This document shows, one piece after another, positions 1 through 64,000 of a stretch of DNA of 64,000 nt (the first letter of the stretch is position 1; each line of letters opens with the position of its first letter). The translations under genes and the position numbers were made by a program. Location of the stretch: positions 7,440,001-7,504,000 of the forward strand of contig CP126193.1 of assembly GCA_030272155.1 (NCBI GenBank), read 5' to 3'. The stretch comes from Tetradesmus obliquus. Its lineage: Eukaryota; Chlorophyta; Chlorophyceae; Sphaeropleales; Scenedesmaceae. A model generated the notes under the pieces. It ran no database searches and had not been told where the DNA came from. It worked only from the letters and a program-made list of their open reading frames with translations.

Positions 1-30
<30 letters not shown>
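1..30. repeat. (CTG)n microsatellite
   Basis: A pure CTG/GCT run just 3' of the KDZ C-terminal exons. The equivalent runs at about 23906-23944 and 50363-50398 differ in repeat number, so it is length-variable between units. It is probably intronic or 3' flanking sequence of the transposase gene. Confidence 0.9.
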
Positions 31-31
<1 letters not shown>

Positions 32-1020
32 ACCGATCAAATTGGCCGCGCTGCCTGCAGCAGCGGCAGCAGCATGCTGAATATGGCGCTTCTTGGTTGT
101 ACTTGCAACTCCTTAGCTAACAGTAAACGTGCGGGGTCAGCCATGCAACCGTTGAGACAGGCAACTTCATATGCCTTGCAGTGACCCTGTTTGTATACTG
201 AATGCCACAACTGATGCTACAGGCGCATTCGAGCACAATCGCCGTGTCTTAAGCCTAGAACCCTGGAGCTGGATCAACACATTGAGCCAGAGAGGGCCTT
301 AATGGCCGCAGATGACATTGTAATATACCTATGACATGCAATCGAATCGTTGAGAAACAGCAGACACACAGTGGCGTGCACGTCCGCGCAGCAATGCCAT
401 AATATGACTTAAAGACAGCTGCGTTGGCCACGCCATACCTTCATGGACGCAAGCGGGCTTACACAAAGCTTTAAGTGCATTGTGACAGTGCTTTGTGAAA
501 GTGTGTGTGCATGATGGTGGCCTGATACTGTTGAGGTCACCTTGTAACTGCTGCTGCAGGCGCAGACACAGCTGCTGGCACAATCTGGCAAGGCTGCAGT
601 GGCCCCTAACCTTGCTTTAAGTCCCCAGGGGCTATAAGGTTACTTAAAGGCCAGCTGCAGCCCCCTAGGGCCCCTGTGGCCCATAGTCAATTCTGGGCCT
701 TGACTGTTGTACAAATATTCTACCACGGCGTCAATTGGCCCAGGTGAGATACAAAAAACCTACATGTTAAACCCTCAAATGCAATTGATCCCTGCCATGC
801 ACACTTGTCCTTAACAGGTGTCCATTTGTCCCATGAGCCCTAGTATCCAGTTGGCCCAATCAAGTCCATTGGGCCCAAGGGCCTGTTACAAACTGTCATA
901 TACCCTCTTCAAATACCAGCTGGCTCGCCGGTGTCCCTTGTGTATGTGGTGCACATCCTGTTGCTGATCAGCACTGCCCATGGCCCCACACATTGCCTCA
1001 TGCCGCATTGAGTGGTGTGC
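31..1020. other. KDZ 3' flank, no convincing gene
   Basis: Nothing here reads as a confident exon. One possible terminal transposase exon follows the acceptor CTGCTGCAG near 558. The stretch 600-900 is rich in GGCCC/GGGCC words and contains a potential hairpin near 610-650 (TAACCTT ... AAGGTTA around a CCCCAGGGG core). Unit 2 and 3 equivalents are 23945-24934 and 50399-51388. Confidence 0.5.
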
Positions 1021-1028
1021 TGCTGCAG

Positions 1029-2690
1029 GTGCTGCACAGCAGGTGCACATGTGTTCATAATCATTACTGGCATGGTTACATCAGCTTTGTGTTTGACTTC
1101 ATCTCTGTGCTTGCTGCTGCAGGTGCTGCACAGCAGGTGCTTCCTGGATGCTTCCTCAGGCTGCCATGTGGCAGTGCCTGGCATAGACATGGCCAACCAC
1201 AGCAGCAGCGCAGCGAATGCAGCTGTGCAACTGCACCAGCAGCACTGCCCAGGCGCGGAGGAAGAGATTGGTTGCGGCCACAGACAAAGCCGCAGCAACA
1301 TCTGGACTAGGAAGCAGTAAGAGCAGCAGCGGCAACAGCAGCTGCTTTCAGCTTGTTGCAGGTGGGTTGGCTCTTGACTGGCTGATGCACTGCAGCGACC
1401 AGCTTGAAGTGAGCTGATATGATATATACAAGCATTGATGTCAGGGTACGGCTGCTGAAACAGAGTGCCTGGCATAGACATGGCTAACCACAGCAGCACT
1501 GCAGGCAACGCGGCCGTGTGGCTGCACCAGCAGAGCAAAGAGGCTAGCGCGGCGCTTGAGGTGGTAAGGGATGACGCAGCAGCAGCTGCAGGGCTAGGAG
1601 GCAGCAGCAGCAGCAGCAGCTGCTTTCAGCTAGTTGCAGGTGGGTTTGCTGCCTAATGGTTGGAGTTGCCCAAAGCAGAGTTGCAAACTTACGTAAAGTA
1701 TGATGCTGTACAAGTAAAGGCTACACACATCAGCCAACTTCAGGGCATGCAGCACCCACCTTTGTGCCCTGCGCTGTGCTGCTGTCCTTGCCTTAATGAA
1801 CCTTGCAACACTCATCGCCGTTTCCGACGCTAGGGTTTTACTTGCCTGCTGCTTCTGCTGCTGCTGTTTAATGTGCTGCCTCAGGGCCTGAAGGAGTTTC
1901 TGCTGGGGAGCAGGTCTGCATCAGCTATGGCAGCTGGCCAGCAGAGCCCTTCCTGCTGCTGTAGGGTTTTGCCCCTTCCCCAAACCCTGCTGATGCAGTG
2001 GTTGTCTGCAGCAGCTTGCAGGCCATGGCGGCGTGTTACTTTGACTATTTAAAAAGCAAGCTGACAGCTGGGGGCAATGGGCAGCAGCTGCTGCAGTGCG
2101 AGCAGCTGGGTGAGGCAGTGCAGCAGCAGCTGATTGCAGCAGGTAGCAGTAGTAGTAGTAGCAATGGGTTTGCAAACATGTCCGTTGATGCTGCTGGTGT
2201 TGATGGGCGGCTGAAAGTGGCCCTGAATGTGCTGCATGACGCCGCTGCATCTGCAGCAGCAGGCATGCTGCAGCGGCAAGCCAACAACAGCAGCAGCACA
2301 CAGCAGCCGCAAGCAGATGCAGTAGGCCAATCGCAGCATGCCTGTCTGGCATCATTGGTTCGACAGGTGCAGCAGTTGAGGCTTGGTGAGCTTCTGGTGT
2401 ACAGGCTGGGTGAGCTGGCTGACAACCTACAGCAATCTACCAATGCATGTGCAGCAACAATAGAGCCTTCGCAGGCGCAGCAGCAGCAAGCCGGTGTCAG
2501 CAGCAGAAACGGCAAAAGCAGCAGCAGCAGCAGCAACACCAGCAGCAGCAGCAGCAGCAACAGCAGCAGGTACCAGCCATCTGCAGAGCACCTGCAGCTC
2601 ATCCAGGCCTACTGCGCCAGCAAAGCAGCGCTGGCGCGGCAGCTTGCTGCAGGGTACCCGATCAGGATGTCTGGTGTGTTCTTGGGCTGA
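1029..2690 (+). pseudogene. SET-domain methyltransferase fragment, Rubisco-LSMT-like, with in-frame TAG (unit 1)
   Basis: The product resembles the C-terminal half of a SET-domain protein lysine methyltransferase of the Rubisco large-subunit methyltransferase type. Exon A (from 1123) reads VLHSRCF then VPGIDMANHSS, the family's xDMxNHS motif. A second copy, exon B (1464-1639), reads VPGIDMANHSSTAGNAAV and ends CFQLVAG before a GTGGGT donor. The next exon (from 1885) completes it in phase as GEQVCISYGSWPAEPFLLL, the catalytic SET C-terminus. TAG at 1962-1964 then replaces the usual Tyr of LLLYGF, and the frame stays open for 242 codons (GFAPSPNPADAVV..., a substrate-binding-like region with poly-Ser) to the stop at 2688-2690. 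Exon A has a frameshift and is a decayed duplicate. No N-terminal half of the SET domain is visible upstream. It is probably a captured or stranded fragment and non-functional, unless the TAG is read through. Confidence 0.78.
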
Positions 2691-2731
2691 TGCAGGAGCG
2701 TGTGGTGCATCAGCATATGCCATTGCCATAC

Positions 2732-2772
2732 AACTCACTGAGTGACTGACTCAGTCAGTGAGTCAGTGAGTT
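2732..2772. repeat. Imperfect palindrome of CACTGA/TCAGTG words
   Basis: A 41-bp stretch begins AACTCACTGA and ends TCAGTGAGTT, giving a long imperfect hairpin 41 bp after the SET stop codon. Unit 3 has the same length (53242-53282). Unit 2 is shorter by one CAGT step (26645-26682), consistent with replication slippage. It could be a terminal structure of a small element or a 3'-end hairpin, and I cannot tell which. Confidence 0.7.
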
Positions 2773-3714
2773 CTAAGGTCCAGGCCACACATCTGAGGGC
2801 ACAAGCCAAGTGTCGCAGCGTTGTGCGTTTGGCAATTACCACGGCTAGGTCTTTACTGATAGCGTGCTTGCTGCCTGGAGGCTGGACCGGTTGGTAACCA
2901 AAGTCAGCAGTGTCAGCTGCTGCCTGTCGCACTTGGCGGCCAGAACTGCACTCATACAACTGCTGGGCAGTAGTTCAGCTGTGGAGGAGTACAGGGCTTC
3001 ACTCAAGCGTCAATAACGCGTCGCGTTTTTAGGTACTATCTAACTTTTCCAATGGAGAATAGCAGTGTCAGGCCGATCTGCCTAGCACTCACAGGCAGAT
3101 TTGGCACTGCTGGAGCAAGGTCTAGCCAAGTACTTCACATACCTGCCCCTGTCAGTCACCAAAACAGACCAAGAGGTCAATCAAAAGGTTATCACATGGT
3201 TAACCATCGGTATAATCCACTCACAAGTCTCTCAAATGCAAAACTTGACTGTGCCATCCAGGGCGGGAGCAGCTGCCAGCTGTCACATCCACTTTCAGTC
3301 CCTGCCATGCACAACAGTGGCTGCACAATGCAAAATGTGACACTATCTGCACAATGCACTCAGATAGGGCCCATCCACAGGCTGTAGCAGAGGGTAAGGA
3401 CTATCCAAAGGACTACTTGCCCAAAAGTGCCCAAAAGTATGCATGGGCATCCAGTATTACATGAATTTATATGCAAAGTTGATCTCGTAACAAAAAAAAA
3501 AGTTGATCTGTACTGTTGATTGACTGGCAGTTGACAAAAGCACAGTGGCAAGCCCAAAAGTGCCCAAAAGTGTTGGGCAAGTGTCTTGCCGTTCAGGCAT
3601 AATAATTTTAGTCTTCTTGTAAGCCATACCTTAACGGCATCGGCAACCGCGCCCCGTAACGGAGCGGAAACTACGACTATTATTGCCTCTCTATTGGTGA
3701 GGGGTAGACGCCGT
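2773..3714. other. Non-coding stretch with nested direct repeats
   Basis: No gene was recognised. Direct repeats visible here are CCCAAAAGTGCCCAAAAGT at about 3420 and about 3552; AAAGTTGATCT flanking a 10-base A run near 3476-3511; and GCCGTTCAGGCAT at 3588-3600 and 3710-3722. The last pair brackets 109 bp with AATAAT..TAGTC / GACTATTATT inverted words, so it may be a small non-autonomous insertion with target duplication. Equivalents are 26683-27624 and 53283-54229. Confidence 0.45.
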
Positions 3715-4059
3715 TCAGGCATGAGCTAAGGCGCCGCTTTTGTACAACAGCAGCACAACCATGCCACCCACGAGGACAAATATTATCACCATCACCAACT
3801 CCTTAGGCTTTTCTGTGCCCCAACTGACAACTTGGGCCAGCAGCTGAACGAGCCACAACCAGGGCTGTTTCAGCTCCAGAGCTGTCACCGCAGCTCCCCA
3901 GACACCCCAAAACCCCAACCAGCCCCAAAAGGGGGCGGGTGTCAGAGCTGCCCAACCATGCTTCAGCACGGCAGTGATGAGCAGCACCAAGGTCACCAAC
4001 ACCACCAGCGAGGGTGGGACCCAGCGAAGTACAGGGAAGTCCCCTGCGCAACATGACAA
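3715..4059 (-). CDS. Possible small multi-pass membrane ORF (unit 1)
   Basis: A 114-codon minus-strand ORF with about three hydrophobic segments: VVLVTLVLLITAVL near residues 19-32, a Trp-rich WGWLGFWGVWGAAV near 45-59, and VMVIIFVLVGGMVVLLL near 89-105. It resembles no family I know. All three units keep it open, but the unit 3 copy has several amino-acid replacements, which argues against strong constraint at this level of divergence. It may be chance. It lies between the SET fragment and the minus-strand coiled-coil gene. Confidence 0.25.
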   Translation of the reverse strand: MSCCAGDFPVLRWVPPSLVVLVTLVLLITAVLKHGWAALTPAPFWGWLGFWGVWGAAVTALELKQPWLWLVQLLAQVVSWGTEKPKELVMVIIFVLVGGMVVLLLYKSGALAHA

Positions 4060-4879
4060 ACTGATTCTTCATAACTCACATGGGCTCATGCAACTGTCGT
4101 GTGCAAGATACTAATAGCGGTGGCAGCAGTGGCAACTTTACGGCAACAACAACCACACCAAACAACCTGCTGGCTATGTTGTTACAAGCAACACCCACAC
4201 CACAGCAAAACACCACAGCAACACAGAATGCACGTGGGGCCTGCATGTAACGGTATGCCTAATGACTGGGCAGTGGGTGTGGCCTTAATGAGCCTTGACA
4301 TGCTCATGGTCACTGCCAAGAGCTCCTTTGGTCAACACACGCACTGCCGCACAGTACACGGCCATGATATCATCCATGGCAGTGCGCATCTTGGGCCCAC
4401 CTGCAGGCAAGGCAGCAGGGGCATGCGAGAACACAGACGATTGCGGGAACAGGGGTGCATGTTGCAGGCACAACCGCATGACATGCAGGAGGGAGTCATG
4501 AAGGGTTCATGCACAGGGGCGGGAAACGCAGCACGAGGCACGCAGTGTGCTGCAGAGCTTCACACAGGAGCCGCCACACTGCAGCGGCGCAGCAAAAGCA
4601 AAGCACCGATGCAGAATGCACAGGGCATGCTGCATGCTGCCTATGTGGTACTCTTGCTACTGGAGCATGTTGTATAATCGCTGCTCCACATGCAGTGGCT
4701 GCTCATGGCCGAAAGCCTTGCAAGAACTGTGTGGTTTTGGGCGGTAGTGCAGGGCTGCCAGGTACTTGGGCAGTGTTCAAGCATGCCTCGTGACACTGCT
4801 CCATGAGCGTGCTGTTATGAAGAATGTCCTGGCAAAGCACTGCTCACTCTAGACTGCGGAAGAATCATCGCTGAAGGAA

Positions 4880-5068
4880 TTACGCCCTAGCAAAGCGCTG
4901 CTTGGTGGGCACGCGCAGTGTGATAACCCAGCTTGCATAATCAATAGGTTTACACTCCATGCTGCTGTGGCAGCTCGGGCTGCAGAAAACCTTCCCATGG
5001 GACCAGCACATAGTCTTGCAGAAGAGTTGGCAGCAACTGCTGGCATGCGCCACAGGCGGCCGCTGCAT
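4880..5068 (-). CDS. Possible Cys-rich exon of a minus-strand gene (unit 1)
   Basis: A 62-residue minus-strand frame with closely spaced cysteines (CCQLFCKTMCWSHGKVFCS, then CHSSMEC), as in a small zinc-binding module. It could begin at an AG acceptor just upstream of its ATG. It lies downstream, on the same strand, of the coiled-coil exon at 6110-6299, so it may be a later exon of that gene, but I could not fix the intervening splice sites. No family was identified. Confidence 0.25.
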   Translation of the reverse strand: MQRPPVAHASSCCQLFCKTMCWSHGKVFCSPSCHSSMECKPIDYASWVITLRVPTKQRFARA

Positions 5069-6109
5069 GCTGACATACCACCAATGCTCAACTCCAACGC
5101 TCACCTGGTGCTGTTGTGGTGAAGCAGGGCCGCCAAGGAATGGCAGTTGATGGCGCATGCACAGGAGCAAGGCAGGGCAGAGCAGGGCAGCACAGGTCAA
5201 CATCAGTGGCGTATGCAATCAGCATTATGCATGCAGCATTCAGGAGTGCAGGACTGTAATGTGGCACTCTTGTGTTGTCTTTTGACAGCGCAGAGTGCAC
5301 ACAAAGATTGACCTGTGCAGAGTGTGTGTGGCACTGGTGCATGCTATGATTGGGAGTGCAGAGTGTTGTGGTTTTATGTTGCTGCAACATAGCTGGCTGC
5401 AGCAAAAGCCTTCACATGGATCTGAAATGCAGTTGCCTCGCTGATTCTAATCGGTTACAGATAGCATGAGGGTAGCTACCATGCGCCAGGTGGTGCTGCA
5501 TGTAGTGCTCTTAATAAACAGGACTGCTGGGGCATGGGCTTTAGCAGCTGCTTTACAAGCAACTGCAAGCAACGCTGGTTTGGCAGCCTTGCAAGTACAT
5601 GCATGACTCACCTCCTCCTCCTCCTGCTGCTGCTGCTGCTGCTGCTGCGGGATGAGAGAAGAAGCCAGGTGGTAGCCATGAACAGCACATGCAAGGACAC
5701 GTGGGCAGGAGATCAGCAAATGGTCAAACAAAGAAGCTTGCAGCATGACAACACAGTGGCTAGCAGCGCACAGGAGCATGCAGGAGGGTGTTGCAGAGGT
5801 GGACAACAACACAAGATGTGCAATGTCGGTCAAGAAAGGGTGGGGTGGGAAAGCAAAGCGTGGAGGGGGCATACATTCCACACCGCAGCATGCATCATCA
5901 ACATGGACACAAGCAGGCATCGTGTGCATTGAAGGGCTTGCATGCATGCAGCAAAGCACTTGCTACAGCACCATAGGAAAAACATAGCAACACCGGGTGC
6001 ATGCAGTAGCACTGCTGACAGCTGGGGAATGCTGCTCTCCATGGTTGCTGCAAGCTTGCTTGATAAGCAGCTGATGTAGGTTGCCAGGAAAGCTGCGACC
6101 CAGCCGCAC

Positions 6110-6299
6110 CTGCCTGCTGCTGCATGAGCAGCACCAGCTGCTGCTGCAGTGCTGCCAGCTCCTGCCGCAGTGCTGTCAGCTGCTGCAGCAGCAGCAACTC
6201 CCGGTCTCCAGAAGCATCCTGCAGCTGCCGCTTCACAAGCTCAACCTCGGCCTCCTTGGCGACAATCTTCCGCTCTATTGCCTCGGGTGTTGTAGACAT
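6110..6299 (-). CDS. First exon of minus-strand gene with N-terminal coiled coil (unit 1)
   Basis: Starting at the ATG at 6299 the minus strand encodes MSTTPEAIERKIVAKEAEVE followed by heptad-like Leu/Gln/Glu repeats containing GDRELLLL. It ends at a GTGCGG donor (6108-6109), giving 63 codons plus one base. The heptads predict a coiled coil. Short coiled-coil leaders of this style occur in transposon- or crinkler-associated proteins, but I do not identify the family. A possible downstream exon ends at about 5610, where poly-Gln/poly-Glu meets a GTGAGT donor. The start faces the KDZ gene across about 770 bp, suggesting a divergent promoter. Unit 3 carries a divergent but frame-preserving version, which supports real coding. 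Confidence 0.5.
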
Positions 6300-7071
6300 G
6301 TTCTCCCTGCAGCAAGCAGCAGCATATGGGGTGCATCTTCCTCAAATCCAACAAGTGATTCACGGCTCCTGCGATGTGGATAAGCTCAGCTTGTCTATGG
6401 ATAAGCTCAGCTTTCTCGGACCTTGCGAGGGTCGCCTCCAAAGACAGTGCGCAGCTCTTCGGCCTCAATGATTCTTTCAACAATGCTTGCAAGCGCCTGC
6501 GAGCGTTTCGGATCGTTCCACGCAAGAATGCTCAATGTGCTTCTGTGCCGTGGCAGTGCGTTTGCAGACAGTGTCAATGTTTGTTTGTGCAATTGGTTCA
6601 GATAGTGGCAAGAAAGTGAGGCTGTTGGTTGGATGGAGTTCGGGGTTTTTCGGACCCAAGGCACGAATGTGGCCAGAGACCTGCCTGCAATTGAAAAATT
6701 GCTCAATGCCCTCTCAAATTGTTCGAAGTAACGCATTAATCATCGTTGGTTTCTGATCTCTGCAAGTGCAGTGTCATATTTCAAGACAAGACGATTGTGT
6801 GCACTACTGGCTCAGTCGAACAATGGTAATTTCAACCAATATTCAGAATACGAATAATGGAAGTTCTTCGATTATTCGTCCGCAAAGAAGGAGTTGTCAT
6901 CATATTTTCGCAGGCCCCTGCGCTGACAAATATGCAGCAGCACACCCACAAATGACACGGCCACTGCGACTGCGTAAATGCGTCTGAATGAAGCTTGTTG
7001 CCGTCACAACTGTTGAATGCTATGTTCCCTTTAGATGAGCTGACGATCCAGCAGTCTTATACAGAGCTCCA
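6300..7071. promoter_or_regulatory. Probable divergent promoter region between coiled-coil gene and KDZ transposase
   Basis: This interval is less GC-rich than its surroundings and lies between the minus-strand start at 6299 and the transposase start near 7072. It holds a 16-bp word (TGGATAAGCTCAGCTT) repeated at 6377 and 6398, and AT-rich runs near 6830-6910. No TATA box or other defined element can be assigned. Short ORFs here on both strands are not supported by homology. Equivalents are 30209-30980 and 56791-57562. Confidence 0.4.
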
Positions 7072-9453
7072 ATGCAAACACCACAGCAGCCAAATGAACA
7101 GCAGCAGAGGCGTCAGCAGCGTGCTGCACAGCCACAGCAGCAGCGCCAGCAGCATTCTACGCAGCTGCCTGATGGTCTGTATATGCAGCAGCAGCAGTAC
7201 ATGTATCAGGACTTTCAACAGCAGGTGTCTGCATACACCCAGCAGCACGCACGACCGCAGCAGCGCAAAAAAGCCCCGGTGTCAGGGAGCAGGCGCCAAC
7301 GCTCAGATGCTGGTGTTCCCAGGGGCCCACGTGCAAAGCCTAATGCAGAAGACGCTCAGCAGCAAGCGTGGAGGATGGATGCTGAATTCAGGCTGCATAT
7401 GCAGCAGCATACCAGCAGCAGGATGATCAGGAGGACAGCCAGCACTCAGCCCTGCCTGGGACATGCTGCAGCAGCAGCTGCAAGCGCTGCACCAGCAACA
7501 GCTAACAGCACAGCAGGAATATGCAGCCGTGCACGCTGCTCAGGCAGGGCAGGGCCGACGATCAGACCATCAGCGGCGCACAGAAGAGAGCTATAAGCAG
7601 TACCGTGCAGCCGCTCCTGCGCTGGCATGCCGTGTGCTTGAGCAGCAGGCGGCGCCACCTGCCCACAGCAGCTGCAGTGTTTGCCAGCAGACTGGTTGCA
7701 CCGTACGGTACGATGCGCAGTGCTGCACAAACCAGAACCAACACGGGCGGCATAATGCATGAGTCATGCCTGACGCGGTGCGAACTGTTGCTTTTGCAGG
7801 TGCTTCACCTGCCACCCTGCAGCCGAATGCCATGTGCTGCTGTGTGACAGCTGTGACACGCAGCGTCATGCAGCAACCCACCTGCATGACAGGCAGCAGT
7901 ATGTTGCTGCTGGGCACTGGCAAGACCTCCCCAGCGCCGACACCGCTGCTGGTGAGTGTTCGTGCGCAGCAAGCTCTCTCCTTGCTTTGTAATCTGTAAC
8001 AAGGCGGACATGACCAACTTCTTAGTTCGCGCTCCCGCAGGGTACTTCCCCTTCAAGCCCACCTCATGCACCGGCTGTGGACAGTCTGGCTGTTTTGAGG
8101 CTGAGCCGTGCGCGCTGCAGCCGCTGGATTACATCACGCGTGGTGAGGCACCGGTAACGCAGTACTGCACAGCACTAGTTCTGTCAGCATGCTCGAGTCG
8201 CATGTAGCACGTATTTGTGGACAACAAGGTCGGCATTGTCATGTGACCGTGTTGTGTTTCGGGCGATTGCTGTGCTGATAGCTTATCGTAGGCACCACAA
8301 CACAAGCTTTTTGCTTCTATGCTCTGCAGATGGCATCATTGAAGCAAAGCGCGCAGGCCTCAAGTGCACAAGCTGCAGCACAGTTGTGTGGCAGCAGCCG
8401 GAGGACTTCCTGCGCGTCCAGGCATGGCCTGCATCTCTGAGCTCAAGTCACGTGCGGTGCGTGTGCGGTGACGTCAAACTGCGTCTTACTCTGCCAGCAA
8501 CTAGCCAGCAACCCCTGTTGGAAGTGTGTGGTAATGATATTCAACTGTATGTAATGGTATGTAGCATGTGCTGTAAGCCTGACATCTTTTTTACTTGCTG
8601 CATCATCAGCCTACCTCTCACCACAGTGGGCACATCTTTATCAGGGTTGCTGTTTCTGCTGTTGCAACACAGGACTGTGGTGGATGTGGCACTGCTTCAG
8701 CTGTGGGACTCCATGCGGCTGTGCAACCCTACCATCTCATTGAGTGGCTTCCTGAAGGGCATTGTGGACGCCGTGGCCGTTCTGCACCCCACGCAAGTGC
8801 GTCTCTGGCACGCGCATCACCCTGCATGCTTGTTTTGCTTGCTGTGTGCGCCCGGCTGACCATTCTGATCGCCCTTGCATGCACCTTTCTGCTGTGCAGC
8901 CGCGTCGAGAGATCAACATGCGCACCTTCCGCCGCGCACATCGCGAGTACAAGTTCTGCCAGACGGACCTGCGGCTTGGTCTGCAGCTGCTGAACGACCT
9001 GGAGTGCCCAGCATGCAGTGACGGCATGGCTGGCGTGCATATCGACGCCAACATGAAGCTGTTCACCTGGCTGCGGCACAGGGAGCTGTGGCGGCAGCAG
9101 CACTACAGCGAGTTCTTTGCAGACGATGCAAGCGTGCAGCCGAGTCTGCAAGCCCTGGACTTGGCAATGGGCAGCACGGTGAGGATTGTGCTGCTGTGCC
9201 ACATGCTGCCTTGCATCAATAGATAGAGGCTGCCCCACGTGAACTGTCGCAACATAACATGCGCCTGTAGCTGGTACGTTTAGTGAACAACATGTGCGTT
9301 GCAATGATTGGCTTGTTGGCTGCTGTTGTGACAGTGTGCAGTGTACAGATCAGCAGCGCCATAGCCTTGCAACGTCTGAGCTGCCTACTGGGCTGTGCTG
9401 CCTGCAACCTTTACTTGAGCATGCGCAGCGCCGCGTCCCAGACAACATCTGCA
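7072..9453 (+). pseudogene. KDZ transposase, N-terminal half (unit 1)
   Basis: This is the N-terminal half of a Kyakuja-Dileera-Zisupton transposase, an RNase H-fold DDE enzyme. A Gln-rich leader starts at 7072. An apparent +1 shift near 7380-7460 leads to the zinc-finger exon ending at 7707. Following exons, with matching phases, are 7800-7951, 8041-8142, 8330-8456, 8673-8796 and 8900-9178. They encode a B-box-like finger (CSVCQQTG, CFTCHPAAEC, CDSCDTQRHAATH), then CTGCGQSGC, the family motif WQQPEDFLRVQAWPAS, and CPACSDGM followed by VHIDANMKL, whose Asp (codon 9044-9046) matches the first catalytic Asp. The gene then stops being transposase at 9453, where NOV sequence begins, so the second Asp and the Glu are missing here. 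Confidence 0.85.
8313..9453 (+). repeat. Direct repeat R, right copy (unit 1)
   Basis: A 1.14-kb block containing transposase exons 4-6 that also occurs at the left end of each insert (21542-22680 and 48001-49140). It begins at GCTTCTATGCTCTGCAG and ends at ACAACATCTGCA. Beyond that point right copies continue into NOV and left copies continue into the rest of the transposase. It is coding sequence, not a long terminal repeat. Confidence 0.92.
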
Positions 9454-9482
9454 CTCCCTTGAAATTTGCTTCCCTGCGCCAG

Positions 9483-10330
9483 GTCACTGACGCGCCCCAG
9501 GTGCACAGCAACGGCTTCCACGTCTGCTTTGACCTGGCGGCAGACGCCACACTGGGCTACATGCCGGCTTGCGACCGTTCTGGCGTCTGTGCTGCAACTT
9601 CTGCCATTCTGCTGCAACATCTCACCTACGGCACATCAACAGCCAGGCACTCTGCTGGCGTGTGCCTTATCTTGCTTTGCCAACTGACTGCTTCTGCGGC
9701 TTGCTTTGTTTTTGTGATTTTCTTTGCGCCAGGTCACCGACTCGCCCCAGGTGCACAGCAACGGCTTCCACGTCTGCTTTGACCTGGCGGCAGACGCCAC
9801 ACTGGGCTACATCCTGCCAACCTGGCTGGAGCCAGCTGATCGCACAGCAGCAGGTGAGCTGTGTGGTATGGTTCAGCAGCTACTACAACTGAATCATGTG
9901 GTCCTGCATGTTATCAATGGGTATGGTTAAACCTGGCGGCAGACGCCACGCTGGGCTACATACTGCGCACCTGGCTGGAGCCGGCGGAATGTGAGGCAGC
10001 AGGTGAGCTGTCTGGTGTGGTTCAGCAGCTACTGTATGTGACTAGTTTGGTCCTGAATGTTTCTAATAATACTGCTTCGACTTGGCGGCAGACGCCACGC
10101 TGGGCTACATCCTGCCGACCTGGCTGGAGCCGTCTGACTGCGCGGCAGCAGGTGAGCTGTGTGGTATGGTGTGGTCCAGCAGCTACCTCCATGAATTATC
10201 TGGCCCTTCATAGTATTAATGGGTATGGTTAAACCTGGCAGCAGACGCCACGCTGGGCTACATCCTGCCTACCTGGCTGGAGCACGCCGACTGCGCGGCA
10301 GCCTGTGAGCATAACTCTGCTCTTTGGACT
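9483..10330 (+). pseudogene. NOV exon 15 array, five partial copies (unit 1)
   Basis: The exon that follows the ATPase G2 box in NOV proteins reads VTDxPQVHSNGFHVCFDL then GYILPTWLEP. Copy a (9483 on) has an acceptor but loses homology after GYM. Copy b (9733-9853) has both splice sites and is the usable exon. Copies c, d and e (starting about 9933, 10080 and 10232, period about 150 bp) carry only the second half. Copies c and d keep the GTGAGC donor; in e the AGGT is altered. The rest of NOV is absent after 10483, so this copy is a remnant. Confidence 0.85.
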
Positions 10331-10483
10331 TGTGCGTGAGCTCATACCCATTGTTACTTTTCATGTGCTGGAAGGAAAGGCAGCTGGAGCTGTCTGTCTT
10401 TTTTGTGTTCACCTTTGTCGCAAGACTAGTGCCGCCGCCACGCTTGCCACCAATGTGAAACCCATACAAATACAAGTCACCTT
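10331..10483. other. NOV intron 15 up to the tandem-unit boundary
   Basis: Intron sequence shared by all three units up to ACAAGTCACCTT. In unit 3 this same intron continues to an acceptor at 61038, which shows that the unit boundary lies inside a NOV intron. Confidence 0.8.
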
Positions 10484-11700
10484 GGATGCTGTACACATTG
10501 CTAAAGGCAGACTCATCAGCGACACTGACCGGTGTGAGCGGTGGATTCGCAGGGAACCTTTACCTTCAAGCAATTCTAAGCAGGTAGGGGCCCTTCGGTG
10601 CACACCAACACGTCGCAAAGGCGACTTGAGCTGTGGGTCGGACAGGTGTTCCGGGACCACTGCGGCTCGCAATAAGCATTCGTTGGCCTGCAGGATGGGC
10701 TCAAATCTTACAAACGCTTGAAAATCTGTCATTATAGCGAATGGCACAACGTGCAGGCGCCTGGACTCACCCGGCACCTGCAACAGCTGCACAGGGTTCA
10801 ACCCTGCTGTAGGAGTCCTACAGCTGCAGTGACGGCAAGTAATCCAGGTCAGCTACGCGTTCGCCAGCCGACAAAATACAATCTGCAATTGAGATTGGAG
10901 TGTTACCCTTCGTCAGGCAACGATTCATCCCAAGCACTTTTGTGCACGCCTGGCGTAATGATCACGGCATGAATCAGGTTTCACGGCGTGACTCATGGCT
11001 GAAAGTGTGCACTGTGGCCCAGCACCTTGCCCTACTGCTGGCAGAGTCATCTTCCCAGACATAAGAAAATTCTCATTATCTGTTCCCAGAGAAGAGGTAT
11101 TTGAGAAAGTAATACTGCAACTTGCTCTCAGGTCGCCTGACAGCTAAAGTGTTCAGTTCACCTTTCCAATGTTCACACATTTGCGAAATTCGCACAGGTG
11201 TTGTCTCAGGTATCGTAGTCAGGCTTGACCAGAGACGTGATTACCTGTGTTGGTGGACCAGGTGCGACCAAGCTTGCATCGTGATTGCATTGCTGGACAA
11301 AGAGACACACATCTTCGGGCCGCCAGAAGTGCGACTGTGGCACACGAAGTAGGCCTGCCGCTGGGCTCATCAGCTCTATACAATTTTCTACTTGACCACC
11401 TGTCACCATGACCTATTGCATAACTTGATGCTACGTGCATGCTACTGGGCAGCAAGTACCACGGTGACTAGGACTCCCACCCCAGAAAAAAAAACCCTTC
11501 TGCCCCCTGCACTGGGATGCAATGACAAGCATGAGGCCTAGGGCGCGAACAATTCGCCTCATTGTAATGATAAAAACTAGCTTTAGCTCGTAGCACATCA
11601 CTCCTTGCAGAAGCGTTCTCAGGGACTTCTGGTGCAGCTTGAAAACAGAGTGAACTGCTGGCGCACACGAACATGCGGCAATCGATGCCTGATTCATCGG
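10484..11700 (-). pseudogene. Unit head with decayed minus-strand coding sequence (unit 2)
   Basis: Several minus-strand stretches look protein-like but do not join into a gene. One is an open frame from about 10801 down to the unit junction, containing HVVPFAIMTDFQAFVRFEP. Another is 11206-11409, containing FWRPEDVCLFVQQC. A short stretch near 11080-11130 reads ESKLQYYFLKYLFSGNR before a stop. The frame at 10801 runs straight into the duplicated NOV intron, so it was cut by the tandem-duplication breakpoint. I do not recognise a family. The plus strand shows no supported gene before 11995. Confidence 0.35.
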
Positions 11701-11994
11701 CGCCGCTACACCTAGCTATATTCCCGTGCAGTTAATCAGCTGGGTACTGCGCTGACAGGTGAGACTTGCCCCAGCAGCTGCAGCAGTAGCTAGGTGAGCA
11801 GAAGAGACAAGCCAACTCATTGCTCGCATGCCATGCTCAGCAGATGCTATGATGCTGCTGATCAAGTGCATCAAGTTGCTGCTCACACCCACTCTTTGCT
11901 TGGTGAGGTGCTGCCTCGGTGAGTCCAAGGCTTGCTTACTGCCATTAGCCTGGATCGCAGACCCTGGCAGTAGCAGCATGATGTATGTACCATC

Positions 11995-12288
11995 ATGCCC
12001 TGCATGCTTGCACCTTTCCTGCAGGCACAGCAGCACAGCATGCAACCCAACCAGCCACCCCCGTGGCACCAGGCTCAACCACCACATCAGCCACAACTGC
12101 CAGGGCAGCAGTGGGACCAGCTGCAGCAACAGCAGCAGCAGCAGCCACAACTGCAAGGGCAGCCGTGGGGCCAGCCTCAGCAGCAGCAGCAGCAGCAGCA
12201 ACTGCCAGGGCAGCAGTTTGACCAGCCACACCAGCAGCAGCAACAGCCAGGGCAGCCGTGGGGTCAGCACCACCACCACCACCACCAC

Positions 12289-12329
<41 letters not shown>

Positions 12330-12505
12330 ACAACCGCCAGAGCAACAGCGGGTGCCGCAGGTGCTGCATCAGCAGCAGCAGCAGCAGCAGCAGCAGCGGC
12401 CACACAGCCCAGGTGTGGGCTTTCCTGCACCACCATGGCACACGCAGGTAGGGCAGCCACCTCCTCAAATCACAGCACAGGCGGTTGTGCCAGCTCAGCA
12501 AGGCC

Positions 12506-12550
<45 letters not shown>

Positions 12551-13440
12551 CTATCAGGGGCTACCCAGTCAACCAGCGCGCACTGGACAGGCCACCTCAG
12601 TATGACGTCGCATCCATGCAGGGGCTGGGGCTAGGGTTAGGGCTGGGTGGGGCGCGACCCATGCTACGAGCACAACCGCAGCAGCTGGCAGGCGTGTACA
12701 GGCAGCCCAACAGGCAACCTGTTCTGGCATTGGAATTGCCGCCGCAGCCGCCGCCACCGCCGTCACCACAGCAGCAGCAGCTGCAACAGCTGCTGTCGCC
12801 ACCATGGCAGCAAGTTGTGAGCAAGAAGGCGCGGCGGGAAGGCAAGGCTGCAGCGGCTGCTGCTCCTGCTGCTGTTGCTGCACCACCACCACCAGCAGCA
12901 GCAGCAGCAGCAGCACTGCACCGCGGGCAACAGCAGCAGGGGCAGCATGGGCAGCAGCGGAAACGGCAGCGGGATGATCCCAAGTCGCAACAGCAGCAGC
13001 AGCAGCAGCAGAACGAACAGCAGCTCAAACAGCAGCAGCAGCACAAACAGCAGCAACATCCACCTGTGCAACAGTCTAAGAAGAAGAGCAAGAAGCAGAA
13101 GAGGCAGGAGCGCAAGCAGCAACAAAAGGAACAGCAGCAACACCAGCGAGAGCAGGAGCAGCAGCAGCAGCTAATGCGTGAAGCTGATCGTCCAGTCAAA
13201 AAGGCCCGTGTGGCAGATGCCGCTGCCGCTGGTTCTGCTGATTTCAAGGGCGCTGGCGGTAGCAAGCCTGGCAAGCACGCAAGCGCCCGGCCTGCTGCTG
13301 GATCTGCAGCAGCAGCGGCAGCAGCAGAGTGTGACCACTTGAACATTTTGGACCTGTGCTTGAGACGGCTGAGGTGCAGCACGCAGGATGGCACCTGGAC
13401 AACAAAGCAGCTGCACAACGAGTGCATGCAGGTGGCCAAG
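11995..13440 (+). other. NOV exon 1, Gln/His/Pro-rich low-complexity leader (unit 2)
   Basis: 482 codons, opened by the first ATG after an in-frame TAG at 11971. It contains poly-Gln with WGQ/GQPW spacers, an eight-His run, poly-Ala, then a basic Lys/Gln segment (KKKSKKQKRQERKQQQ) resembling a nuclear localisation signal. It ends in an ordered-looking stretch (LDLCLRRLRCSTQDGTW) before GCCAAG|GTGATT. A TGCAG acceptor at about 12024 means the true start could instead be ATG 12040. Assignment to NOV rests on phase-compatible splicing, not on homology. Confidence 0.6.
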
Positions 13441-15051
13441 GTGATTGTAGCTGCTGCACGCATGTCAGCGCCTGGGCCCAATGTAGTCTGCTTTTGCAGT
13501 AGGAGCTGCCGGAGGTTGCTGCTAAGGGAGAGTGCTTGTGCAACATCTTGCAGGATTTATCCCTATTCTAGCCCTGCTGGGCAACACGAATGATGCAGCA
13601 ACACCTAGTTTGAAGTTTCACACGCCTGCAGCATGGTGTATGTTTGTATAGTCAAACACATTGGCTGAAGTCTTTGACAAGCAAACACAACATACTCCCA
13701 TGCGCGCTGCAATCGTGCTGCGGCCGCTGTAACGCGCTTCCAGGCACATGGTGTAAAACCAATGGCGGCCGTAGTTTGGAGACCCATGCTGGAGTCCTAC
13801 CTGCTGGGGCTGTTTTGTCCAACCGAGCAGCAGCAGCGGTCCAACCAGGCAGCTGCGGTGCAGGCGGCCACTCTGGCAGTTCAGGGCGCGGCGCGTGTCA
13901 CGCATGTGAGTACTGCAGCTCATCCAGAGGGAGCAGAAACTACATGCAGGCACAGCGAGTGCTGTTTGTTCAATCAGCACAGGCTGTCTTAACCCAGGCA
14001 TGCGCAAATACAGCATACAGCAGATTCCAAACATAAACTGCTCAAGCAAGCAGGTGAGCTGTGTTAGCAGCGGATTTATACAGCAGGGTGGCGTGTGCAG
14101 GATGTTCTGTTTCCTGCAAGCGTCTTGAATGTCAGCAGCACAAGTTGCACAGCAGCACCCAGCTCGGGTGCCTTCAGAGGCCAATCTTCACAGGCCAACC
14201 AGCTTTGTGCGCATGAGGGCTCTCTGTTTGCCTGCTGCCTGCTGCTGCTCCACACAGGTGTCGCATGGAAGCGAAGACGACGACGACGAAGAAGAGAAGC
14301 AGCAGCAGGAGCAGCAGCAAGAGCCTGGCAGCAGCAGCACACCAGCTACGGCAGCTGGCGCAGCGGCAAGCATACGTGTCAACTGGCCACAGCAACGACC
14401 GCAAGAGCCACTGCAGGCGCCGCTGCTACCATCCTCAGCTGCTGCAGCTGCTGCTGGTGGTGGTGTACCTGGTGCAAGCAGCCTTTGTGAGCGACGCAGT
14501 GCTGCAGCGGCAACTGCTTTTGCAGGCGGCAGTAGCAGTGCTCCTGCAACTGCACGGCTCGCTGCAGCTGACAGTGATGGTGATGTGGTGATTGTGGATG
14601 AGAGGCCAGCACCCAAGCTGACAGCAGCAGCAGCAGCAGCAGCACCACCTGCAGCAGCAGCAGCAGCAGCAGTAGGAGGAGGAGCAGTAGCAGGCGGCTC
14701 AGCAGGCGAAGCAGCTGCAGCTGCAGCTGCTGGCACTTTCAGTGCTGCTGCTGTCAGGTGGCCAGCATTCGACGCAGCGCTGCTGGACAGGGGAATGGTG
14801 CTGCCACTGGTGTGGAACGCAGCTGCCTTTGACAAGTTTGTGTGCAAGTTTGTGACCAGCAGGTAGGGTGAGGTGCTGCTGAGCTTGCACAGCTGGCCCG
14901 CAAGAACTGCCGCTTCCCCGTGTATGCTTGCATAGTGATCTGCATGCAGCAGCATGTAGTGTGCAGCACGCAGCTCCAGGCGGCTCAGTGATTTGGCTTG
15001 CATGTACCGTTCTGTGTACACGCGCCCTTGCCAGCACCGTTGCCCTCCAAT

Positions 15052-15102
15052 GTACCAGATTGTACCAGATCGTACCAGATTGTACCAGATTGTACCAGAT
15101 TG
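15052..15102. repeat. 10-bp tandem repeat in NOV intron 3 (unit 2)
   Basis: Five tandem copies of GTACCAGATT (one with a T to C change) lie about 20 bp upstream of the exon 4 acceptor. The same array occurs in unit 3 at 38958-39009. Confidence 0.9.
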
Positions 15103-15400
15103 TGCTGGCTGTCTTTGCGCAGGCGAGTTGCCACCCTCTGGGACCTCAGGCAGCAGCTGCTAGCTCTGCACGGACTGCGGCAGCACCCCCGCGCGCTGGA
15201 GCAGACACGCCTGCTACTGCAGCTGTCACCACCTGCATATGCAGGGGGTCAGGCAGCAGGGCTGATGGTGTCACCAGCAGCACGGCGCTTCTTTTCTCCT
15301 GCAGCGGAGCTGGCAGAAGTGCCTGCGGTGAGTTTTTATGCAACAGCTGCAGCAGCTTCTGATACAAAGAGCAGAGGGAAAGTAACGCTGCTTTGCAACA

Positions 15401-15459
15401 TGGTGTCACCAGCAGTGCAGCGCTTCTTCTCTGCAGCAGGACTAGCAGAGGTGCCTGCG
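15401..15459 (+). repeat. Duplicated 3' end of NOV exon 4 with donor (unit 2)
   Basis: About 59 bp repeats the end of exon 4 (15269-15327, encoding VSPAARRFF..AELAEVPA) at roughly 85% identity, reading VSPAVQRFF..AGLAEVPA, and again meets a GT (GTGGGT) at the same point. It has no acceptor of its own. The unit 3 equivalent is 39307-39365. Confidence 0.85.
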
Positions 15460-16085
15460 GTGGGTGCAGCGGCTGCAGTAGCGGCAGCAGGAGCGGCAGC
15501 AGGAGCGGGAGCAGCAGCAGGCAGGCACTGTGTGGGTGCCTGATAAATTGGGTCTGCCTGAGGGCAAGTACCAAGCTCTACTGGAGAAGGTGGCATTGAT
15601 GGCCGAGGTGTGTGTGACTTTTGATGTATTTGTTGCTGAGTCAGTCAGCCTATCAAAAGGCTGGCGGCACCGTCTTTTAGCATGTTGGACTGCACTTTGC
15701 CCAGCTGCACATTCTATCAGCCTGTCAGCCAATTAGCGGCCTTGCTGCACAGCCTAGACATATGCTGGTATGCTAGCAGTCTGGCAGCGCAGCGCTTGAC
15801 TTGACTGCAAAAGCAAGATTTCCATCAGGGCCAGCTGCCGACCAAAGCAGAGTGCTTGCGCAAGCAGCAACCCAGCTCAGTCAGCGGACCTGAGAAGACA
15901 TAAGCCTGCTGCACTGCAGTCGCACTCCAGATGAGCTTGCTCGTCACTGCAGCGCAACGCAATTTTGCTGTTGTTCAGCTGAACCGTTTCTGCTTTGCTT
16001 TTGTGCTGCGGGTGTGCAGGCAACTTTGAAGAGCAGGGCCTGCTTTTCTGAGCAGGGGTACCTGGCGGCCTTTGCTGGAAACCTA

Positions 16086-16395
16086 GCAGGTGCGGCCACA
16101 GGGTTCAGGTTCAGCAGTGAGAACATGACATGGACGAAACGGTTTAGATTTAGCAAATTGGCAGGTGTGGCCACAGGGTTTGGGTTTAGCAGTGAGAACA
16201 TGAAACAGACGAAAAGGTTTGGGTTTAGCAGTTTGGCAGGTGTGGCCACAGGGTTGAGGTTCAGCAGAGAGAACATGAAATGAATGGAAAGGTTTAGGTT
16301 TGGCGGTTTGGCAGGCGTGGCCACAGGGTTGAGGTTTAGCAGTGAGAACATGACATGGACGAATAGGTTTAGGTTTAGCAGTTGGGCAGGTGTGG
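16086..16395. repeat. 75-bp minisatellite starting at the NOV exon 7 donor (unit 2)
   Basis: GCAGGTGYGGCCACAGGG recurs at 16086, 16161, 16236, 16311 and 16386, an exact 75-bp period. The first copy is the exon 7/intron 7 junction itself (CTAGCAG|GTGCGG). Because 75 is divisible by three, both strands have repetitive open frames of 25-residue periodicity, which I treat as by-products. Unit 3 has the same array at 41183-41492. Confidence 0.9.
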
Positions 16396-17187
16396 CTACA
16401 GCTGCAGCCTTGTCATGAGCATAGCTTGCCATCTCCAAACAGGCTGCCATACAACAGTCTGCCATTGATGCGTGATGTCCTACATGCTGCAACATATAAT
16501 GATGCGATAAGGCGAGGACCTCTTCAGCCGTATTTTGGGTTTCTTGCTCCCGCTTGTTCTATTGCCGGTTAAGGTACAGTGTTTGGTAACAAAAAGTTCT
16601 AACAATATAGAGTGCTTGGAGTCTTGTGCCATTGTGACGCAAACCAACGGTGTGTGGCGGCTTGCTTCATTGCTGTGGCTATCACGACCACTACATTCAG
16701 CCACGCCAGATCATGCATTCTCCCGGCACATGCCATGTGTTCAGTTGCATTGCTGCTTGCTGATCTGCACTGCTGCAGAGCTCGCCACAGAGGCGCAGGA
16801 GCTTACAGGCTGCCAGGGTGCCCGCGCACAAAACCCTTGCAGTTTGCAAGGCGTACAGAGGCCTGTTCTGAAGGTGCTGCTGCAGCTGCTGCAGCACGTA
16901 CTGTTCTATGCTGTTAATGGCCGCATTGGTGAGCTGTACATGAAAGGCACACCAGCAAAGCCCGCTGCTGCTGCGGGTGGTGCTGCTGCTGCAGCAGCAG
17001 CAGCCGGCGGTTATACGGCAGACGGTGCCAAGGGCAGCAGCAGTGGCAGCAGTGCTGCAGAGCGGCTTGCTAATGCGCTGCTGCAGCTGCGTGAGGCGTT
17101 TGTGGCGCTGTTTCCTGTGGGGAAGCAGTACAGCGCTGCAGAGGTTGTAAAGCAGCAGCACCTTGTGGCTGGGCGTCTGCAACAGGC

Positions 17188-17220
<33 letters not shown>

Positions 17221-18317
17221 TGTGGTTTCATGCAAGGGCAATGAAGATGGTGGTGCAGCTACCGGGGCAACAAGGGCAGCAGCAGCAGCAGCGGCAGCGC
17301 AGGAGTTTGTCAAGCTGCTGCAGCTGGTGCAGCTTTGGCTCCAACTGCCTTCAGCTACTGCTGCTGGTGCTGCGGCTGCTGGTGCTGCTGCTACTGCTGC
17401 TGCTGCTGCTGGTGCGTCATCTGACGATGAGAGCGGCCAGGCTGACAGTGGCAGCAGCGATGAACAAAGCAGCAGCGAAAGTGATGAATCAAAGGAAGAA
17501 GACATGCAGCAGCAGCAGCAGCAGCGGAAACGGCAAAGACGGGCTGTACCAGATGATGTATCAGTCTCAGCAGAGCAGCTGCAGGAGGCTTTGTCCGAGC
17601 TCAGTCAGGTCACAGGCTTTAGCATAGCTGGCCTAGCTACCCTAGAGCAGCAGCTGCAGGCTAGGTTTGGTGTGCAGCACTTTTCCCAGCTAGGACTGGG
17701 TGCAGACAGCTTGCTGCAGCTGCTGCAGCAGCAGCCGCAGCTGCTGGCTGTGCTGCAAGGCAGTAGCGGGCCAGGGCCGGCAGCAGCAGTAGCTGCGCAT
17801 GATGCATTGGCACCGGTGCCGCTGGCTGCTGTGCTGCAAGCTGCTGGGCAGGCCAAGGCTTGCTGTGGCGACATGGAGGAGCAAGGTAAGTGTTCACTAA
17901 GCATGCAAAATTGCCCTCCGCAGGTTTTTGAAGCATGTGCAGCAGAACTCGTGACCTTTTGCCCAGCGTCAAGAAGATACCAGAGTGTATTATTGGGCTG
18001 CTTGTAGGCAGCTAAGGATATTGATGCCAAGAGTGCTTGGACAGCTGTGCACTTTGGTCGCCACGACACTGTGTGCTGGCTCAAGCTGTCACTTGCTGCT
18101 GCACCTGCAGAGCTGTCTGCGGCTGTGTCGAGGTGCCTGTGCGCCACATTTGGAGTGCAGCACGTGCAGCAGCTGGGCCACGGCAGCACGCAGCGGCTGC
18201 TGCACCTCTGCGCTGCTGCTGCTGCTGCTGCTGCTGACACTCTAGCAGGCTGCCCTGGCAGCAGCCAGAGCTGTGTATGGGGTGTACACGCCCTAGCAGC
18301 ACCAGTATCATCACCCT

Positions 18318-18348
<31 letters not shown>

Positions 18349-18651
18349 TATAGCTAATCAACCGGCAGCGGATCAGTCATTGCAGCTTAGGCAGGAAGTG
18401 CCCGAAGGAGCAGCAGCAGGAGACTCTGCAGGTGCTGCTGGGTCTGTCAGCGTTGAAGATGCGCTGTGCTGCTTGGCTGCAGCGCCGCAGCTGGCTGAGC
18501 TGCACGGCTGGTCCAGCTGGCAACAGGTGCGTAGCACGCAGCCAAGTTGGCACACGCCGTGTTCTTGTGTTGATCAAGGGCGCGTCGCTGTGGTATGGCT
18601 TGGTGGACTGAAGCCTGCTTGTGGGCTGTGTGTGTTTGATCAGCAGGGCTG

Positions 18652-18698
18652 CCGCGCCGCAGCTGGCTGAGCTGCACAGCTGGTCTAGCTGGCAACAG
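18652..18698 (+). repeat. Duplicated 3' end of NOV exon 9 with donor (unit 2)
   Basis: Repeats the exon 9 end (PQLAELHGWSSWQQ|GTGCGT at 18526) as PQLAELHSWSSWQQ|GTGGGA about 170 bp into the intron. The unit 3 copy is 43746-43792. Confidence 0.88.
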
Positions 18699-19499
18699 GT
18701 GGGAGCACGCAGCAGTGGCAAGTCTGCATGGGCTTGATGCTGGCATGCAGTACTGGGCAACAGTCGGCATGTGACCTGCTGTTTGTTTCCCTTGTACTGC
18801 TCTCCCTTTTGTGGCCCAAGCTGCTGGCAATGCTGATGTGCTTGGCATGATATTCCTATTTGGATCACCGAACTTATCTTGCCTTGGTGTCTTGTCAAAG
18901 CAAGGATCCGCCCAAGCGTGCTGTCTTCTGCTGCTGCTGTCCTTTTCCAGGTGTACCAACCCAGCTTGGGGCCCCTGGCGCAGTTCCTGGCAGCACACGG
19001 CGCTGCATCCAGACTGTTGGTGCTGTCCGTGCCAGCAGCAGCAGCTGGTGCACATGCAGCTGCCTCATTCGTCTTACGCTGCCTTGTGCTGCTGCCAGCA
19101 CCGCTGACAGTCTCTCTTGGTGAACAGCTGCTGCTGCAGCCTCTCTACAGCCTCATAGGCAGCAGTGCAGCTGCACAGGGGTTGCTGCTTGAGGTGGCTA
19201 GCACTGCTGCTGCAGAGGCAGCGGCTGTGGCACACACAACTGCAGCAGCAGCAGCAGCGGCAGCGGCAGCGGCAGCAGCGAGGCAGCCATACAGTGCAGA
19301 GCTATCTGTGCTGCATGTGTTGGGTTGGCAGCTGGGGATCAGAGTGTGGCAGGAGGACTGGCAGAGGCGATGCAGAGCGCCAGCTGCTGCTGGTGGTGCT
19401 GTGGGTGATGCTGGAGGAAGGGGCGGCGATGCTCAGTCGTCTATGGATGCTGGTGATGCAAAGGTGAGGACAGCTGTTTGAGGTGTACTGTACTTGAGA

Positions 19500-19886
19500 T
19501 CTCAATGGTCGTGGTGCTGCTGGTGATGCTGCAGGAACTGCGGCTGGCAGGGGCGGCGATGCTCAGCCCTCTACGGATGCTGGTGATGCAAAGGTGAGGA
19601 CATTCAAGCTCTCCAGCAGCAGCAACAGCTGTTTGAGGTGTACTGTACTCGACATGTCAATGGGGTGGTGGTGCTGTGGATGATGCTGGAGGAAGTGGGG
19701 CTGGCAGAGGCGGCGCTTTTGAGCATGTTGCAGGCGTTAGGGATGCACAGGTGAGGACGCTCAAGCTCTGTAGAAGCAGCAACAGCTGTTTGGACGTGGA
19801 TTTTGCATGAGATCATGATGCTTCCAATTGGAGGAAGTGTGGCTGGCCGCGGCGGCGCTGTTGAGAAGGGTGCTGGGGATGCGAAG
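19500..19886 (+). repeat. Three duplicated ends of NOV exon 12 with donors (unit 2)
   Basis: Three degenerate copies of the exon 12 3' end (GG..GCTGGTGATGCAAAG|GTGAGG) end at about 19592, 19752 and 19886, each followed by GTGAGG and by a similar intron stretch containing CAAGCTCT and GCAGCAACAGCTGTTT. The period is about 130-160 bp, so exon end and intron start were duplicated together. Unit 3 equivalents end at 45739, 45896 and 46032. Confidence 0.85.
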
Positions 19887-20009
19887 GTGAGGACGCTCAA
19901 GCTCTCTAGCAGCAGCAACAGCTGTTTCAAGGTGTACTTCGCTTGAGATCATGGTAGTTCAGGTCGTATGTTGCACAGCAATGCATGTTGAAGTTGAACT
20001 CAGCAATGC

Positions 20010-20044
20010 CAGGTGTACCAGCATGTTGGTGCCCTGATACAAAA
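20010..20044. repeat. Single copy of the 35-bp element (unit 2)
   Basis: One copy of the 35-bp sequence beginning CAGGTGTACCAGCATGTTGG, present ten times in tandem in unit 3 (46156-46505). This is the unexpanded state. Confidence 0.9.
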
Positions 20045-20884
20045 CAACGCCACTCACAGCTGCTGCTGTGCTGCTGCTTGCATGCCTGCAGGCACTCCTC
20101 GCCTCAGCAGGGACCCACCCGGCAAGTGACGCTGCACAGGCTGCGCTGCACAAGCTGCTGATGCGGCTGCAGCAGCAGCAGCAGCAGCAGCCTGCTGGCA
20201 GTCACGCTGCCAGTGCAGCTCTTAGTGGTGGTGATGGTGTACCTGCAAGCAATGCTGCAGCCGCACCTCCCTCAAGCTTGATCAGCAGCACCACATTGCC
20301 AGCAGCAGCAGATGCGCAGGCAGCAGCAGAGCGAGAAGCTGCAGCTAAGCAGGCAGTGGAAGCTATCCGAGCTCGGGAGTTTGGTGTGGGGCTGGGCCTG
20401 AAAGGGCCTGCTGGGCAGCTGATGGCTGCTCAGAATGCGCGGCTGGGGCGGGCGCTGCAGCGGCTGAGCCAGGAGCTGTACAGCAGCAGCAGCCATTTCG
20501 TGCTGGAGCTGGTGCAGGTGTGTTATATAACATGTTACTGTGTTACATGATGTTGCCATGGTGGGTGGGCGATTGGAAGTCAGTTGCCTTGGTTGGCGTG
20601 TGTGTGCTCTTGCATTATGGTGATTGATGCGCGCATGCTAGTGTACTGGTTTGGGCTCCAATTTAAATCAGGGCATCTGTGCAGGTGGCGCGCATGTGTA
20701 TGCATAGCTATTGTCTGCATGCCATGCACTACATTGTGCCTTAAAAGATGAGATGGGCGTCCCGGTCCTGGGGGCTACCGCATGAGTAGTTGCTCCAGTG
20801 TTCCGCCACACACCCGCGGCGTCCGTCTGCAGACCAGCTGCCAATACATTGCGGGCGCTGCTGCTGCAGCTTTGTGTGCTACAG

Positions 20885-20959
20885 AATGCGGACGACAATT
20901 GCTACCAGCAAGACACCGTGCGTGCGCTGGAGTTCCTGCTGCTGCCTGCACCATCTGAG
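20885..20959 (+). other. Alternative N-box micro-exon of NOV (unit 2)
   Basis: A 75-nt exon-like block with a CTACAG acceptor and GTGTGT donor, phase 0 on both sides. It encodes NADDNCYQQDTVRALEFLLLP and duplicates the start of the ATPase exon at 21020 (NADDNRYPPAAVPALEFLLLP). It could be skipped, included or mutually exclusive with the main exon start. The unit 3 equivalent is 47347-47421. Confidence 0.6.
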
Positions 20960-21220
20960 GTGTGTCTGATTACTGCTACTGCTTCTGCTGCTGCTGCTGC
21001 TGCTGCTTCTGCCCTGCAGAATGCGGATGACAACCGCTACCCGCCAGCTGCCGTGCCTGCGCTGGAGTTCCTGCTGCTGCCAAACTTCATTGCAGCACTC
21101 AACAACGAGGCGGGGCTGAGCGCAGCAGACCTGGCGGCGCTGTGTGACATCGGGGCATCCACCAAACTGGAGCAGCGTTGGATTGGCTACAAGGGCATAG
21201 GCTTCAAGAGCGTGTTCAAG

Positions 21221-21541
21221 GTGCGGTTTCAAGGCGCCGGGTTCTATGATTGCAGAGATTGGTTGGATGAGCTGCCCAATTGTCTGTCACTGCGCCACCA
21301 CGCTGCAAAATGTGGCGTTTGTGCTGTAGCTGCTCTGCCGCGACATTGCACTCTGTGACGCATCACCAGCAGGGCACCCTACTGCCGTGGCATTCACCAC
21401 CAGGCTATGCCTGCTGCCAGCTGCTTCTTGGTGTTCTGAGTGTCCACATCTGCTTGCCAACTCCCTGCATCAGGCAACTGATGTGCCACAGCAACTGATG
21501 CGTGCATCCCTACGCTGTGCCCACCACTGACTGCTTATGTG
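21221..21541. other. NOV intron 14, left part, up to the KDZ insert (unit 2)
   Basis: Intron sequence starting GTGCGG. Its last 60 bases (CCACTGACTGCTTATGTGG) resemble the intron sequence in front of exon 15 copy b (CAACTGACTGCTTCTGCGG near 33590-33610), showing that this intron was itself partly duplicated before or during insertion. The unit 3 equivalent is 47680-48000. Confidence 0.6.
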
Positions 21542-22680
21542 GCTTCTATGCTCTGCAGATGGCATCATTGAAGCAAAGCGCGCAGGCTTCAAGTGCACAA
21601 GCTGCAGCACAGTTGTGTGGCAGCAGCCAGAGGACTTCCTGCGCGTCCAGGCATGGCCTGCATCTCTGAGCTCAAGTCACGTGCGGTGCGTGTGCGGTGA
21701 CGTCAAACTGCGTCTTACTCTGCCAGCAACTAGCCAGCAACCCCTGTTGGAAGTGTGTAGTAATGATATTCAACTGTATGTAATGGTATGTAGCATGTGC
21801 TGTAAGCCTGACATCTTTTTTACTTGCTGCATCATCAGCCTACCTCTCACCACAGTGGGCACATCTTTATCGGGTTGCTGTCTCTGCTGTTGCAACACAG
21901 GACTGTGGTGGATGTGGCACTGCTTCAGCTGTGGGACTCCATGCGGCTGTGCAACCCTACCATCTCATTGAGTGGCTTCCTGAAGGGCATCGTGGACGCC
22001 GTGGCCGTTCTGCACCCCACGCAAGTGCGTCTCTGGCACGCGCATCACCCTGCATGCTTGTTTTGCTTGCTGTGTGCGCCCGGCTGACCATTCTGATCGC
22101 CCTTGCATGCACCTTGCTGCTGTGCAGCCGCGTCGAGAGATCAACATGCGCACCTTCCGCCGCGCACATCGCGAGTACAAGTTCTGCCAGACGGACCTGC
22201 GGCTTGGTCTGCAGCTGCTGAACGACCTGGAGTGCCCAGCATGCAGTGACGGCATGGCTGGCGTGCATATCGACGCCAACATGAAGCTGTTCACCTGGCT
22301 GCGGCACAGGGAGCTGTGGCGGCAGCAGCACTACAGCGAGTTCTTTGCAGACGATGCAAGCGTGCAGCCGAGTCTGCAAGCCCTGGACTTGGCAATGGGC
22401 AGCACGGTGAGGATTGTGCTGCTGTGCCACATGCTGCCTTGCATCAATAGATAGAGGCTGCCCCACGTGAACTGTCGCAACATAACATGCGCCTGTAGCT
22501 GGTACGTTTAGTGAACAACATGTGCGTTGCAATGATTGGCTTGTTGGCTGCTGTTGTGACAGTGTGCAGTGTACAGATCAGCAGCGCCATAGCCTTGCAA
22601 CGTCTGAGCTGCCTACTGGGCTGTGCTGCCTGCAACCTTTACTTGAGCATGCGCAGCTCGCGTCCCAGACAACATCTGCA
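21542..22680 (+). repeat. Direct repeat R, left copy (unit 2)
   Basis: Contains transposase exons 4-6 at 21559-21685, 21901-22024 and 22128-22406, about 99% identical to the right copy at 32222-33362. Near its end it reads GCAGCTCGCG where right copies of units 1 and 2 read GCAGCGCCGCG, one base fewer. This shifts the frame into the following transposase exon. Confidence 0.92.
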
Positions 22681-23793
22681 ATGGCTTGTGGGCTGCGGCA
22701 TCTGATGGCCAGCAACGGCGGCAGGCTCAGCAGAAGATCACAGGGCGCTGTGTGGGTGAGTATGGCATGGCCCTGTTTTCCCTGCATGAACATGCAGCGC
22801 ACGGGCTGGAATGGCCCTTTTCTTCTGCTCTGGACATGCAGCGCACGGGCTGGCATGACTCTTATATGCTGCCCTTGTCGTCATTGCGGCCTTCCCTTTG
22901 GACAGTGCATTTGCCCTCACGTGATGACTTACTTCGTGTTGCGACTGCACTGCAGCAACCGATGCACGACATGGCGGGCCAATAGCAGCCGCCAACCTGA
23001 TTGGCAGTGGCGAGCGCTATGGCTATGCCTTCCACATCGCTGCCCATAACCTCATGACCAGTGGTCTGCAACAGCTGCACATTGACATCATGTGTCAGTG
23101 GGCGGCTTGGAGCGAGCGCGTCGTTGAAGCGCTGCAGCGATACCAACCTCCCACCAGCACGCAGCAGCAGCAACCTCTGCATCAGCAGGAGGAGCTGCAG
23201 CAGTTGCAGCAGCGCATACAAGAGCTGCGTGATCTGGTGTGCACCGGCAGCTGGGGTGCTGTGCGCAAGGCCTTGTCACACGCGCATGGCACGCTGCACT
23301 CGCAGGCTTGTCAGATGTTGTGGCAGCCTGGGTGGACCAGCGGCTGCGCCAAAACCCTGGGCGAGGAGTGCGAGCAGCTGTTTTCCCACCTGTCCAGGTT
23401 TTCTGGTACAACGCGGAACCAAAGCTCAGCAGGTGGGTGGGCTGCGCATCTGTGCAGCATTCCGCGGTCTGGTTGCCACATAATCAGGTTTTTGCTTGGC
23501 GCTAGCTGCCCTGGGTTGGCAGTTTACAAGTGCTGCCCGATGGGACTGTTGCTGCATCACATCTGATGTTGCTGCAGGCTCCTCAGATGCACTGACTGAG
23601 GCGGCACTGCACTTTGGCCGGCAGAAGCGAGCAAAGCAGTCTCTGCTGCTTGTCCAGCGCTACAAGAAGTTCAAGGAGCAGGAGACCAGGGCAGAGGCTG
23701 AGCGGCAGCTGGCCAGCCTTGAGCAGACACCGCCACAGGAAAGGGAGCAGCTTGTGCGGGACCTGCACGATGAGCTACGGGCCATGGCGCGAG
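22407..23793 (+). pseudogene. KDZ transposase, C-terminal half (unit 2)
   Basis: Continues the transposase beyond R. An exon near 22653 reads DNICNGLWAAASDGQQRR (the family's C..xW.AA region). The stretch 22740-22990 is hard to parse and probably degenerate. An exon from about 22990 to 23432 carries HIDIMCQWAAW, with the second catalytic Asp (23094-23096), then SHAHGTLHSQACQ, and GEECEQLFSHLSRFSGTTR, whose Glu fits the DDE triad. After an intron, 23578-23793 reads SSDALTEAALHFGRQKRAK and a charged, probably coiled-coil region (QERXQLVRDLHDEL type). The C-terminus is unresolved. Without exons 1-3 it cannot make a complete transposase. Confidence 0.85.
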
Positions 23794-23901
23794 GTGCGAC
23801 AACAATCGCTATTGTTCTGCTTCTTGGTGGTTCCGTACTTGCAGCTTGCAACAGCAACAGAACTGCAGGTGCCTGCAGCCGCATTTTGCATGCCTGCACT
23901 G

Positions 23902-23905
<4 letters not shown>

Positions 23906-23944
<39 letters not shown>
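23906..23944. repeat. (CTG)n microsatellite (unit 2)
   Basis: Pure CTG run, longer than its unit 3 equivalent by two triplets. Confidence 0.9.
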
Positions 23945-23945
<1 letters not shown>

Positions 23946-24942
23946 ACCGATCAAATTGGCCGCGCTGCCTGCAGCAGCGGCAGCAGCATGCTGAATATGG
24001 CGCTTCTTGGTTGTACTTGCAACTCCTTAGCTAACAGTAAACGTGCGGGGTCAGCCATGCAACCGTTGAGACAGGCAACTTCATATGCCTTGCAGTGACC
24101 CTGTTTGTATACTGAATGCCACAACTGATGCTACAGGCGCATTCGAGCACAATCGCCGTGTCTTAAGCCTAGAACCCTGGAGCTGGATCAACACATTGAG
24201 CCAGAGAGGGCCTTAATGGCCGCAGATGACATTGTAATATACCTATGACATGCAATCGAATCGTTGAGAAACAGCAGACACACAGTGGCGTGCACGTCCG
24301 CGCAGCAATGCCATAATATGACTTAAAGACAGCTGCGTTGGCCACGCCATACCTTCATGGACGCAAGCGGGCTTACACAAAGCTTTAAGTGCATTGTGAC
24401 AGTGCTTTGTGAAAGTGTGTGTGCATGATGGTGGCCTGATACTGTTGAGGTCACCTTGTAACTGCTGCTGCAGGCGCAGACACAGCTGCTGGCACAATCT
24501 GGCAAGGCTGCAGTGGCCCCTAACCTTGCTTTAAGTCCCCAGGGGCTATAAGGTTACTTAAAGGCCAGCTGCAGCCCCCTAGGGCCCCTGTGGCCCATAG
24601 TCAATTCTGGGCCTTGACTGTTGTACAAATATTCTACCACGGCGTCAATTGGCCCAGGTGAGATACAAAAAACCTACATGTTAAACCCTCAAATGCAATT
24701 GATCCCTGCCATGCACACTTGTCCTTAACAGGTGTCCATTTGTCCCATGAGCCCTAGTATCCAGTTGGCCCAATCAAGTCCATTGGGCCCAAGGGCCTGT
24801 TACAAACTGTCATATACCCTCTTCAAATACCAGCTGGCTCGCCGGTGTCCCTTGTGTATGTGGTGCACATCCTGTTGCTGATCAGCACTGCCCATGGCCC
24901 CACACATTGCCTCATGCCGCATTGAGTGGTGTGCTGCTGCAG

Positions 24943-26604
24943 GTGCTGCACAGCAGGTGCACATGTGTTCATAATCATTACTGGCATGGTTACATCAGCT
25001 TTGTGTTTGACTTCATCTCTGTGCTTGCTGCTGCAGGTGCTGCACAGCAGGTGCTTCCTGGATGCTTCCTCAGGCTGCCATGTGGCAGTGCCTGGCATAG
25101 ACATGGCCAACCACAGCAGCAGCGCAGCGAATGCAGCTGTGCAACTGCACCAGCAGCACTGCCCAGGCGCGGAGGAAGAGATTGGTTGCGGCCACAGACA
25201 AAGCCGCAGCAACATCTGGACTAGGAAGCAGTAAGAGCAGCAGCGGCAACAGCAGCTGCTTTCAGCTTGTTGCAGGTGGGTTGGCTCTTGACTGGCTGAT
25301 GCACTGCAGCGACCAGCTTGAAGTGAGCTGATATGATATATACAAGCATTGATGTCAGGGTACGGCTGCTGAAACAGAGTGCCTGGCATAGACATGGCTA
25401 ACCACAGCAGCACTGCAGGCAACGCGGCCGTGTGGCTGCACCAGCAGAGCAAAGAGGCTAGCGCGGCGCTTGAGGTGGTAAGGGATGACGCAGCAGCAGC
25501 TGCAGGGCTAGGAGGCAGCAGCAGCAGCAGCAGCTGCTTTCAGCTAGTTGCAGGTGGGTTTGCTGCCTAATGGTTGGAGTTGCCCAAAGCAGAGTTGCAA
25601 ACTTACGTAAAGTATGATGCTGTACAAGTAAAGGCTACACACATCAGCCAACTTCAGGGCATGCAGCACCCACCTTTGTGCCCTGCGCTGTGCTGCTGTC
25701 CTTGCCTTAATGAACCTTGCAACACTCATCGCCGTTTCCGACGCTAGGGTTTTACTTGCCTGCTGCTTCTGCTGCTGCTGTTTAATGTGCTGCCTCAGGG
25801 CCTGAAGGAGTTTCTGCTGGGGAGCAGGTCTGCATCAGCTATGGCAGCTGGCCAGCAGAGCCCTTCCTGCTGCTGTAGGGTTTTGCCCCTTCCCCAAACC
25901 CTGCTGATGCAGTGGTTGTCTGCAGCAGCTTGCAGGCCATGGCGGCGTGTTACTTTGACTATTTAAAAAGCAAGCTGACAGCTGGGGGCAATGGGCAGCA
26001 GCTGCTGCAGTGCGAGCAGCTGGGTGAGGCAGTGCAGCAGCAGCTGATTGCAGCAGGTAGCAGTAGTAGTAGTAGCAATGGGTTTGCAAACATGTCCGTT
26101 GATGCTGCTGGTGTTGATGGGCGGCTGAAAGTGGCCCTGAATGTGCTGCATGACGCCGCTGCATCTGCAGCAGCAGGCATGCTGCAGCGGCAAGCCAACA
26201 ACAGCAGCAGCACACAGCAGCCGCAAGCAGATGCAGTAGGCCAATCGCAGCATGCCTGTCTGGCATCATTGGTTCGACAGGTGCAGCAGTTGAGGCTTGG
26301 TGAGCTTCTGGTGTACAGGCTGGGTGAGCTGGCTGACAACCTACAGCAATCTACCAATGCATGTGCAGCAACAATAGAGCCTTCGCAGGCGCAGCAGCAG
26401 CAAGCCGGTGTCAGCAGCAGAAACGGCAAAAGCAGCAGCAGCAGCAGCAACACCAGCAGCAGCAGCAGCAGCAACAGCAGCAGGTACCAGCCATCTGCAG
26501 AGCACCTGCAGCTCATCCAGGCCTACTGCGCCAGCAAAGCAGCGCTGGCGCGGCAGCTTGCTGCAGGGTACCCGATCAGGATGTCTGGTGTGTTCTTGGG
26601 CTGA
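24943..26604 (+). pseudogene. SET-domain methyltransferase fragment (unit 2)
   Basis: Almost identical to the unit 1 copy. The in-frame stop is TAG at 25876-25878 and the open frame after it ends at 26602-26604. The shared stop means the lesion arose before the segmental duplication. Confidence 0.78.
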
Positions 26605-27624
26605 TGCAGGAGCGTGTGGTGCATCAGCATATGCCATTGCCATACAACTCACTGAGTGACTGACTCAGTGAGTCAGTGAGTTCTAAGGTCCAGGCCACAC
26701 ATCTGAGGGCACAAGCCAAGTGTCGCAGCGTTGTGCGTTTGGCAATTACCACGGCTAGGTCTTTACTGATAGCGTGCTTGCTGCCTGGAGGCTGGACCGG
26801 TTGGTAACCAAAGTCAGCAGTGTCAGCTGCTGCCTGTCGCACTTGGCGGCCAGAACTGCACTCATACAACTGCTGGGCAGTAGTTCAGCTGTGGAGGAGT
26901 ACAGGGCTTCACTCAAGCGTCAATAACGCGTCGCGTTTTTAGGTACTATCTAACTTTTCCAATGGAGAATAGCAGTGTCAGGCCGATCTGCCTAGCACTC
27001 ACAGGCAGATTTGGCACTGCTGGAGCAAGGTCTAGCCAAGTACTTCACATACCTGCCCCTGTCAGTCACCAAAACAGACCAAGAGGTCAATCAAAAGGTT
27101 ATCACATGGTTAACCATCGGTATAATCCACTCACAAGTCTCTCAAATGCAAAACTTGACTGTGCCATCCAGGGCGGGAGCAGCTGCCAGCTGTCACATCC
27201 ACTTTCAGTCCCTGCCATGCACAACAGTGGCTGCACAATGCAAAATGTGACACTATCTGCACAATGCACTCAGATAGGGCCCATCCACAGGCTGTAGCAG
27301 AGGGTAAGGACTATCCAAAGGACTACTTGCCCAAAAGTGCCCAAAAGTATGCATGGGCATCCAGTATTACATGAATTTATATGCAAAGTTGATCTCGTAA
27401 CAAAAAAAAAAGTTGATCTGTACTGTTGATTGACTGGCAGTTGACAAAAGCACAGTGGCAAGCCCAAAAGTGCCCAAAAGTGTTGGGCAAGTGTCTTGCC
27501 GTTCAGGCATAATAATTTTAGTCTTCTTGTAAGCCATACCTTAACGGCATCGGCAACCGCGCCCCGTAACGGAGCGGAAACTACGACTATTATTGCCTCT
27601 CTATTGGTGAGGGGTAGACGCCGT

Positions 27625-27969
27625 TCAGGCATGAGCTAAGGCGCCGCTTTTGTACAACAGCAGCACAACCATGCCACCCACGAGGACAAATATTATCACC
27701 ATCACCAACTCCTTAGGCTTTTCTGTGCCCCAACTGACAACTTGGGCCAGCAGCTGAACGAGCCACAACCAGGGCTGTTTCAGCTCCAGAGCTGTCACCG
27801 CAGCTCCCCAGACACCCCAAAACCCCAACCAGCCCCAAAAGGGGGCGGGTGTCAGAGCTGCCCAACCATGCTTCAGCACGGCAGTGATGAGCAGCACCAA
27901 GGTCACCAACACCACCAGCGAGGGTGGGACCCAGCGAAGTACAGGGAAGTCCCCTGCGCAACATGACAA
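27625..27969 (-). CDS. Possible small membrane ORF (unit 2)
   Basis: Identical in predicted protein to the unit 1 copy at 3715-4059; same reservations. Confidence 0.22.
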   Translation of the reverse strand: MSCCAGDFPVLRWVPPSLVVLVTLVLLITAVLKHGWAALTPAPFWGWLGFWGVWGAAVTALELKQPWLWLVQLLAQVVSWGTEKPKELVMVIIFVLVGGMVVLLLYKSGALAHA

Positions 27970-28789
27970 ACTGATTCTTCATAACTCACATGGGCTCATG
28001 CAACTGTCGTGTGCAAGATACTAATAGCGGTGGCAGCAGTGGCAACTTTACGGCAACAACAACCACACCAAACAACCTGCTGGCTATGTTGTTACAAGCA
28101 ACACCCACACCACAGCAAAACACCACAGCAACACAGAATGCACGTGGGGCCTGCATGTAACGGTATGCCTAATGACTGGGCAGTGGGTGTGGCCTTAATG
28201 AGCCTTGACATGCTCATGGTCACTGCCAAGAGCTCCTTTGGTCAACACACGCACTGCCGCACAGTACACGGCCATGATATCATCCATGGCAGTGCGCATC
28301 TTGGGCCCACCTGCAGGCAAGGCAGCAGGGGCATGCGAGAACACAGACGATTGCGGGAACAGGGGTGCATGTTGCAGGCACAACCGCATGACATGCAGGA
28401 GGGAGTCATGAAGGGTTCATGCACAGGGGCGGGAAACGCAGCACGAGGCACGCAGTGTGCTGCAGAGCTTCACACAGGAGCCGCCACACTGCAGCGGCGC
28501 AGCAAAAGCAAAGCACCGATGCAGAATGCACAGGGCATGCTGCATGCTGCCTATGTGGTACTCTTGCTACTGGAGCATGTTGTATAATCGCTGCTCCACA
28601 TGCAGTGGCTGCTCATGGCCGAAAGCCTTGCAAGAACTGTGTGGTTTTGGGCGGTAGTGCAGGGCTGCCAGGTACTTGGGCAGTGTTCAAGCATGCCTCG
28701 TGACACTGCTCCATGAGCGTGCTGTTATGAAGAATGTCCTGGCAAAGCACTGCTCACTCTAGACTGCGGAAGAATCATCGCTGAAGGAA

Positions 28790-28978
28790 TTACGCCCTAG
28801 CAAAGCGCTGCTTGGTGGGCACGCGCAGTGTGATAACCCAGCTTGCATAATCAATAGGTTTACACTCCATGCTGCTGTGGCAGCTCGGGCTGCAGAAAAC
28901 CTTCCCATGGGACCAGCACATAGTCTTGCAGAAGAGTTGGCAGCAACTGCTGGCATGCGCCACAGGCGGCCGCTGCAT
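28790..28978 (-). CDS. Possible Cys-rich exon of a minus-strand gene (unit 2)
   Basis: Same sequence as 4880-5068. Its relation to the coiled-coil exon at 30019-30208 is unresolved. Confidence 0.22.
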   Translation of the reverse strand: MQRPPVAHASSCCQLFCKTMCWSHGKVFCSPSCHSSMECKPIDYASWVITLRVPTKQRFARA

Positions 28979-30018
28979 GCTGACATACCACCAATGCTCA
29001 ACTCCAACGCTCACCTGGTGCTGTTGTGGTGAAGCAGGGCCGCCAAGGAATGGCAGTTGATGGCGCATGCACAGGAGCAAGGCAGGGCAGAGCAGGGCAG
29101 CACAGGTCAACATCAGTGGCGTATGCAATCAGCATTATGCATGCAGCATTCAGGAGTGCAGGACTGTAATGTGGCACTCTTGTGTTGTCTTTTGACAGCG
29201 CAGAGTGCACACAAAGATTGACCTGTGCAGAGTGTGTGTGGCACTGGTGCATGCTATGATTGGGAGTGCAGAGTGTTGTGGTTTTATGTTGCTGCAACAT
29301 AGCTGGCTGCAGCAAAAGCCTTCACATGGATCTGAAATGCAGTTGCCTCGCTGATTCTAATCGGTTACAGATAGCATGAGGGTAGCTACCATGCGCCAGG
29401 TGGTGCTGCATGTAGTGCTCTTAATAAACAGGACTGCTGGGGCATGGGCTTTAGCAGCTGCTTTACAAGCAACTGCAAGCAACGCTGGTTTGGCAGCCTT
29501 GCAAGTACATGCATGACTCACCTCCTCCTCCTCCTGCTGCTGCTGCTGCTGCTGCTGCGGGATGAGAGAAGAAGCCAGGTGGTAGCCATGAACAGCACAT
29601 GCAAGGACACGTGGGCAGGAGATCAGCAAATGGTCAAACAAAGAAGCTTGCAGCATGACAACACAGTGGCTAGCAGCGCACAGGAGCATGCAGGAGGGTG
29701 TTGCAGAGGTGGACAACAACACAAGATGTGCAATGTCGGTCAAGAAAGGGTGGGGTGGGAAAGCAAAGCGTGGAGGGGGCATACATTCCACACCGCAGCA
29801 TGCATCATCAACATGGACACAAGCAGGCATCGTGTGCATTGAGAGCTTGCATGCATGCAGCAAAGCACTTGCTACAGCACCATAGGAAAAACATAGCAAC
29901 ACCGGGTGCATGCAGTAGCACTGCTGACAGCTGGGGAATGCTGCTCTCCATGGTTGCTGCAAGCTTGCTTGATAAGCAGCTGATGTAGGTTGCCAGGAAA
30001 GCTGCGACCCAGCCGCAC

Positions 30019-30208
30019 CTGCCTGCTGCTGCATGAGCAGCACCAGCTGCTGCTGCAGTGCTGCCAGCTCCTGCCGCAGTGCTGTCAGCTGCTGCAGCAG
30101 CAGCAACTCCCGGTCTCCAGAAGCATCCTGCAGCTGCCGCTTCACAAGCTCAACCTCGGCCTCCTTGGCGACAATCTTCCGCTCTATTGCCTCGGGTGTT
30201 GTAGACAT
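30019..30208 (-). CDS. Coiled-coil first exon of minus-strand gene (unit 2)
   Basis: Same 63-codon exon as in unit 1. A small deletion near 29841 (GAAGGGCTT to GAGAGCTT) joins downstream frames into one 283-codon ORF. That ORF crosses probable introns, so I do not regard it as the real protein. Confidence 0.48.
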
Positions 30209-30980
30209 GTTCTCCCTGCAGCAAGCAGCAGCATATGGGGTGCATCTTCCTCAAATCCAACAAGTGATTCACGGCTCCTGCGATGTGGATAAGCTCAGCT
30301 TGTCTATGGATAAGCTCAGCTTTCTCGGACCTTGCGAGGGTCGCCTCCAAAGACAGTGCGCAGCTCTTCGGCCTCAATGATTCTTTCAACAATGCTTGCA
30401 AGCGCCTGCGAGCGTTTCGGATCGTTCCACGCAAGAATGCTCAATGTGCTTCTGTGCCGTGGCAGTGCGTTTGCAGACAGTGTCAATGTTTGTTTGTGCA
30501 ATTGGTTCAGATAGTGGCAAGAAAGTGAGTCTGTTGGTTGGATGGAGTTCGGGGTTTTTCGGACCCAAGGCACGAATGTGGCCAGAGACCTGCCTGCAAT
30601 TGAAAAATTGCTCAATGCCCTCTCAAATTGTTCGAAGTAACGCATTAATCATCGTTGGTTTCTGATCTCTGCAAGTGCAGTGTCATATTTCAAGACAAGA
30701 CGATTGTGTGCACTACTGGCTCAGTCGAACAATGGTAATTTCAACCAATATTCAGAATACGAATAATGGAAGTTCTTCGATTATTCGTCCGCAAAGAAGG
30801 AGTTGTCATCATATTTTCGCAGGCCCCTGCGCTGACAAATATGCAGCAGCACACCCACAAATGACACGGCCACTGCGACTGCGTAAATGCGTCTGAATGA
30901 AGCTTGTTGCCGTCACAACTGTTGAATGCTATGTTCCCTTTAGATGAGCTGACGATCCAGCAGTCTTATACAGAGCTCCA

Positions 30981-33362
30981 ATGCAAACACCACAGCAGCC
31001 AAATGAACAGCAGCAGAGGCGTCAGCAGCGTGCTGCACAGCCACAGCAGCAGCGCCAGCAGCATTCTACGCAGCTGCCTGATGGTCTGTATATGCAGCAG
31101 CAGCAGTACATGTATCAGGACTTTCAACAGCAGGTGTCTGCATACACCCAGCAGCACGCACGACCGCAGCAGCGCAAAAAAGCCCCGGTGTCAGGGAGCA
31201 GGCGCCAACGCTCAGATGCTGGTGTTCCCAGGGGCCCACGTGCAAAGCCTAATGCAGAAGACGCTCAGCAGCAAGCGTGGAGGATGGATGCTGAATTCAG
31301 GCTGCATATGCAGCAGCATACCAGCAGCAGGATGATCAGGAGGACAGCCAGCACTCAGCCCTGCCTGGGACATGCTGCAGCAGCAGCTGCAAGCGCTGCA
31401 CCAGCAACAGCTAACAGCACAGCAGGAATATGCAGCCGTGCACGCTGCTCAGGCAGGGCAGGGCCGACGATCAGACCATCAGCGGCGCACAGAAGAGAGC
31501 TATAAGCAGTACCGTGCAGCCGCTCCTGCGCTGGCATGCCGTGTGCTTGAGCAGCAGGCGGCGCCACCTGCCCACAGCAGCTGCAGTGTTTGCCAGCAGA
31601 CTGGTTGCACCGTACGGTACGATGCGCAGTGCTGCACAAACCAGAACCAACACGGGCGGCATAATGCATGAGTCATGCCTGACGCGGTGCGAACTGTTGC
31701 TTTTGCAGGTGCTTCACCTGCCACCCTGCAGCCGAATGCCATGTGCTGCTGTGTGACAGCTGTGACACGCAGCGTCATGCAGCAACCCACCTGCATGACA
31801 GGCAGCAGTATGTTGCTGCTGGGCACTGGCAAGACCTCCCCAGCGCCGACACCGCTGCTGGTGAGTGTTCGTGCGCAGCAAGCTCTCTCCTTGCTTTGTA
31901 ATCTGTAACAAGGCGGACATGACCAACTTCTTAGTTCGCGCTCCCGCAGGGTACTTCCCCTTCAAGCCCACCTCATGCACCGGCTGTGGACAGTCTGGCT
32001 GTTTTGAGGCTGAGCCGTGCGCGCTGCAGCCGCTGGATTACATCACGCGTGGTGAGGCACCGGCAACGCAGTACTGCACAGCACTAGTTCTGTCAGCATG
32101 CTCGAGTCGCATGTAGCACGTATTTGTGGACAACAAGGTCGGCATTGTCATGTGACCGTGTTGTGTTTCGGGCGATTGCTGTGCTGATAGCTTATCGTAG
32201 GCACCACAACACAAGCTTTTTGCTTCTATGCTCTGCAGATGGCATCATTGAAGCAAAGCGCGCAGGCCTCAAGTGCACAAGCTGCAGCACAGTTGTGTGG
32301 CAGCAGCCAGAGGACTTCCTGCGCGTCCAGGCATGGCCTGCATCTCTGAGCTCAAGTCACGTGCGGTGCGTGTGCGGTGACGTCAAACTGCGTCTTACTC
32401 TGCCAGCAACTAGCCAGCAACCCCTGTTGGAAGTGTGTGGTAATGATATTCAACTGTATGTAATGGTATGTAGCATGTGCTGTAAGCCTGACATCTTTTT
32501 TACTTGCTGCATCATCAGCCTACCTCTCACCACAGTGGGCACATCTTTATCAGGGTTGCTGTTTCTGCTGTTGCAACACAGGACTGTGGTGGATGTGGCA
32601 CTGCTTCAGCTGTGGGACTCCATGCGGCTGTGCAACCCTACCATCTCATTGAGTGGCTTCCTGAAGGGCATCATGGACGCCGTGGCCGTTCTGCACCCCA
32701 CGCAAGTGCGTCTCTGGCACGCGCATCACCCTGCATGCTTGTTTTGCTTGCTGTGTGCGCCCGGCTGACCATTCTGATCGCCCTTGCATGCACCTTTCTG
32801 CTGTGCAGCCGCGTCGAGAGATCAACATGCGCACCTTCCGCCGCGCACATCGCGAGTACAAGTTCTGCCAGACGGACCTGCGGCTTGGTCTGCAGCTGCT
32901 GAACGACCTGGAGTGCCCAGCATGCAGTGACGGCATGGCTGGCGTGCATATCGACGCCAACATGAAGCTGTTCACCTGGCTGCGGCACAGGGAGCTGTGG
33001 CGGCAGCAGCACTACAGCGAGTTCTTTGCAGACGATGCAAGCGTGCAGCCGAGTCTGCAAGCCCTGGACTTGGCAATGGGCAGCACGGTGAGGATTGTGC
33101 TGCTGTGCCACATGCTGCCTTGCATCAATAGATAGAGGCTGCCCCACGTGAACTGTCGCAACATAACATGCGCCTGTAGCTGGTACGTTTAGTGAACAAC
33201 ATGTGCGTTGCAATGATTGGCTTGTTGGCTGCTGTTGTGACAGTGTGCAGTGTACAGATCAGCAGCGCCATAGCCTTGCAACGTCTGAGCTGCCTACTGG
33301 GCTGTGCTGCCTGCAACCTTTACTTGAGCATGCGCAGCGCCGCGTCCCAGACAACATCTGCA
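30981..33362 (+). pseudogene. KDZ transposase, N-terminal half (unit 2)
   Basis: Exons equivalent to unit 1: Gln-rich leader from 30981, zinc-finger exon to 31616, then 31709-31860, 31950-32051, 32239-32365, 32582-32705 and 32809-33087. The first catalytic Asp is retained. The next exon start (RRVPDNIC, near 33339) runs straight into NOV sequence at 33363. Confidence 0.85.
32222..33362 (+). repeat. Direct repeat R, right copy (unit 2)
   Basis: Pairs with the left copy at 21542-22680. It keeps the CGCCGCG version, so its transposase frame is intact up to the NOV junction. Confidence 0.92.
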
Positions 33363-33391
33363 CTCCCTTGAAATTTGCTTCCCTGCGCCAG

Positions 33392-34240
33392 GTCACTGAC
33401 GCGCCCCAGGTGCACAGCAACGGCTTCCACGTCTGCTTTGACCTGGCGGCAGACGCCACACTGGGCTACATGCCGGCTTGCGACCGTTCTGGCGTCTGTG
33501 CTGCAACTTCTGCCATTCTGCTGCAACATCTCACCTACGGCACATCAACAGCCAGGCACTCTGCTGGCGTGTGCCTTATCTTGCTTTGCCAACTGACTGC
33601 TTCTGCGGCTTGCTTTGTTTTTGTGATTTTCTTTGCGCCAGGTCACCGACTCGCCCCAGGTGCACAGCAACGGCTTCCACGTCTGCTTTGACCTGGCGGC
33701 AGACGCCACACTGGGCTACATCCTGCCAACCTGGCTGGAGCCAGCTGATCGCACAGCAGCAGGTGAGCTGTGTGGTATGGTTCAGCAGCTACTACAACTG
33801 AATCATGTGGTCCTGCATGTTATCAATGGGTATGGTTAAACCTGGCGGCAGACGCCACGCTGGGCTACATACTGCGCACCTGGCTGGAGCCGGCGGAATG
33901 TGAGGCAGCAGGTGAGCTGTCTGGTGTGGTTCAGCAGCTACTGTATGTGACTAGTTTGGTCCTGAATGTTTCTAATAATACTGCTTCGACTTGGCGGCAG
34001 ACGCCACGCTGGGCTACATCCTGCCGACCTGGCTGGAGCCGTCTGACTGCGCGGCAGCAGGTGAGCTGTGTGGTATGGTGTGGTCCAGCAGCTACCTCCA
34101 TGAATTATCTGGCCCTTCATAGTATTAATGGGTATGGTTAAACCTGGCAGCAGACGCCACGCTGGGCTACATCCTGCCTACCTGGCTGGAGCACGCCGAC
34201 TGCGCGGCAGCCTGTGAGCATAACTCTGCTCTTTGGACTT
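33392..34240 (+). pseudogene. NOV exon 15 array (unit 2)
   Basis: Copy a begins at 33392, the usable copy b is 33642-33762, and three partial copies follow at about 150-bp spacing, as in unit 1. The unit ends at 34392 without the downstream NOV exons. Confidence 0.83.
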
Positions 34241-34392
34241 GTGCGTGAGCTCATACCCATTGTTACTTTTCATGTGCTGGAAGGAAAGGCAGCTGGAGCT
34301 GTCTGTCTTTTTTGTGTTCACCTTTGTCGCAAGACTAGTGCCGCCGCCACGCTTGCCACCAATGTGAAACCCATACAAATACAAGTCACCTT

Positions 34393-35700
34393 GGATGCTG
34401 TACACATTGCTAAAGGCAGACTCATCAGCGACACTGACCGGTGTGAGCGGTGGATTCGCAGGGAACCTTTACCTTCAAGCAATTCTAAGCAGGTAGGGGC
34501 CCTTCGGTGCACACCAACACGTCGCAAAGGCGACTTGAGCTGTGGGTCGGACAGGTGTTCCGGGACCACTGCGGCTCGCAATAAGCATTCGTTGGCCTGC
34601 AGGATGGGCTCAAATCTTACAAACGCTTGAAAATCTGTCATTATAGCGAATGGCACAACGTGCAGGCGCCTGGACTCACCCGGCACCTGCAACAGCTGCA
34701 CAGGGTTCAACCCTGCTGTAGGAGTCCTACAGCTGCAGTGACGGCAAGTAATCCAGGTCAGCTACGCGTTCGCCAGCCGACAAAATACAATCTGCAATTG
34801 AGATTGGAGTGTTACCCTTCGTCAGGCAACGATTCATCCCAAGCACTTTTGTGCACGCCTGGCGTAATGATCACGGCATGAATCAGGTTTCACGGCGTGA
34901 CTCATGGCTGAAAGTGTGCACTGTGGCCCAGCACCTTGCCCTACTGCTGGCAGAGTCATCTTCCCAGACATAAGAAAATTCTCATTATCTGTTCCCAGAG
35001 AAGAGGTATTTGAGAAAGTAATACTGCAACTTGCTCTCAGGTCGCCTGACAGCTAAAGTGTTCAGTTCACATTTCCAATGTTCACACATTTGCGAAATTC
35101 GCACAGGTGTTGTCTCAGGTATCGTAGTCAGGCTTGACCAGAGACGTGATTACCTGTGTTGGTGGACCAGGTGCGACCAAGCTTGCATCGTGATTGCATT
35201 GCTGGACAAAGAGACACACATCTTCGGGCCGCCAGAAGTGCGACTGTGGCACACGAAGTAGGCCTGCCGCTGGGCTCATCAGCTCTATACAATTTTCTAC
35301 TTGACCACCTGTCACCATGACCTATTGCATAACTTGATGCTACGTGCATGCTACTGGGCAGCAAGTACCACGGTGACTAGGACTCCCACCCCAGAAAAAA
35401 AAAACCTTCTGCCCCCTGCACTGGGATGCAATGACAAGCATGAGGCCTAGGGCGCGAACAATTCGCCTCATTGTAATGATAAAAACTAGCTTTAGCTCGT
35501 AGCACATCACTCCTTGCAGAAGCGTTCTCAGGGACTTCTGGTGCAGCTCGAAAACAGAGTGAACTGCTGGCGCACACGAACATGCGGCAATCGATGCCTG
35601 ATTCATCGGCGCCGCTACACCTAGCTAGATTCCCGTGCAGTTAATCAGCTGGGTACTGCGCTGACAGGTGAGACTTGCCCCAGCAGCTGCAGCAGTAGCT
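34393..35700 (-). pseudogene. Unit head with decayed minus-strand coding sequence (unit 3)
   Basis: Same content as 10484-11700, with a few substitutions (for example near 35395-35405, in an A-run). No plus-strand gene is supported before 35904. Confidence 0.33.
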
Positions 35701-35903
35701 AGGTGAGCAGAAGAGACAAGCCAACTCATTGCTCGCATGCCATGCTCAGCAGATGCTATGATGCTGCTGATCAAGTGCATCAAGTTGCTGCTCACACCCA
35801 CTCTTTGCTTGGTGAGGTGCTGCCTCGGTGAGTCCAAGGCTTGCTTACTGCCATTTGCCTGGATCGCAGACCCTGGCAGTAGCAGCATGATGTATGTACC
35901 ATC

Positions 35904-36197
35904 ATGCCCTGCATGCTTGCACCTTTCCTGCAGGCACAGCAGCACAGCATGCAACCCAACCAGCCACCCCCGTGGCACCAGGCTCAACCACCACATCAGC
36001 CACAACTGCCAGGGCAGCAGTGGGACCAGCTGCAGCAACAGCAGCAGCAGCAGCCACAACTGCAAGGGCAGCCGTGGGGCCAGCCTCAGCAGCAGCAGCA
36101 GCAGCAGCAACTGCCAGGGCAGCAGTTTGACCAGCCACACCAGCAGCAGCAACAGCCAGGGCAGCCGTGGGGTCAGCACCACCACCACCACCACCAC

Positions 36198-36241
<44 letters not shown>

Positions 36242-36417
36242 ACAACCGCCAGAGCAACAGCGGGTGCCGCAGGTGCTGCATCAGCAGCAGCAGCAGCAGC
36301 AGCAGCAGCGGCCACACAGCCCAGGTGTGGGCTTTCCTGCACCACCATGGCACAGGCAGGTAGGGCAGCCACCTCCTCAAATCACAGCACAGGCGGTTGT
36401 GCCAGCTCAGCAAGGCC

Positions 36418-36456
<39 letters not shown>

Positions 36457-39400
36457 CTATCAGGGGCTACCCAGTCAACCAGCGCGCACTGGACAGGCCA
36501 CCTCAGTATGACGTCGCATCCATGCAGGGGCTGGGGCTAGGGTTAGGGCTGGGTGGGGCGCGACCCATGCTACGAGCACAACCGCAGCAGCTGGCAGGCG
36601 TGTACAGGCAGCCCAACAGGCAACCTGTTCTGGCATTGGAATTGCCGCCGCAGCCGCCGCCACCGCCGTCACCACAGCAGCAGCAGCTGCAACAGCTGCT
36701 GTCGCCACCATGGCAGCAAGTCGTGAGCAAGAAGGCGCGGCGGGAAGGCAAGGCTGCAGCGGCTGCTGCTCCTGCTGCTGTTGCTGCACCACCACCACCA
36801 GCAGCAGCAGCAGCAGCAGCACTGCACCGCGGGCAACAGCAGCAGGGGCAGCATGGGCAGCAGCGGAAACGGCAGCGGGATGATCCCAAGTCGCAACAGC
36901 AGCAGCAGCAGCAGCAGAACGAACAGCAGCTCAAACAGCAGCAGCAGCACAAACAGCAGCAACATCCACCTGTGCAACAGTCTAAGAAGAAGAGCAAGAA
37001 GCAGAAGAGGCAGGAGCGCAAGCAGCAACAAAAGGAACAGCAGCAACACCAGCGAGAGCAGGAGCAGCAGCAGCAGCTAATGCGTGAAGCTGATCGTCCA
37101 GTCAAAAAGGCCCGTGTGGCAGATGCCGCTGCCGCTGGTTCTGTTGATTTCAAGGGCGCCGGCGGTAGCAAGCCTGGCAAGCACGCAAGCGCCCGGCCTG
37201 CTGCTGGATCTGCAGCAGCAGCGGCAGCAGCAGAGTGTCACCACTTGAACATTTTGGACCTGTGCTTGAGACGGCTGAGGTGCAGCACGCAGGATGGCAC
37301 CTGGACAACAAAGCAGCTGCACAACGAGTGCATGCAGGTGGCCAAGGTGATTGTAGCTGCTGCACGCATGTCAGCGCCTGGGCCCAATGTAGTCTGCTTT
37401 TGCAGTAGGAGCTGCCGGAGGTTGCTGCTAAGGGAGAGTGCTTGTGCAACATCTTGCAGGATTTATCCCTATTCTAGCCCTGCTGGGCAACACGAATGAT
37501 GCAGCAACACCTAGTTTGAAGTTTCACACGCCTGCAGCATTGTGTATGTTTGTATAGTCAAACACATTGGCTGAAGTCTTTGACAAGCAAACACAACATA
37601 CTCCCATGCGCGCTGCAATCGTGCTGCGGCCGCTGTAACGCGCTTCCAGGCACATGGTGTAAAACCAATGGCGGCCGTAGTTTGGAGACCCATGCTGGAG
37701 TCCTACCTGCTGGGGCTGTTTTGTCCAACCGAGCAGCAGCAGCGGTCCAACCAGGCAGCTGCGGTGCAGGCGGCCACTCTGGCAGTTCAGGGCGCGGCGC
37801 GTGTCACGCATGTGAGTACTGCAGCTCATCCAGAGGGAGCAGAAACTACATGCAGGCACAGCGAGTGCTGTTTGTTCAATCAGCACAGGCTGTCTTAACC
37901 CAGGCATGCGCAAATACAGCATACAGCAGATTCCAAACATAAACTGCTCAAGCAAGCAGGTGAGCTGTGTTAGCAGCGGATTTATACAGCAGGGTGGCGT
38001 GTGCAGGATGTTCTGTTTCCTGCAAGCGTCTTGAATGTCAGCAGCACAAGTTGCACAGCAGCACCCAGCTCGGGTGCCTTCAGAGGCCAATCTTCACAGG
38101 CCAACCAGCTTTGTGCGCTTGAGGGCTCTCTGTTTGCCTGCTGCCTGCTGCTGCTCCACACAGGTGTCGCATGGAAGCGAAGACGACGACGACGAAGAAG
38201 AGAAGCAGCAGCAGGAGCAGCAGCAAGAGCCTGGCAGCAGCAGCACACCAGCTACGGCAGCTGGCGCAGCGGCAAGCATACGTGTCAACTGGCCACAGCA
38301 ACGACCGCAAGAGCCACTGCAGGCGCCGCTGCTACCATCCTCAGCTGCTGCAGCTGCTGCTGGTGGTGGTGTACCTGGTGCAAGCAGCCTTTGTGAGCGA
38401 CGCAGTGCTGCAGCGGCAACTGCTTTTGCAGGCGGCAGTAGCAGTGCTCCTGCAACTGCACGTCTCGCTGCAGCTGACAGTGATGGTGATGTGGTGATTG
38501 TGGATGAGAGGCCAGCACCCAAGCTGACAGCAGCAGCAGCAGCAGCAGCACCACCTGCAGCAGCAGCAGCAGCAGCAGTAGGAGGAGGAGCAGTAGCAGG
38601 CGGCTCAGCAGGCGAAGCAGCTGCAGCTGCAGCTGCTGGCACTTTCAGTGCTGCTGCTGTCAGGTGGCCAGCATTCGACGCAGCGCTGCTGGACAGGGGA
38701 ATGGTGCTGCCACTGGTGTGGAACGCAGCTGCCTTTGACAAGTTTGTGTGCAAGTTTGTGACCAGCAGGTAGGGTGAGGTGCTGCTGAGCTTGCACAGCT
38801 GGCCCGCAAGAACTGCCGCTTCCCCGTGTGTGCTTGCATAGTGATCTGCATGCAGCAGCATGTAGTGTGCAGCACGCAGCTCCAGGCGGCTCAGTGATTT
38901 GGCTTGCATGTACCGTTCTGTGTACACGCGCCCTTGCCAGCACCGTTGCCCTCCAATGTACCAGATTGTACCAGATCGTACCAGATTGTACCAGATTGTA
39001 CCAGATTGTGCTGGCTGTCTTTGCGCAGGCGAGTTGCCACCCTCTGGGACCTCAGGCAGCAGCTGCTAGCTCTGCACGGACTGCGGCAGCACCCCCGCGC
39101 GCTGGAGCAGACACGCCTGCTACTGCAGCTGTCACCACCTGCATATGCAGGGGGTCAGGCAGCAGGGCTGATGGTGTCACCAGCAGCACGGCGCTTCTTT
39201 TCTCCTGCAGCGGAGCTGGCAGAAGTGCCTGCGGTGAGTTTTTATGCAACAGCTGCAGCAGCTTCTGATACAAAGAGCAGAGGGAAAGTAACGCTGCTTT
39301 GCAACATGGTGTCACCAGCAGTGCAGCGCTTCTTCTCTGCAGCAGGACTAGCAGAGGTGCCTGCGGTGGGTGCAGCGGCTGCAGTAGCTCCTGGCTTAGC

Positions 39401-42400
39401 GTATGGATCAGCGCTGTCATGTAACAGGCATCCTGTTTGCGGGTGCTGTTGTGCAGAAGTAGAGCTGCGTGCTGTTGCGGTTGATGTGCAGCACCGTGGT
39501 CAAGAAACCCGCAGATGCCGGGGTTGCTGCGCTGTTGCAGTGTGCTGCACCTGAATACTTTTGTTTTTTATCGGCCAAGAACGCTGAGAAGCTGTGGCAT
39601 TCGCACGCCTGGCAGCTGCCAGGGATGCCTGCAGCCTACATCGGAGCATAGATGCCACGATTTCTCTGTGTGTCATCGTTCAGAGCAACCTGTAGCAACA
39701 ATAGTAACATCGGTGTCAACTGCATGCAGGTGACTGCCAGGGGCATCGCACATGCAGTGCTGTGCCGCGAGCTGCGGCTGTGGCTGGCAGCTGCTGCGCC
39801 GACACATGCCCAAGGCACAGGGGAGAACACACGGCTGGAAGAGCAGCACAGCGCTGACCTGCTGCCCCAAGCCCTACAGGTGAGTCCGGCAGCTGCTGCT
39901 CTGATATTGTGTACTGCTGTCTTCTGTCTGGCGCAGTTGTGCTGCAAATATCGCTAAGAATGGCATCTGCGGTTGACACAGGTGCAGCGTGATGTCTTTT
40001 GTCGTGCTGTGGCATGCTGCACGCCCGCAAAATGATGCGCCGTGTTGCGTGTGCCGCAGGACCTTCAGCCGGCACGGCACGGCAGCGCAGCAGGTGCGCA
40101 GCCGCATCCTAATAGCTACGTTCATGTTGCAGAGCCGCAGCAGCTACCTGCAGAAGCATTAAGGCTAGTGACAGATGCGCTGCATGCAGCAGAGGCAGCG
40201 CTGCTGTCCCTCATGCTAACGCAGCAGCAGCAGCCGTCAGACTCAGCAGCCACGCCACCAACCAAGAAAGACTACCAGGATCTGGAAGTGCTGTATGCAG
40301 CACAAGCGGCTGGCGCAGCAGCAGCAGCAGCAGCATCAGAAGCAGAAGCTGAAGCAGCAGCAGGCTCAGGAGCAGCAGCTGTGGCGGGTGCTGAGTTAGG
40401 GGCTGCGGCTGGGGCTCTGCATCCGCTGCAGCCACTGCAGCAGCAGCAGCAGCAGCTGCAACCATTGTCAGCTGCTGCCGAGCAATCAGCAGCAACGACG
40501 ACGCAGCGTCAACGGCAGCAAGAGCGGGAGGAGTGGCAGCAGCGGTGGCAGCAGCGGCAGCAGGAGCGGCAGCAGGAGCGGCAGCAGGAGCGGCAGCAGG
40601 AGCGGGAGCAGCAGCAGGCAGGCACTGTGTGGGTGCCTGATAAATTGGGTCTGCCTGAGGGCAAGTACCAAGCTCTACTGGAGAAGGTGGCATTGATGGC
40701 CGAGGTGTGTGTGACTTTTGATGTATTTGTTGCTGAGTCAGTCAGCCTATCAAAAGGCTGGCGGCACCGTCTTTTAGCATGTTGGACTGCACTTTGCCCA
40801 GCTGCACATTCTATCAGCCTGTCAGCCAATTAGCGGCCTTGCTGCACAGCCTAGACATATGCTGGTATGCTAGCAGTCTGGCAGCGCAGCGCTTGACTTG
40901 ACTGCAAAAGCAAGATTTCCGTCAGGGCCAGCTGCCGACCAAAGCAGAGTGCTTGCGCAAGCAGCAACCCAGCTCAGTCAGCAGACCTGAGAAGACATAA
41001 GCCTGCTGCACTGCAGTCGCACTCCAGATGAGCTTGCTCGTCACTGCAGCGCAACGCAATTTAACTGTTGTTCAGCTGAACCGTTTCTGCTTTGCTTTTG
41101 TGCTGCGGGTGTGCAGGCAACTTTGAAGAGCAGGGCCTGCTTTTCTGAGCAGGGGTACCTGGCGGCCTTTGCTGGAAACCTAGCAGGTGCGGCCACAGGG
41201 TTCAGGTTCAGCAGTGAGAACATGACATGGACGAAACGGTTTAGGTTGAGCAATTTGGCAGGTGTGGCCACAGGGTTTGGGTTTAGCAGTGAGAACATGA
41301 AACAGACGAAAAGGTTTGGGTTCAGCAGTTTGGCAGGTGTGGCGACAGGGTTGAGGTTCAGCAGAGAGAACATGAAATGAATGGAAAGGTTTAGGTTTGG
41401 CGGTTTGGCAGGCGTGGCCACAGGGTTGAGGTTTAGCAGTGAGAACATGACATGGACGAATAGGTTTAGGTTTAGCAGTTGGGCAGGTGTGGCTACAGCT
41501 GCAGCCTTGTCATGAGCATAGCTTGCCATCTCCAAACAGGCTGCCATACAACAGTCTGCCATTGATGCGTGATGTGCTACATGCTGCAACATATAATGAT
41601 GCGATAAGGCGAGGACCTCTTCAGCCGTATTTTGGGTTTCTTGCTCCCGCTTGTTCTATTGCCGGTTAATGTACAGTGTTTGGTAACAAAAAGGTTTAAC
41701 AATATCGAGTGCTTGGAGTCTTGTGCCATTGTGACGCAAACCAACGGTGTGTGGCGGCTTGCTTCATTGCTGTGGCTATCATGACCACTACATTCAGCCA
41801 CGCCAGATCATGCATTCTCCCGGCACATGCCATGTGTTCAGTTGCATTGCTGCTTGCTGATCTGCACTGCTGCAGAGCTCGCCACAGAGGCGCAGGAGCT
41901 TACAGGCTGCCAGGGTGCCTGCGCAAAAAACCCTTGCAGTTTGCAAGGCGTACAGAGGCCTGTTCTGAAGGTGCTGCTGCAGCTGCTGCAGCACGTACTG
42001 TTCTATGCTGTTAATGGCCGCATTGGTGAGCTGTACATGAAAGGCACACCAGCAAAGCCCGCTGCTGCTGCGGGTGGTGCTGCTGCTGCAGCAGCAGCAG
42101 CCGGCGGTTATACGGCAGACGGTGCCAAGGGCAGCAGCAGTGGCAGCAGTGCTGCAGAGCGGCTTGCTAATGCGCTGCTGCAGCTGCGTGAGGCGTTTGT
42201 GGCGCTGTTTCCTGTGGGGAAGCAGTACAGCGCTGCAGAGGTTGTAAAGCAGCAGCACCTTGTGGCTGGGCGTCTGCAACAGGCACAGCAGCAGCAGCAG
42301 CAGCAGCAGCAGCGTGTGGTTTCATGCAAGGGCAATGAAGATGGTGGTGCAGCTACCGGGGCAACAAGGGCAGCAGCAGCAGCAGCGGCAGCGCAGGAGT

Positions 42401-43408
42401 TTGTCAAGCTGCTGCAGCTGGTGCAGCGCTGGCTCCAACTGCCTTCAGCTACTGCTGCTGGTGCTGCGGCTGCTGGTGCTGCTGCTACTGCTGCTGCTGC
42501 TGCTGGTGCGTCATCTGACGATGAGAGCGGCCAGGCTGACAGTGGCAGCAGCGATGAACAAAGCAGCAGCGAAAGTGATGAATCAAAGGAAGAAGACATG
42601 CAGCAGCAGCAGCAGCAGCAGCGGAAACGGCAAAGACGGGCTGTACCAGATGATGTATCAGTCTCAGCAGAGCAGCTGCAGGAGGCTTTGTCCGAGCTCA
42701 GTCAGGTCACAGGCTTTAGCATAGCTGGCCTAGCTACCCTAGAGCAGCAGCTGCAGGCTAGGTTTGGTGTGCAGCACTTTTCCCAGCTAGGACTGGGTGC
42801 AGACAGCTTGCTGCAGCTGCTGCAGCAGCAGCCGCAGCTGCTGGCTGTGCTGCAAGGCAGTAGCGGGCCAGGGCCGGCAGCAGCAGTAGCTGCGCATGAT
42901 GCATTGGCACCGGTGCCGCTGGCTGCTGTGCTGCAAGCTGCTGGGCAGGCCAAGGCTTGCTGTGGCGACATGGAGGAGCAAGGTAAGTGTTCACTAAGCA
43001 TGCAAAATTGCCCTCCGCAGGTTTTTGAAGCATGTGCAGCAGAACTCGTGACCTTTTGCCCAGCGTCAAGAAGATACCAGAGTGTATTATTGGGCTGATT
43101 GTAGGCAGCTAAGGATATTGATGCCAAGAGTGCTTGGACAGCTGTGCACTTTGGTCGCCACGACACTGTGTGCTGGCTCAAGCTGTCACTTGCTGCTGCA
43201 CCTGCAGAGCTGTCTGCGGCTGTGTCGAGGTGCGCCACATTTGGAGTGCAGCACGTGCAGCAGCTGGGCCACGGCAGCACGCAGCGGCTGCTGCACCTCT
43301 GCGCTGCTGCTGCTGCTGCTGCTGCTGACACTCTAGCAGGCTGCCCTGGCAGCAGCCAGAGCTGTGTATGGGGTGTACACGCCCTAGCAGCACCAGTATC
43401 ATCACCCT

Positions 43409-43442
<34 letters not shown>

Positions 43443-44441
43443 TATAGCCAATCAACTGGCAGCGGATCAGTCATTGCAGCTTAGGCAGGAAGTGCCCGAA
43501 GGAGCAGCAGCAGGAGACTCTGCAGGTGCTGCTGGGTCTGTCAGCGTTGAAGATGCGCTGTGCTGCTTGGCTGCAGCGCCGCAGCTGGCTGAGCTGCATG
43601 GCTGGTCCAGCTGGCAACAGGTGCGTAGCACGCAGCCAAGTTGGCACACGCCGTGTTCTTGTGTTGATCAAGGGCGCGTCGCTGTGGTATGGCTTGGTGG
43701 ACTGAAGCCTGCTTGTGGGCGGTGTGTGTTTGATCAGCAGGGCTGCCGCGCCGCAGCTGGCTGAGCTGCACAGCTGGTCTAGCTGGCAACAGGTGGGAGC
43801 ACGCAGCAGTGGCAAGTCTGCATGGGCTTGATGCTGGCATGCAGTACTGGGCAACAGTCGGCATGTGACCTGCTGTTTGTTTCCCTTGTACTGCTCTCCC
43901 TTTTGTGGCCCAAGCTGCTGGCAACGCTGATGTGCTTGGCATGATATTCCTATTTGGATCACCGAACTTATCTTGCCTTGGTGTCTTGTCAAAGCAAGGA
44001 TCCGCCCAAGCGTGCTGTCTTCTGCTGCTGCTGTCCTTTTCCAGGTGTACCAACCCAGCTTGGGGCCCCTGGCGCAGTTCCTGGCAGCACACGGCGCTGC
44101 ATCCAGACTGTTGGTGCTGTCCGTGCCAGCACCAGCTGCTGCTGCATGTGGCGCAATGCCTGGCCAGCAGCAGCAGCAGAAGCAGCAGCAGCAGCTGCTG
44201 AAGCTGGATGCGTCTGCCAGCAGGGATCAGCTGATGCAGTGCAGCAGCAAGGTGCGCCTGGCTGCATGCATCTGCAGCAGCAGCAGCAGCGCCGATTGCT
44301 GTGATTATTAGCTTGCAAGGTTGATTCTGTGCAGACAGCAGCTGTGAACAGCAGTTACAGTGACTGTCAGGACCTCTGCGCACTGGATACTTTCTGGTTG
44401 TTTGTTCTGTGTTGTGTCTTCGCTGACACCAATCGCCAATC

Positions 44442-44488
<47 letters not shown>

Positions 44489-47400
44489 GCCGCTGCAGGG
44501 TGATGGTGTGGGTGCTGTCAGCTGTGCATTGTCGCTGGTGGCGCTGTCAGCCGGGCTGCGCTTTGCACCTCTCAGCCTGATGGCTGAGCACATTGCAGCA
44601 GGCCTGCAGGTGCTGGCAGCCAAACACAGGTGCGGCACGCCTGCAGGACGTCGCAGTGCTTTTCTGGTTACTTCCGCGTTCCGCGTGTGGGTGCTGGTGC
44701 AGCTTCAGTATTGCGTTTGCGCAACTGTTCTCTTCTGCACATGCTCAGATGCCCTGCACAACCCACAGCACTGAGCCTGATGGCTGAGTGCATTGCAGCT
44801 GGCCTGCAGGTGCTGGCAGCTAAGCACAGGTGTGGCATGGTCGGAAGGTCTAGCTACCACACATAATCTCTCTTTCTTTGCCTGTGCGTACGCCTGTGTA
44901 GTTGTGCCCATGTAAATTTAGCCGTGTTGGGGGATTGCTAGAAAGCGTGTATCTGATTGATTGATTGACTGATTGATTGGGATTGCTGTTGCATCCTGCG
45001 CATGCTCAGATGCCCTGCACATTCTGTGGCATACAAGCAGCACCTGCGATGCCTTTGGTTTTTTCTTCCTTGCCTGCACCCTGTGGACGTTGCACTTGCA
45101 GGGGTGAAGCACAGCCAAGCAGCTTACACAGCAGCAGCCGAGACTCTTCCTCAGCAGCAGCAGCAGCAGCAGCCGCAGCGCTGCCAGCAGCATCAGCCGG
45201 CGCACATGCAGCTGCCTCATTCGTCTTACGCTGCCTTGTGCTGCTGCCAGCACCGCTGACAGTCTCTCTTGGTGAACAGCTGCTGCTGCAGCCTCTCTAC
45301 AGCCTCATAGGCAGCAGTGCAGCTGCACAGGGGTTGCTGCTTGAGGTGGCTAGCACTGCTGCTGCAGAGGCAGCGGCTGTGGCACACACAACTGCAGCAG
45401 CAGCGGCAGCGGCAGCGGCAGCAGCGAGGCAGCCATACAGTGCAGAGCTATCTGTGCTGCATGTGTTGGGTTGGCAGCTGGGGATCAGTGTGTGGCAGGA
45501 GGACTGGCAGAGGCGATGCAGAGCGCCAGCTGCTGCTGGTGGTGCTGTGGGTGATGCTGGAGGAAGGGGCGGCGATGCTCAGCCGTCTATGGATGCTGGT
45601 GATGCAAAGGTGAGGACAGCTGTTTGAGGTGTACTGTACTTGAGATCTCAATGGTGGTGGTGCTGCTGGTGATGCTGGAGGAACTGCGGCTGGCAGCGGC
45701 AGCGATGCTCAGCCTTCTACGGATGCTGGTGATGCAAAGGTGAGGACATTCAAGCTCTCCAGCAGCAGCAACAGCTGTTTGAGGTGTACTGTACTCGACA
45801 TGTCAATGGGGTGGTGGTGCTGTGGATGATGCTGGAGGAAGTGGGGCTGGCAGAGGCGGCGCTTTTGAGCATGTTGCAGGCGTTAGGGATGCGCAGGTGA
45901 GGACGCTCAAGCTCTGTAGAAGCAGCAACAGCTGTTTGGACGTGGATTTTGCATGAGATCATGATGCTTCCAATTGGAGGAAGTGTGGCTGGCCGCGGCG
46001 GGGCTGTTGAGAAGGGTGCTGGGGATGCGAAGGTGAGGACGCTCAAGCTCTCTAGCAGCAGCAACAGCTGTTTCAAGGTGTACTTCGCATGAGATCATGG
46101 TAGTTCAGGTCGTATGTTGCACAGCAATGCATGTTGAAGTTGAACTCAGCAATGCCAGGTGTACCAGCATGTTGGTGCCCTGATACAAAACAGGTGTACC
46201 AGCATGTTGGTGCCCTGATACAAAACAGGTGTACCAGCATGTTGGTGCCCTGATACAAAACAGGTGTACCAGCATGTTGGTGCCCTGATACAAAACAGGT
46301 GTACCAGCATGTTGGTGCCCTGATACAAAACAGGTGTACCAGCATGTTGGTGCCCTGATACAAAACAGGTGTACCAGCATGTTGGTGCCCTGATACAAAA
46401 CAGGTGTACCAGCATGTTGGTGCCCTGATACAAAACAGGTGTACCAGCATGTTGGTGCCCTGATACAAAACAGGTGTACCAGCATGTTGGTGCCCTGATA
46501 CAAAACAACGCCACTCACAGCTGCTGCTGTGCTGCTGCTTGCATGCCTGCAGGCACTCCTCGCCTCAGCAGGGGCCCACCCGGCAAGTGACGCTGCACAG
46601 GCTGCGCTGCACAAGCTGCTGATGCGGCTGCAGCAGCAGCAGCAGCAGCAGCCTGCTGGCAGTCACGCTGCCAGTGCAGCTCTTAGTGGTGGTGATGGTG
46701 TACCTGCAAGCAATGCTGCAGCCGCACCTGCCTCAAGCTTGATCAGCAGCACCACATTGCCAGCAGCAGCAGATGCGCAGGCAGCAGCAGAGCGAGAAGC
46801 TGCAGCTAAGCAGGCAGTGGAAGCTATCCGAGCTCGGGAGTTTGGTGTGGGGCTGGGCCTGAAAGGGCCTGCTGGGCAGCTGATGGCTGCTCAGAATGCG
46901 CGGCTGGGGCGGGCGCTGCAGCGGCTGAGCCAGGAGCTGTACAGCAGCAGCAGCCATTTCGTGCTGGAGCTGGTGCAGGTGTGTTATATAACATGTTACT
47001 GTGTTACATGATGTTGCCATGGTGGGTGGGCGATTGGAAGTCAGTTGCCTTGGTTGGCATGTGTGTGCTCTTGCATTATGGTGATTGATGCGCGCATGCT
47101 AGTGTACTGGTTTGGGCTCCAATTTAAATTAGGGCATCTGTGCAGGTGGCGCGCATGTGTATGCATAGCTATTGTCTGCATGCCATGCACTACATTGTGC
47201 CTTAAGAGATGAGATGGGAGTCCCGGTCCTGGGGGCTACCGCATGAGTAGTTGCTCCAGTGTTCCGCCACACACCCGCGGCGTACCGTCTGCAGACCAGC
47301 TGCCAATACATTGCGGGCGCTGCTGCTGCAGCTTTGTGCGCTACAGAATGCGGACGACAATTGCTACCAGCAAGACACCGTGCGTGCGCTGGAGACCCTG

Positions 47401-50361
47401 CTGCTGCCTGCACCATCTGAGGTGTGTCTGATTACTGCTACTGCTTCTGCTGCTGCTGCTGCTGCTTCTGCCCTGCAGAATGCGGATGACAACCGCTACC
47501 CGCCAGCTGCCGTGCCTGCGCTGGAGTTCCTGCTGCTGCCAAACTTCATTGCAGCACTCAACAACGAGGCGGGGCTGAGCGCAGCAGACCTGGCGGCGCT
47601 GTGTGACATCGGGGCATCCACCAAACTGGAGCAGCGTTGTATTGGCTACAAGGGCATAGGCTTCAAGAGCGTGTTCAAGGTGCGGTTTCAAGGCGCCGGG
47701 TTCTATGATTGCAGAGATTGGTTGGGTGAGCTGCCCAATTGTCTGTCACTGCGCCACCACGCTGCAAAATGTTGCGTTTGTGCTGTAGCTGCTCTGCCGC
47801 GACATTGCACTCTGTGACGCATCACCAGCAGGGCACCCTACTGCCGTGGCATTCACCACCAGGCTATGCCTGCTGCCAGCTGCTTCTTGGTGTTCTGAGT
47901 GTCCACATCTGCTTGCCAACTCCCTGCATCAGGCAACTGATGTGCCACAGCAACTGATGCGTGCATCCCTACGCTGTGCCCACCACTGACTGCTTATGTG
48001 GCTTCTATGCTCTGCAGATGGCATCATTGAAGCAAAGCGCGCAGGCTTCAAGTGCACAAGCTGCAGCACAGTTGTGTGGCAGCAGCCGGAGGACTTCCTG
48101 CGCGTCCAGGCATGGCCTGCATCTCTGAGCTCAAGTCACGTGCGGTGCGTGTGCGGTGACGTCAAACTGCGTCTTACTCTGCCAGCAACTAGCCAGCAAC
48201 CCCTGTTGGAAGTGTGTAGTAATGATATTCAACTGTATGTAATGGTATGTAGCATGTGCTGTAAGCCTGACATCTTTTTTACTTGCTGCATCATCAGCCT
48301 ACCTCTCACCACAGTGGGCACATCTTTATCAGGGTTGCTGTCTCTGCTGTTGCAACACAGGACTGTGGTGGATGTGGCACTGCTTCAGCTGTGGGACTCC
48401 ATGCGGCTGTGCAACCCTACCATCTCATTGAGTGGCTTCCTGAAGGGCATCGTGGACGCCGTGGCCGTTCTGCCACCCACGCAAGTGCGTCTCTGGCACG
48501 CGCATCACCCTGCATGCTTGTTTTGCTTGCTGTGTGCGCCCGGCTGACCATTCTGATCGCCCTTGCATGCACCTTTCTGCTGTGTAGCCGCGTCGAGAGA
48601 TCAACATGCGCACCTTCCGCCGCGCACATCGCGAGTACAAGTTCTGCCAGACGGACCTGCGGCTTGGTCTGCAGCTGCTGAACGACCTGGAGTGCCCAGC
48701 ATGCAGTGACGGCATGGCTGGCGTGCATATCGACGCCAACATGAAGCTGTTCACCTGGCTGCGGCACAGGGAGCTGTGGCGGCAGCAGCACTACAGCGAG
48801 TTCTTTGCAGACGATGCAAGCGTGCAGCCGAGTCTGCAAGCCCTGGACTTGGCAATGGGCAGCACGGTGAGGATTGTGCTGCTGTGCCACATGCTGCCTT
48901 GCATCAATAGATAGAGGCTGCCCCACGTGAACTGTCGCAACATAACATGCGCCTGTAGCTGGTACGTTTAGTGAACAACATGTGCGTTGCAATGATTGGC
49001 TTGTTGGCTGCTGTTGTGACAGTGTGCAGTGTACAGATCAGCAGCGCCATAGCCTTGCAACGTCTGAGCTGCCTACTGGGCTGTGCTGCCTGCAACCTTT
49101 ACTTGAGCATGCGCAGCTCGCGTCCCAGACAACATCTGCAATGGCTTGTGGGCTGCGGCATCTGATGGCCAGCAACGGCGGCAGGCTCAGCAGAAGATCA
49201 CAGGGCGCTGTGTGGGTGAGTATGGCATGGCCCTGTTTTCCCTGCATGAACATGCAGCGCACGGGCTGGAATGGCCCTTTTCTTCTGCTCTGGACATGCA
49301 GCGCACGGGCTGGCATGACTCTTATATGCTGCCCTTGTCGTCATTGCGGCCTTCCCTTTGGACAGTGCATTTGCCCTCACGTGATGACTTACTTCGTGTT
49401 GCGACTGCACTGCAGCAACCGATGCACGACATGGCGGGCCAATAGCAGCCGCCAACCTGATTGGCAGTGGCGAGCGCTATGGCTATGCCTTCCACATCGC
49501 TGCCCATAACCTCATGACCAGTGGTCTGCAACAGCTGCACATTGACATCATGTGTCAGTGGGCGGCTTGGAGCGAGCGCGTCGTTGAAGCGCTGCAGCGA
49601 TACCAACCTCCCACCAGCACGCAGCAGCAGCAACCTCTGCATCAGCAGGAGGAGCTGCAGCAGTTGCAGCAGCGCATACAAGAGCTGCGTGATCTGGTGT
49701 GCACCGGCAGCTGGGGTGCTGTGCGCAAGGCCTTGTCACACGCGCATGGCACGCTGCACTCGCAGGCTTGTCAGATGTTGTGGCAGCCTGGGTGGACCAG
49801 CGGCTGCGCCAAAACCCTGGGCGAGGAGTGCGAGCAGCTGTTTTCCCACCTGTCCAGGTTTTCTGGTACAACGCGGAACCAAAGCTCAGCAGGTGGGTGG
49901 GCTGCGCATCTGTGCAGCATTCCGCGGTCTGGTTGCCACATAATCAGGTTTTTGCTTGGCGCTAGCTGCCCTGGGTTGGCAGTTTACAAGTGCTGCCCGA
50001 TGGGACTGTTGCTGCATCACATCTGATGTTGCTGCAGGCTCCTCAGATGCACTGACTGAGGCGGCACTGCACTTTGGCCGGCAGAAGCGAGCAAAGCAGT
50101 CTCTGCTGCTTGTCCAGCGCTACAAGAAGTTCAAGGAGCAGGAGACCAGGGCAGAGGCTGAGCGGCAGCTGGCCAGCCTTGAGCAGACACCGCCACAGGA
50201 AAGGGAGCAGCTTGTGCGGGACCTGCACGATGAGCTACGGGCCATGGCGCGAGGTGCGACAACAATCGCTATTGTTCTGCTTCTTGGTGGTTCCGTACTT
50301 GCAGCTTGCAACAGCAACAGAACTGCAGGTGCCTGCAGCCGCATTTTGCATGCCTGCACTG

Positions 50362-50399
<38 letters not shown>

Positions 50400-53300
50400 A
50401 CCGATCAAATTGGCCGCGCTGCCTGCAGCAGCGGCAGCAGCATGCTGAATATGGCGCTTCTTGGTTGTACTTGCAACTCCTTAGCTAACAGTAAACGTGC
50501 GGGGTCAGCCATGCAACCGTTGAGACAGGCAACTTCATATGCCTTGCAGTGACCCTGTTTGTATACTGAATGCCACAACTGATGCTACAGGCGCATTCGA
50601 GCACAATCGCCGTGTCTTAAGCCTAGAACCCTGGAGCTGGATCAACACATTGAGCCAGAGAGGGCCTTAATGGCCGCAGATGACATTGTAATATACCTAT
50701 GACATGCAATCGAATCGTTGAGAAACAGCAGACACACAGTGGCGTGCACGTCCGCGCAGCAATGCCATAATATGACTTAAAGACAGCTGCGTTGGCCACG
50801 CCATACCTTCATGGACGCAAGCGGGCTTACACAAAGCTTTAAGTGCATTGTGACAGTGCTTTGTGAAAGTGTGTGTGCATGATGGTGGCCTGATACTGTT
50901 GAGGTCACCTTGTAACTGCTGCTGCAGGCGCAGACACAGCTGCTGGCACAATCTGGCAAGGCTGCAGTGGCCCCTAACCTTGCTTTAAGTCCCCAGGGGC
51001 TATAAGGTTACTTAAAGGCCAGCTGCAGCCCCCTAGGGCCCCTGTGGCCCATAGTCAATTCTGGGCCTTGACTGTTGTACAAATATTCTACCACGGCGTC
51101 AATTGGCCCAGGTGAGATACAAAAAACCTACATGTTAAACCCTCAAATGCAATTGATCCCTGCCATGCACACTTGTCCTTAACAGGTGTCCATTTGTCCC
51201 ATGAGCCCTAGTATCCAGTTGGCCCAATCAAGTCCATTGGGCCCAAGGGCCTGTTACAAACTGTCATATACCCTCTTCAAATACCAGCTGGCTCGCCGGT
51301 GTCCCTTGTGTATGTGGTGCACATCCTGTTGCTGATCAGCACTGCCCATGGCCCCACACATTGCCTCATGCCGCATTGAGTGGTGTGCTGCTGCAGGTGC
51401 TGCACAGCAGGTGCACATGTGTTCATAATCATTACTGGCATGGTTACATCAGCTTTGTGTTTGACTTCATCTCTGTGCTTGCTGCTGCAGGTGCTGCACA
51501 GCAGGTGCTTCCTGGATGCTTCCTCAGGCTGCCATGTGGCTTGCACTGGCTGGCTTCGATCCCTTGTGTAGTCGGTGCACATCCTGTTGCTGACCAGCAA
51601 TGTCCATGTGCATAATGTGTGTGCTGCCGCAGGTGCTGCACAGCAGGTGCTTCCTGGATGCTGCCTCAGGCTGCCATGTGGCAGTGCCTGGCATAGACAT
51701 GGCCAACCACAGCAGCAGCGCAGCGAATGCAGCTGTGCAACTGCACCAGCAGCACTGCCCAGGCGCGGAGGAAGAGATTGGTTGCGGCCACAGACAAAGC
51801 CGCAGCAACATCTGGACTATGAAGCAGTAAGAGCAGCAGCGGCAACAGCAGCTGCTTTCAGCTTGTTGCAGGTGGGTTGGCTCTTGACTGGCTGATGCAC
51901 TGCAGCGACCAGCTTGAAGTGAGCTGATATGATATATACAAGCATTGATGTCAGGGTACGGCTGCTGAAACAGAGTGCCTGGCATAGACATGGCTAACCA
52001 CAGCAGCACTGCAGGCAACGCGGCCGTGTGGCTGCACCAGCAGAGCAAAGAGGCTAGCGCGGCGCTTGAGGTGGTAAGGGATGACGCAGCAGCAGCTGCA
52101 GGGCTAGGAGGCAGCAGCAGCAGCAGCAGCTGCTTTCAGCTAGTTGCAGGTGGGTTTGCTGCCTAATGGTTGGAGTTGCCCAAAGCAGAGTTGCAAACTT
52201 ACGTAAAGTATGATGCTGTACAAGTAAAGGCTACACACATCAGCCAACTTCAGGGCATGCAGCACCCACCTTTGTGCCCTGCGCTGTGCTGCTGTCCTTG
52301 CCTTAATGAACCTTGCAACACTCATCGCCGTTTCCGACGCTAGGGTTTCACTTGCCTGCTGCTTCTGCTGCTGCTGTTTAATGTGCTGCCTCAGGGCCTG
52401 AAGGAGTTTCTGCTGGGGAGCAGGTCTGCATCAGCTATGGCAGCTGGCCAGCAGAGCCCTTCCTGCTGCTGTAGGGTTTTACCCCTTCCCCAAACCCTGC
52501 TGATGCAGTGGTTGTCTGCAGCAGCTTGCAGGCCATGGCGGCGTGTTACTTTGACTATTTAAAAAGCAAGCTGACAGCTGGGGGCAATGGGCAGCAGCTG
52601 CTGCAGTGCGAGCAGCTGGGTGAGGCAGTGCAGCAGCAGCTGATTGCAGCAGGTAGCAGTAGTAGTACTAGCAATGGGTTTGCAAACATGTCCATTGATG
52701 CTGCTGGTGTTGATGGGCGGCTGAAAGTGGCCCTGAATGTGCTGCATGACGCCGCTGCATCTGCAGCAGCAGGCATGCTGCAGCGGCAAGCCAACAACAG
52801 CAGCAGCACACAGCAGCCGCAAGCAGATGCAGTAGGCCAATCGCAGCATGCCTGTCTGGCATCATTGGTTCGACAGGTGCAGCAGTTGAGGCTTGGTGAG
52901 CTTCTGGTGTACAGGCTGGGTGAGCTGGCTGACAACCTACAGCAATCTACCAATGCATGTGCAGCAACAATAGAGCCTTCGCAGGCGCAGCAGCAGCAAG
53001 CCGGTGTCAGCAGCAGAAACGGCAAAAGCAGCAGCAGCAGCAGCAACACCAGCAGCAGCAGCAGCAGCAACAGCAGCAGGTACCAGCCATCTGCAGAGCA
53101 CCTGCAGCTCATCCAGGCCTACTGCGCCAGCAAAGCAGCGCTGGCGCGGCAGCTTGCTGCAGGGTACCCGATCAGGATGTCTGGTGTGTTCTTGGGCTGA
53201 TGCAGGAGCGTGTGGTGCATCAGCATATGCCATTGCCATACAACTCACTGAGTGACTGACTCAGTCAGTGAGTCAGTGAGTTCTAAGGTCCAGGCCACAC

Positions 53301-56300
53301 ATCTGAGGGCACAAGCCAAGTGTCGCAGCGTTGTGCGTTTGGCAATTACCACGGCAATTACCACGGCTAGGTCTTTACTGATAGCGTGCTTGCTGCCTGG
53401 AGGCTGGACCGGTTGGTAACCAAAGTCAGCAGTGTCAGCTGCTGCCTGTCGCACTTGGCGGCCAGAACTGCACTCATACAACTGCTGGGCAGTAGTTCAG
53501 CTGTGGAGGAGTACAGGGCTTCACTCAAGCGTCAATAAACGTTTTTAGGTACTATCTAACTTTTCCAATGGAGAATAGCAGTGTCAGGCCGATCTGCCTA
53601 GCACTCACAGGCAGATTTGGCACTGCTGGAGCAAGGTCTAGCCAAGTACTTCACATACCTGCCCCTGTCAGTCACCAAAACAGACCAAGAGGTCAATCAA
53701 AAGGTTATCACATGGTTAACCATCGGTATAATCCACTCACAAGTCTCTCAAATGCAAAACTTGACTGTGCCATCCAGGGCGGGAGCAGCTGCCAGCTGTC
53801 ACATCCACTTCAGTCCCTGCCATGCACAACAGTGGCTGCACAATGCAAAATGTGACACTATCTGCACAATGCACTCAGATAGGGCCCATCCACAGGCTGT
53901 AGCAGAGGGTAAGGACTATCCAAAGGACTACTTGCCCAAAAGTGCCCAAAAGTATGCATGGGCATCCAGTATTACATGAATTTATATGCAAAGTTGATCT
54001 CGTAACAAAAAAAAAAGTTGATCTGTACTGTTGATTGACTGGCAGTTGACAAAAGCACAGTGGCAAGCCCAAAAGTGCCCAAAAGTGTTGGGCAAGTGTC
54101 TTGCCGTTCAGGCATAATAATTTTAGTCTTCTTGTAAGCCATACCTTAAAGGCATCGGCAACCGCGCCCCGTAACGGAGCGGAAACTACGACTATTATTG
54201 CCTCTCTATTGGTGAGGGGTAGACGCCGTTCAGGCATGAGCTAAGGCGCCGCTTTTGTACAACAGCAGCACAACCATGCCACCCACGAGGACAATTATAA
54301 TCACCATCACCAACTCCTTAGGCTTTTCTGTGCCCCAACTGAGAACTTGGGCCAGCAGCTGAACGAGCCACAACCAGGGCTGTTTCAGCTCCAGAGCTGT
54401 CACCGCAGCTCCCCAGACACCCCAAAACCCCAACCAGCCCCAAAAGGGGGTGGGTGTCAGAGCTGCCCAACCATGCTTCAGCACGGCAGTGATGAGCAGC
54501 ACTAAGGTCACCAACACCACCAGCAAGGGTGGGACCCAGCGAAGTACAGGGGAGTCCCCTGCGCAACAGGACAAACTGATTCTTCATAACTCACATGGGC
54601 TCATGCAACTGTCGTGTGCAAGATACTGAATAGCGGTGGCAGCAGTGGCAACTTTACGGCAACAACAACCACACCAAACAACCTGCTGGCTATGTTGTTA
54701 CAAGCAACACCCACACCACAGCAACACACCACAGCAACACAGAATGCACGTGGGGCCTGCATGTAACGGTATGCCTAATGACTGGGCAGTGGGTGTGGCC
54801 TTAATGAGCCTTGACATGCTCATGGTCACTGCCAAGAGCTCCTTTGGTCAACACACGCACTGCCGCACAGTACACGGCCATGATATCATCCATGGCAGTG
54901 CGCATCTTGGGCCCACCTGCAGGCAAGGCAGCAGGGGCATGCGAGAACACAGACGATTGCGGGAACAGGGGTGCATGTTGCAGGCACAACCGCATGACAT
55001 GCAGACGGGAGTCATGAAGGGTTCATGCACAGGGGCGGGAAACGCAGCACGAGGCACGCAGTGTGCTGCAGAGCTTCACACAGGAGCCGCCACACTGCAG
55101 TGGCGCAGCAAAAGCAAAGCACCGATGCAGAATGCACAGGGCATGCTGCATGCTGCCTATGTGGTACTCTTGCTACTGGAGCATGTTGTATAATCGCTGC
55201 TCCACATGCAGTGGCTGCTCATGGCCGAAAGCCTTGCAAGAACTGTGTGGTTTTGGGCGGTAGTGCAGGGCTGCCAGGTACTTGGGCAGTGTTCAAGCAT
55301 GCCTTGTGACACTGCTCCATGAGCGTGCTGTTATGAAGAATGTCCTGGCAAAGCACTGCTCACTCTAGACTGCGGAAGAATCATCGCTGAAGGAATTACG
55401 CCCTAGCAAAGCGCTGCTTGGTGGGCACGCGCAGTGTGATAACCCAGCTTGCATAATCAATAGGTTTATACTCCATGCTGCTGTGGCAGCTCGGGCTGCA
55501 GAAAACCTTCCCATGGGACCAGCACATAGTCTTGCAGAAGAGTTGGCAGCAACTGCTGGCATGCGCCACAGGCGGCCGCTGCATGCTGACATACCACCAA
55601 TGCTCAACTCCAACGCTCACCTGGTGCTGTTGTGGTGAAGCAGGGCCGCCAAGGAATGGCAGTTGATGGCGCATGCACAGGAGCAAGGCAGGGCAGAGCA
55701 GGGCAGCACAGGTCAACATCAGTGGCGTATGCAATCAGCATTATGCATGCAGCATTCAGGAGTGCAGACTGTAATGTGGCACTCTTGTGTTGTCTTTTGA
55801 CAGCGCAGAGTGCACACAAAGATTGACCTGTGCAGAGTGTGTGTGGCACTGGTGCATGCTATGATTGGGAGTGCAGAGTGTTGTGGTTTTATGTTGCTGC
55901 AACATAGCTGGCTGCAGCAAAAGCCTTCACATGGATCTGAAATGCAGTTGCCTCGCTGATTCTAATCGGTTACAGATAGCATGAGGGTAGCTACCATGCG
56001 CCAGGTGGTGCTGCATGTAGTGCTCTTAATAAACAGGACTGCTGGGGCATGGGCTTTAGCAGCTGCTTTACAAGCAACTGCAAGCAACGCTGGTTTGGCA
56101 GCCTTGCAAGTACATGCATGACTCACCTCCTCCTCCTCCTGCTGCTGCTGCTGCGGGACGAGAGAAGAAGCCAGGTGGTAGCCATGAACAGCACATGCAA
56201 GGACACGTGGGCAGGAGATCAGCAAATGGTCAAACAAAGAAGCTTGCAGCATGACAACACAGTGGCTAGCAGCGCACAGGAGCATGCAGGAGGGTGTTGC

Positions 56301-59300
56301 AGAGGTGGACAACAACACAAGATGTGCAATGTCGGTCAAGAAAGGGTGGGGTGGGAAAGCAAAGCGTGGAGGGGGCATACATTCCACACCGCAGCATGCA
56401 TCATCAACATGGACACAAGCAGGCATCGTGTGCATTGAAGGGCTTGCATGCATGCAGCAAAGCACTTGCTACAGCACCATAGGAAAAACATAGCAACACC
56501 GGGTGCATGCAGTAGCACTGCTGACAGCTGGGGAATGCTGCTCTCCATGGTTGCTGCAAGCTTGCTTGATAAGCAGCTGATGTAGGTTGCCAGGAAAGTT
56601 GCGACCCAGCCGCACCTGCCTGCTGCTGCATGAGCAGCACCAGCTGCTGCTGCAGTGCTGCCAGCTCCTGCCGCAGCAGCAGCAGCAACTCCCGATCTCC
56701 GATAGCATCCTCTAGCTGCTTCTTCACACGCTCCACCTCCGTCTCTTTGGCGACAATCTTCCGCTCTATTGCCTCGGGTGTTGTAGACATGTTCTCCCTG
56801 CAGCAAGCAGCAGCATATGGGGTGCATCTTCCTCAAATCCAACAAGTGATTCACGGCTCCTGCGATGTGGATAAGCTCAGCTTGTCTATGGATAAGCTCA
56901 GCTTTCTCGGACCTTGCGAGGGTCGCCTCCAAAGACAGTGCGCAGCTCTTCGGCCTCAATGATTCTTTCAACAATGCTTGCAAGCGCCTGCGAGCGTTTC
57001 GGATCGTTCCACGCAAGAATGCTCAATGTGCTTCTGTGCCGTGGCAGTGCGTTTGCAGACAGTGTCAATGTTTGTTTGTGCAATTGGTTCAGATAGTGGC
57101 AAGAAAGTGAGGCTGTTGGTTGGATGGAGTTCGGGGTTTTTCGGACCCAAGGCACGAATGTGGCCAGAGACCTGCCTGCAATTGAAAAATTGCTCAATGC
57201 CCTCTCAAATTGTTCGAAGTAACGCATTAATCATCGTTGGTTTCTGATCTCTGCAAGTGCAGTGTCATATTTCAAGACAAGACGATTGTGTGCACTACTG
57301 GCTCAGTCGAACAATGGTAATTTCAACCAATATTCAGAATACGAATAATGGAAGTTCTTCGATTATTCGTCCGCAAAGAAGGAGTTGTCATCATATTTTC
57401 GCAGGCCCCTGCGCTGACAAATATGCAGCAGCACACCCACAAATGACACGGCCACTGCGACTGCGTAAATGCGTCTGAATGAAGCTTGTTGCCGTCACAA
57501 CTGTTGAATGCTATGTTCCCTTTAGATGAGCTGACGATCCAGCAGTCTTATACAGAGCTCCAATGCAAACACCACAGCAGCCAAATGAACAGCAGCAGAG
57601 GCGTCAGCAGCGTGCTGCACAGCCACAGCAGCAGCGCCAGCAGCATTCTACGCAGCTGCCTGATGGTCTGTATATGCAGCAGCAGCAGTACATGTATCAG
57701 GACTTTCAACAGCAGGTGTCTGCATACACCCAGCAGCACGCACGACCGCAGCAGCGCAAAAAAGCCCCGGTGTCAGGGAGCAGGCGCCAACGCTCAGATG
57801 CTGGTGTTCCCAGGGGCCCACGTGCAAAGCCTAATGCAGAAGACGCTCAGCAGCAAGCGTGGAGGATGGATGCTGAATTCAGGCTGCATATGCAGCAGCA
57901 TACCAGCAGCAGGATGATCAGGAGGACAGCCAGCACTCAGCCCTGCCTGGGACATGCTGCAGCAGCAGCTGCAAGCGCTGCACCAGCAACAGCTAACAGC
58001 ACAGCAGGAATATGCAGCCGTGCACGCTGCTCAGGCAGGGCAGGGCCGACGATCAGACCATCAGCGGCGCACAGAAGAGAGCTATAAGCAGTACCGTGCA
58101 GCCGCTCCTGCGCTGGCATGCCGTGTGCTTGAGCAGCAGGCGGCGCCACCTGCCCACAGCAGCTGCAGTGTCTGCCAGCAGACTGGTTGCACCGTACGGT
58201 ACGATGCGCAGTGCTGCACAAACCAGAACCAACACGGGCGGCATAATGCATGAGTCATGCCTGACGCGGTGCGAACTGTTGCTTTTGCAGGTGCTTCACC
58301 TGCCACCCTGCAGCCGAATGCCATGTGCTGCTGCGTGACAGCTGTGACACGCAGCGTCATGCAGCAACCCACCTGCATGACAGGCAGCAGTATGTTGCTG
58401 CTGGGCACTGGCAAGACCTCCCCAGCGCCGACACTGCTGCTGGTGAGTGTTCGTGCGCAGCAAGCTCTCTCCTTGCTTTGTAATCTGTAACAAGGCGGAC
58501 ATGACCAACTTCTTAGTTCGCGCTCCCGCAGGGTACTTCCCCTTCAAGCCCACCTCATGCACCGGCTGTGGACAGTCTGGCTGTTGTGAGGCTGAGCCGT
58601 GCGCGCTGCAGCCGCTGGATTACATCACGCGTGGTGAGGCACCGGTAATGCAGTACTGCACAGCACTAGTTTTGTCAGCATGCTCGAGTCGCATGTAGCA
58701 CGTATTTGTGGACAACAAGGTCGGCATTGTCATGTGACCGTGTTGTGTTTCGGGCGATTGCTGTGCTGATAGCTTATCGTAGGCACCACAACACAAGCTT
58801 TTGCTTCTATGCTCTGCAGATGGCATCATTGAAGCAAAGCGCGCAGGCCTCAAGTGCACAAGCTGCAGCACAGTTGTGTGGCAGCAGCCGGAGGACTTCC
58901 TGCGCGTCCAGGCATGGCCTGCATCTCTGAGCTCAAGTCATGTGCGGTGCGTGCGCGGTGACGTCAAACTGCGTCTTACTCTGCCAGCAACTAGCCAGCA
59001 ACCCCTGTTGGAAGTGTGTAGTAATGATATTCAACTGTATGTAATGGTATGTAGCATGTGCTGTAAGCCTGACATCTTTTTTACTTGCTGCATCATCAGC
59101 CTACCTCTCACCACAGTGGGCACATCTTTATCAGGGTTGCTGTTTCTGCTGTTGCAACACAGGACTGTGGTGGATGTGGCACTGCTTCAGCTGTGGGACT
59201 CCATGCGGCTGTGCAACCCTACCATCTCATTGAGTGGCTTCCTGAAGGGCATCGTGGACGCCGTGGCCGTTCTGCCACCCACGCAAGTGCGTCTCTGGCA

Positions 59301-62205
59301 CGCGCATCACCCTGCATGCTTGTTTTGCTTGCTGTGTGCGCCCGGCTGACCATTCTGATCGCCCTTGCATGCACCTTTCTGCTGTGCAGCCGCGTCGAGA
59401 GATCAACATGCGCACCTTCCGCCGCGCACATCGCGAGTACAAGTTCTGCCAGACGGACCTGCGGCTTGGTCTGCAGCTGCTGAACGACCTGGAGTGCCCA
59501 GCATGCAGTGACGGCATGGCTGGCGTGCATATCGACGCCAACATGAAGCTGTTCACCTGGCTGCGGCACAGGGAGCTGTGGCGGCAGCAGCACTACAGCG
59601 AGTTCTTTGCAGACGATGCAAGCGTGCTGCCGAGTCTGCAAGCCCTGGACTTGGCAATGGGCAGCACGGTGAGGATTGTGCTGCTGTGCCACATGCTGCC
59701 TTGCATCAATAGATAGAGGCTGCCCCACGTGAACTGTCGCAACATAACATGCGCCTGTAGCTGGTACGTTTAGTGAACAACATGTGCGTTGCAATGATTG
59801 GCTTGTTGGCTGCTGTTGTGACAGTGTGCAGTGTACAGATCAGCAGCGCCATAGCCTTGCAACGTCTGAGCTGCCTACTGGGCTGTGCTGCCTGCAACCT
59901 TTACTTGAGCATGCGCAGCTCGCGTCCCAGACAACATCTGCACTCCCTTGAAATGCGCTTCCCTGCGCCAGGTCACTGACGCGCCCCAGGTGCACAGCAA
60001 CGGCTTCCACGTCTGCTTTGACCTGGCGGCAGACGCCACACTGGGCTACATGCCGGCTTGCGACCGTTCTGGCGTCTGTGCTGCCACTTCTGCCATTCTG
60101 CTGCAACATCTCACCTACGGCACATCAACAGCCAGGCACTCTGCTGGCGTGTGCCTTATCTTGCTTTGCCAACTGACTGCTTCTGCGGCTTGCTTTGTTT
60201 TTGTGATTTTCTTTGCGCCAGGTCACCGACTCGCCCCAGGTGCACAGCAACGGCTTCCACGTCTGCTTTGACCTGGCGGCAGACGCCACACTGGGCTACA
60301 TCCTGCCAACCTGGCTGGAGCCAGCTGATCGCACAGCAGCAGGTGAGCTGTGTGGTATGGTTCAGCAGCTACTACAACTGAATCATGTGGTCCTGCATGT
60401 TATCAATGGGTATGGTTAAACCTGGCGGCAGACGCCACGCTGGGCTACATACTGCGCACCTGGCTGGAGCCGGCGGAATGTGAGGCAGCAGGTGAGCTGT
60501 CTGGTGTGGTTCAGCAGCTACTGTATGTGACTAGTTTGGTCCTGAATGTTTCTAATAATACTGCTTCGACTTGGCGGCAGACGCCACGCTGGGCTACATC
60601 CTGCCGACCTGGCTGGAGCCGTCTGACTGCGCGGCAGCAGGTGAGCTGTGTGGTATGGTGTGGTTCAGCAGCTACCTCCATGAATTATCTGGCCCTGCAT
60701 AGTGTCAATGGGTATGGTTAAACCTGGCAGCAGACGCCACGCTGGGCTACATCCTGCCCACCTGGCTGGAGCACGCCGACTGCGCGGCAGCCTGTGAGCA
60801 TAACTCTGCTCTTTGGACTTGTGCGTGAGCTCATATTCAATGGTACTTTTCATGTGCTGGAAGGAAAGGCAGCTGGAGCTGTCTGTCTTTTTTGTGTTCA
60901 CCTTTGTCGCAAGACTAGTGCCGCCGCCACGCTTGCCACCAATGTGAAACCCATACAAATACAAGTCACCTTTGCTGCCTGTGACTCCCACCCTCACATC
61001 ATATCACATGTTATCACTCAAAAACAATTTTCCTGCAGGTGCTGCTGCATCCTCAAGCCGTCTCGGCCTGCACTACCCCAGCTGCACAACCATCCTGCTA
61101 CCCCTCAAGCCATCCCTGCTGCCACACACCTCCAGCAGCAGCAGCAGCAACCAGCAGCAGCAGCAGCAGCAGCAGGCCCTGCGGCAGCGCTTCCAAGAGC
61201 TTCGCCCCACGCTGCTGCTGTTCCTGGGGCAGCTTGCCTGCATTTGTGTGACTGATGTGCTGCAGCCGCAGCGCAGCAGCGTGATGCTGCGGCGGCAGCT
61301 GGAGAGGGGCGTGGTGCAGCTGCGGCACGGGCCTGGTGCACAGCATGCGGAGCATTGGCTGCTCGTGAGGTGAGTGGAGGGATGAGCAGGCAGCGCTGTA
61401 GTGTAAAGCTAGATGTTTGTGGTGTGGCAGGTAGACGTTGGTGGTGATTTTGAAGCATGCCGCCTGTATTGCATCTGGCCTGTGGATGTGCACACACCCT
61501 TACAAGCTCGTCACAGCCACGCCTTGGCTTTGGAGTGGGGTGGGGTGGCCCGGGCGTGGTGCAGCTGCCTGGTGCACAGCACGCGGAGCACTGGCTGCTT
61601 GTGAGGTGAGGCGGTGGGATGGGCAGCACTGTAATGTAAAGCGTGTAGCGGCTGCAGGGCAGCTGCGTTGTGGTGGTTATGGAGCATGCCAACGCCTGTG
61701 TGGCTTCTGCCAGCATAGCTTTGCACTTGCTTGCAAGCTCACAGCAGCCGTACCCTGCACTCGCACTTCTCACCACTGTCCACCGTCTCAAAACGCTCTC
61801 ATTTATTCATGCCTATCTGCAGGTCCTCGGTGACGCTGCCTACAGCTTGGCACAGCCGCTTCCAGCAGCAGCTCAACAGCAGCAGCAGCAGCAGCAGCAA
61901 ACTTGCCCACAGCAGCAGCAGCACCACCACCACTTCCACGCAGCTCGCCCTAGCTTTCCAGCTGGACCAGCCACAGCACCCGCAGCAGCAGCAGGTGCAT
62001 GCATATCTACCATTGCGCAGCTACGGGCTGCGCTTTGTGCTGCAGGCAGACTGGCAAGTACCGAGCAGCAGGGAAGCAGTGGATGCAGATAGCTGCTGGA
62101 ATCAGGCTCTTAGGGATGAGGTGCCTGGCATGCTGCTTGCTGCAATGCAGGCTTTCGCAAGCCTGGCAGATGCCAGCAGCAGCGCTGATGGATTAGGCAA
62201 TGCAC

Positions 62206-62236
<31 letters not shown>

Positions 62237-63559
62237 TGCGGAAGGCAGTGCTGCAGGTGGTGCTTGTGCAGCAGCGCTTCCCAGCTTGAGCCGGGAGGCC
62301 TGGATCGACTGCTGGCTGCGCACGCTGCCGCTGGAAGGGGAGGCGCAGGGCTTCTTTGCTGCCCTGCCGTACAGGTGAGGACGGCAGCAGTAAGCTTCGC
62401 TGGTTCACGCTTAGTCGCGCGCTGTGTGCAAGCACTTGTGGGCGCAGGGTCGCAATGCTATGCAGAGTACAGTTTTGCCAGGTACTGTAGAGCATGGCAT
62501 GCATGGCGCTGGAAGAGGAGGCGCAGCGCTTGTTTGCTGCACTGCCGCACAGGTAAGGGGAGGGTGGTGCTTTCAAAGTATACCATTGGCGTGCAAGGCG
62601 CTTGGTTGGGGGAGCTGCGCGCATTATGCAAAAGATGCGTGGGCGCAAAGCTGCTGTGCTATACCGAAGGTAGAGAAGGACGGTACCTGTCAAACCTTTT
62701 CAAAAAATGATGATCGCCACACACGGCGCCTGTCGAGTGCAGTGTGCGCCGTGTTCCAGCACGTGTGGGCGCAGGGCCTGCGATGCTACATGTAGATTTC
62801 AGCAGGTGGTGGGCATTATAGCATGTGTTTCAGCCGCTGGAACATCACGCTAAATGTAAGGCTGCAAAGCTTGGTACAGCACCTTGACACGCTCTTTGGC
62901 CGCCATGCATGCCTGCTGCCTTACTGCGCCTGCTGTGCCTGCTGCCTGACTCCATCTGCTGCAGTGTGGCCGCTCTGCTGCGCAACAGCTGCTGCATTCC
63001 CACAGAGTCTGGCGATCTCTGCCGCCCCTGCGACGTCCTCGTCTGCAACAGCAGCAGCGTGCGGCAGCTGGTCACGCAGCAGCAGCTGCAGCAGCTACTG
63101 AACAAGCACTTTTGCCACCCAGATGTGACAGTGCTGCACACCAGCGCTGCGCTGCGTGCTGCGCTCGGCGTAGGAGAGTGCTCGCCCATGCAAGTTGTGC
63201 AGCTGATTGGTCAGATGGCAGATGCAGGGAAGTTGCAGCAGCAGGGCATCAGCTGGGTGCAGCGTATGCTGCTGTGCTTGTTTGCTATGCTGGAAGCTAC
63301 AGCAGCAGGACCTGCAGGGTTTGGCAGCAGCAACAGCAGCAGCAGACGTACACCTGGGATGGCTTCTCCAAACAGCAGGCCGAGCCCTGCTGCTGCTGCT
63401 GCTGCTGCTGCTGGCAGTACTGGTGCAGCTGCAGATGCTGCTGGCTCCTGGGCGGTGCAAGTGGCGCAGCTAGGCAGGAGCAGCGTGATCAGGCAGCTGC
63501 GTAAGCTGCAGATCTTGCCCCTGCAGGATGGGAGCTTCGTCAGCCTAGAGCCACTCAGC

Positions 63560-63601
<42 letters not shown>

Positions 63602-63776
63602 GCGGCAGCAGCGCACACAGGCGCACAGCCAGCTCCTGTAAAGCAGCCCAATGCAGCAGCAGCAGCAGCAGTGGCAGCGGTGGTGGGGCCAACGGCAGTG
63701 TTCTTCCCCTTGCAGAATCCTGCAGCTGCTGCTGCCACCAGCCCCAGACCGCCCAGGAGGCCTGTAGCAATGGGGT

Positions 63777-63813
<37 letters not shown>

Positions 63814-64000
63814 CACTCCAGCCAGCCCTGGCCTCACCAGTAGCAGCCCTTCAGCCTTACATGCATCACCTGCCACTCCTTCAACACCTGCTGCTGCTGC
63901 TACTGGCGCTGCTGCTGCTGGTGCAGACAGCCTGGCGCAGCTGCTGCAGGAGGCTGGTGTTGATGAGGGCTGGCTGCAGCCTGGGCTGGCGCTGCTGTCT
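35904..64000 (+). CDS. NOV: NO VEIN (NOV)-like nuclear GHKL ATPase, parental copy, 3' end beyond window
   Basis: Homologue of plant NO VEIN, a very large nuclear protein with a sacsin/Hsp90-type ATPase fold, required in Arabidopsis for vascular patterning and cell fate; its algal role is unknown. Exons: 35904-37346, 37650-37811, 38164-38768, 39029-39233, 39730-39879, 40060-40704, 41117-41186, 41876-42982, 43109-43620, 44045-44251, 44499-44629, 45102-45609, 46553-46978, 47479-47679, 60222-60342, 61039-61369, 61823-62374, 62965-64000+. All junction phases agree and no exon has a stop (about 2,804 codons). Landmarks: ARLGRALQRLSQELY, N box LVQ|NADDN, ALNNEAGLS, G2 box GYKGIGFKSVFK|VTD, LHYPSCTTILLPLK, LRPTLLLFL, LPLRSYGLRF, QADWQVPSSREAVD, GEAQGFFAALP, LRKLQILPLQDGSFVSL. 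Intron 14 (12.5 kb) holds a KDZ insert. Start and exons 1-4 are less certain than exons 8-18. Confidence 0.87.
38958..39009. repeat. 10-bp tandem repeat in NOV intron 3 (unit 3)
   Basis: Same five-copy GTACCAGATT array as at 15052-15102. Confidence 0.9.
39307..39365 (+). repeat. Duplicated 3' end of NOV exon 4 with donor (unit 3)
   Basis: Same as 15401-15459. Here the intron continues normally to exon 5, so this is an extra donor inside intron 4. Confidence 0.85.
41183..41492. repeat. 75-bp minisatellite starting at the NOV exon 7 donor (unit 3)
   Basis: Same 75-bp period as in unit 2, with a handful of substitutions. Each period repeats GGCAG|GTGTGG. Confidence 0.9.
43746..43792 (+). repeat. 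Duplicated 3' end of NOV exon 9 with donor (unit 3)
   Basis: PQLAELHSWSSWQQ|GTGGGA, a second copy of the exon 9 end at 43620. Confidence 0.88.
44771..44829 (+). repeat. Duplicated 3' end of NOV exon 11 with donor
   Basis: Repeats the end of exon 11 (SLMAEHIAAGLQVLAAKH, to 44629) as SLMAECIAAGLQVLAAKH followed by AG|GTGTGG, 200 bp downstream. It is absent from unit 2, where the whole block is deleted. Confidence 0.88.
45640..46032 (+). repeat. Three duplicated ends of NOV exon 12 with donors (unit 3)
   Basis: Copies end at 45739, 45896 and 46032, each before GTGAGG, as in unit 2. Confidence 0.85.
46156..46505. repeat. 35-bp minisatellite, ten perfect copies, in NOV intron 12
   Basis: Ten identical head-to-tail copies of a 35-bp unit beginning CAGGTGTACCAGCATGTTGG and ending GATACAAAA. 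Unit 2 has one copy. The perfect identity points to very recent expansion. The minus strand reads through it as a 35-residue repetitive frame, which I consider fortuitous. The array ends about 47 bp before the exon 13 acceptor and could affect splicing. Confidence 0.97.
47347..47421 (+). other. Alternative N-box micro-exon of NOV (unit 3)
   Basis: As at 20885-20959, 25 codons with both splice sites. In this unit it reads ALETLLLP instead of ALEFLLLP. Confidence 0.58.
48001..49140 (+). repeat. Direct repeat R, left copy (unit 3)
   Basis: Shares with the right copy of the same unit (58803-59942) two variants, CTGCCACCC and GCAGCTCGCG. The first is absent from unit 2 and the second is absent from the unit 2 right copy. 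Confidence 0.92.
48867..50253 (+). pseudogene. KDZ transposase, C-terminal half (unit 3)
   Basis: Equivalent to 22407-23793, essentially identical over the second catalytic Asp (HIDIMCQW) and Glu (GEECEQLF) motifs. Last recognised exon 50038-50253. Confidence 0.84.
50363..50398. repeat. (CTG)n microsatellite (unit 3)
   Basis: Two triplets shorter than the unit 2 run. Confidence 0.9.
51397..53200 (+). pseudogene. SET-domain methyltransferase fragment with extra exon duplication (unit 3)
   Basis: As in units 1 and 2, with TAG at 52472-52474. It also has a 142-bp insertion (about 51540-51681) that duplicates intron plus the start of exon A, giving a second CAG|GTGCTGCACAGCAGGTGC junction. Exon B is 51974-52149. 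Confidence 0.78.
53242..53282. repeat. Imperfect palindrome (unit 3)
   Basis: Same as 2732-2772. About 70 bp downstream, near 53343-53367, a 15-bp duplication (GGCAATTACCAC twice) is private to this unit. Confidence 0.7.
54230..54574 (-). CDS. Possible small membrane ORF (unit 3)
   Basis: Open like the other copies but with about five replacements (for example Phe to Ser near residue 8 and Val to Leu near residue 78), more than expected for a conserved gene in so recent a duplication. Confidence 0.2.
   Translation of the reverse strand: MSCCAGDSPVLRWVPPLLVVLVTLVLLITAVLKHGWAALTPTPFWGWLGFWGVWGAAVTALELKQPWLWLVQLLAQVLSWGTEKPKELVMVIIIVLVGGMVVLLLYKSGALAHA
55396..55584 (-). CDS. Possible Cys-rich exon of a minus-strand gene (unit 3)
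   Basis: Cys spacing is preserved relative to 4880-5068; one replacement (Cys to Tyr in the SMEC motif) weakens a zinc-binding role. Confidence 0.2.
   Translation of the reverse strand: MQRPPVAHASSCCQLFCKTMCWSHGKVFCSPSCHSSMEYKPIDYASWVITLRVPTKQRFARA
56616..56790 (-). CDS. Coiled-coil first exon of minus-strand gene, divergent allele (unit 3)
   Basis: Fifteen bases shorter than in units 1 and 2, in frame, with a cluster of about 13 substitutions in about 61 bp that changes residues conservatively (KRQLQDAS to KKQLEDAI) while keeping heptads, GDRELLL and the donor. Confidence 0.52.
57563..59942 (+). pseudogene. KDZ transposase, N-terminal half (unit 3)
   Basis: Zinc-finger exon to 58198, then 58291-58442, 58532-58633, 58820-58946, 59163-59286 and 59390-59668. 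Minor differences from units 1 and 2 include Phe to Cys in SGCFEAEP. The GCAGCTCGCG variant shifts the frame at the start of the next exon. Confidence 0.84.
58803..59942 (+). repeat. Direct repeat R, right copy (unit 3)
   Basis: Right-hand partner of 48001-49140. It is immediately followed by the NOV exon 15a acceptor region. Confidence 0.92.
59972..60795 (+). repeat. NOV exon 15 and its partial tandem copies (unit 3)
   Basis: Copy a starts at 59972, the functional copy b is 60222-60342, and partial copies c (60421-60491), d (60571-60640) and e (about 60723-60790) repeat LAADATLGYILxTWLEP. Donors GTGAGC are present in b, c and d; e reads CAGCCTGTGAGC and has lost the AGGT. Confidence 0.88.
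61550..61605 (+). repeat. Duplicated 3' end of NOV exon 16 with donor
   Basis: GTGGTGCAGCTG..GCACAGCACGCGGAGCACTGGCTGCT.GTGAG|GTGAGG repeats the exon 16 end at 61369. The similarity continues into the intron (GCAGCRCTGTARTGTAAAGC and GGAGCATGCC), so a segment of about 236 bp spanning the splice site was duplicated in tandem. Confidence 0.9.
62504..62552 (+). repeat. Duplicated 3' end of NOV exon 17 with donor
   Basis: GCTGGAAGAGGAGGCGCAGC..TTTGCTGCACTGCCGCACAG|GTAAGG repeats the exon 17 end at 62374. Downstream intron motifs (TGTGGGCGCAGGG near 62440 and 62764) are also repeated, at about 320-bp spacing. Confidence 0.88.
62553..62964. other. NOV intron 17, remainder
   Basis: No exon is required here: exon 17 (phase 2) and exon 18 (one-base start) join directly, as in plant NOV where FFSSLP is followed at once by the next conserved segment. 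Confidence 0.65.

Follow-up and report, generated by a model that had tools for sequence, protein, structure and literature searches.

Why do exon edges of a Tetradesmus obliquus gene recur inside its own introns, and does the pattern reflect a process aimed at splice sites or a duplication that can land anywhere? In the window (the whole 64,000-nucleotide stretch that was analysed), positions 11995-64000 had been read as a single NOV gene with duplicated exon ends. The NOV identity is right, with predicted pieces matching Pfam NOV_C (PF13020, E=2e-16) and SACS (PF25794, E=6e-12); the single gene is not, the window containing two of five tandem units of about 24-26 kb, each made of the 5' part of NOV and a KDZ-type transposon. 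The last copy, which starts at 35.9 kb, is alone in being followed by the remainder of NOV, up to about 76.8 kb. Our gene models were obtained ab initio with a home-made HMM over 199.6 kb, RNA playing no part; the HMM split the stretch after the last copy into several models which, judging by their domains, would join as one NOV gene.

Edge copies in the last NOV copy

As first annotated, direct duplications across 5' splice sites recur along NOV: within the window, the 3' ends of six exons (39233, 43620, 44629, 45609, 61369 and 62374) reappear in the next intron, as does a seventh end, 64060, located 60 bases past the window end. The intronic copy (ghost) of 64060 was itself modelled by the HMM as a small exon. 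The first-pass annotation counted at least nine exons with an edge copy in an 18-exon gene; the copies stand, at eight sites in the window or nine including 64060, while the exon numbers are irreproducible. Similarity was also said to continue past the splice junction, which applies to some pairs (46 nt at 43620, 149 nt at 61369). The features are as follows.

39171-39233 (+): 3' end of NOV exon 39056-39233, the real copy; HMM exon, donor GTGAGT
39306-39368 (+): ghost of 39233 in the next intron, then GTGGGT; pair alignment
41181-41498 (+): 75-bp tandem array, 4.2 copies, purely intronic; TRF
43569-43620 (+): 3' end of NOV exon 43247-43620; donor GTGCGT, spacing 172, intron similarity 46 nt
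43741-43792 (+): ghost of 43620, GTGGGA; pair alignment
44566-44629 (+): 3' end of NOV exon 44499-44629; donor GTGCGG, spacing 200
44766-44829 (+): ghost of 44629, GTGTGG; pair alignment
45531-45609 (+): 3' end of NOV exon 45102-45609; donor GTGAGG, spacing 130
45661-45739 (+): ghost of 45609, GTGAGG; pair alignment
45616-45938 (+): 157-bp tandem array, 2.1 copies, surrounding the ghost of 45609; TRF
46156-46507 (+): 35-bp array, purely intronic; TRF
47352-47408 (+): ghost of an exon start (acceptor side), upstream of the real start; alignment
47484-47540 (+): NADDN exon of the SACS region, real start; Pfam SACS
60261-60799 (+): 149-bp array of a NOV exon piece (...ATLGYILPTWLEP...), its edges splice-like; TRF, HMM
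61307-61369 (+): 3' end of NOV exon 61039-61369; donor GTGAGT, spacing 245, intron similarity 149 nt
61552-61757 (+): ghost of 61369 plus intron start, GTGAGG; pair alignment
62320-62374 (+): 3' end of NOV exon 61823-62374; donor GTGAGG, spacing 177
62497-62551 (+): ghost of 62374, GTAAGG; pair alignment

At 39233 the copied exon part measures 63 nt, with a spacing of 135, and by eye the counterpart of this pair in the window's other NOV copy lies at about 15266-15328 and 15401-15463. Additional GTGAGG copies are present in the 157-bp array and, by eye, at 19470-19900 in the other NOV copy. The HMM merges the ghost start at 47352 and the real start at 47484 into one exon; two acceptor-like starts matching this pair are seen by eye in the other copy. 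The 35-bp array holds about 10 units in NOV copies 1 and 5 and one in copies 2-4, a variation of about 10:1 among near-identical NOV copies.

Frequency, placement and orientation

To count edge copies, the last 60 nucleotides of each exon were compared with its own adjacent intron, a match being a score of at least 100; with introns below 120 nt and exons below 30 nt excluded, 153 of 201 introns were kept. Across NOV and 14 other stretches, 24/142 exon ends have a copy in their own intron versus 2/568 against introns of other loci, well above chance. Exon starts are copied into the adjacent intron in 14/130 cases, giving 38/272 exon edges altogether. Exon middles, which had been put forward as one refuting comparison, are rarely copied (1/66 against the downstream and 2/57 against the upstream intron), so the first reading is not refuted on that point. 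In purely intronic sequence, the other comparison put forward, duplication is frequent as well (43/452 intronic 60-mers at a score of at least 100).

The pattern extends to other genes of this genome. In the 14 non-NOV 10-kb stretches, copies were found for 13/96 exon ends, 9/89 exon starts and 17/292 intron 60-mers, against 0/384 in the other-locus control; exon middles gave 0/41 for the downstream and 1/37 for the upstream intron, and exon starts compared with the downstream intron gave 0/41. Protein profiles supplied examples in a kinesin (L037), two helicases (L038, L039) and a kinase (L042). These came from four family searches (92, 157, 154 and 23 matches), with overlaps picked by eye among the matches listed and those of about 15 positions or less left out; four of the eight loci examined carry real copies, and the other four (L040, L041, L043, L044) are profile over-extensions, so profile overlap was dropped as a counting method. 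Edge copies thus lengthen introns in several genes. Counting one unit per copy, they make up 4.6% of intron DNA in the 14 other stretches, which does not bear out a systematic enlargement.

Duplication here is local and direct. With low-complexity sequence masked (159.6 kb), blast at a score of at least 130 returned 68 pairs with a separation below 500 bp and 18 with one of 500-1000 bp, falling to 0-6 pairs per 500-bp bin beyond 1000 bp. At a score of at least 120 (199.6 kb), pairs under 500 bp were 97 direct and 0 inverted, whereas template-switching filler DNA is expected in both orientations; among clusters within 1.2 kb, 62 were direct and 2 inverted. Duplication affects exons and their starts, introns and the DNA between genes alike.

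Classified by rule, clusters fell at donors 14 times (one unplaceable), at acceptors 4 times and in interiors 8 times, leaving ambiguous clusters (class X; 15/40 in the 14 stretches, 7/22 in the NOV stretch) outside the count. Uniform placement expects 6.5, 6.5 and 12.0 of 25, respectively, and edges combined versus interior give p=0.11. Random placement of tandem duplications already predicts many edge-spanning copies, and a special tie to 3' exon ends or AGGT is not supported. A donor preference is likewise not established: the donor to acceptor ratio of 14:4 gives p=0.03, with some classified edges (L025:9302, L028:5426, L048:9768) doubtful in ab initio models, and the intron-wise 60-mer test (24/142 versus 14/130) gives p=0.16. 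Symmetric placement does not predict the 14:4 excess. Exon ends also exceed intron 60-mers (24/142 versus 43/452, p=0.02), although the 60-mers are not independent.

Origin and fate of the copies

We give a probability of about 0.7 to pervasive short direct tandem duplication, filtered by selection, that lengthens existing introns. Units of mostly about 100-300 bp would arise throughout the nuclear genome, presumably by slippage or unequal exchange, and land anywhere; those inside exons would probably often be purged by selection, and intronic and intergenic ones would persist. If a unit runs across the edge of an exon, the splice site nearer the exon is predicted to keep working, which would leave the protein unchanged and strand a second edge copy with its splice site in the intron. 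The stranded copy would undergo neutral decay, with the real exon staying conserved, and because of this one-sided decay edge copies would remain recognisable longer than intron-intron copies. The outcome would be longer existing introns containing decoy splice sites. Rare exon-middle copies, together with the excess over intron interiors, would fit selection and slower exon-anchored decay.

Copy length bears on a second reading, in which repair of an intron break copies a short exon-edge segment locally, leaving segment, spacer and copy in series. Such copying may operate alongside tandem duplication, and we regard it as unlikely while giving it some weight. Ten of the 22 donor copies span just 0.34-0.68 of their spacing, as it would predict, and 12/22 cover at least 0.87, which argues against it. 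Two near-intact copies, L026:4838 and L047:591 (96% each), end sharply with unrelated flanks, the spacer and following sequence at L047:591 and L026:4838 showing no similarity (z -0.2 and 0.7), and DNA searches with the ghost-bearing stretches of L047 and L038 found no second similar locus. Template switching should also yield inverted copies, absent here among close pairs. A simple tandem unit of recent origin would be expected to match along its whole length, with which the ten short copies and the two sharp-ended ones conflict.

A paralogue origin was set aside for the two cases searched, L047 and L038. A sharp splice-site boundary, apparent by eye, was rejected as a general rule: with gapped unmasked extension, only 5/22 donor copies have their end at 0-9 nt past the donor, and a further one ends 10 nt before it. 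Splice-site-bounded copies are a minority class. Masked and unmasked gapped extensions differ for some pairs, e.g. L045 and L028:5426, where the unmasked one gives a nearer or longer match.

The first-pass annotation had drawn on the intron-birth model, with tandem duplication of exon segments that contain AGGT; it would act on 3' ends and enlarge introns systematically. The donor excess and the excess over intron 60-mers, at the p values given above, speak for this proposal, to which we attach little credence. In the expected signature, the end of the intron repeats, in register, the end of the exon before it, and the beginning of the intron repeats that of the exon after it; this occurs in 0/141 introns at 60% identity or more over 30 nt by either test, which detects recent gains only; intron birth is thus unsupported. 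Exon starts and exons are duplicated too, as are introns and intergenic DNA, the share of edge copies in the intron DNA of the 14 stretches is about 4.6%, and detection and decay would themselves favour exon-anchored pairs. Similarly doubtful is an additional process that copies short exon-edge segments into the neighbouring intron in sense orientation only, besides tandem duplication; some segments would be bounded near the splice-site consensus, and the process would perhaps be linked to transcription or RNA. Were it real, introns would be seeded with spare exon edges, some still translatable.

The decay of the ghosts was assessed from spacing, GT and codon-position tables entered by hand from pair alignments. 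A GT is kept at the homologous donor in 16/22 ghosts, in line with the earlier remark that most keep it, and is missing in 6/22; AG is retained in 13/14 acceptor copies. Exon-part mismatches in 17 pooled donor pairs fall 35/38/58 by codon position, a third-position share of 44% (CI 36-53%), in a pool that includes several hand-added class X pairs, leaves out four acceptor pairs and contains one pair, L028:5426, that may be a stop codon instead of a donor. Mismatch in the same pairs is 12.7% in the exon part and 19.5% in the intron part, the latter too low because only aligned parts were counted. By our own estimate, a ghost evolving neutrally next to an exon under constraint would give about 47% third-position mismatches and a ratio near 0.67. 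Spacing is a multiple of 3 in only 10/36 pairs, so use of the ghosts would usually shift the frame. That exonic copies preserve frame was seen and set aside as partly circular, since the HMM requires an open frame. With no frame bias, the pooled copies look near-neutral and have no function of their own that is clear from sequence.

Individual ghosts vary. Protein differs in 0/29 residues at L042, 1/48 at L038 and 6/47 at L039; the L042 and L038 ghosts differ at the DNA level, and their near-unchanged protein does not look neutral. All three were found by protein similarity, which biases the sample. That ghosts are used as alternative splice sites (donor or acceptor) or as mutually exclusive exons and are kept by selection appears improbable from these data: L042, L038, a third-position bias seen by eye in high-identity copies, the AG count and an in-frame, stop-free 39233-type ghost (135 bp away) in the other NOV copy (ORF 14998-15543) favour it, and the pooled 44%, the spacing, the missing GTs, L039 and, by eye, an in-frame stop just upstream of the L038 ghost with no AG nearby oppose it. 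Alternative exons should retain frame and splice sites, which spacing (10/36), GT (16/22) and AG (13/14) do not show; L042 and L038 are possible exceptions.

Under selection-filtered tandem duplication, introns could gain length from their own exons, with no transposon involved. Should the exon-end rate of the 14 stretches (13/96) hold genome-wide, very many natural tests of splice-site choice would exist, each with two similar sites in series and a frame usually permitting the exon-proximal one only. Gene finders and duplication-based claims of intron birth should be warned that exon-intron similarity can be background.

Relation to known systems

The introners of PMC9860276 also affect intron content; in contrast, no dispersed family was found here, the two ghost-bearing stretches searched matching only themselves in a search that skips common words. 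In tandem-duplication intron gain (Rogers 1989; Hellsten 2011; the potato RdRp case), the account in PMC4974935 has the new intron arise from an exon copy bearing AGGT at both ends; duplication near AG|GT is common to both, whereas existing introns are lengthened here. The same account describes Arabidopsis TOUCH3, where tandem duplication multiplied a pre-existing intron with a unit containing exon-intron junctions. The 149-bp array (60261-60799) is similar, while most copies here have a single edge.

The edge copies are a variant of internal gene duplication (Gao & Lynch 2009), which PMC4974935 and PMC3488318 call common. Direct duplication of gene parts is shared, and its mark, two close direct copies in one gene, is present. 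Compared with the process as these citing papers describe it, the copies here are mostly partial-exon, edge-spanning and decaying, and they are measured with controls, at 38/272 exon edges, as one part of a background process.

The tandem NOV array and its gene models

T. obliquus is given 57% GC and a mean intron of 462 bp in PMC5966456. The assembly comprises 104.66 Mb in 17 contigs, and the window (C3:7440001-7504000) shows 56% GC, exons rich in CAG/GCA runs and eukaryotic content in the form of introns and the NO VEIN-like gene (NOV). Five tandem units of ~24-26 kb, two of them within the window, are ~97-99.8% identical where aligned, and each hold the 5' part of NOV and a transposon of probable KDZ type, named from a single Pfam match (CxC3, PF18804, E=3.7e-7); a predicted transposase piece had no match in Pfam. 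A 1.14-kb transposon piece of ~99% identity occurs twice per unit, so that each insertion looks nested or doubled.

C3:7375.3k-7501k (window -64660 to 60982), five-unit array on contig CP126193.1 (C3)
8313-9453, 21542-22680, 32222-33362, 48001-49140 and 58803-59942, 1.14-kb transposon piece

The 3' remainder of NOV is present after the last array copy only; there the gene runs from 35.9 to 47.7 kb, is followed by the transposon and resumes from 60.2 kb onward to about 76.8 kb. Our gene finder, a small home-made HMM seeded with NOV exons picked by eye and trained on all sampled sequence, splits this stretch into separate models, joined here as one gene on account of SACS in its first part and NOV_C in its last. 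The HMM learned GTGAG-like donors and CAG acceptors and returned 201 introns over 199.6 kb, of which 153 have a length of 120 nt or more; every exon-edge statistic depends on these models, which contain errors.

Exon-edge copies in NOV and in other genes

The first-pass annotation had proposed a NOV-wide tandem duplication of exon ends with their 5' splice site. This was borne out in part, with seven exon ends having a downstream intronic copy at 130-255 bp, one of them (64060) just outside the window. Decaying copies in the adjacent intron are termed ghosts, on the donor side for exon ends and on the acceptor side for exon starts.

39233, 43620, 44629, 45609, 61369, 62374 and 64060, exon ends with a downstream copy
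47352-47408, acceptor-side ghost upstream of the real exon start at 47484-47540
149-bp array holding a NOV exon piece
68147, 70908, 71780 and 73690, donor-side copies past the window
69753, 70725, 75019 and 75519, acceptor-side copies past the window

At a score of at least 100, copies in the own intron were found for 11/46 exon ends and 5/41 exon starts of the NOV stretch, counts that include transposon and neighbouring gene models. Controls there gave 2/184 for introns of other loci, 1/25 and 1/20 for exon middles (downstream and upstream intron, respectively) and 0/25 for exon starts against the downstream intron; 26/160 intron 60-mers had a copy.

NOV copies differ at repeat-bearing introns. 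A segment at about 39233-40130 (39233-40131), close to one predicted intron and with short microhomology at the join, is missing from copies 2 and 3, and copy 4 lacks about 39388-40565, the same ghost-bearing intron having been hit by different deletions. An intronic 35-bp array (46156-46507) counts about 10 repeats in NOV copies 1 and 5 and a single repeat in copies 2-4. The two copies with the long array match at 100% across 1.46 kb there and at 97-98% in the vicinity, a pattern suggestive of gene conversion or exchange.

The pattern extends beyond NOV. A sample of 13 fixed-coordinate stretches of 10 kb, together with 10 kb lying upstream of the array, gave own-intron copies (score at least 100) for 13/96 exon ends and 9/89 exon starts, against 0/384 for exon ends versus introns of other loci. 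Exon middles gave 0/41 with the downstream and 1/37 with the upstream intron, exon starts 0/41 with the downstream intron, and intron 60-mers 17/292 with the remainder of their own intron. Exon middles are rarely copied, as the proposal requires, but exon starts and intron 60-mers are copied too, and a special link to 3' exon ends is not supported.

Protein profiles placed examples in one kinesin gene, two helicases and one kinase. In the kinesin intron, read by eye, the exon end is copied twice and the start of the next exon six times; these six ~136-bp units (C2:7430401-7432700, minus strand, on a second contig) lie between CTG tracts, and such trinucleotide tracts may seed duplications there. 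A second sacsin-like locus (C3, around 970.3-973.6k) is preceded by a ~182-bp array and also shows duplicated pieces, with spacings of 275 and 414.

Duplication process and fate of the copies

Repeat pairs within 500 bp comprise 97 direct and 0 inverted cases, and clusters within 1.2 kb 62 direct versus 2 inverted. Their number drops steeply with distance, and they occur in introns, intergenic DNA and exons as well as at edges. Tandem duplication would be a background process acting throughout; with units of ~100-300 bp and introns of a few hundred bp, an edge would often be straddled. With 25 clusters placed uniformly, 6.5 would span a donor, 6.5 an acceptor and 12 would be interior. The classification gave 14, 4 and 8, and one of the donor cases could not be placed. 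Both edges pooled show no significant excess over uniform placement (p=0.11). Donor against acceptor gives p=0.03 in the cluster count; counted intron by intron, on the larger sample, it gives p=0.16, and a donor bias is unproven.

In 17 donor pairs, mismatches affect 131/1031 exon-part sites (35/38/58 at codon positions 1/2/3) and 122/626 sites of the aligned intron part. For a neutral ghost beside a constrained exon we estimate that about 47% of mismatches fall at third positions and that the exon:intron ratio is about 0.67. The observed values are 44% and 0.65, a comparison weakened because intron divergence comes from aligned parts only, too-diverged parts not being counted. As proposed, duplicated exon ends mostly retain their GT donor (16/22), these 16 scoring slightly below the real sites with a mean of 6.4 against 6.7 bits (6 below their real counterpart, 9 level with it and 1 above). 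AG is intact in 13/14 acceptor ghosts, and 10/36 spacings are divisible by 3. By these figures only a minority of ghosts look coding, and in most cases the exon-proximal site alone preserves the frame; from the reading frame, we infer that this site is the one used.

Some copies fit less well. Donor copies are shorter than their own spacing in 10/22 cases, and some fresh copies (96% identical) end abruptly in unrelated flanks. Those in one helicase (L038) and the kinase (L042) carry almost only silent changes, and that in the other helicase (L039) has 6/47 residues changed. Such copies could reflect deletion following duplication, local copy-insertion or formerly alternative exons. Overall, the best explanation, to which we assign a probability of roughly 0.7, is pervasive tandem duplication with edge-straddling units that lengthens existing introns.

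Intron lengthening and known systems

The copies lengthen introns: counted at one unit each, edge copies account for 4.6% of the intron sequence sampled outside NOV (2,754/59,561 bases over 14 stretches), a rough figure that does not include further array units. In Rogers' model, as set out in PMC4974935, the new intron itself derives from an exon copy. The likeness to intron birth initially drawn was not upheld, the corresponding signature (exon tail with intron tail, or intron head with next exon head, in register at 60% or more) occurring in 0/141 introns, a test that old gains would escape through decay. None of the papers listed in the literature searches gives an account of the pattern as a genome-wide feature; novelty is uncertain because subscription papers, Gao & Lynch 2009 included, lay outside the search. 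Among known systems, we class the pattern with internal gene duplication, of which it would be a variant.
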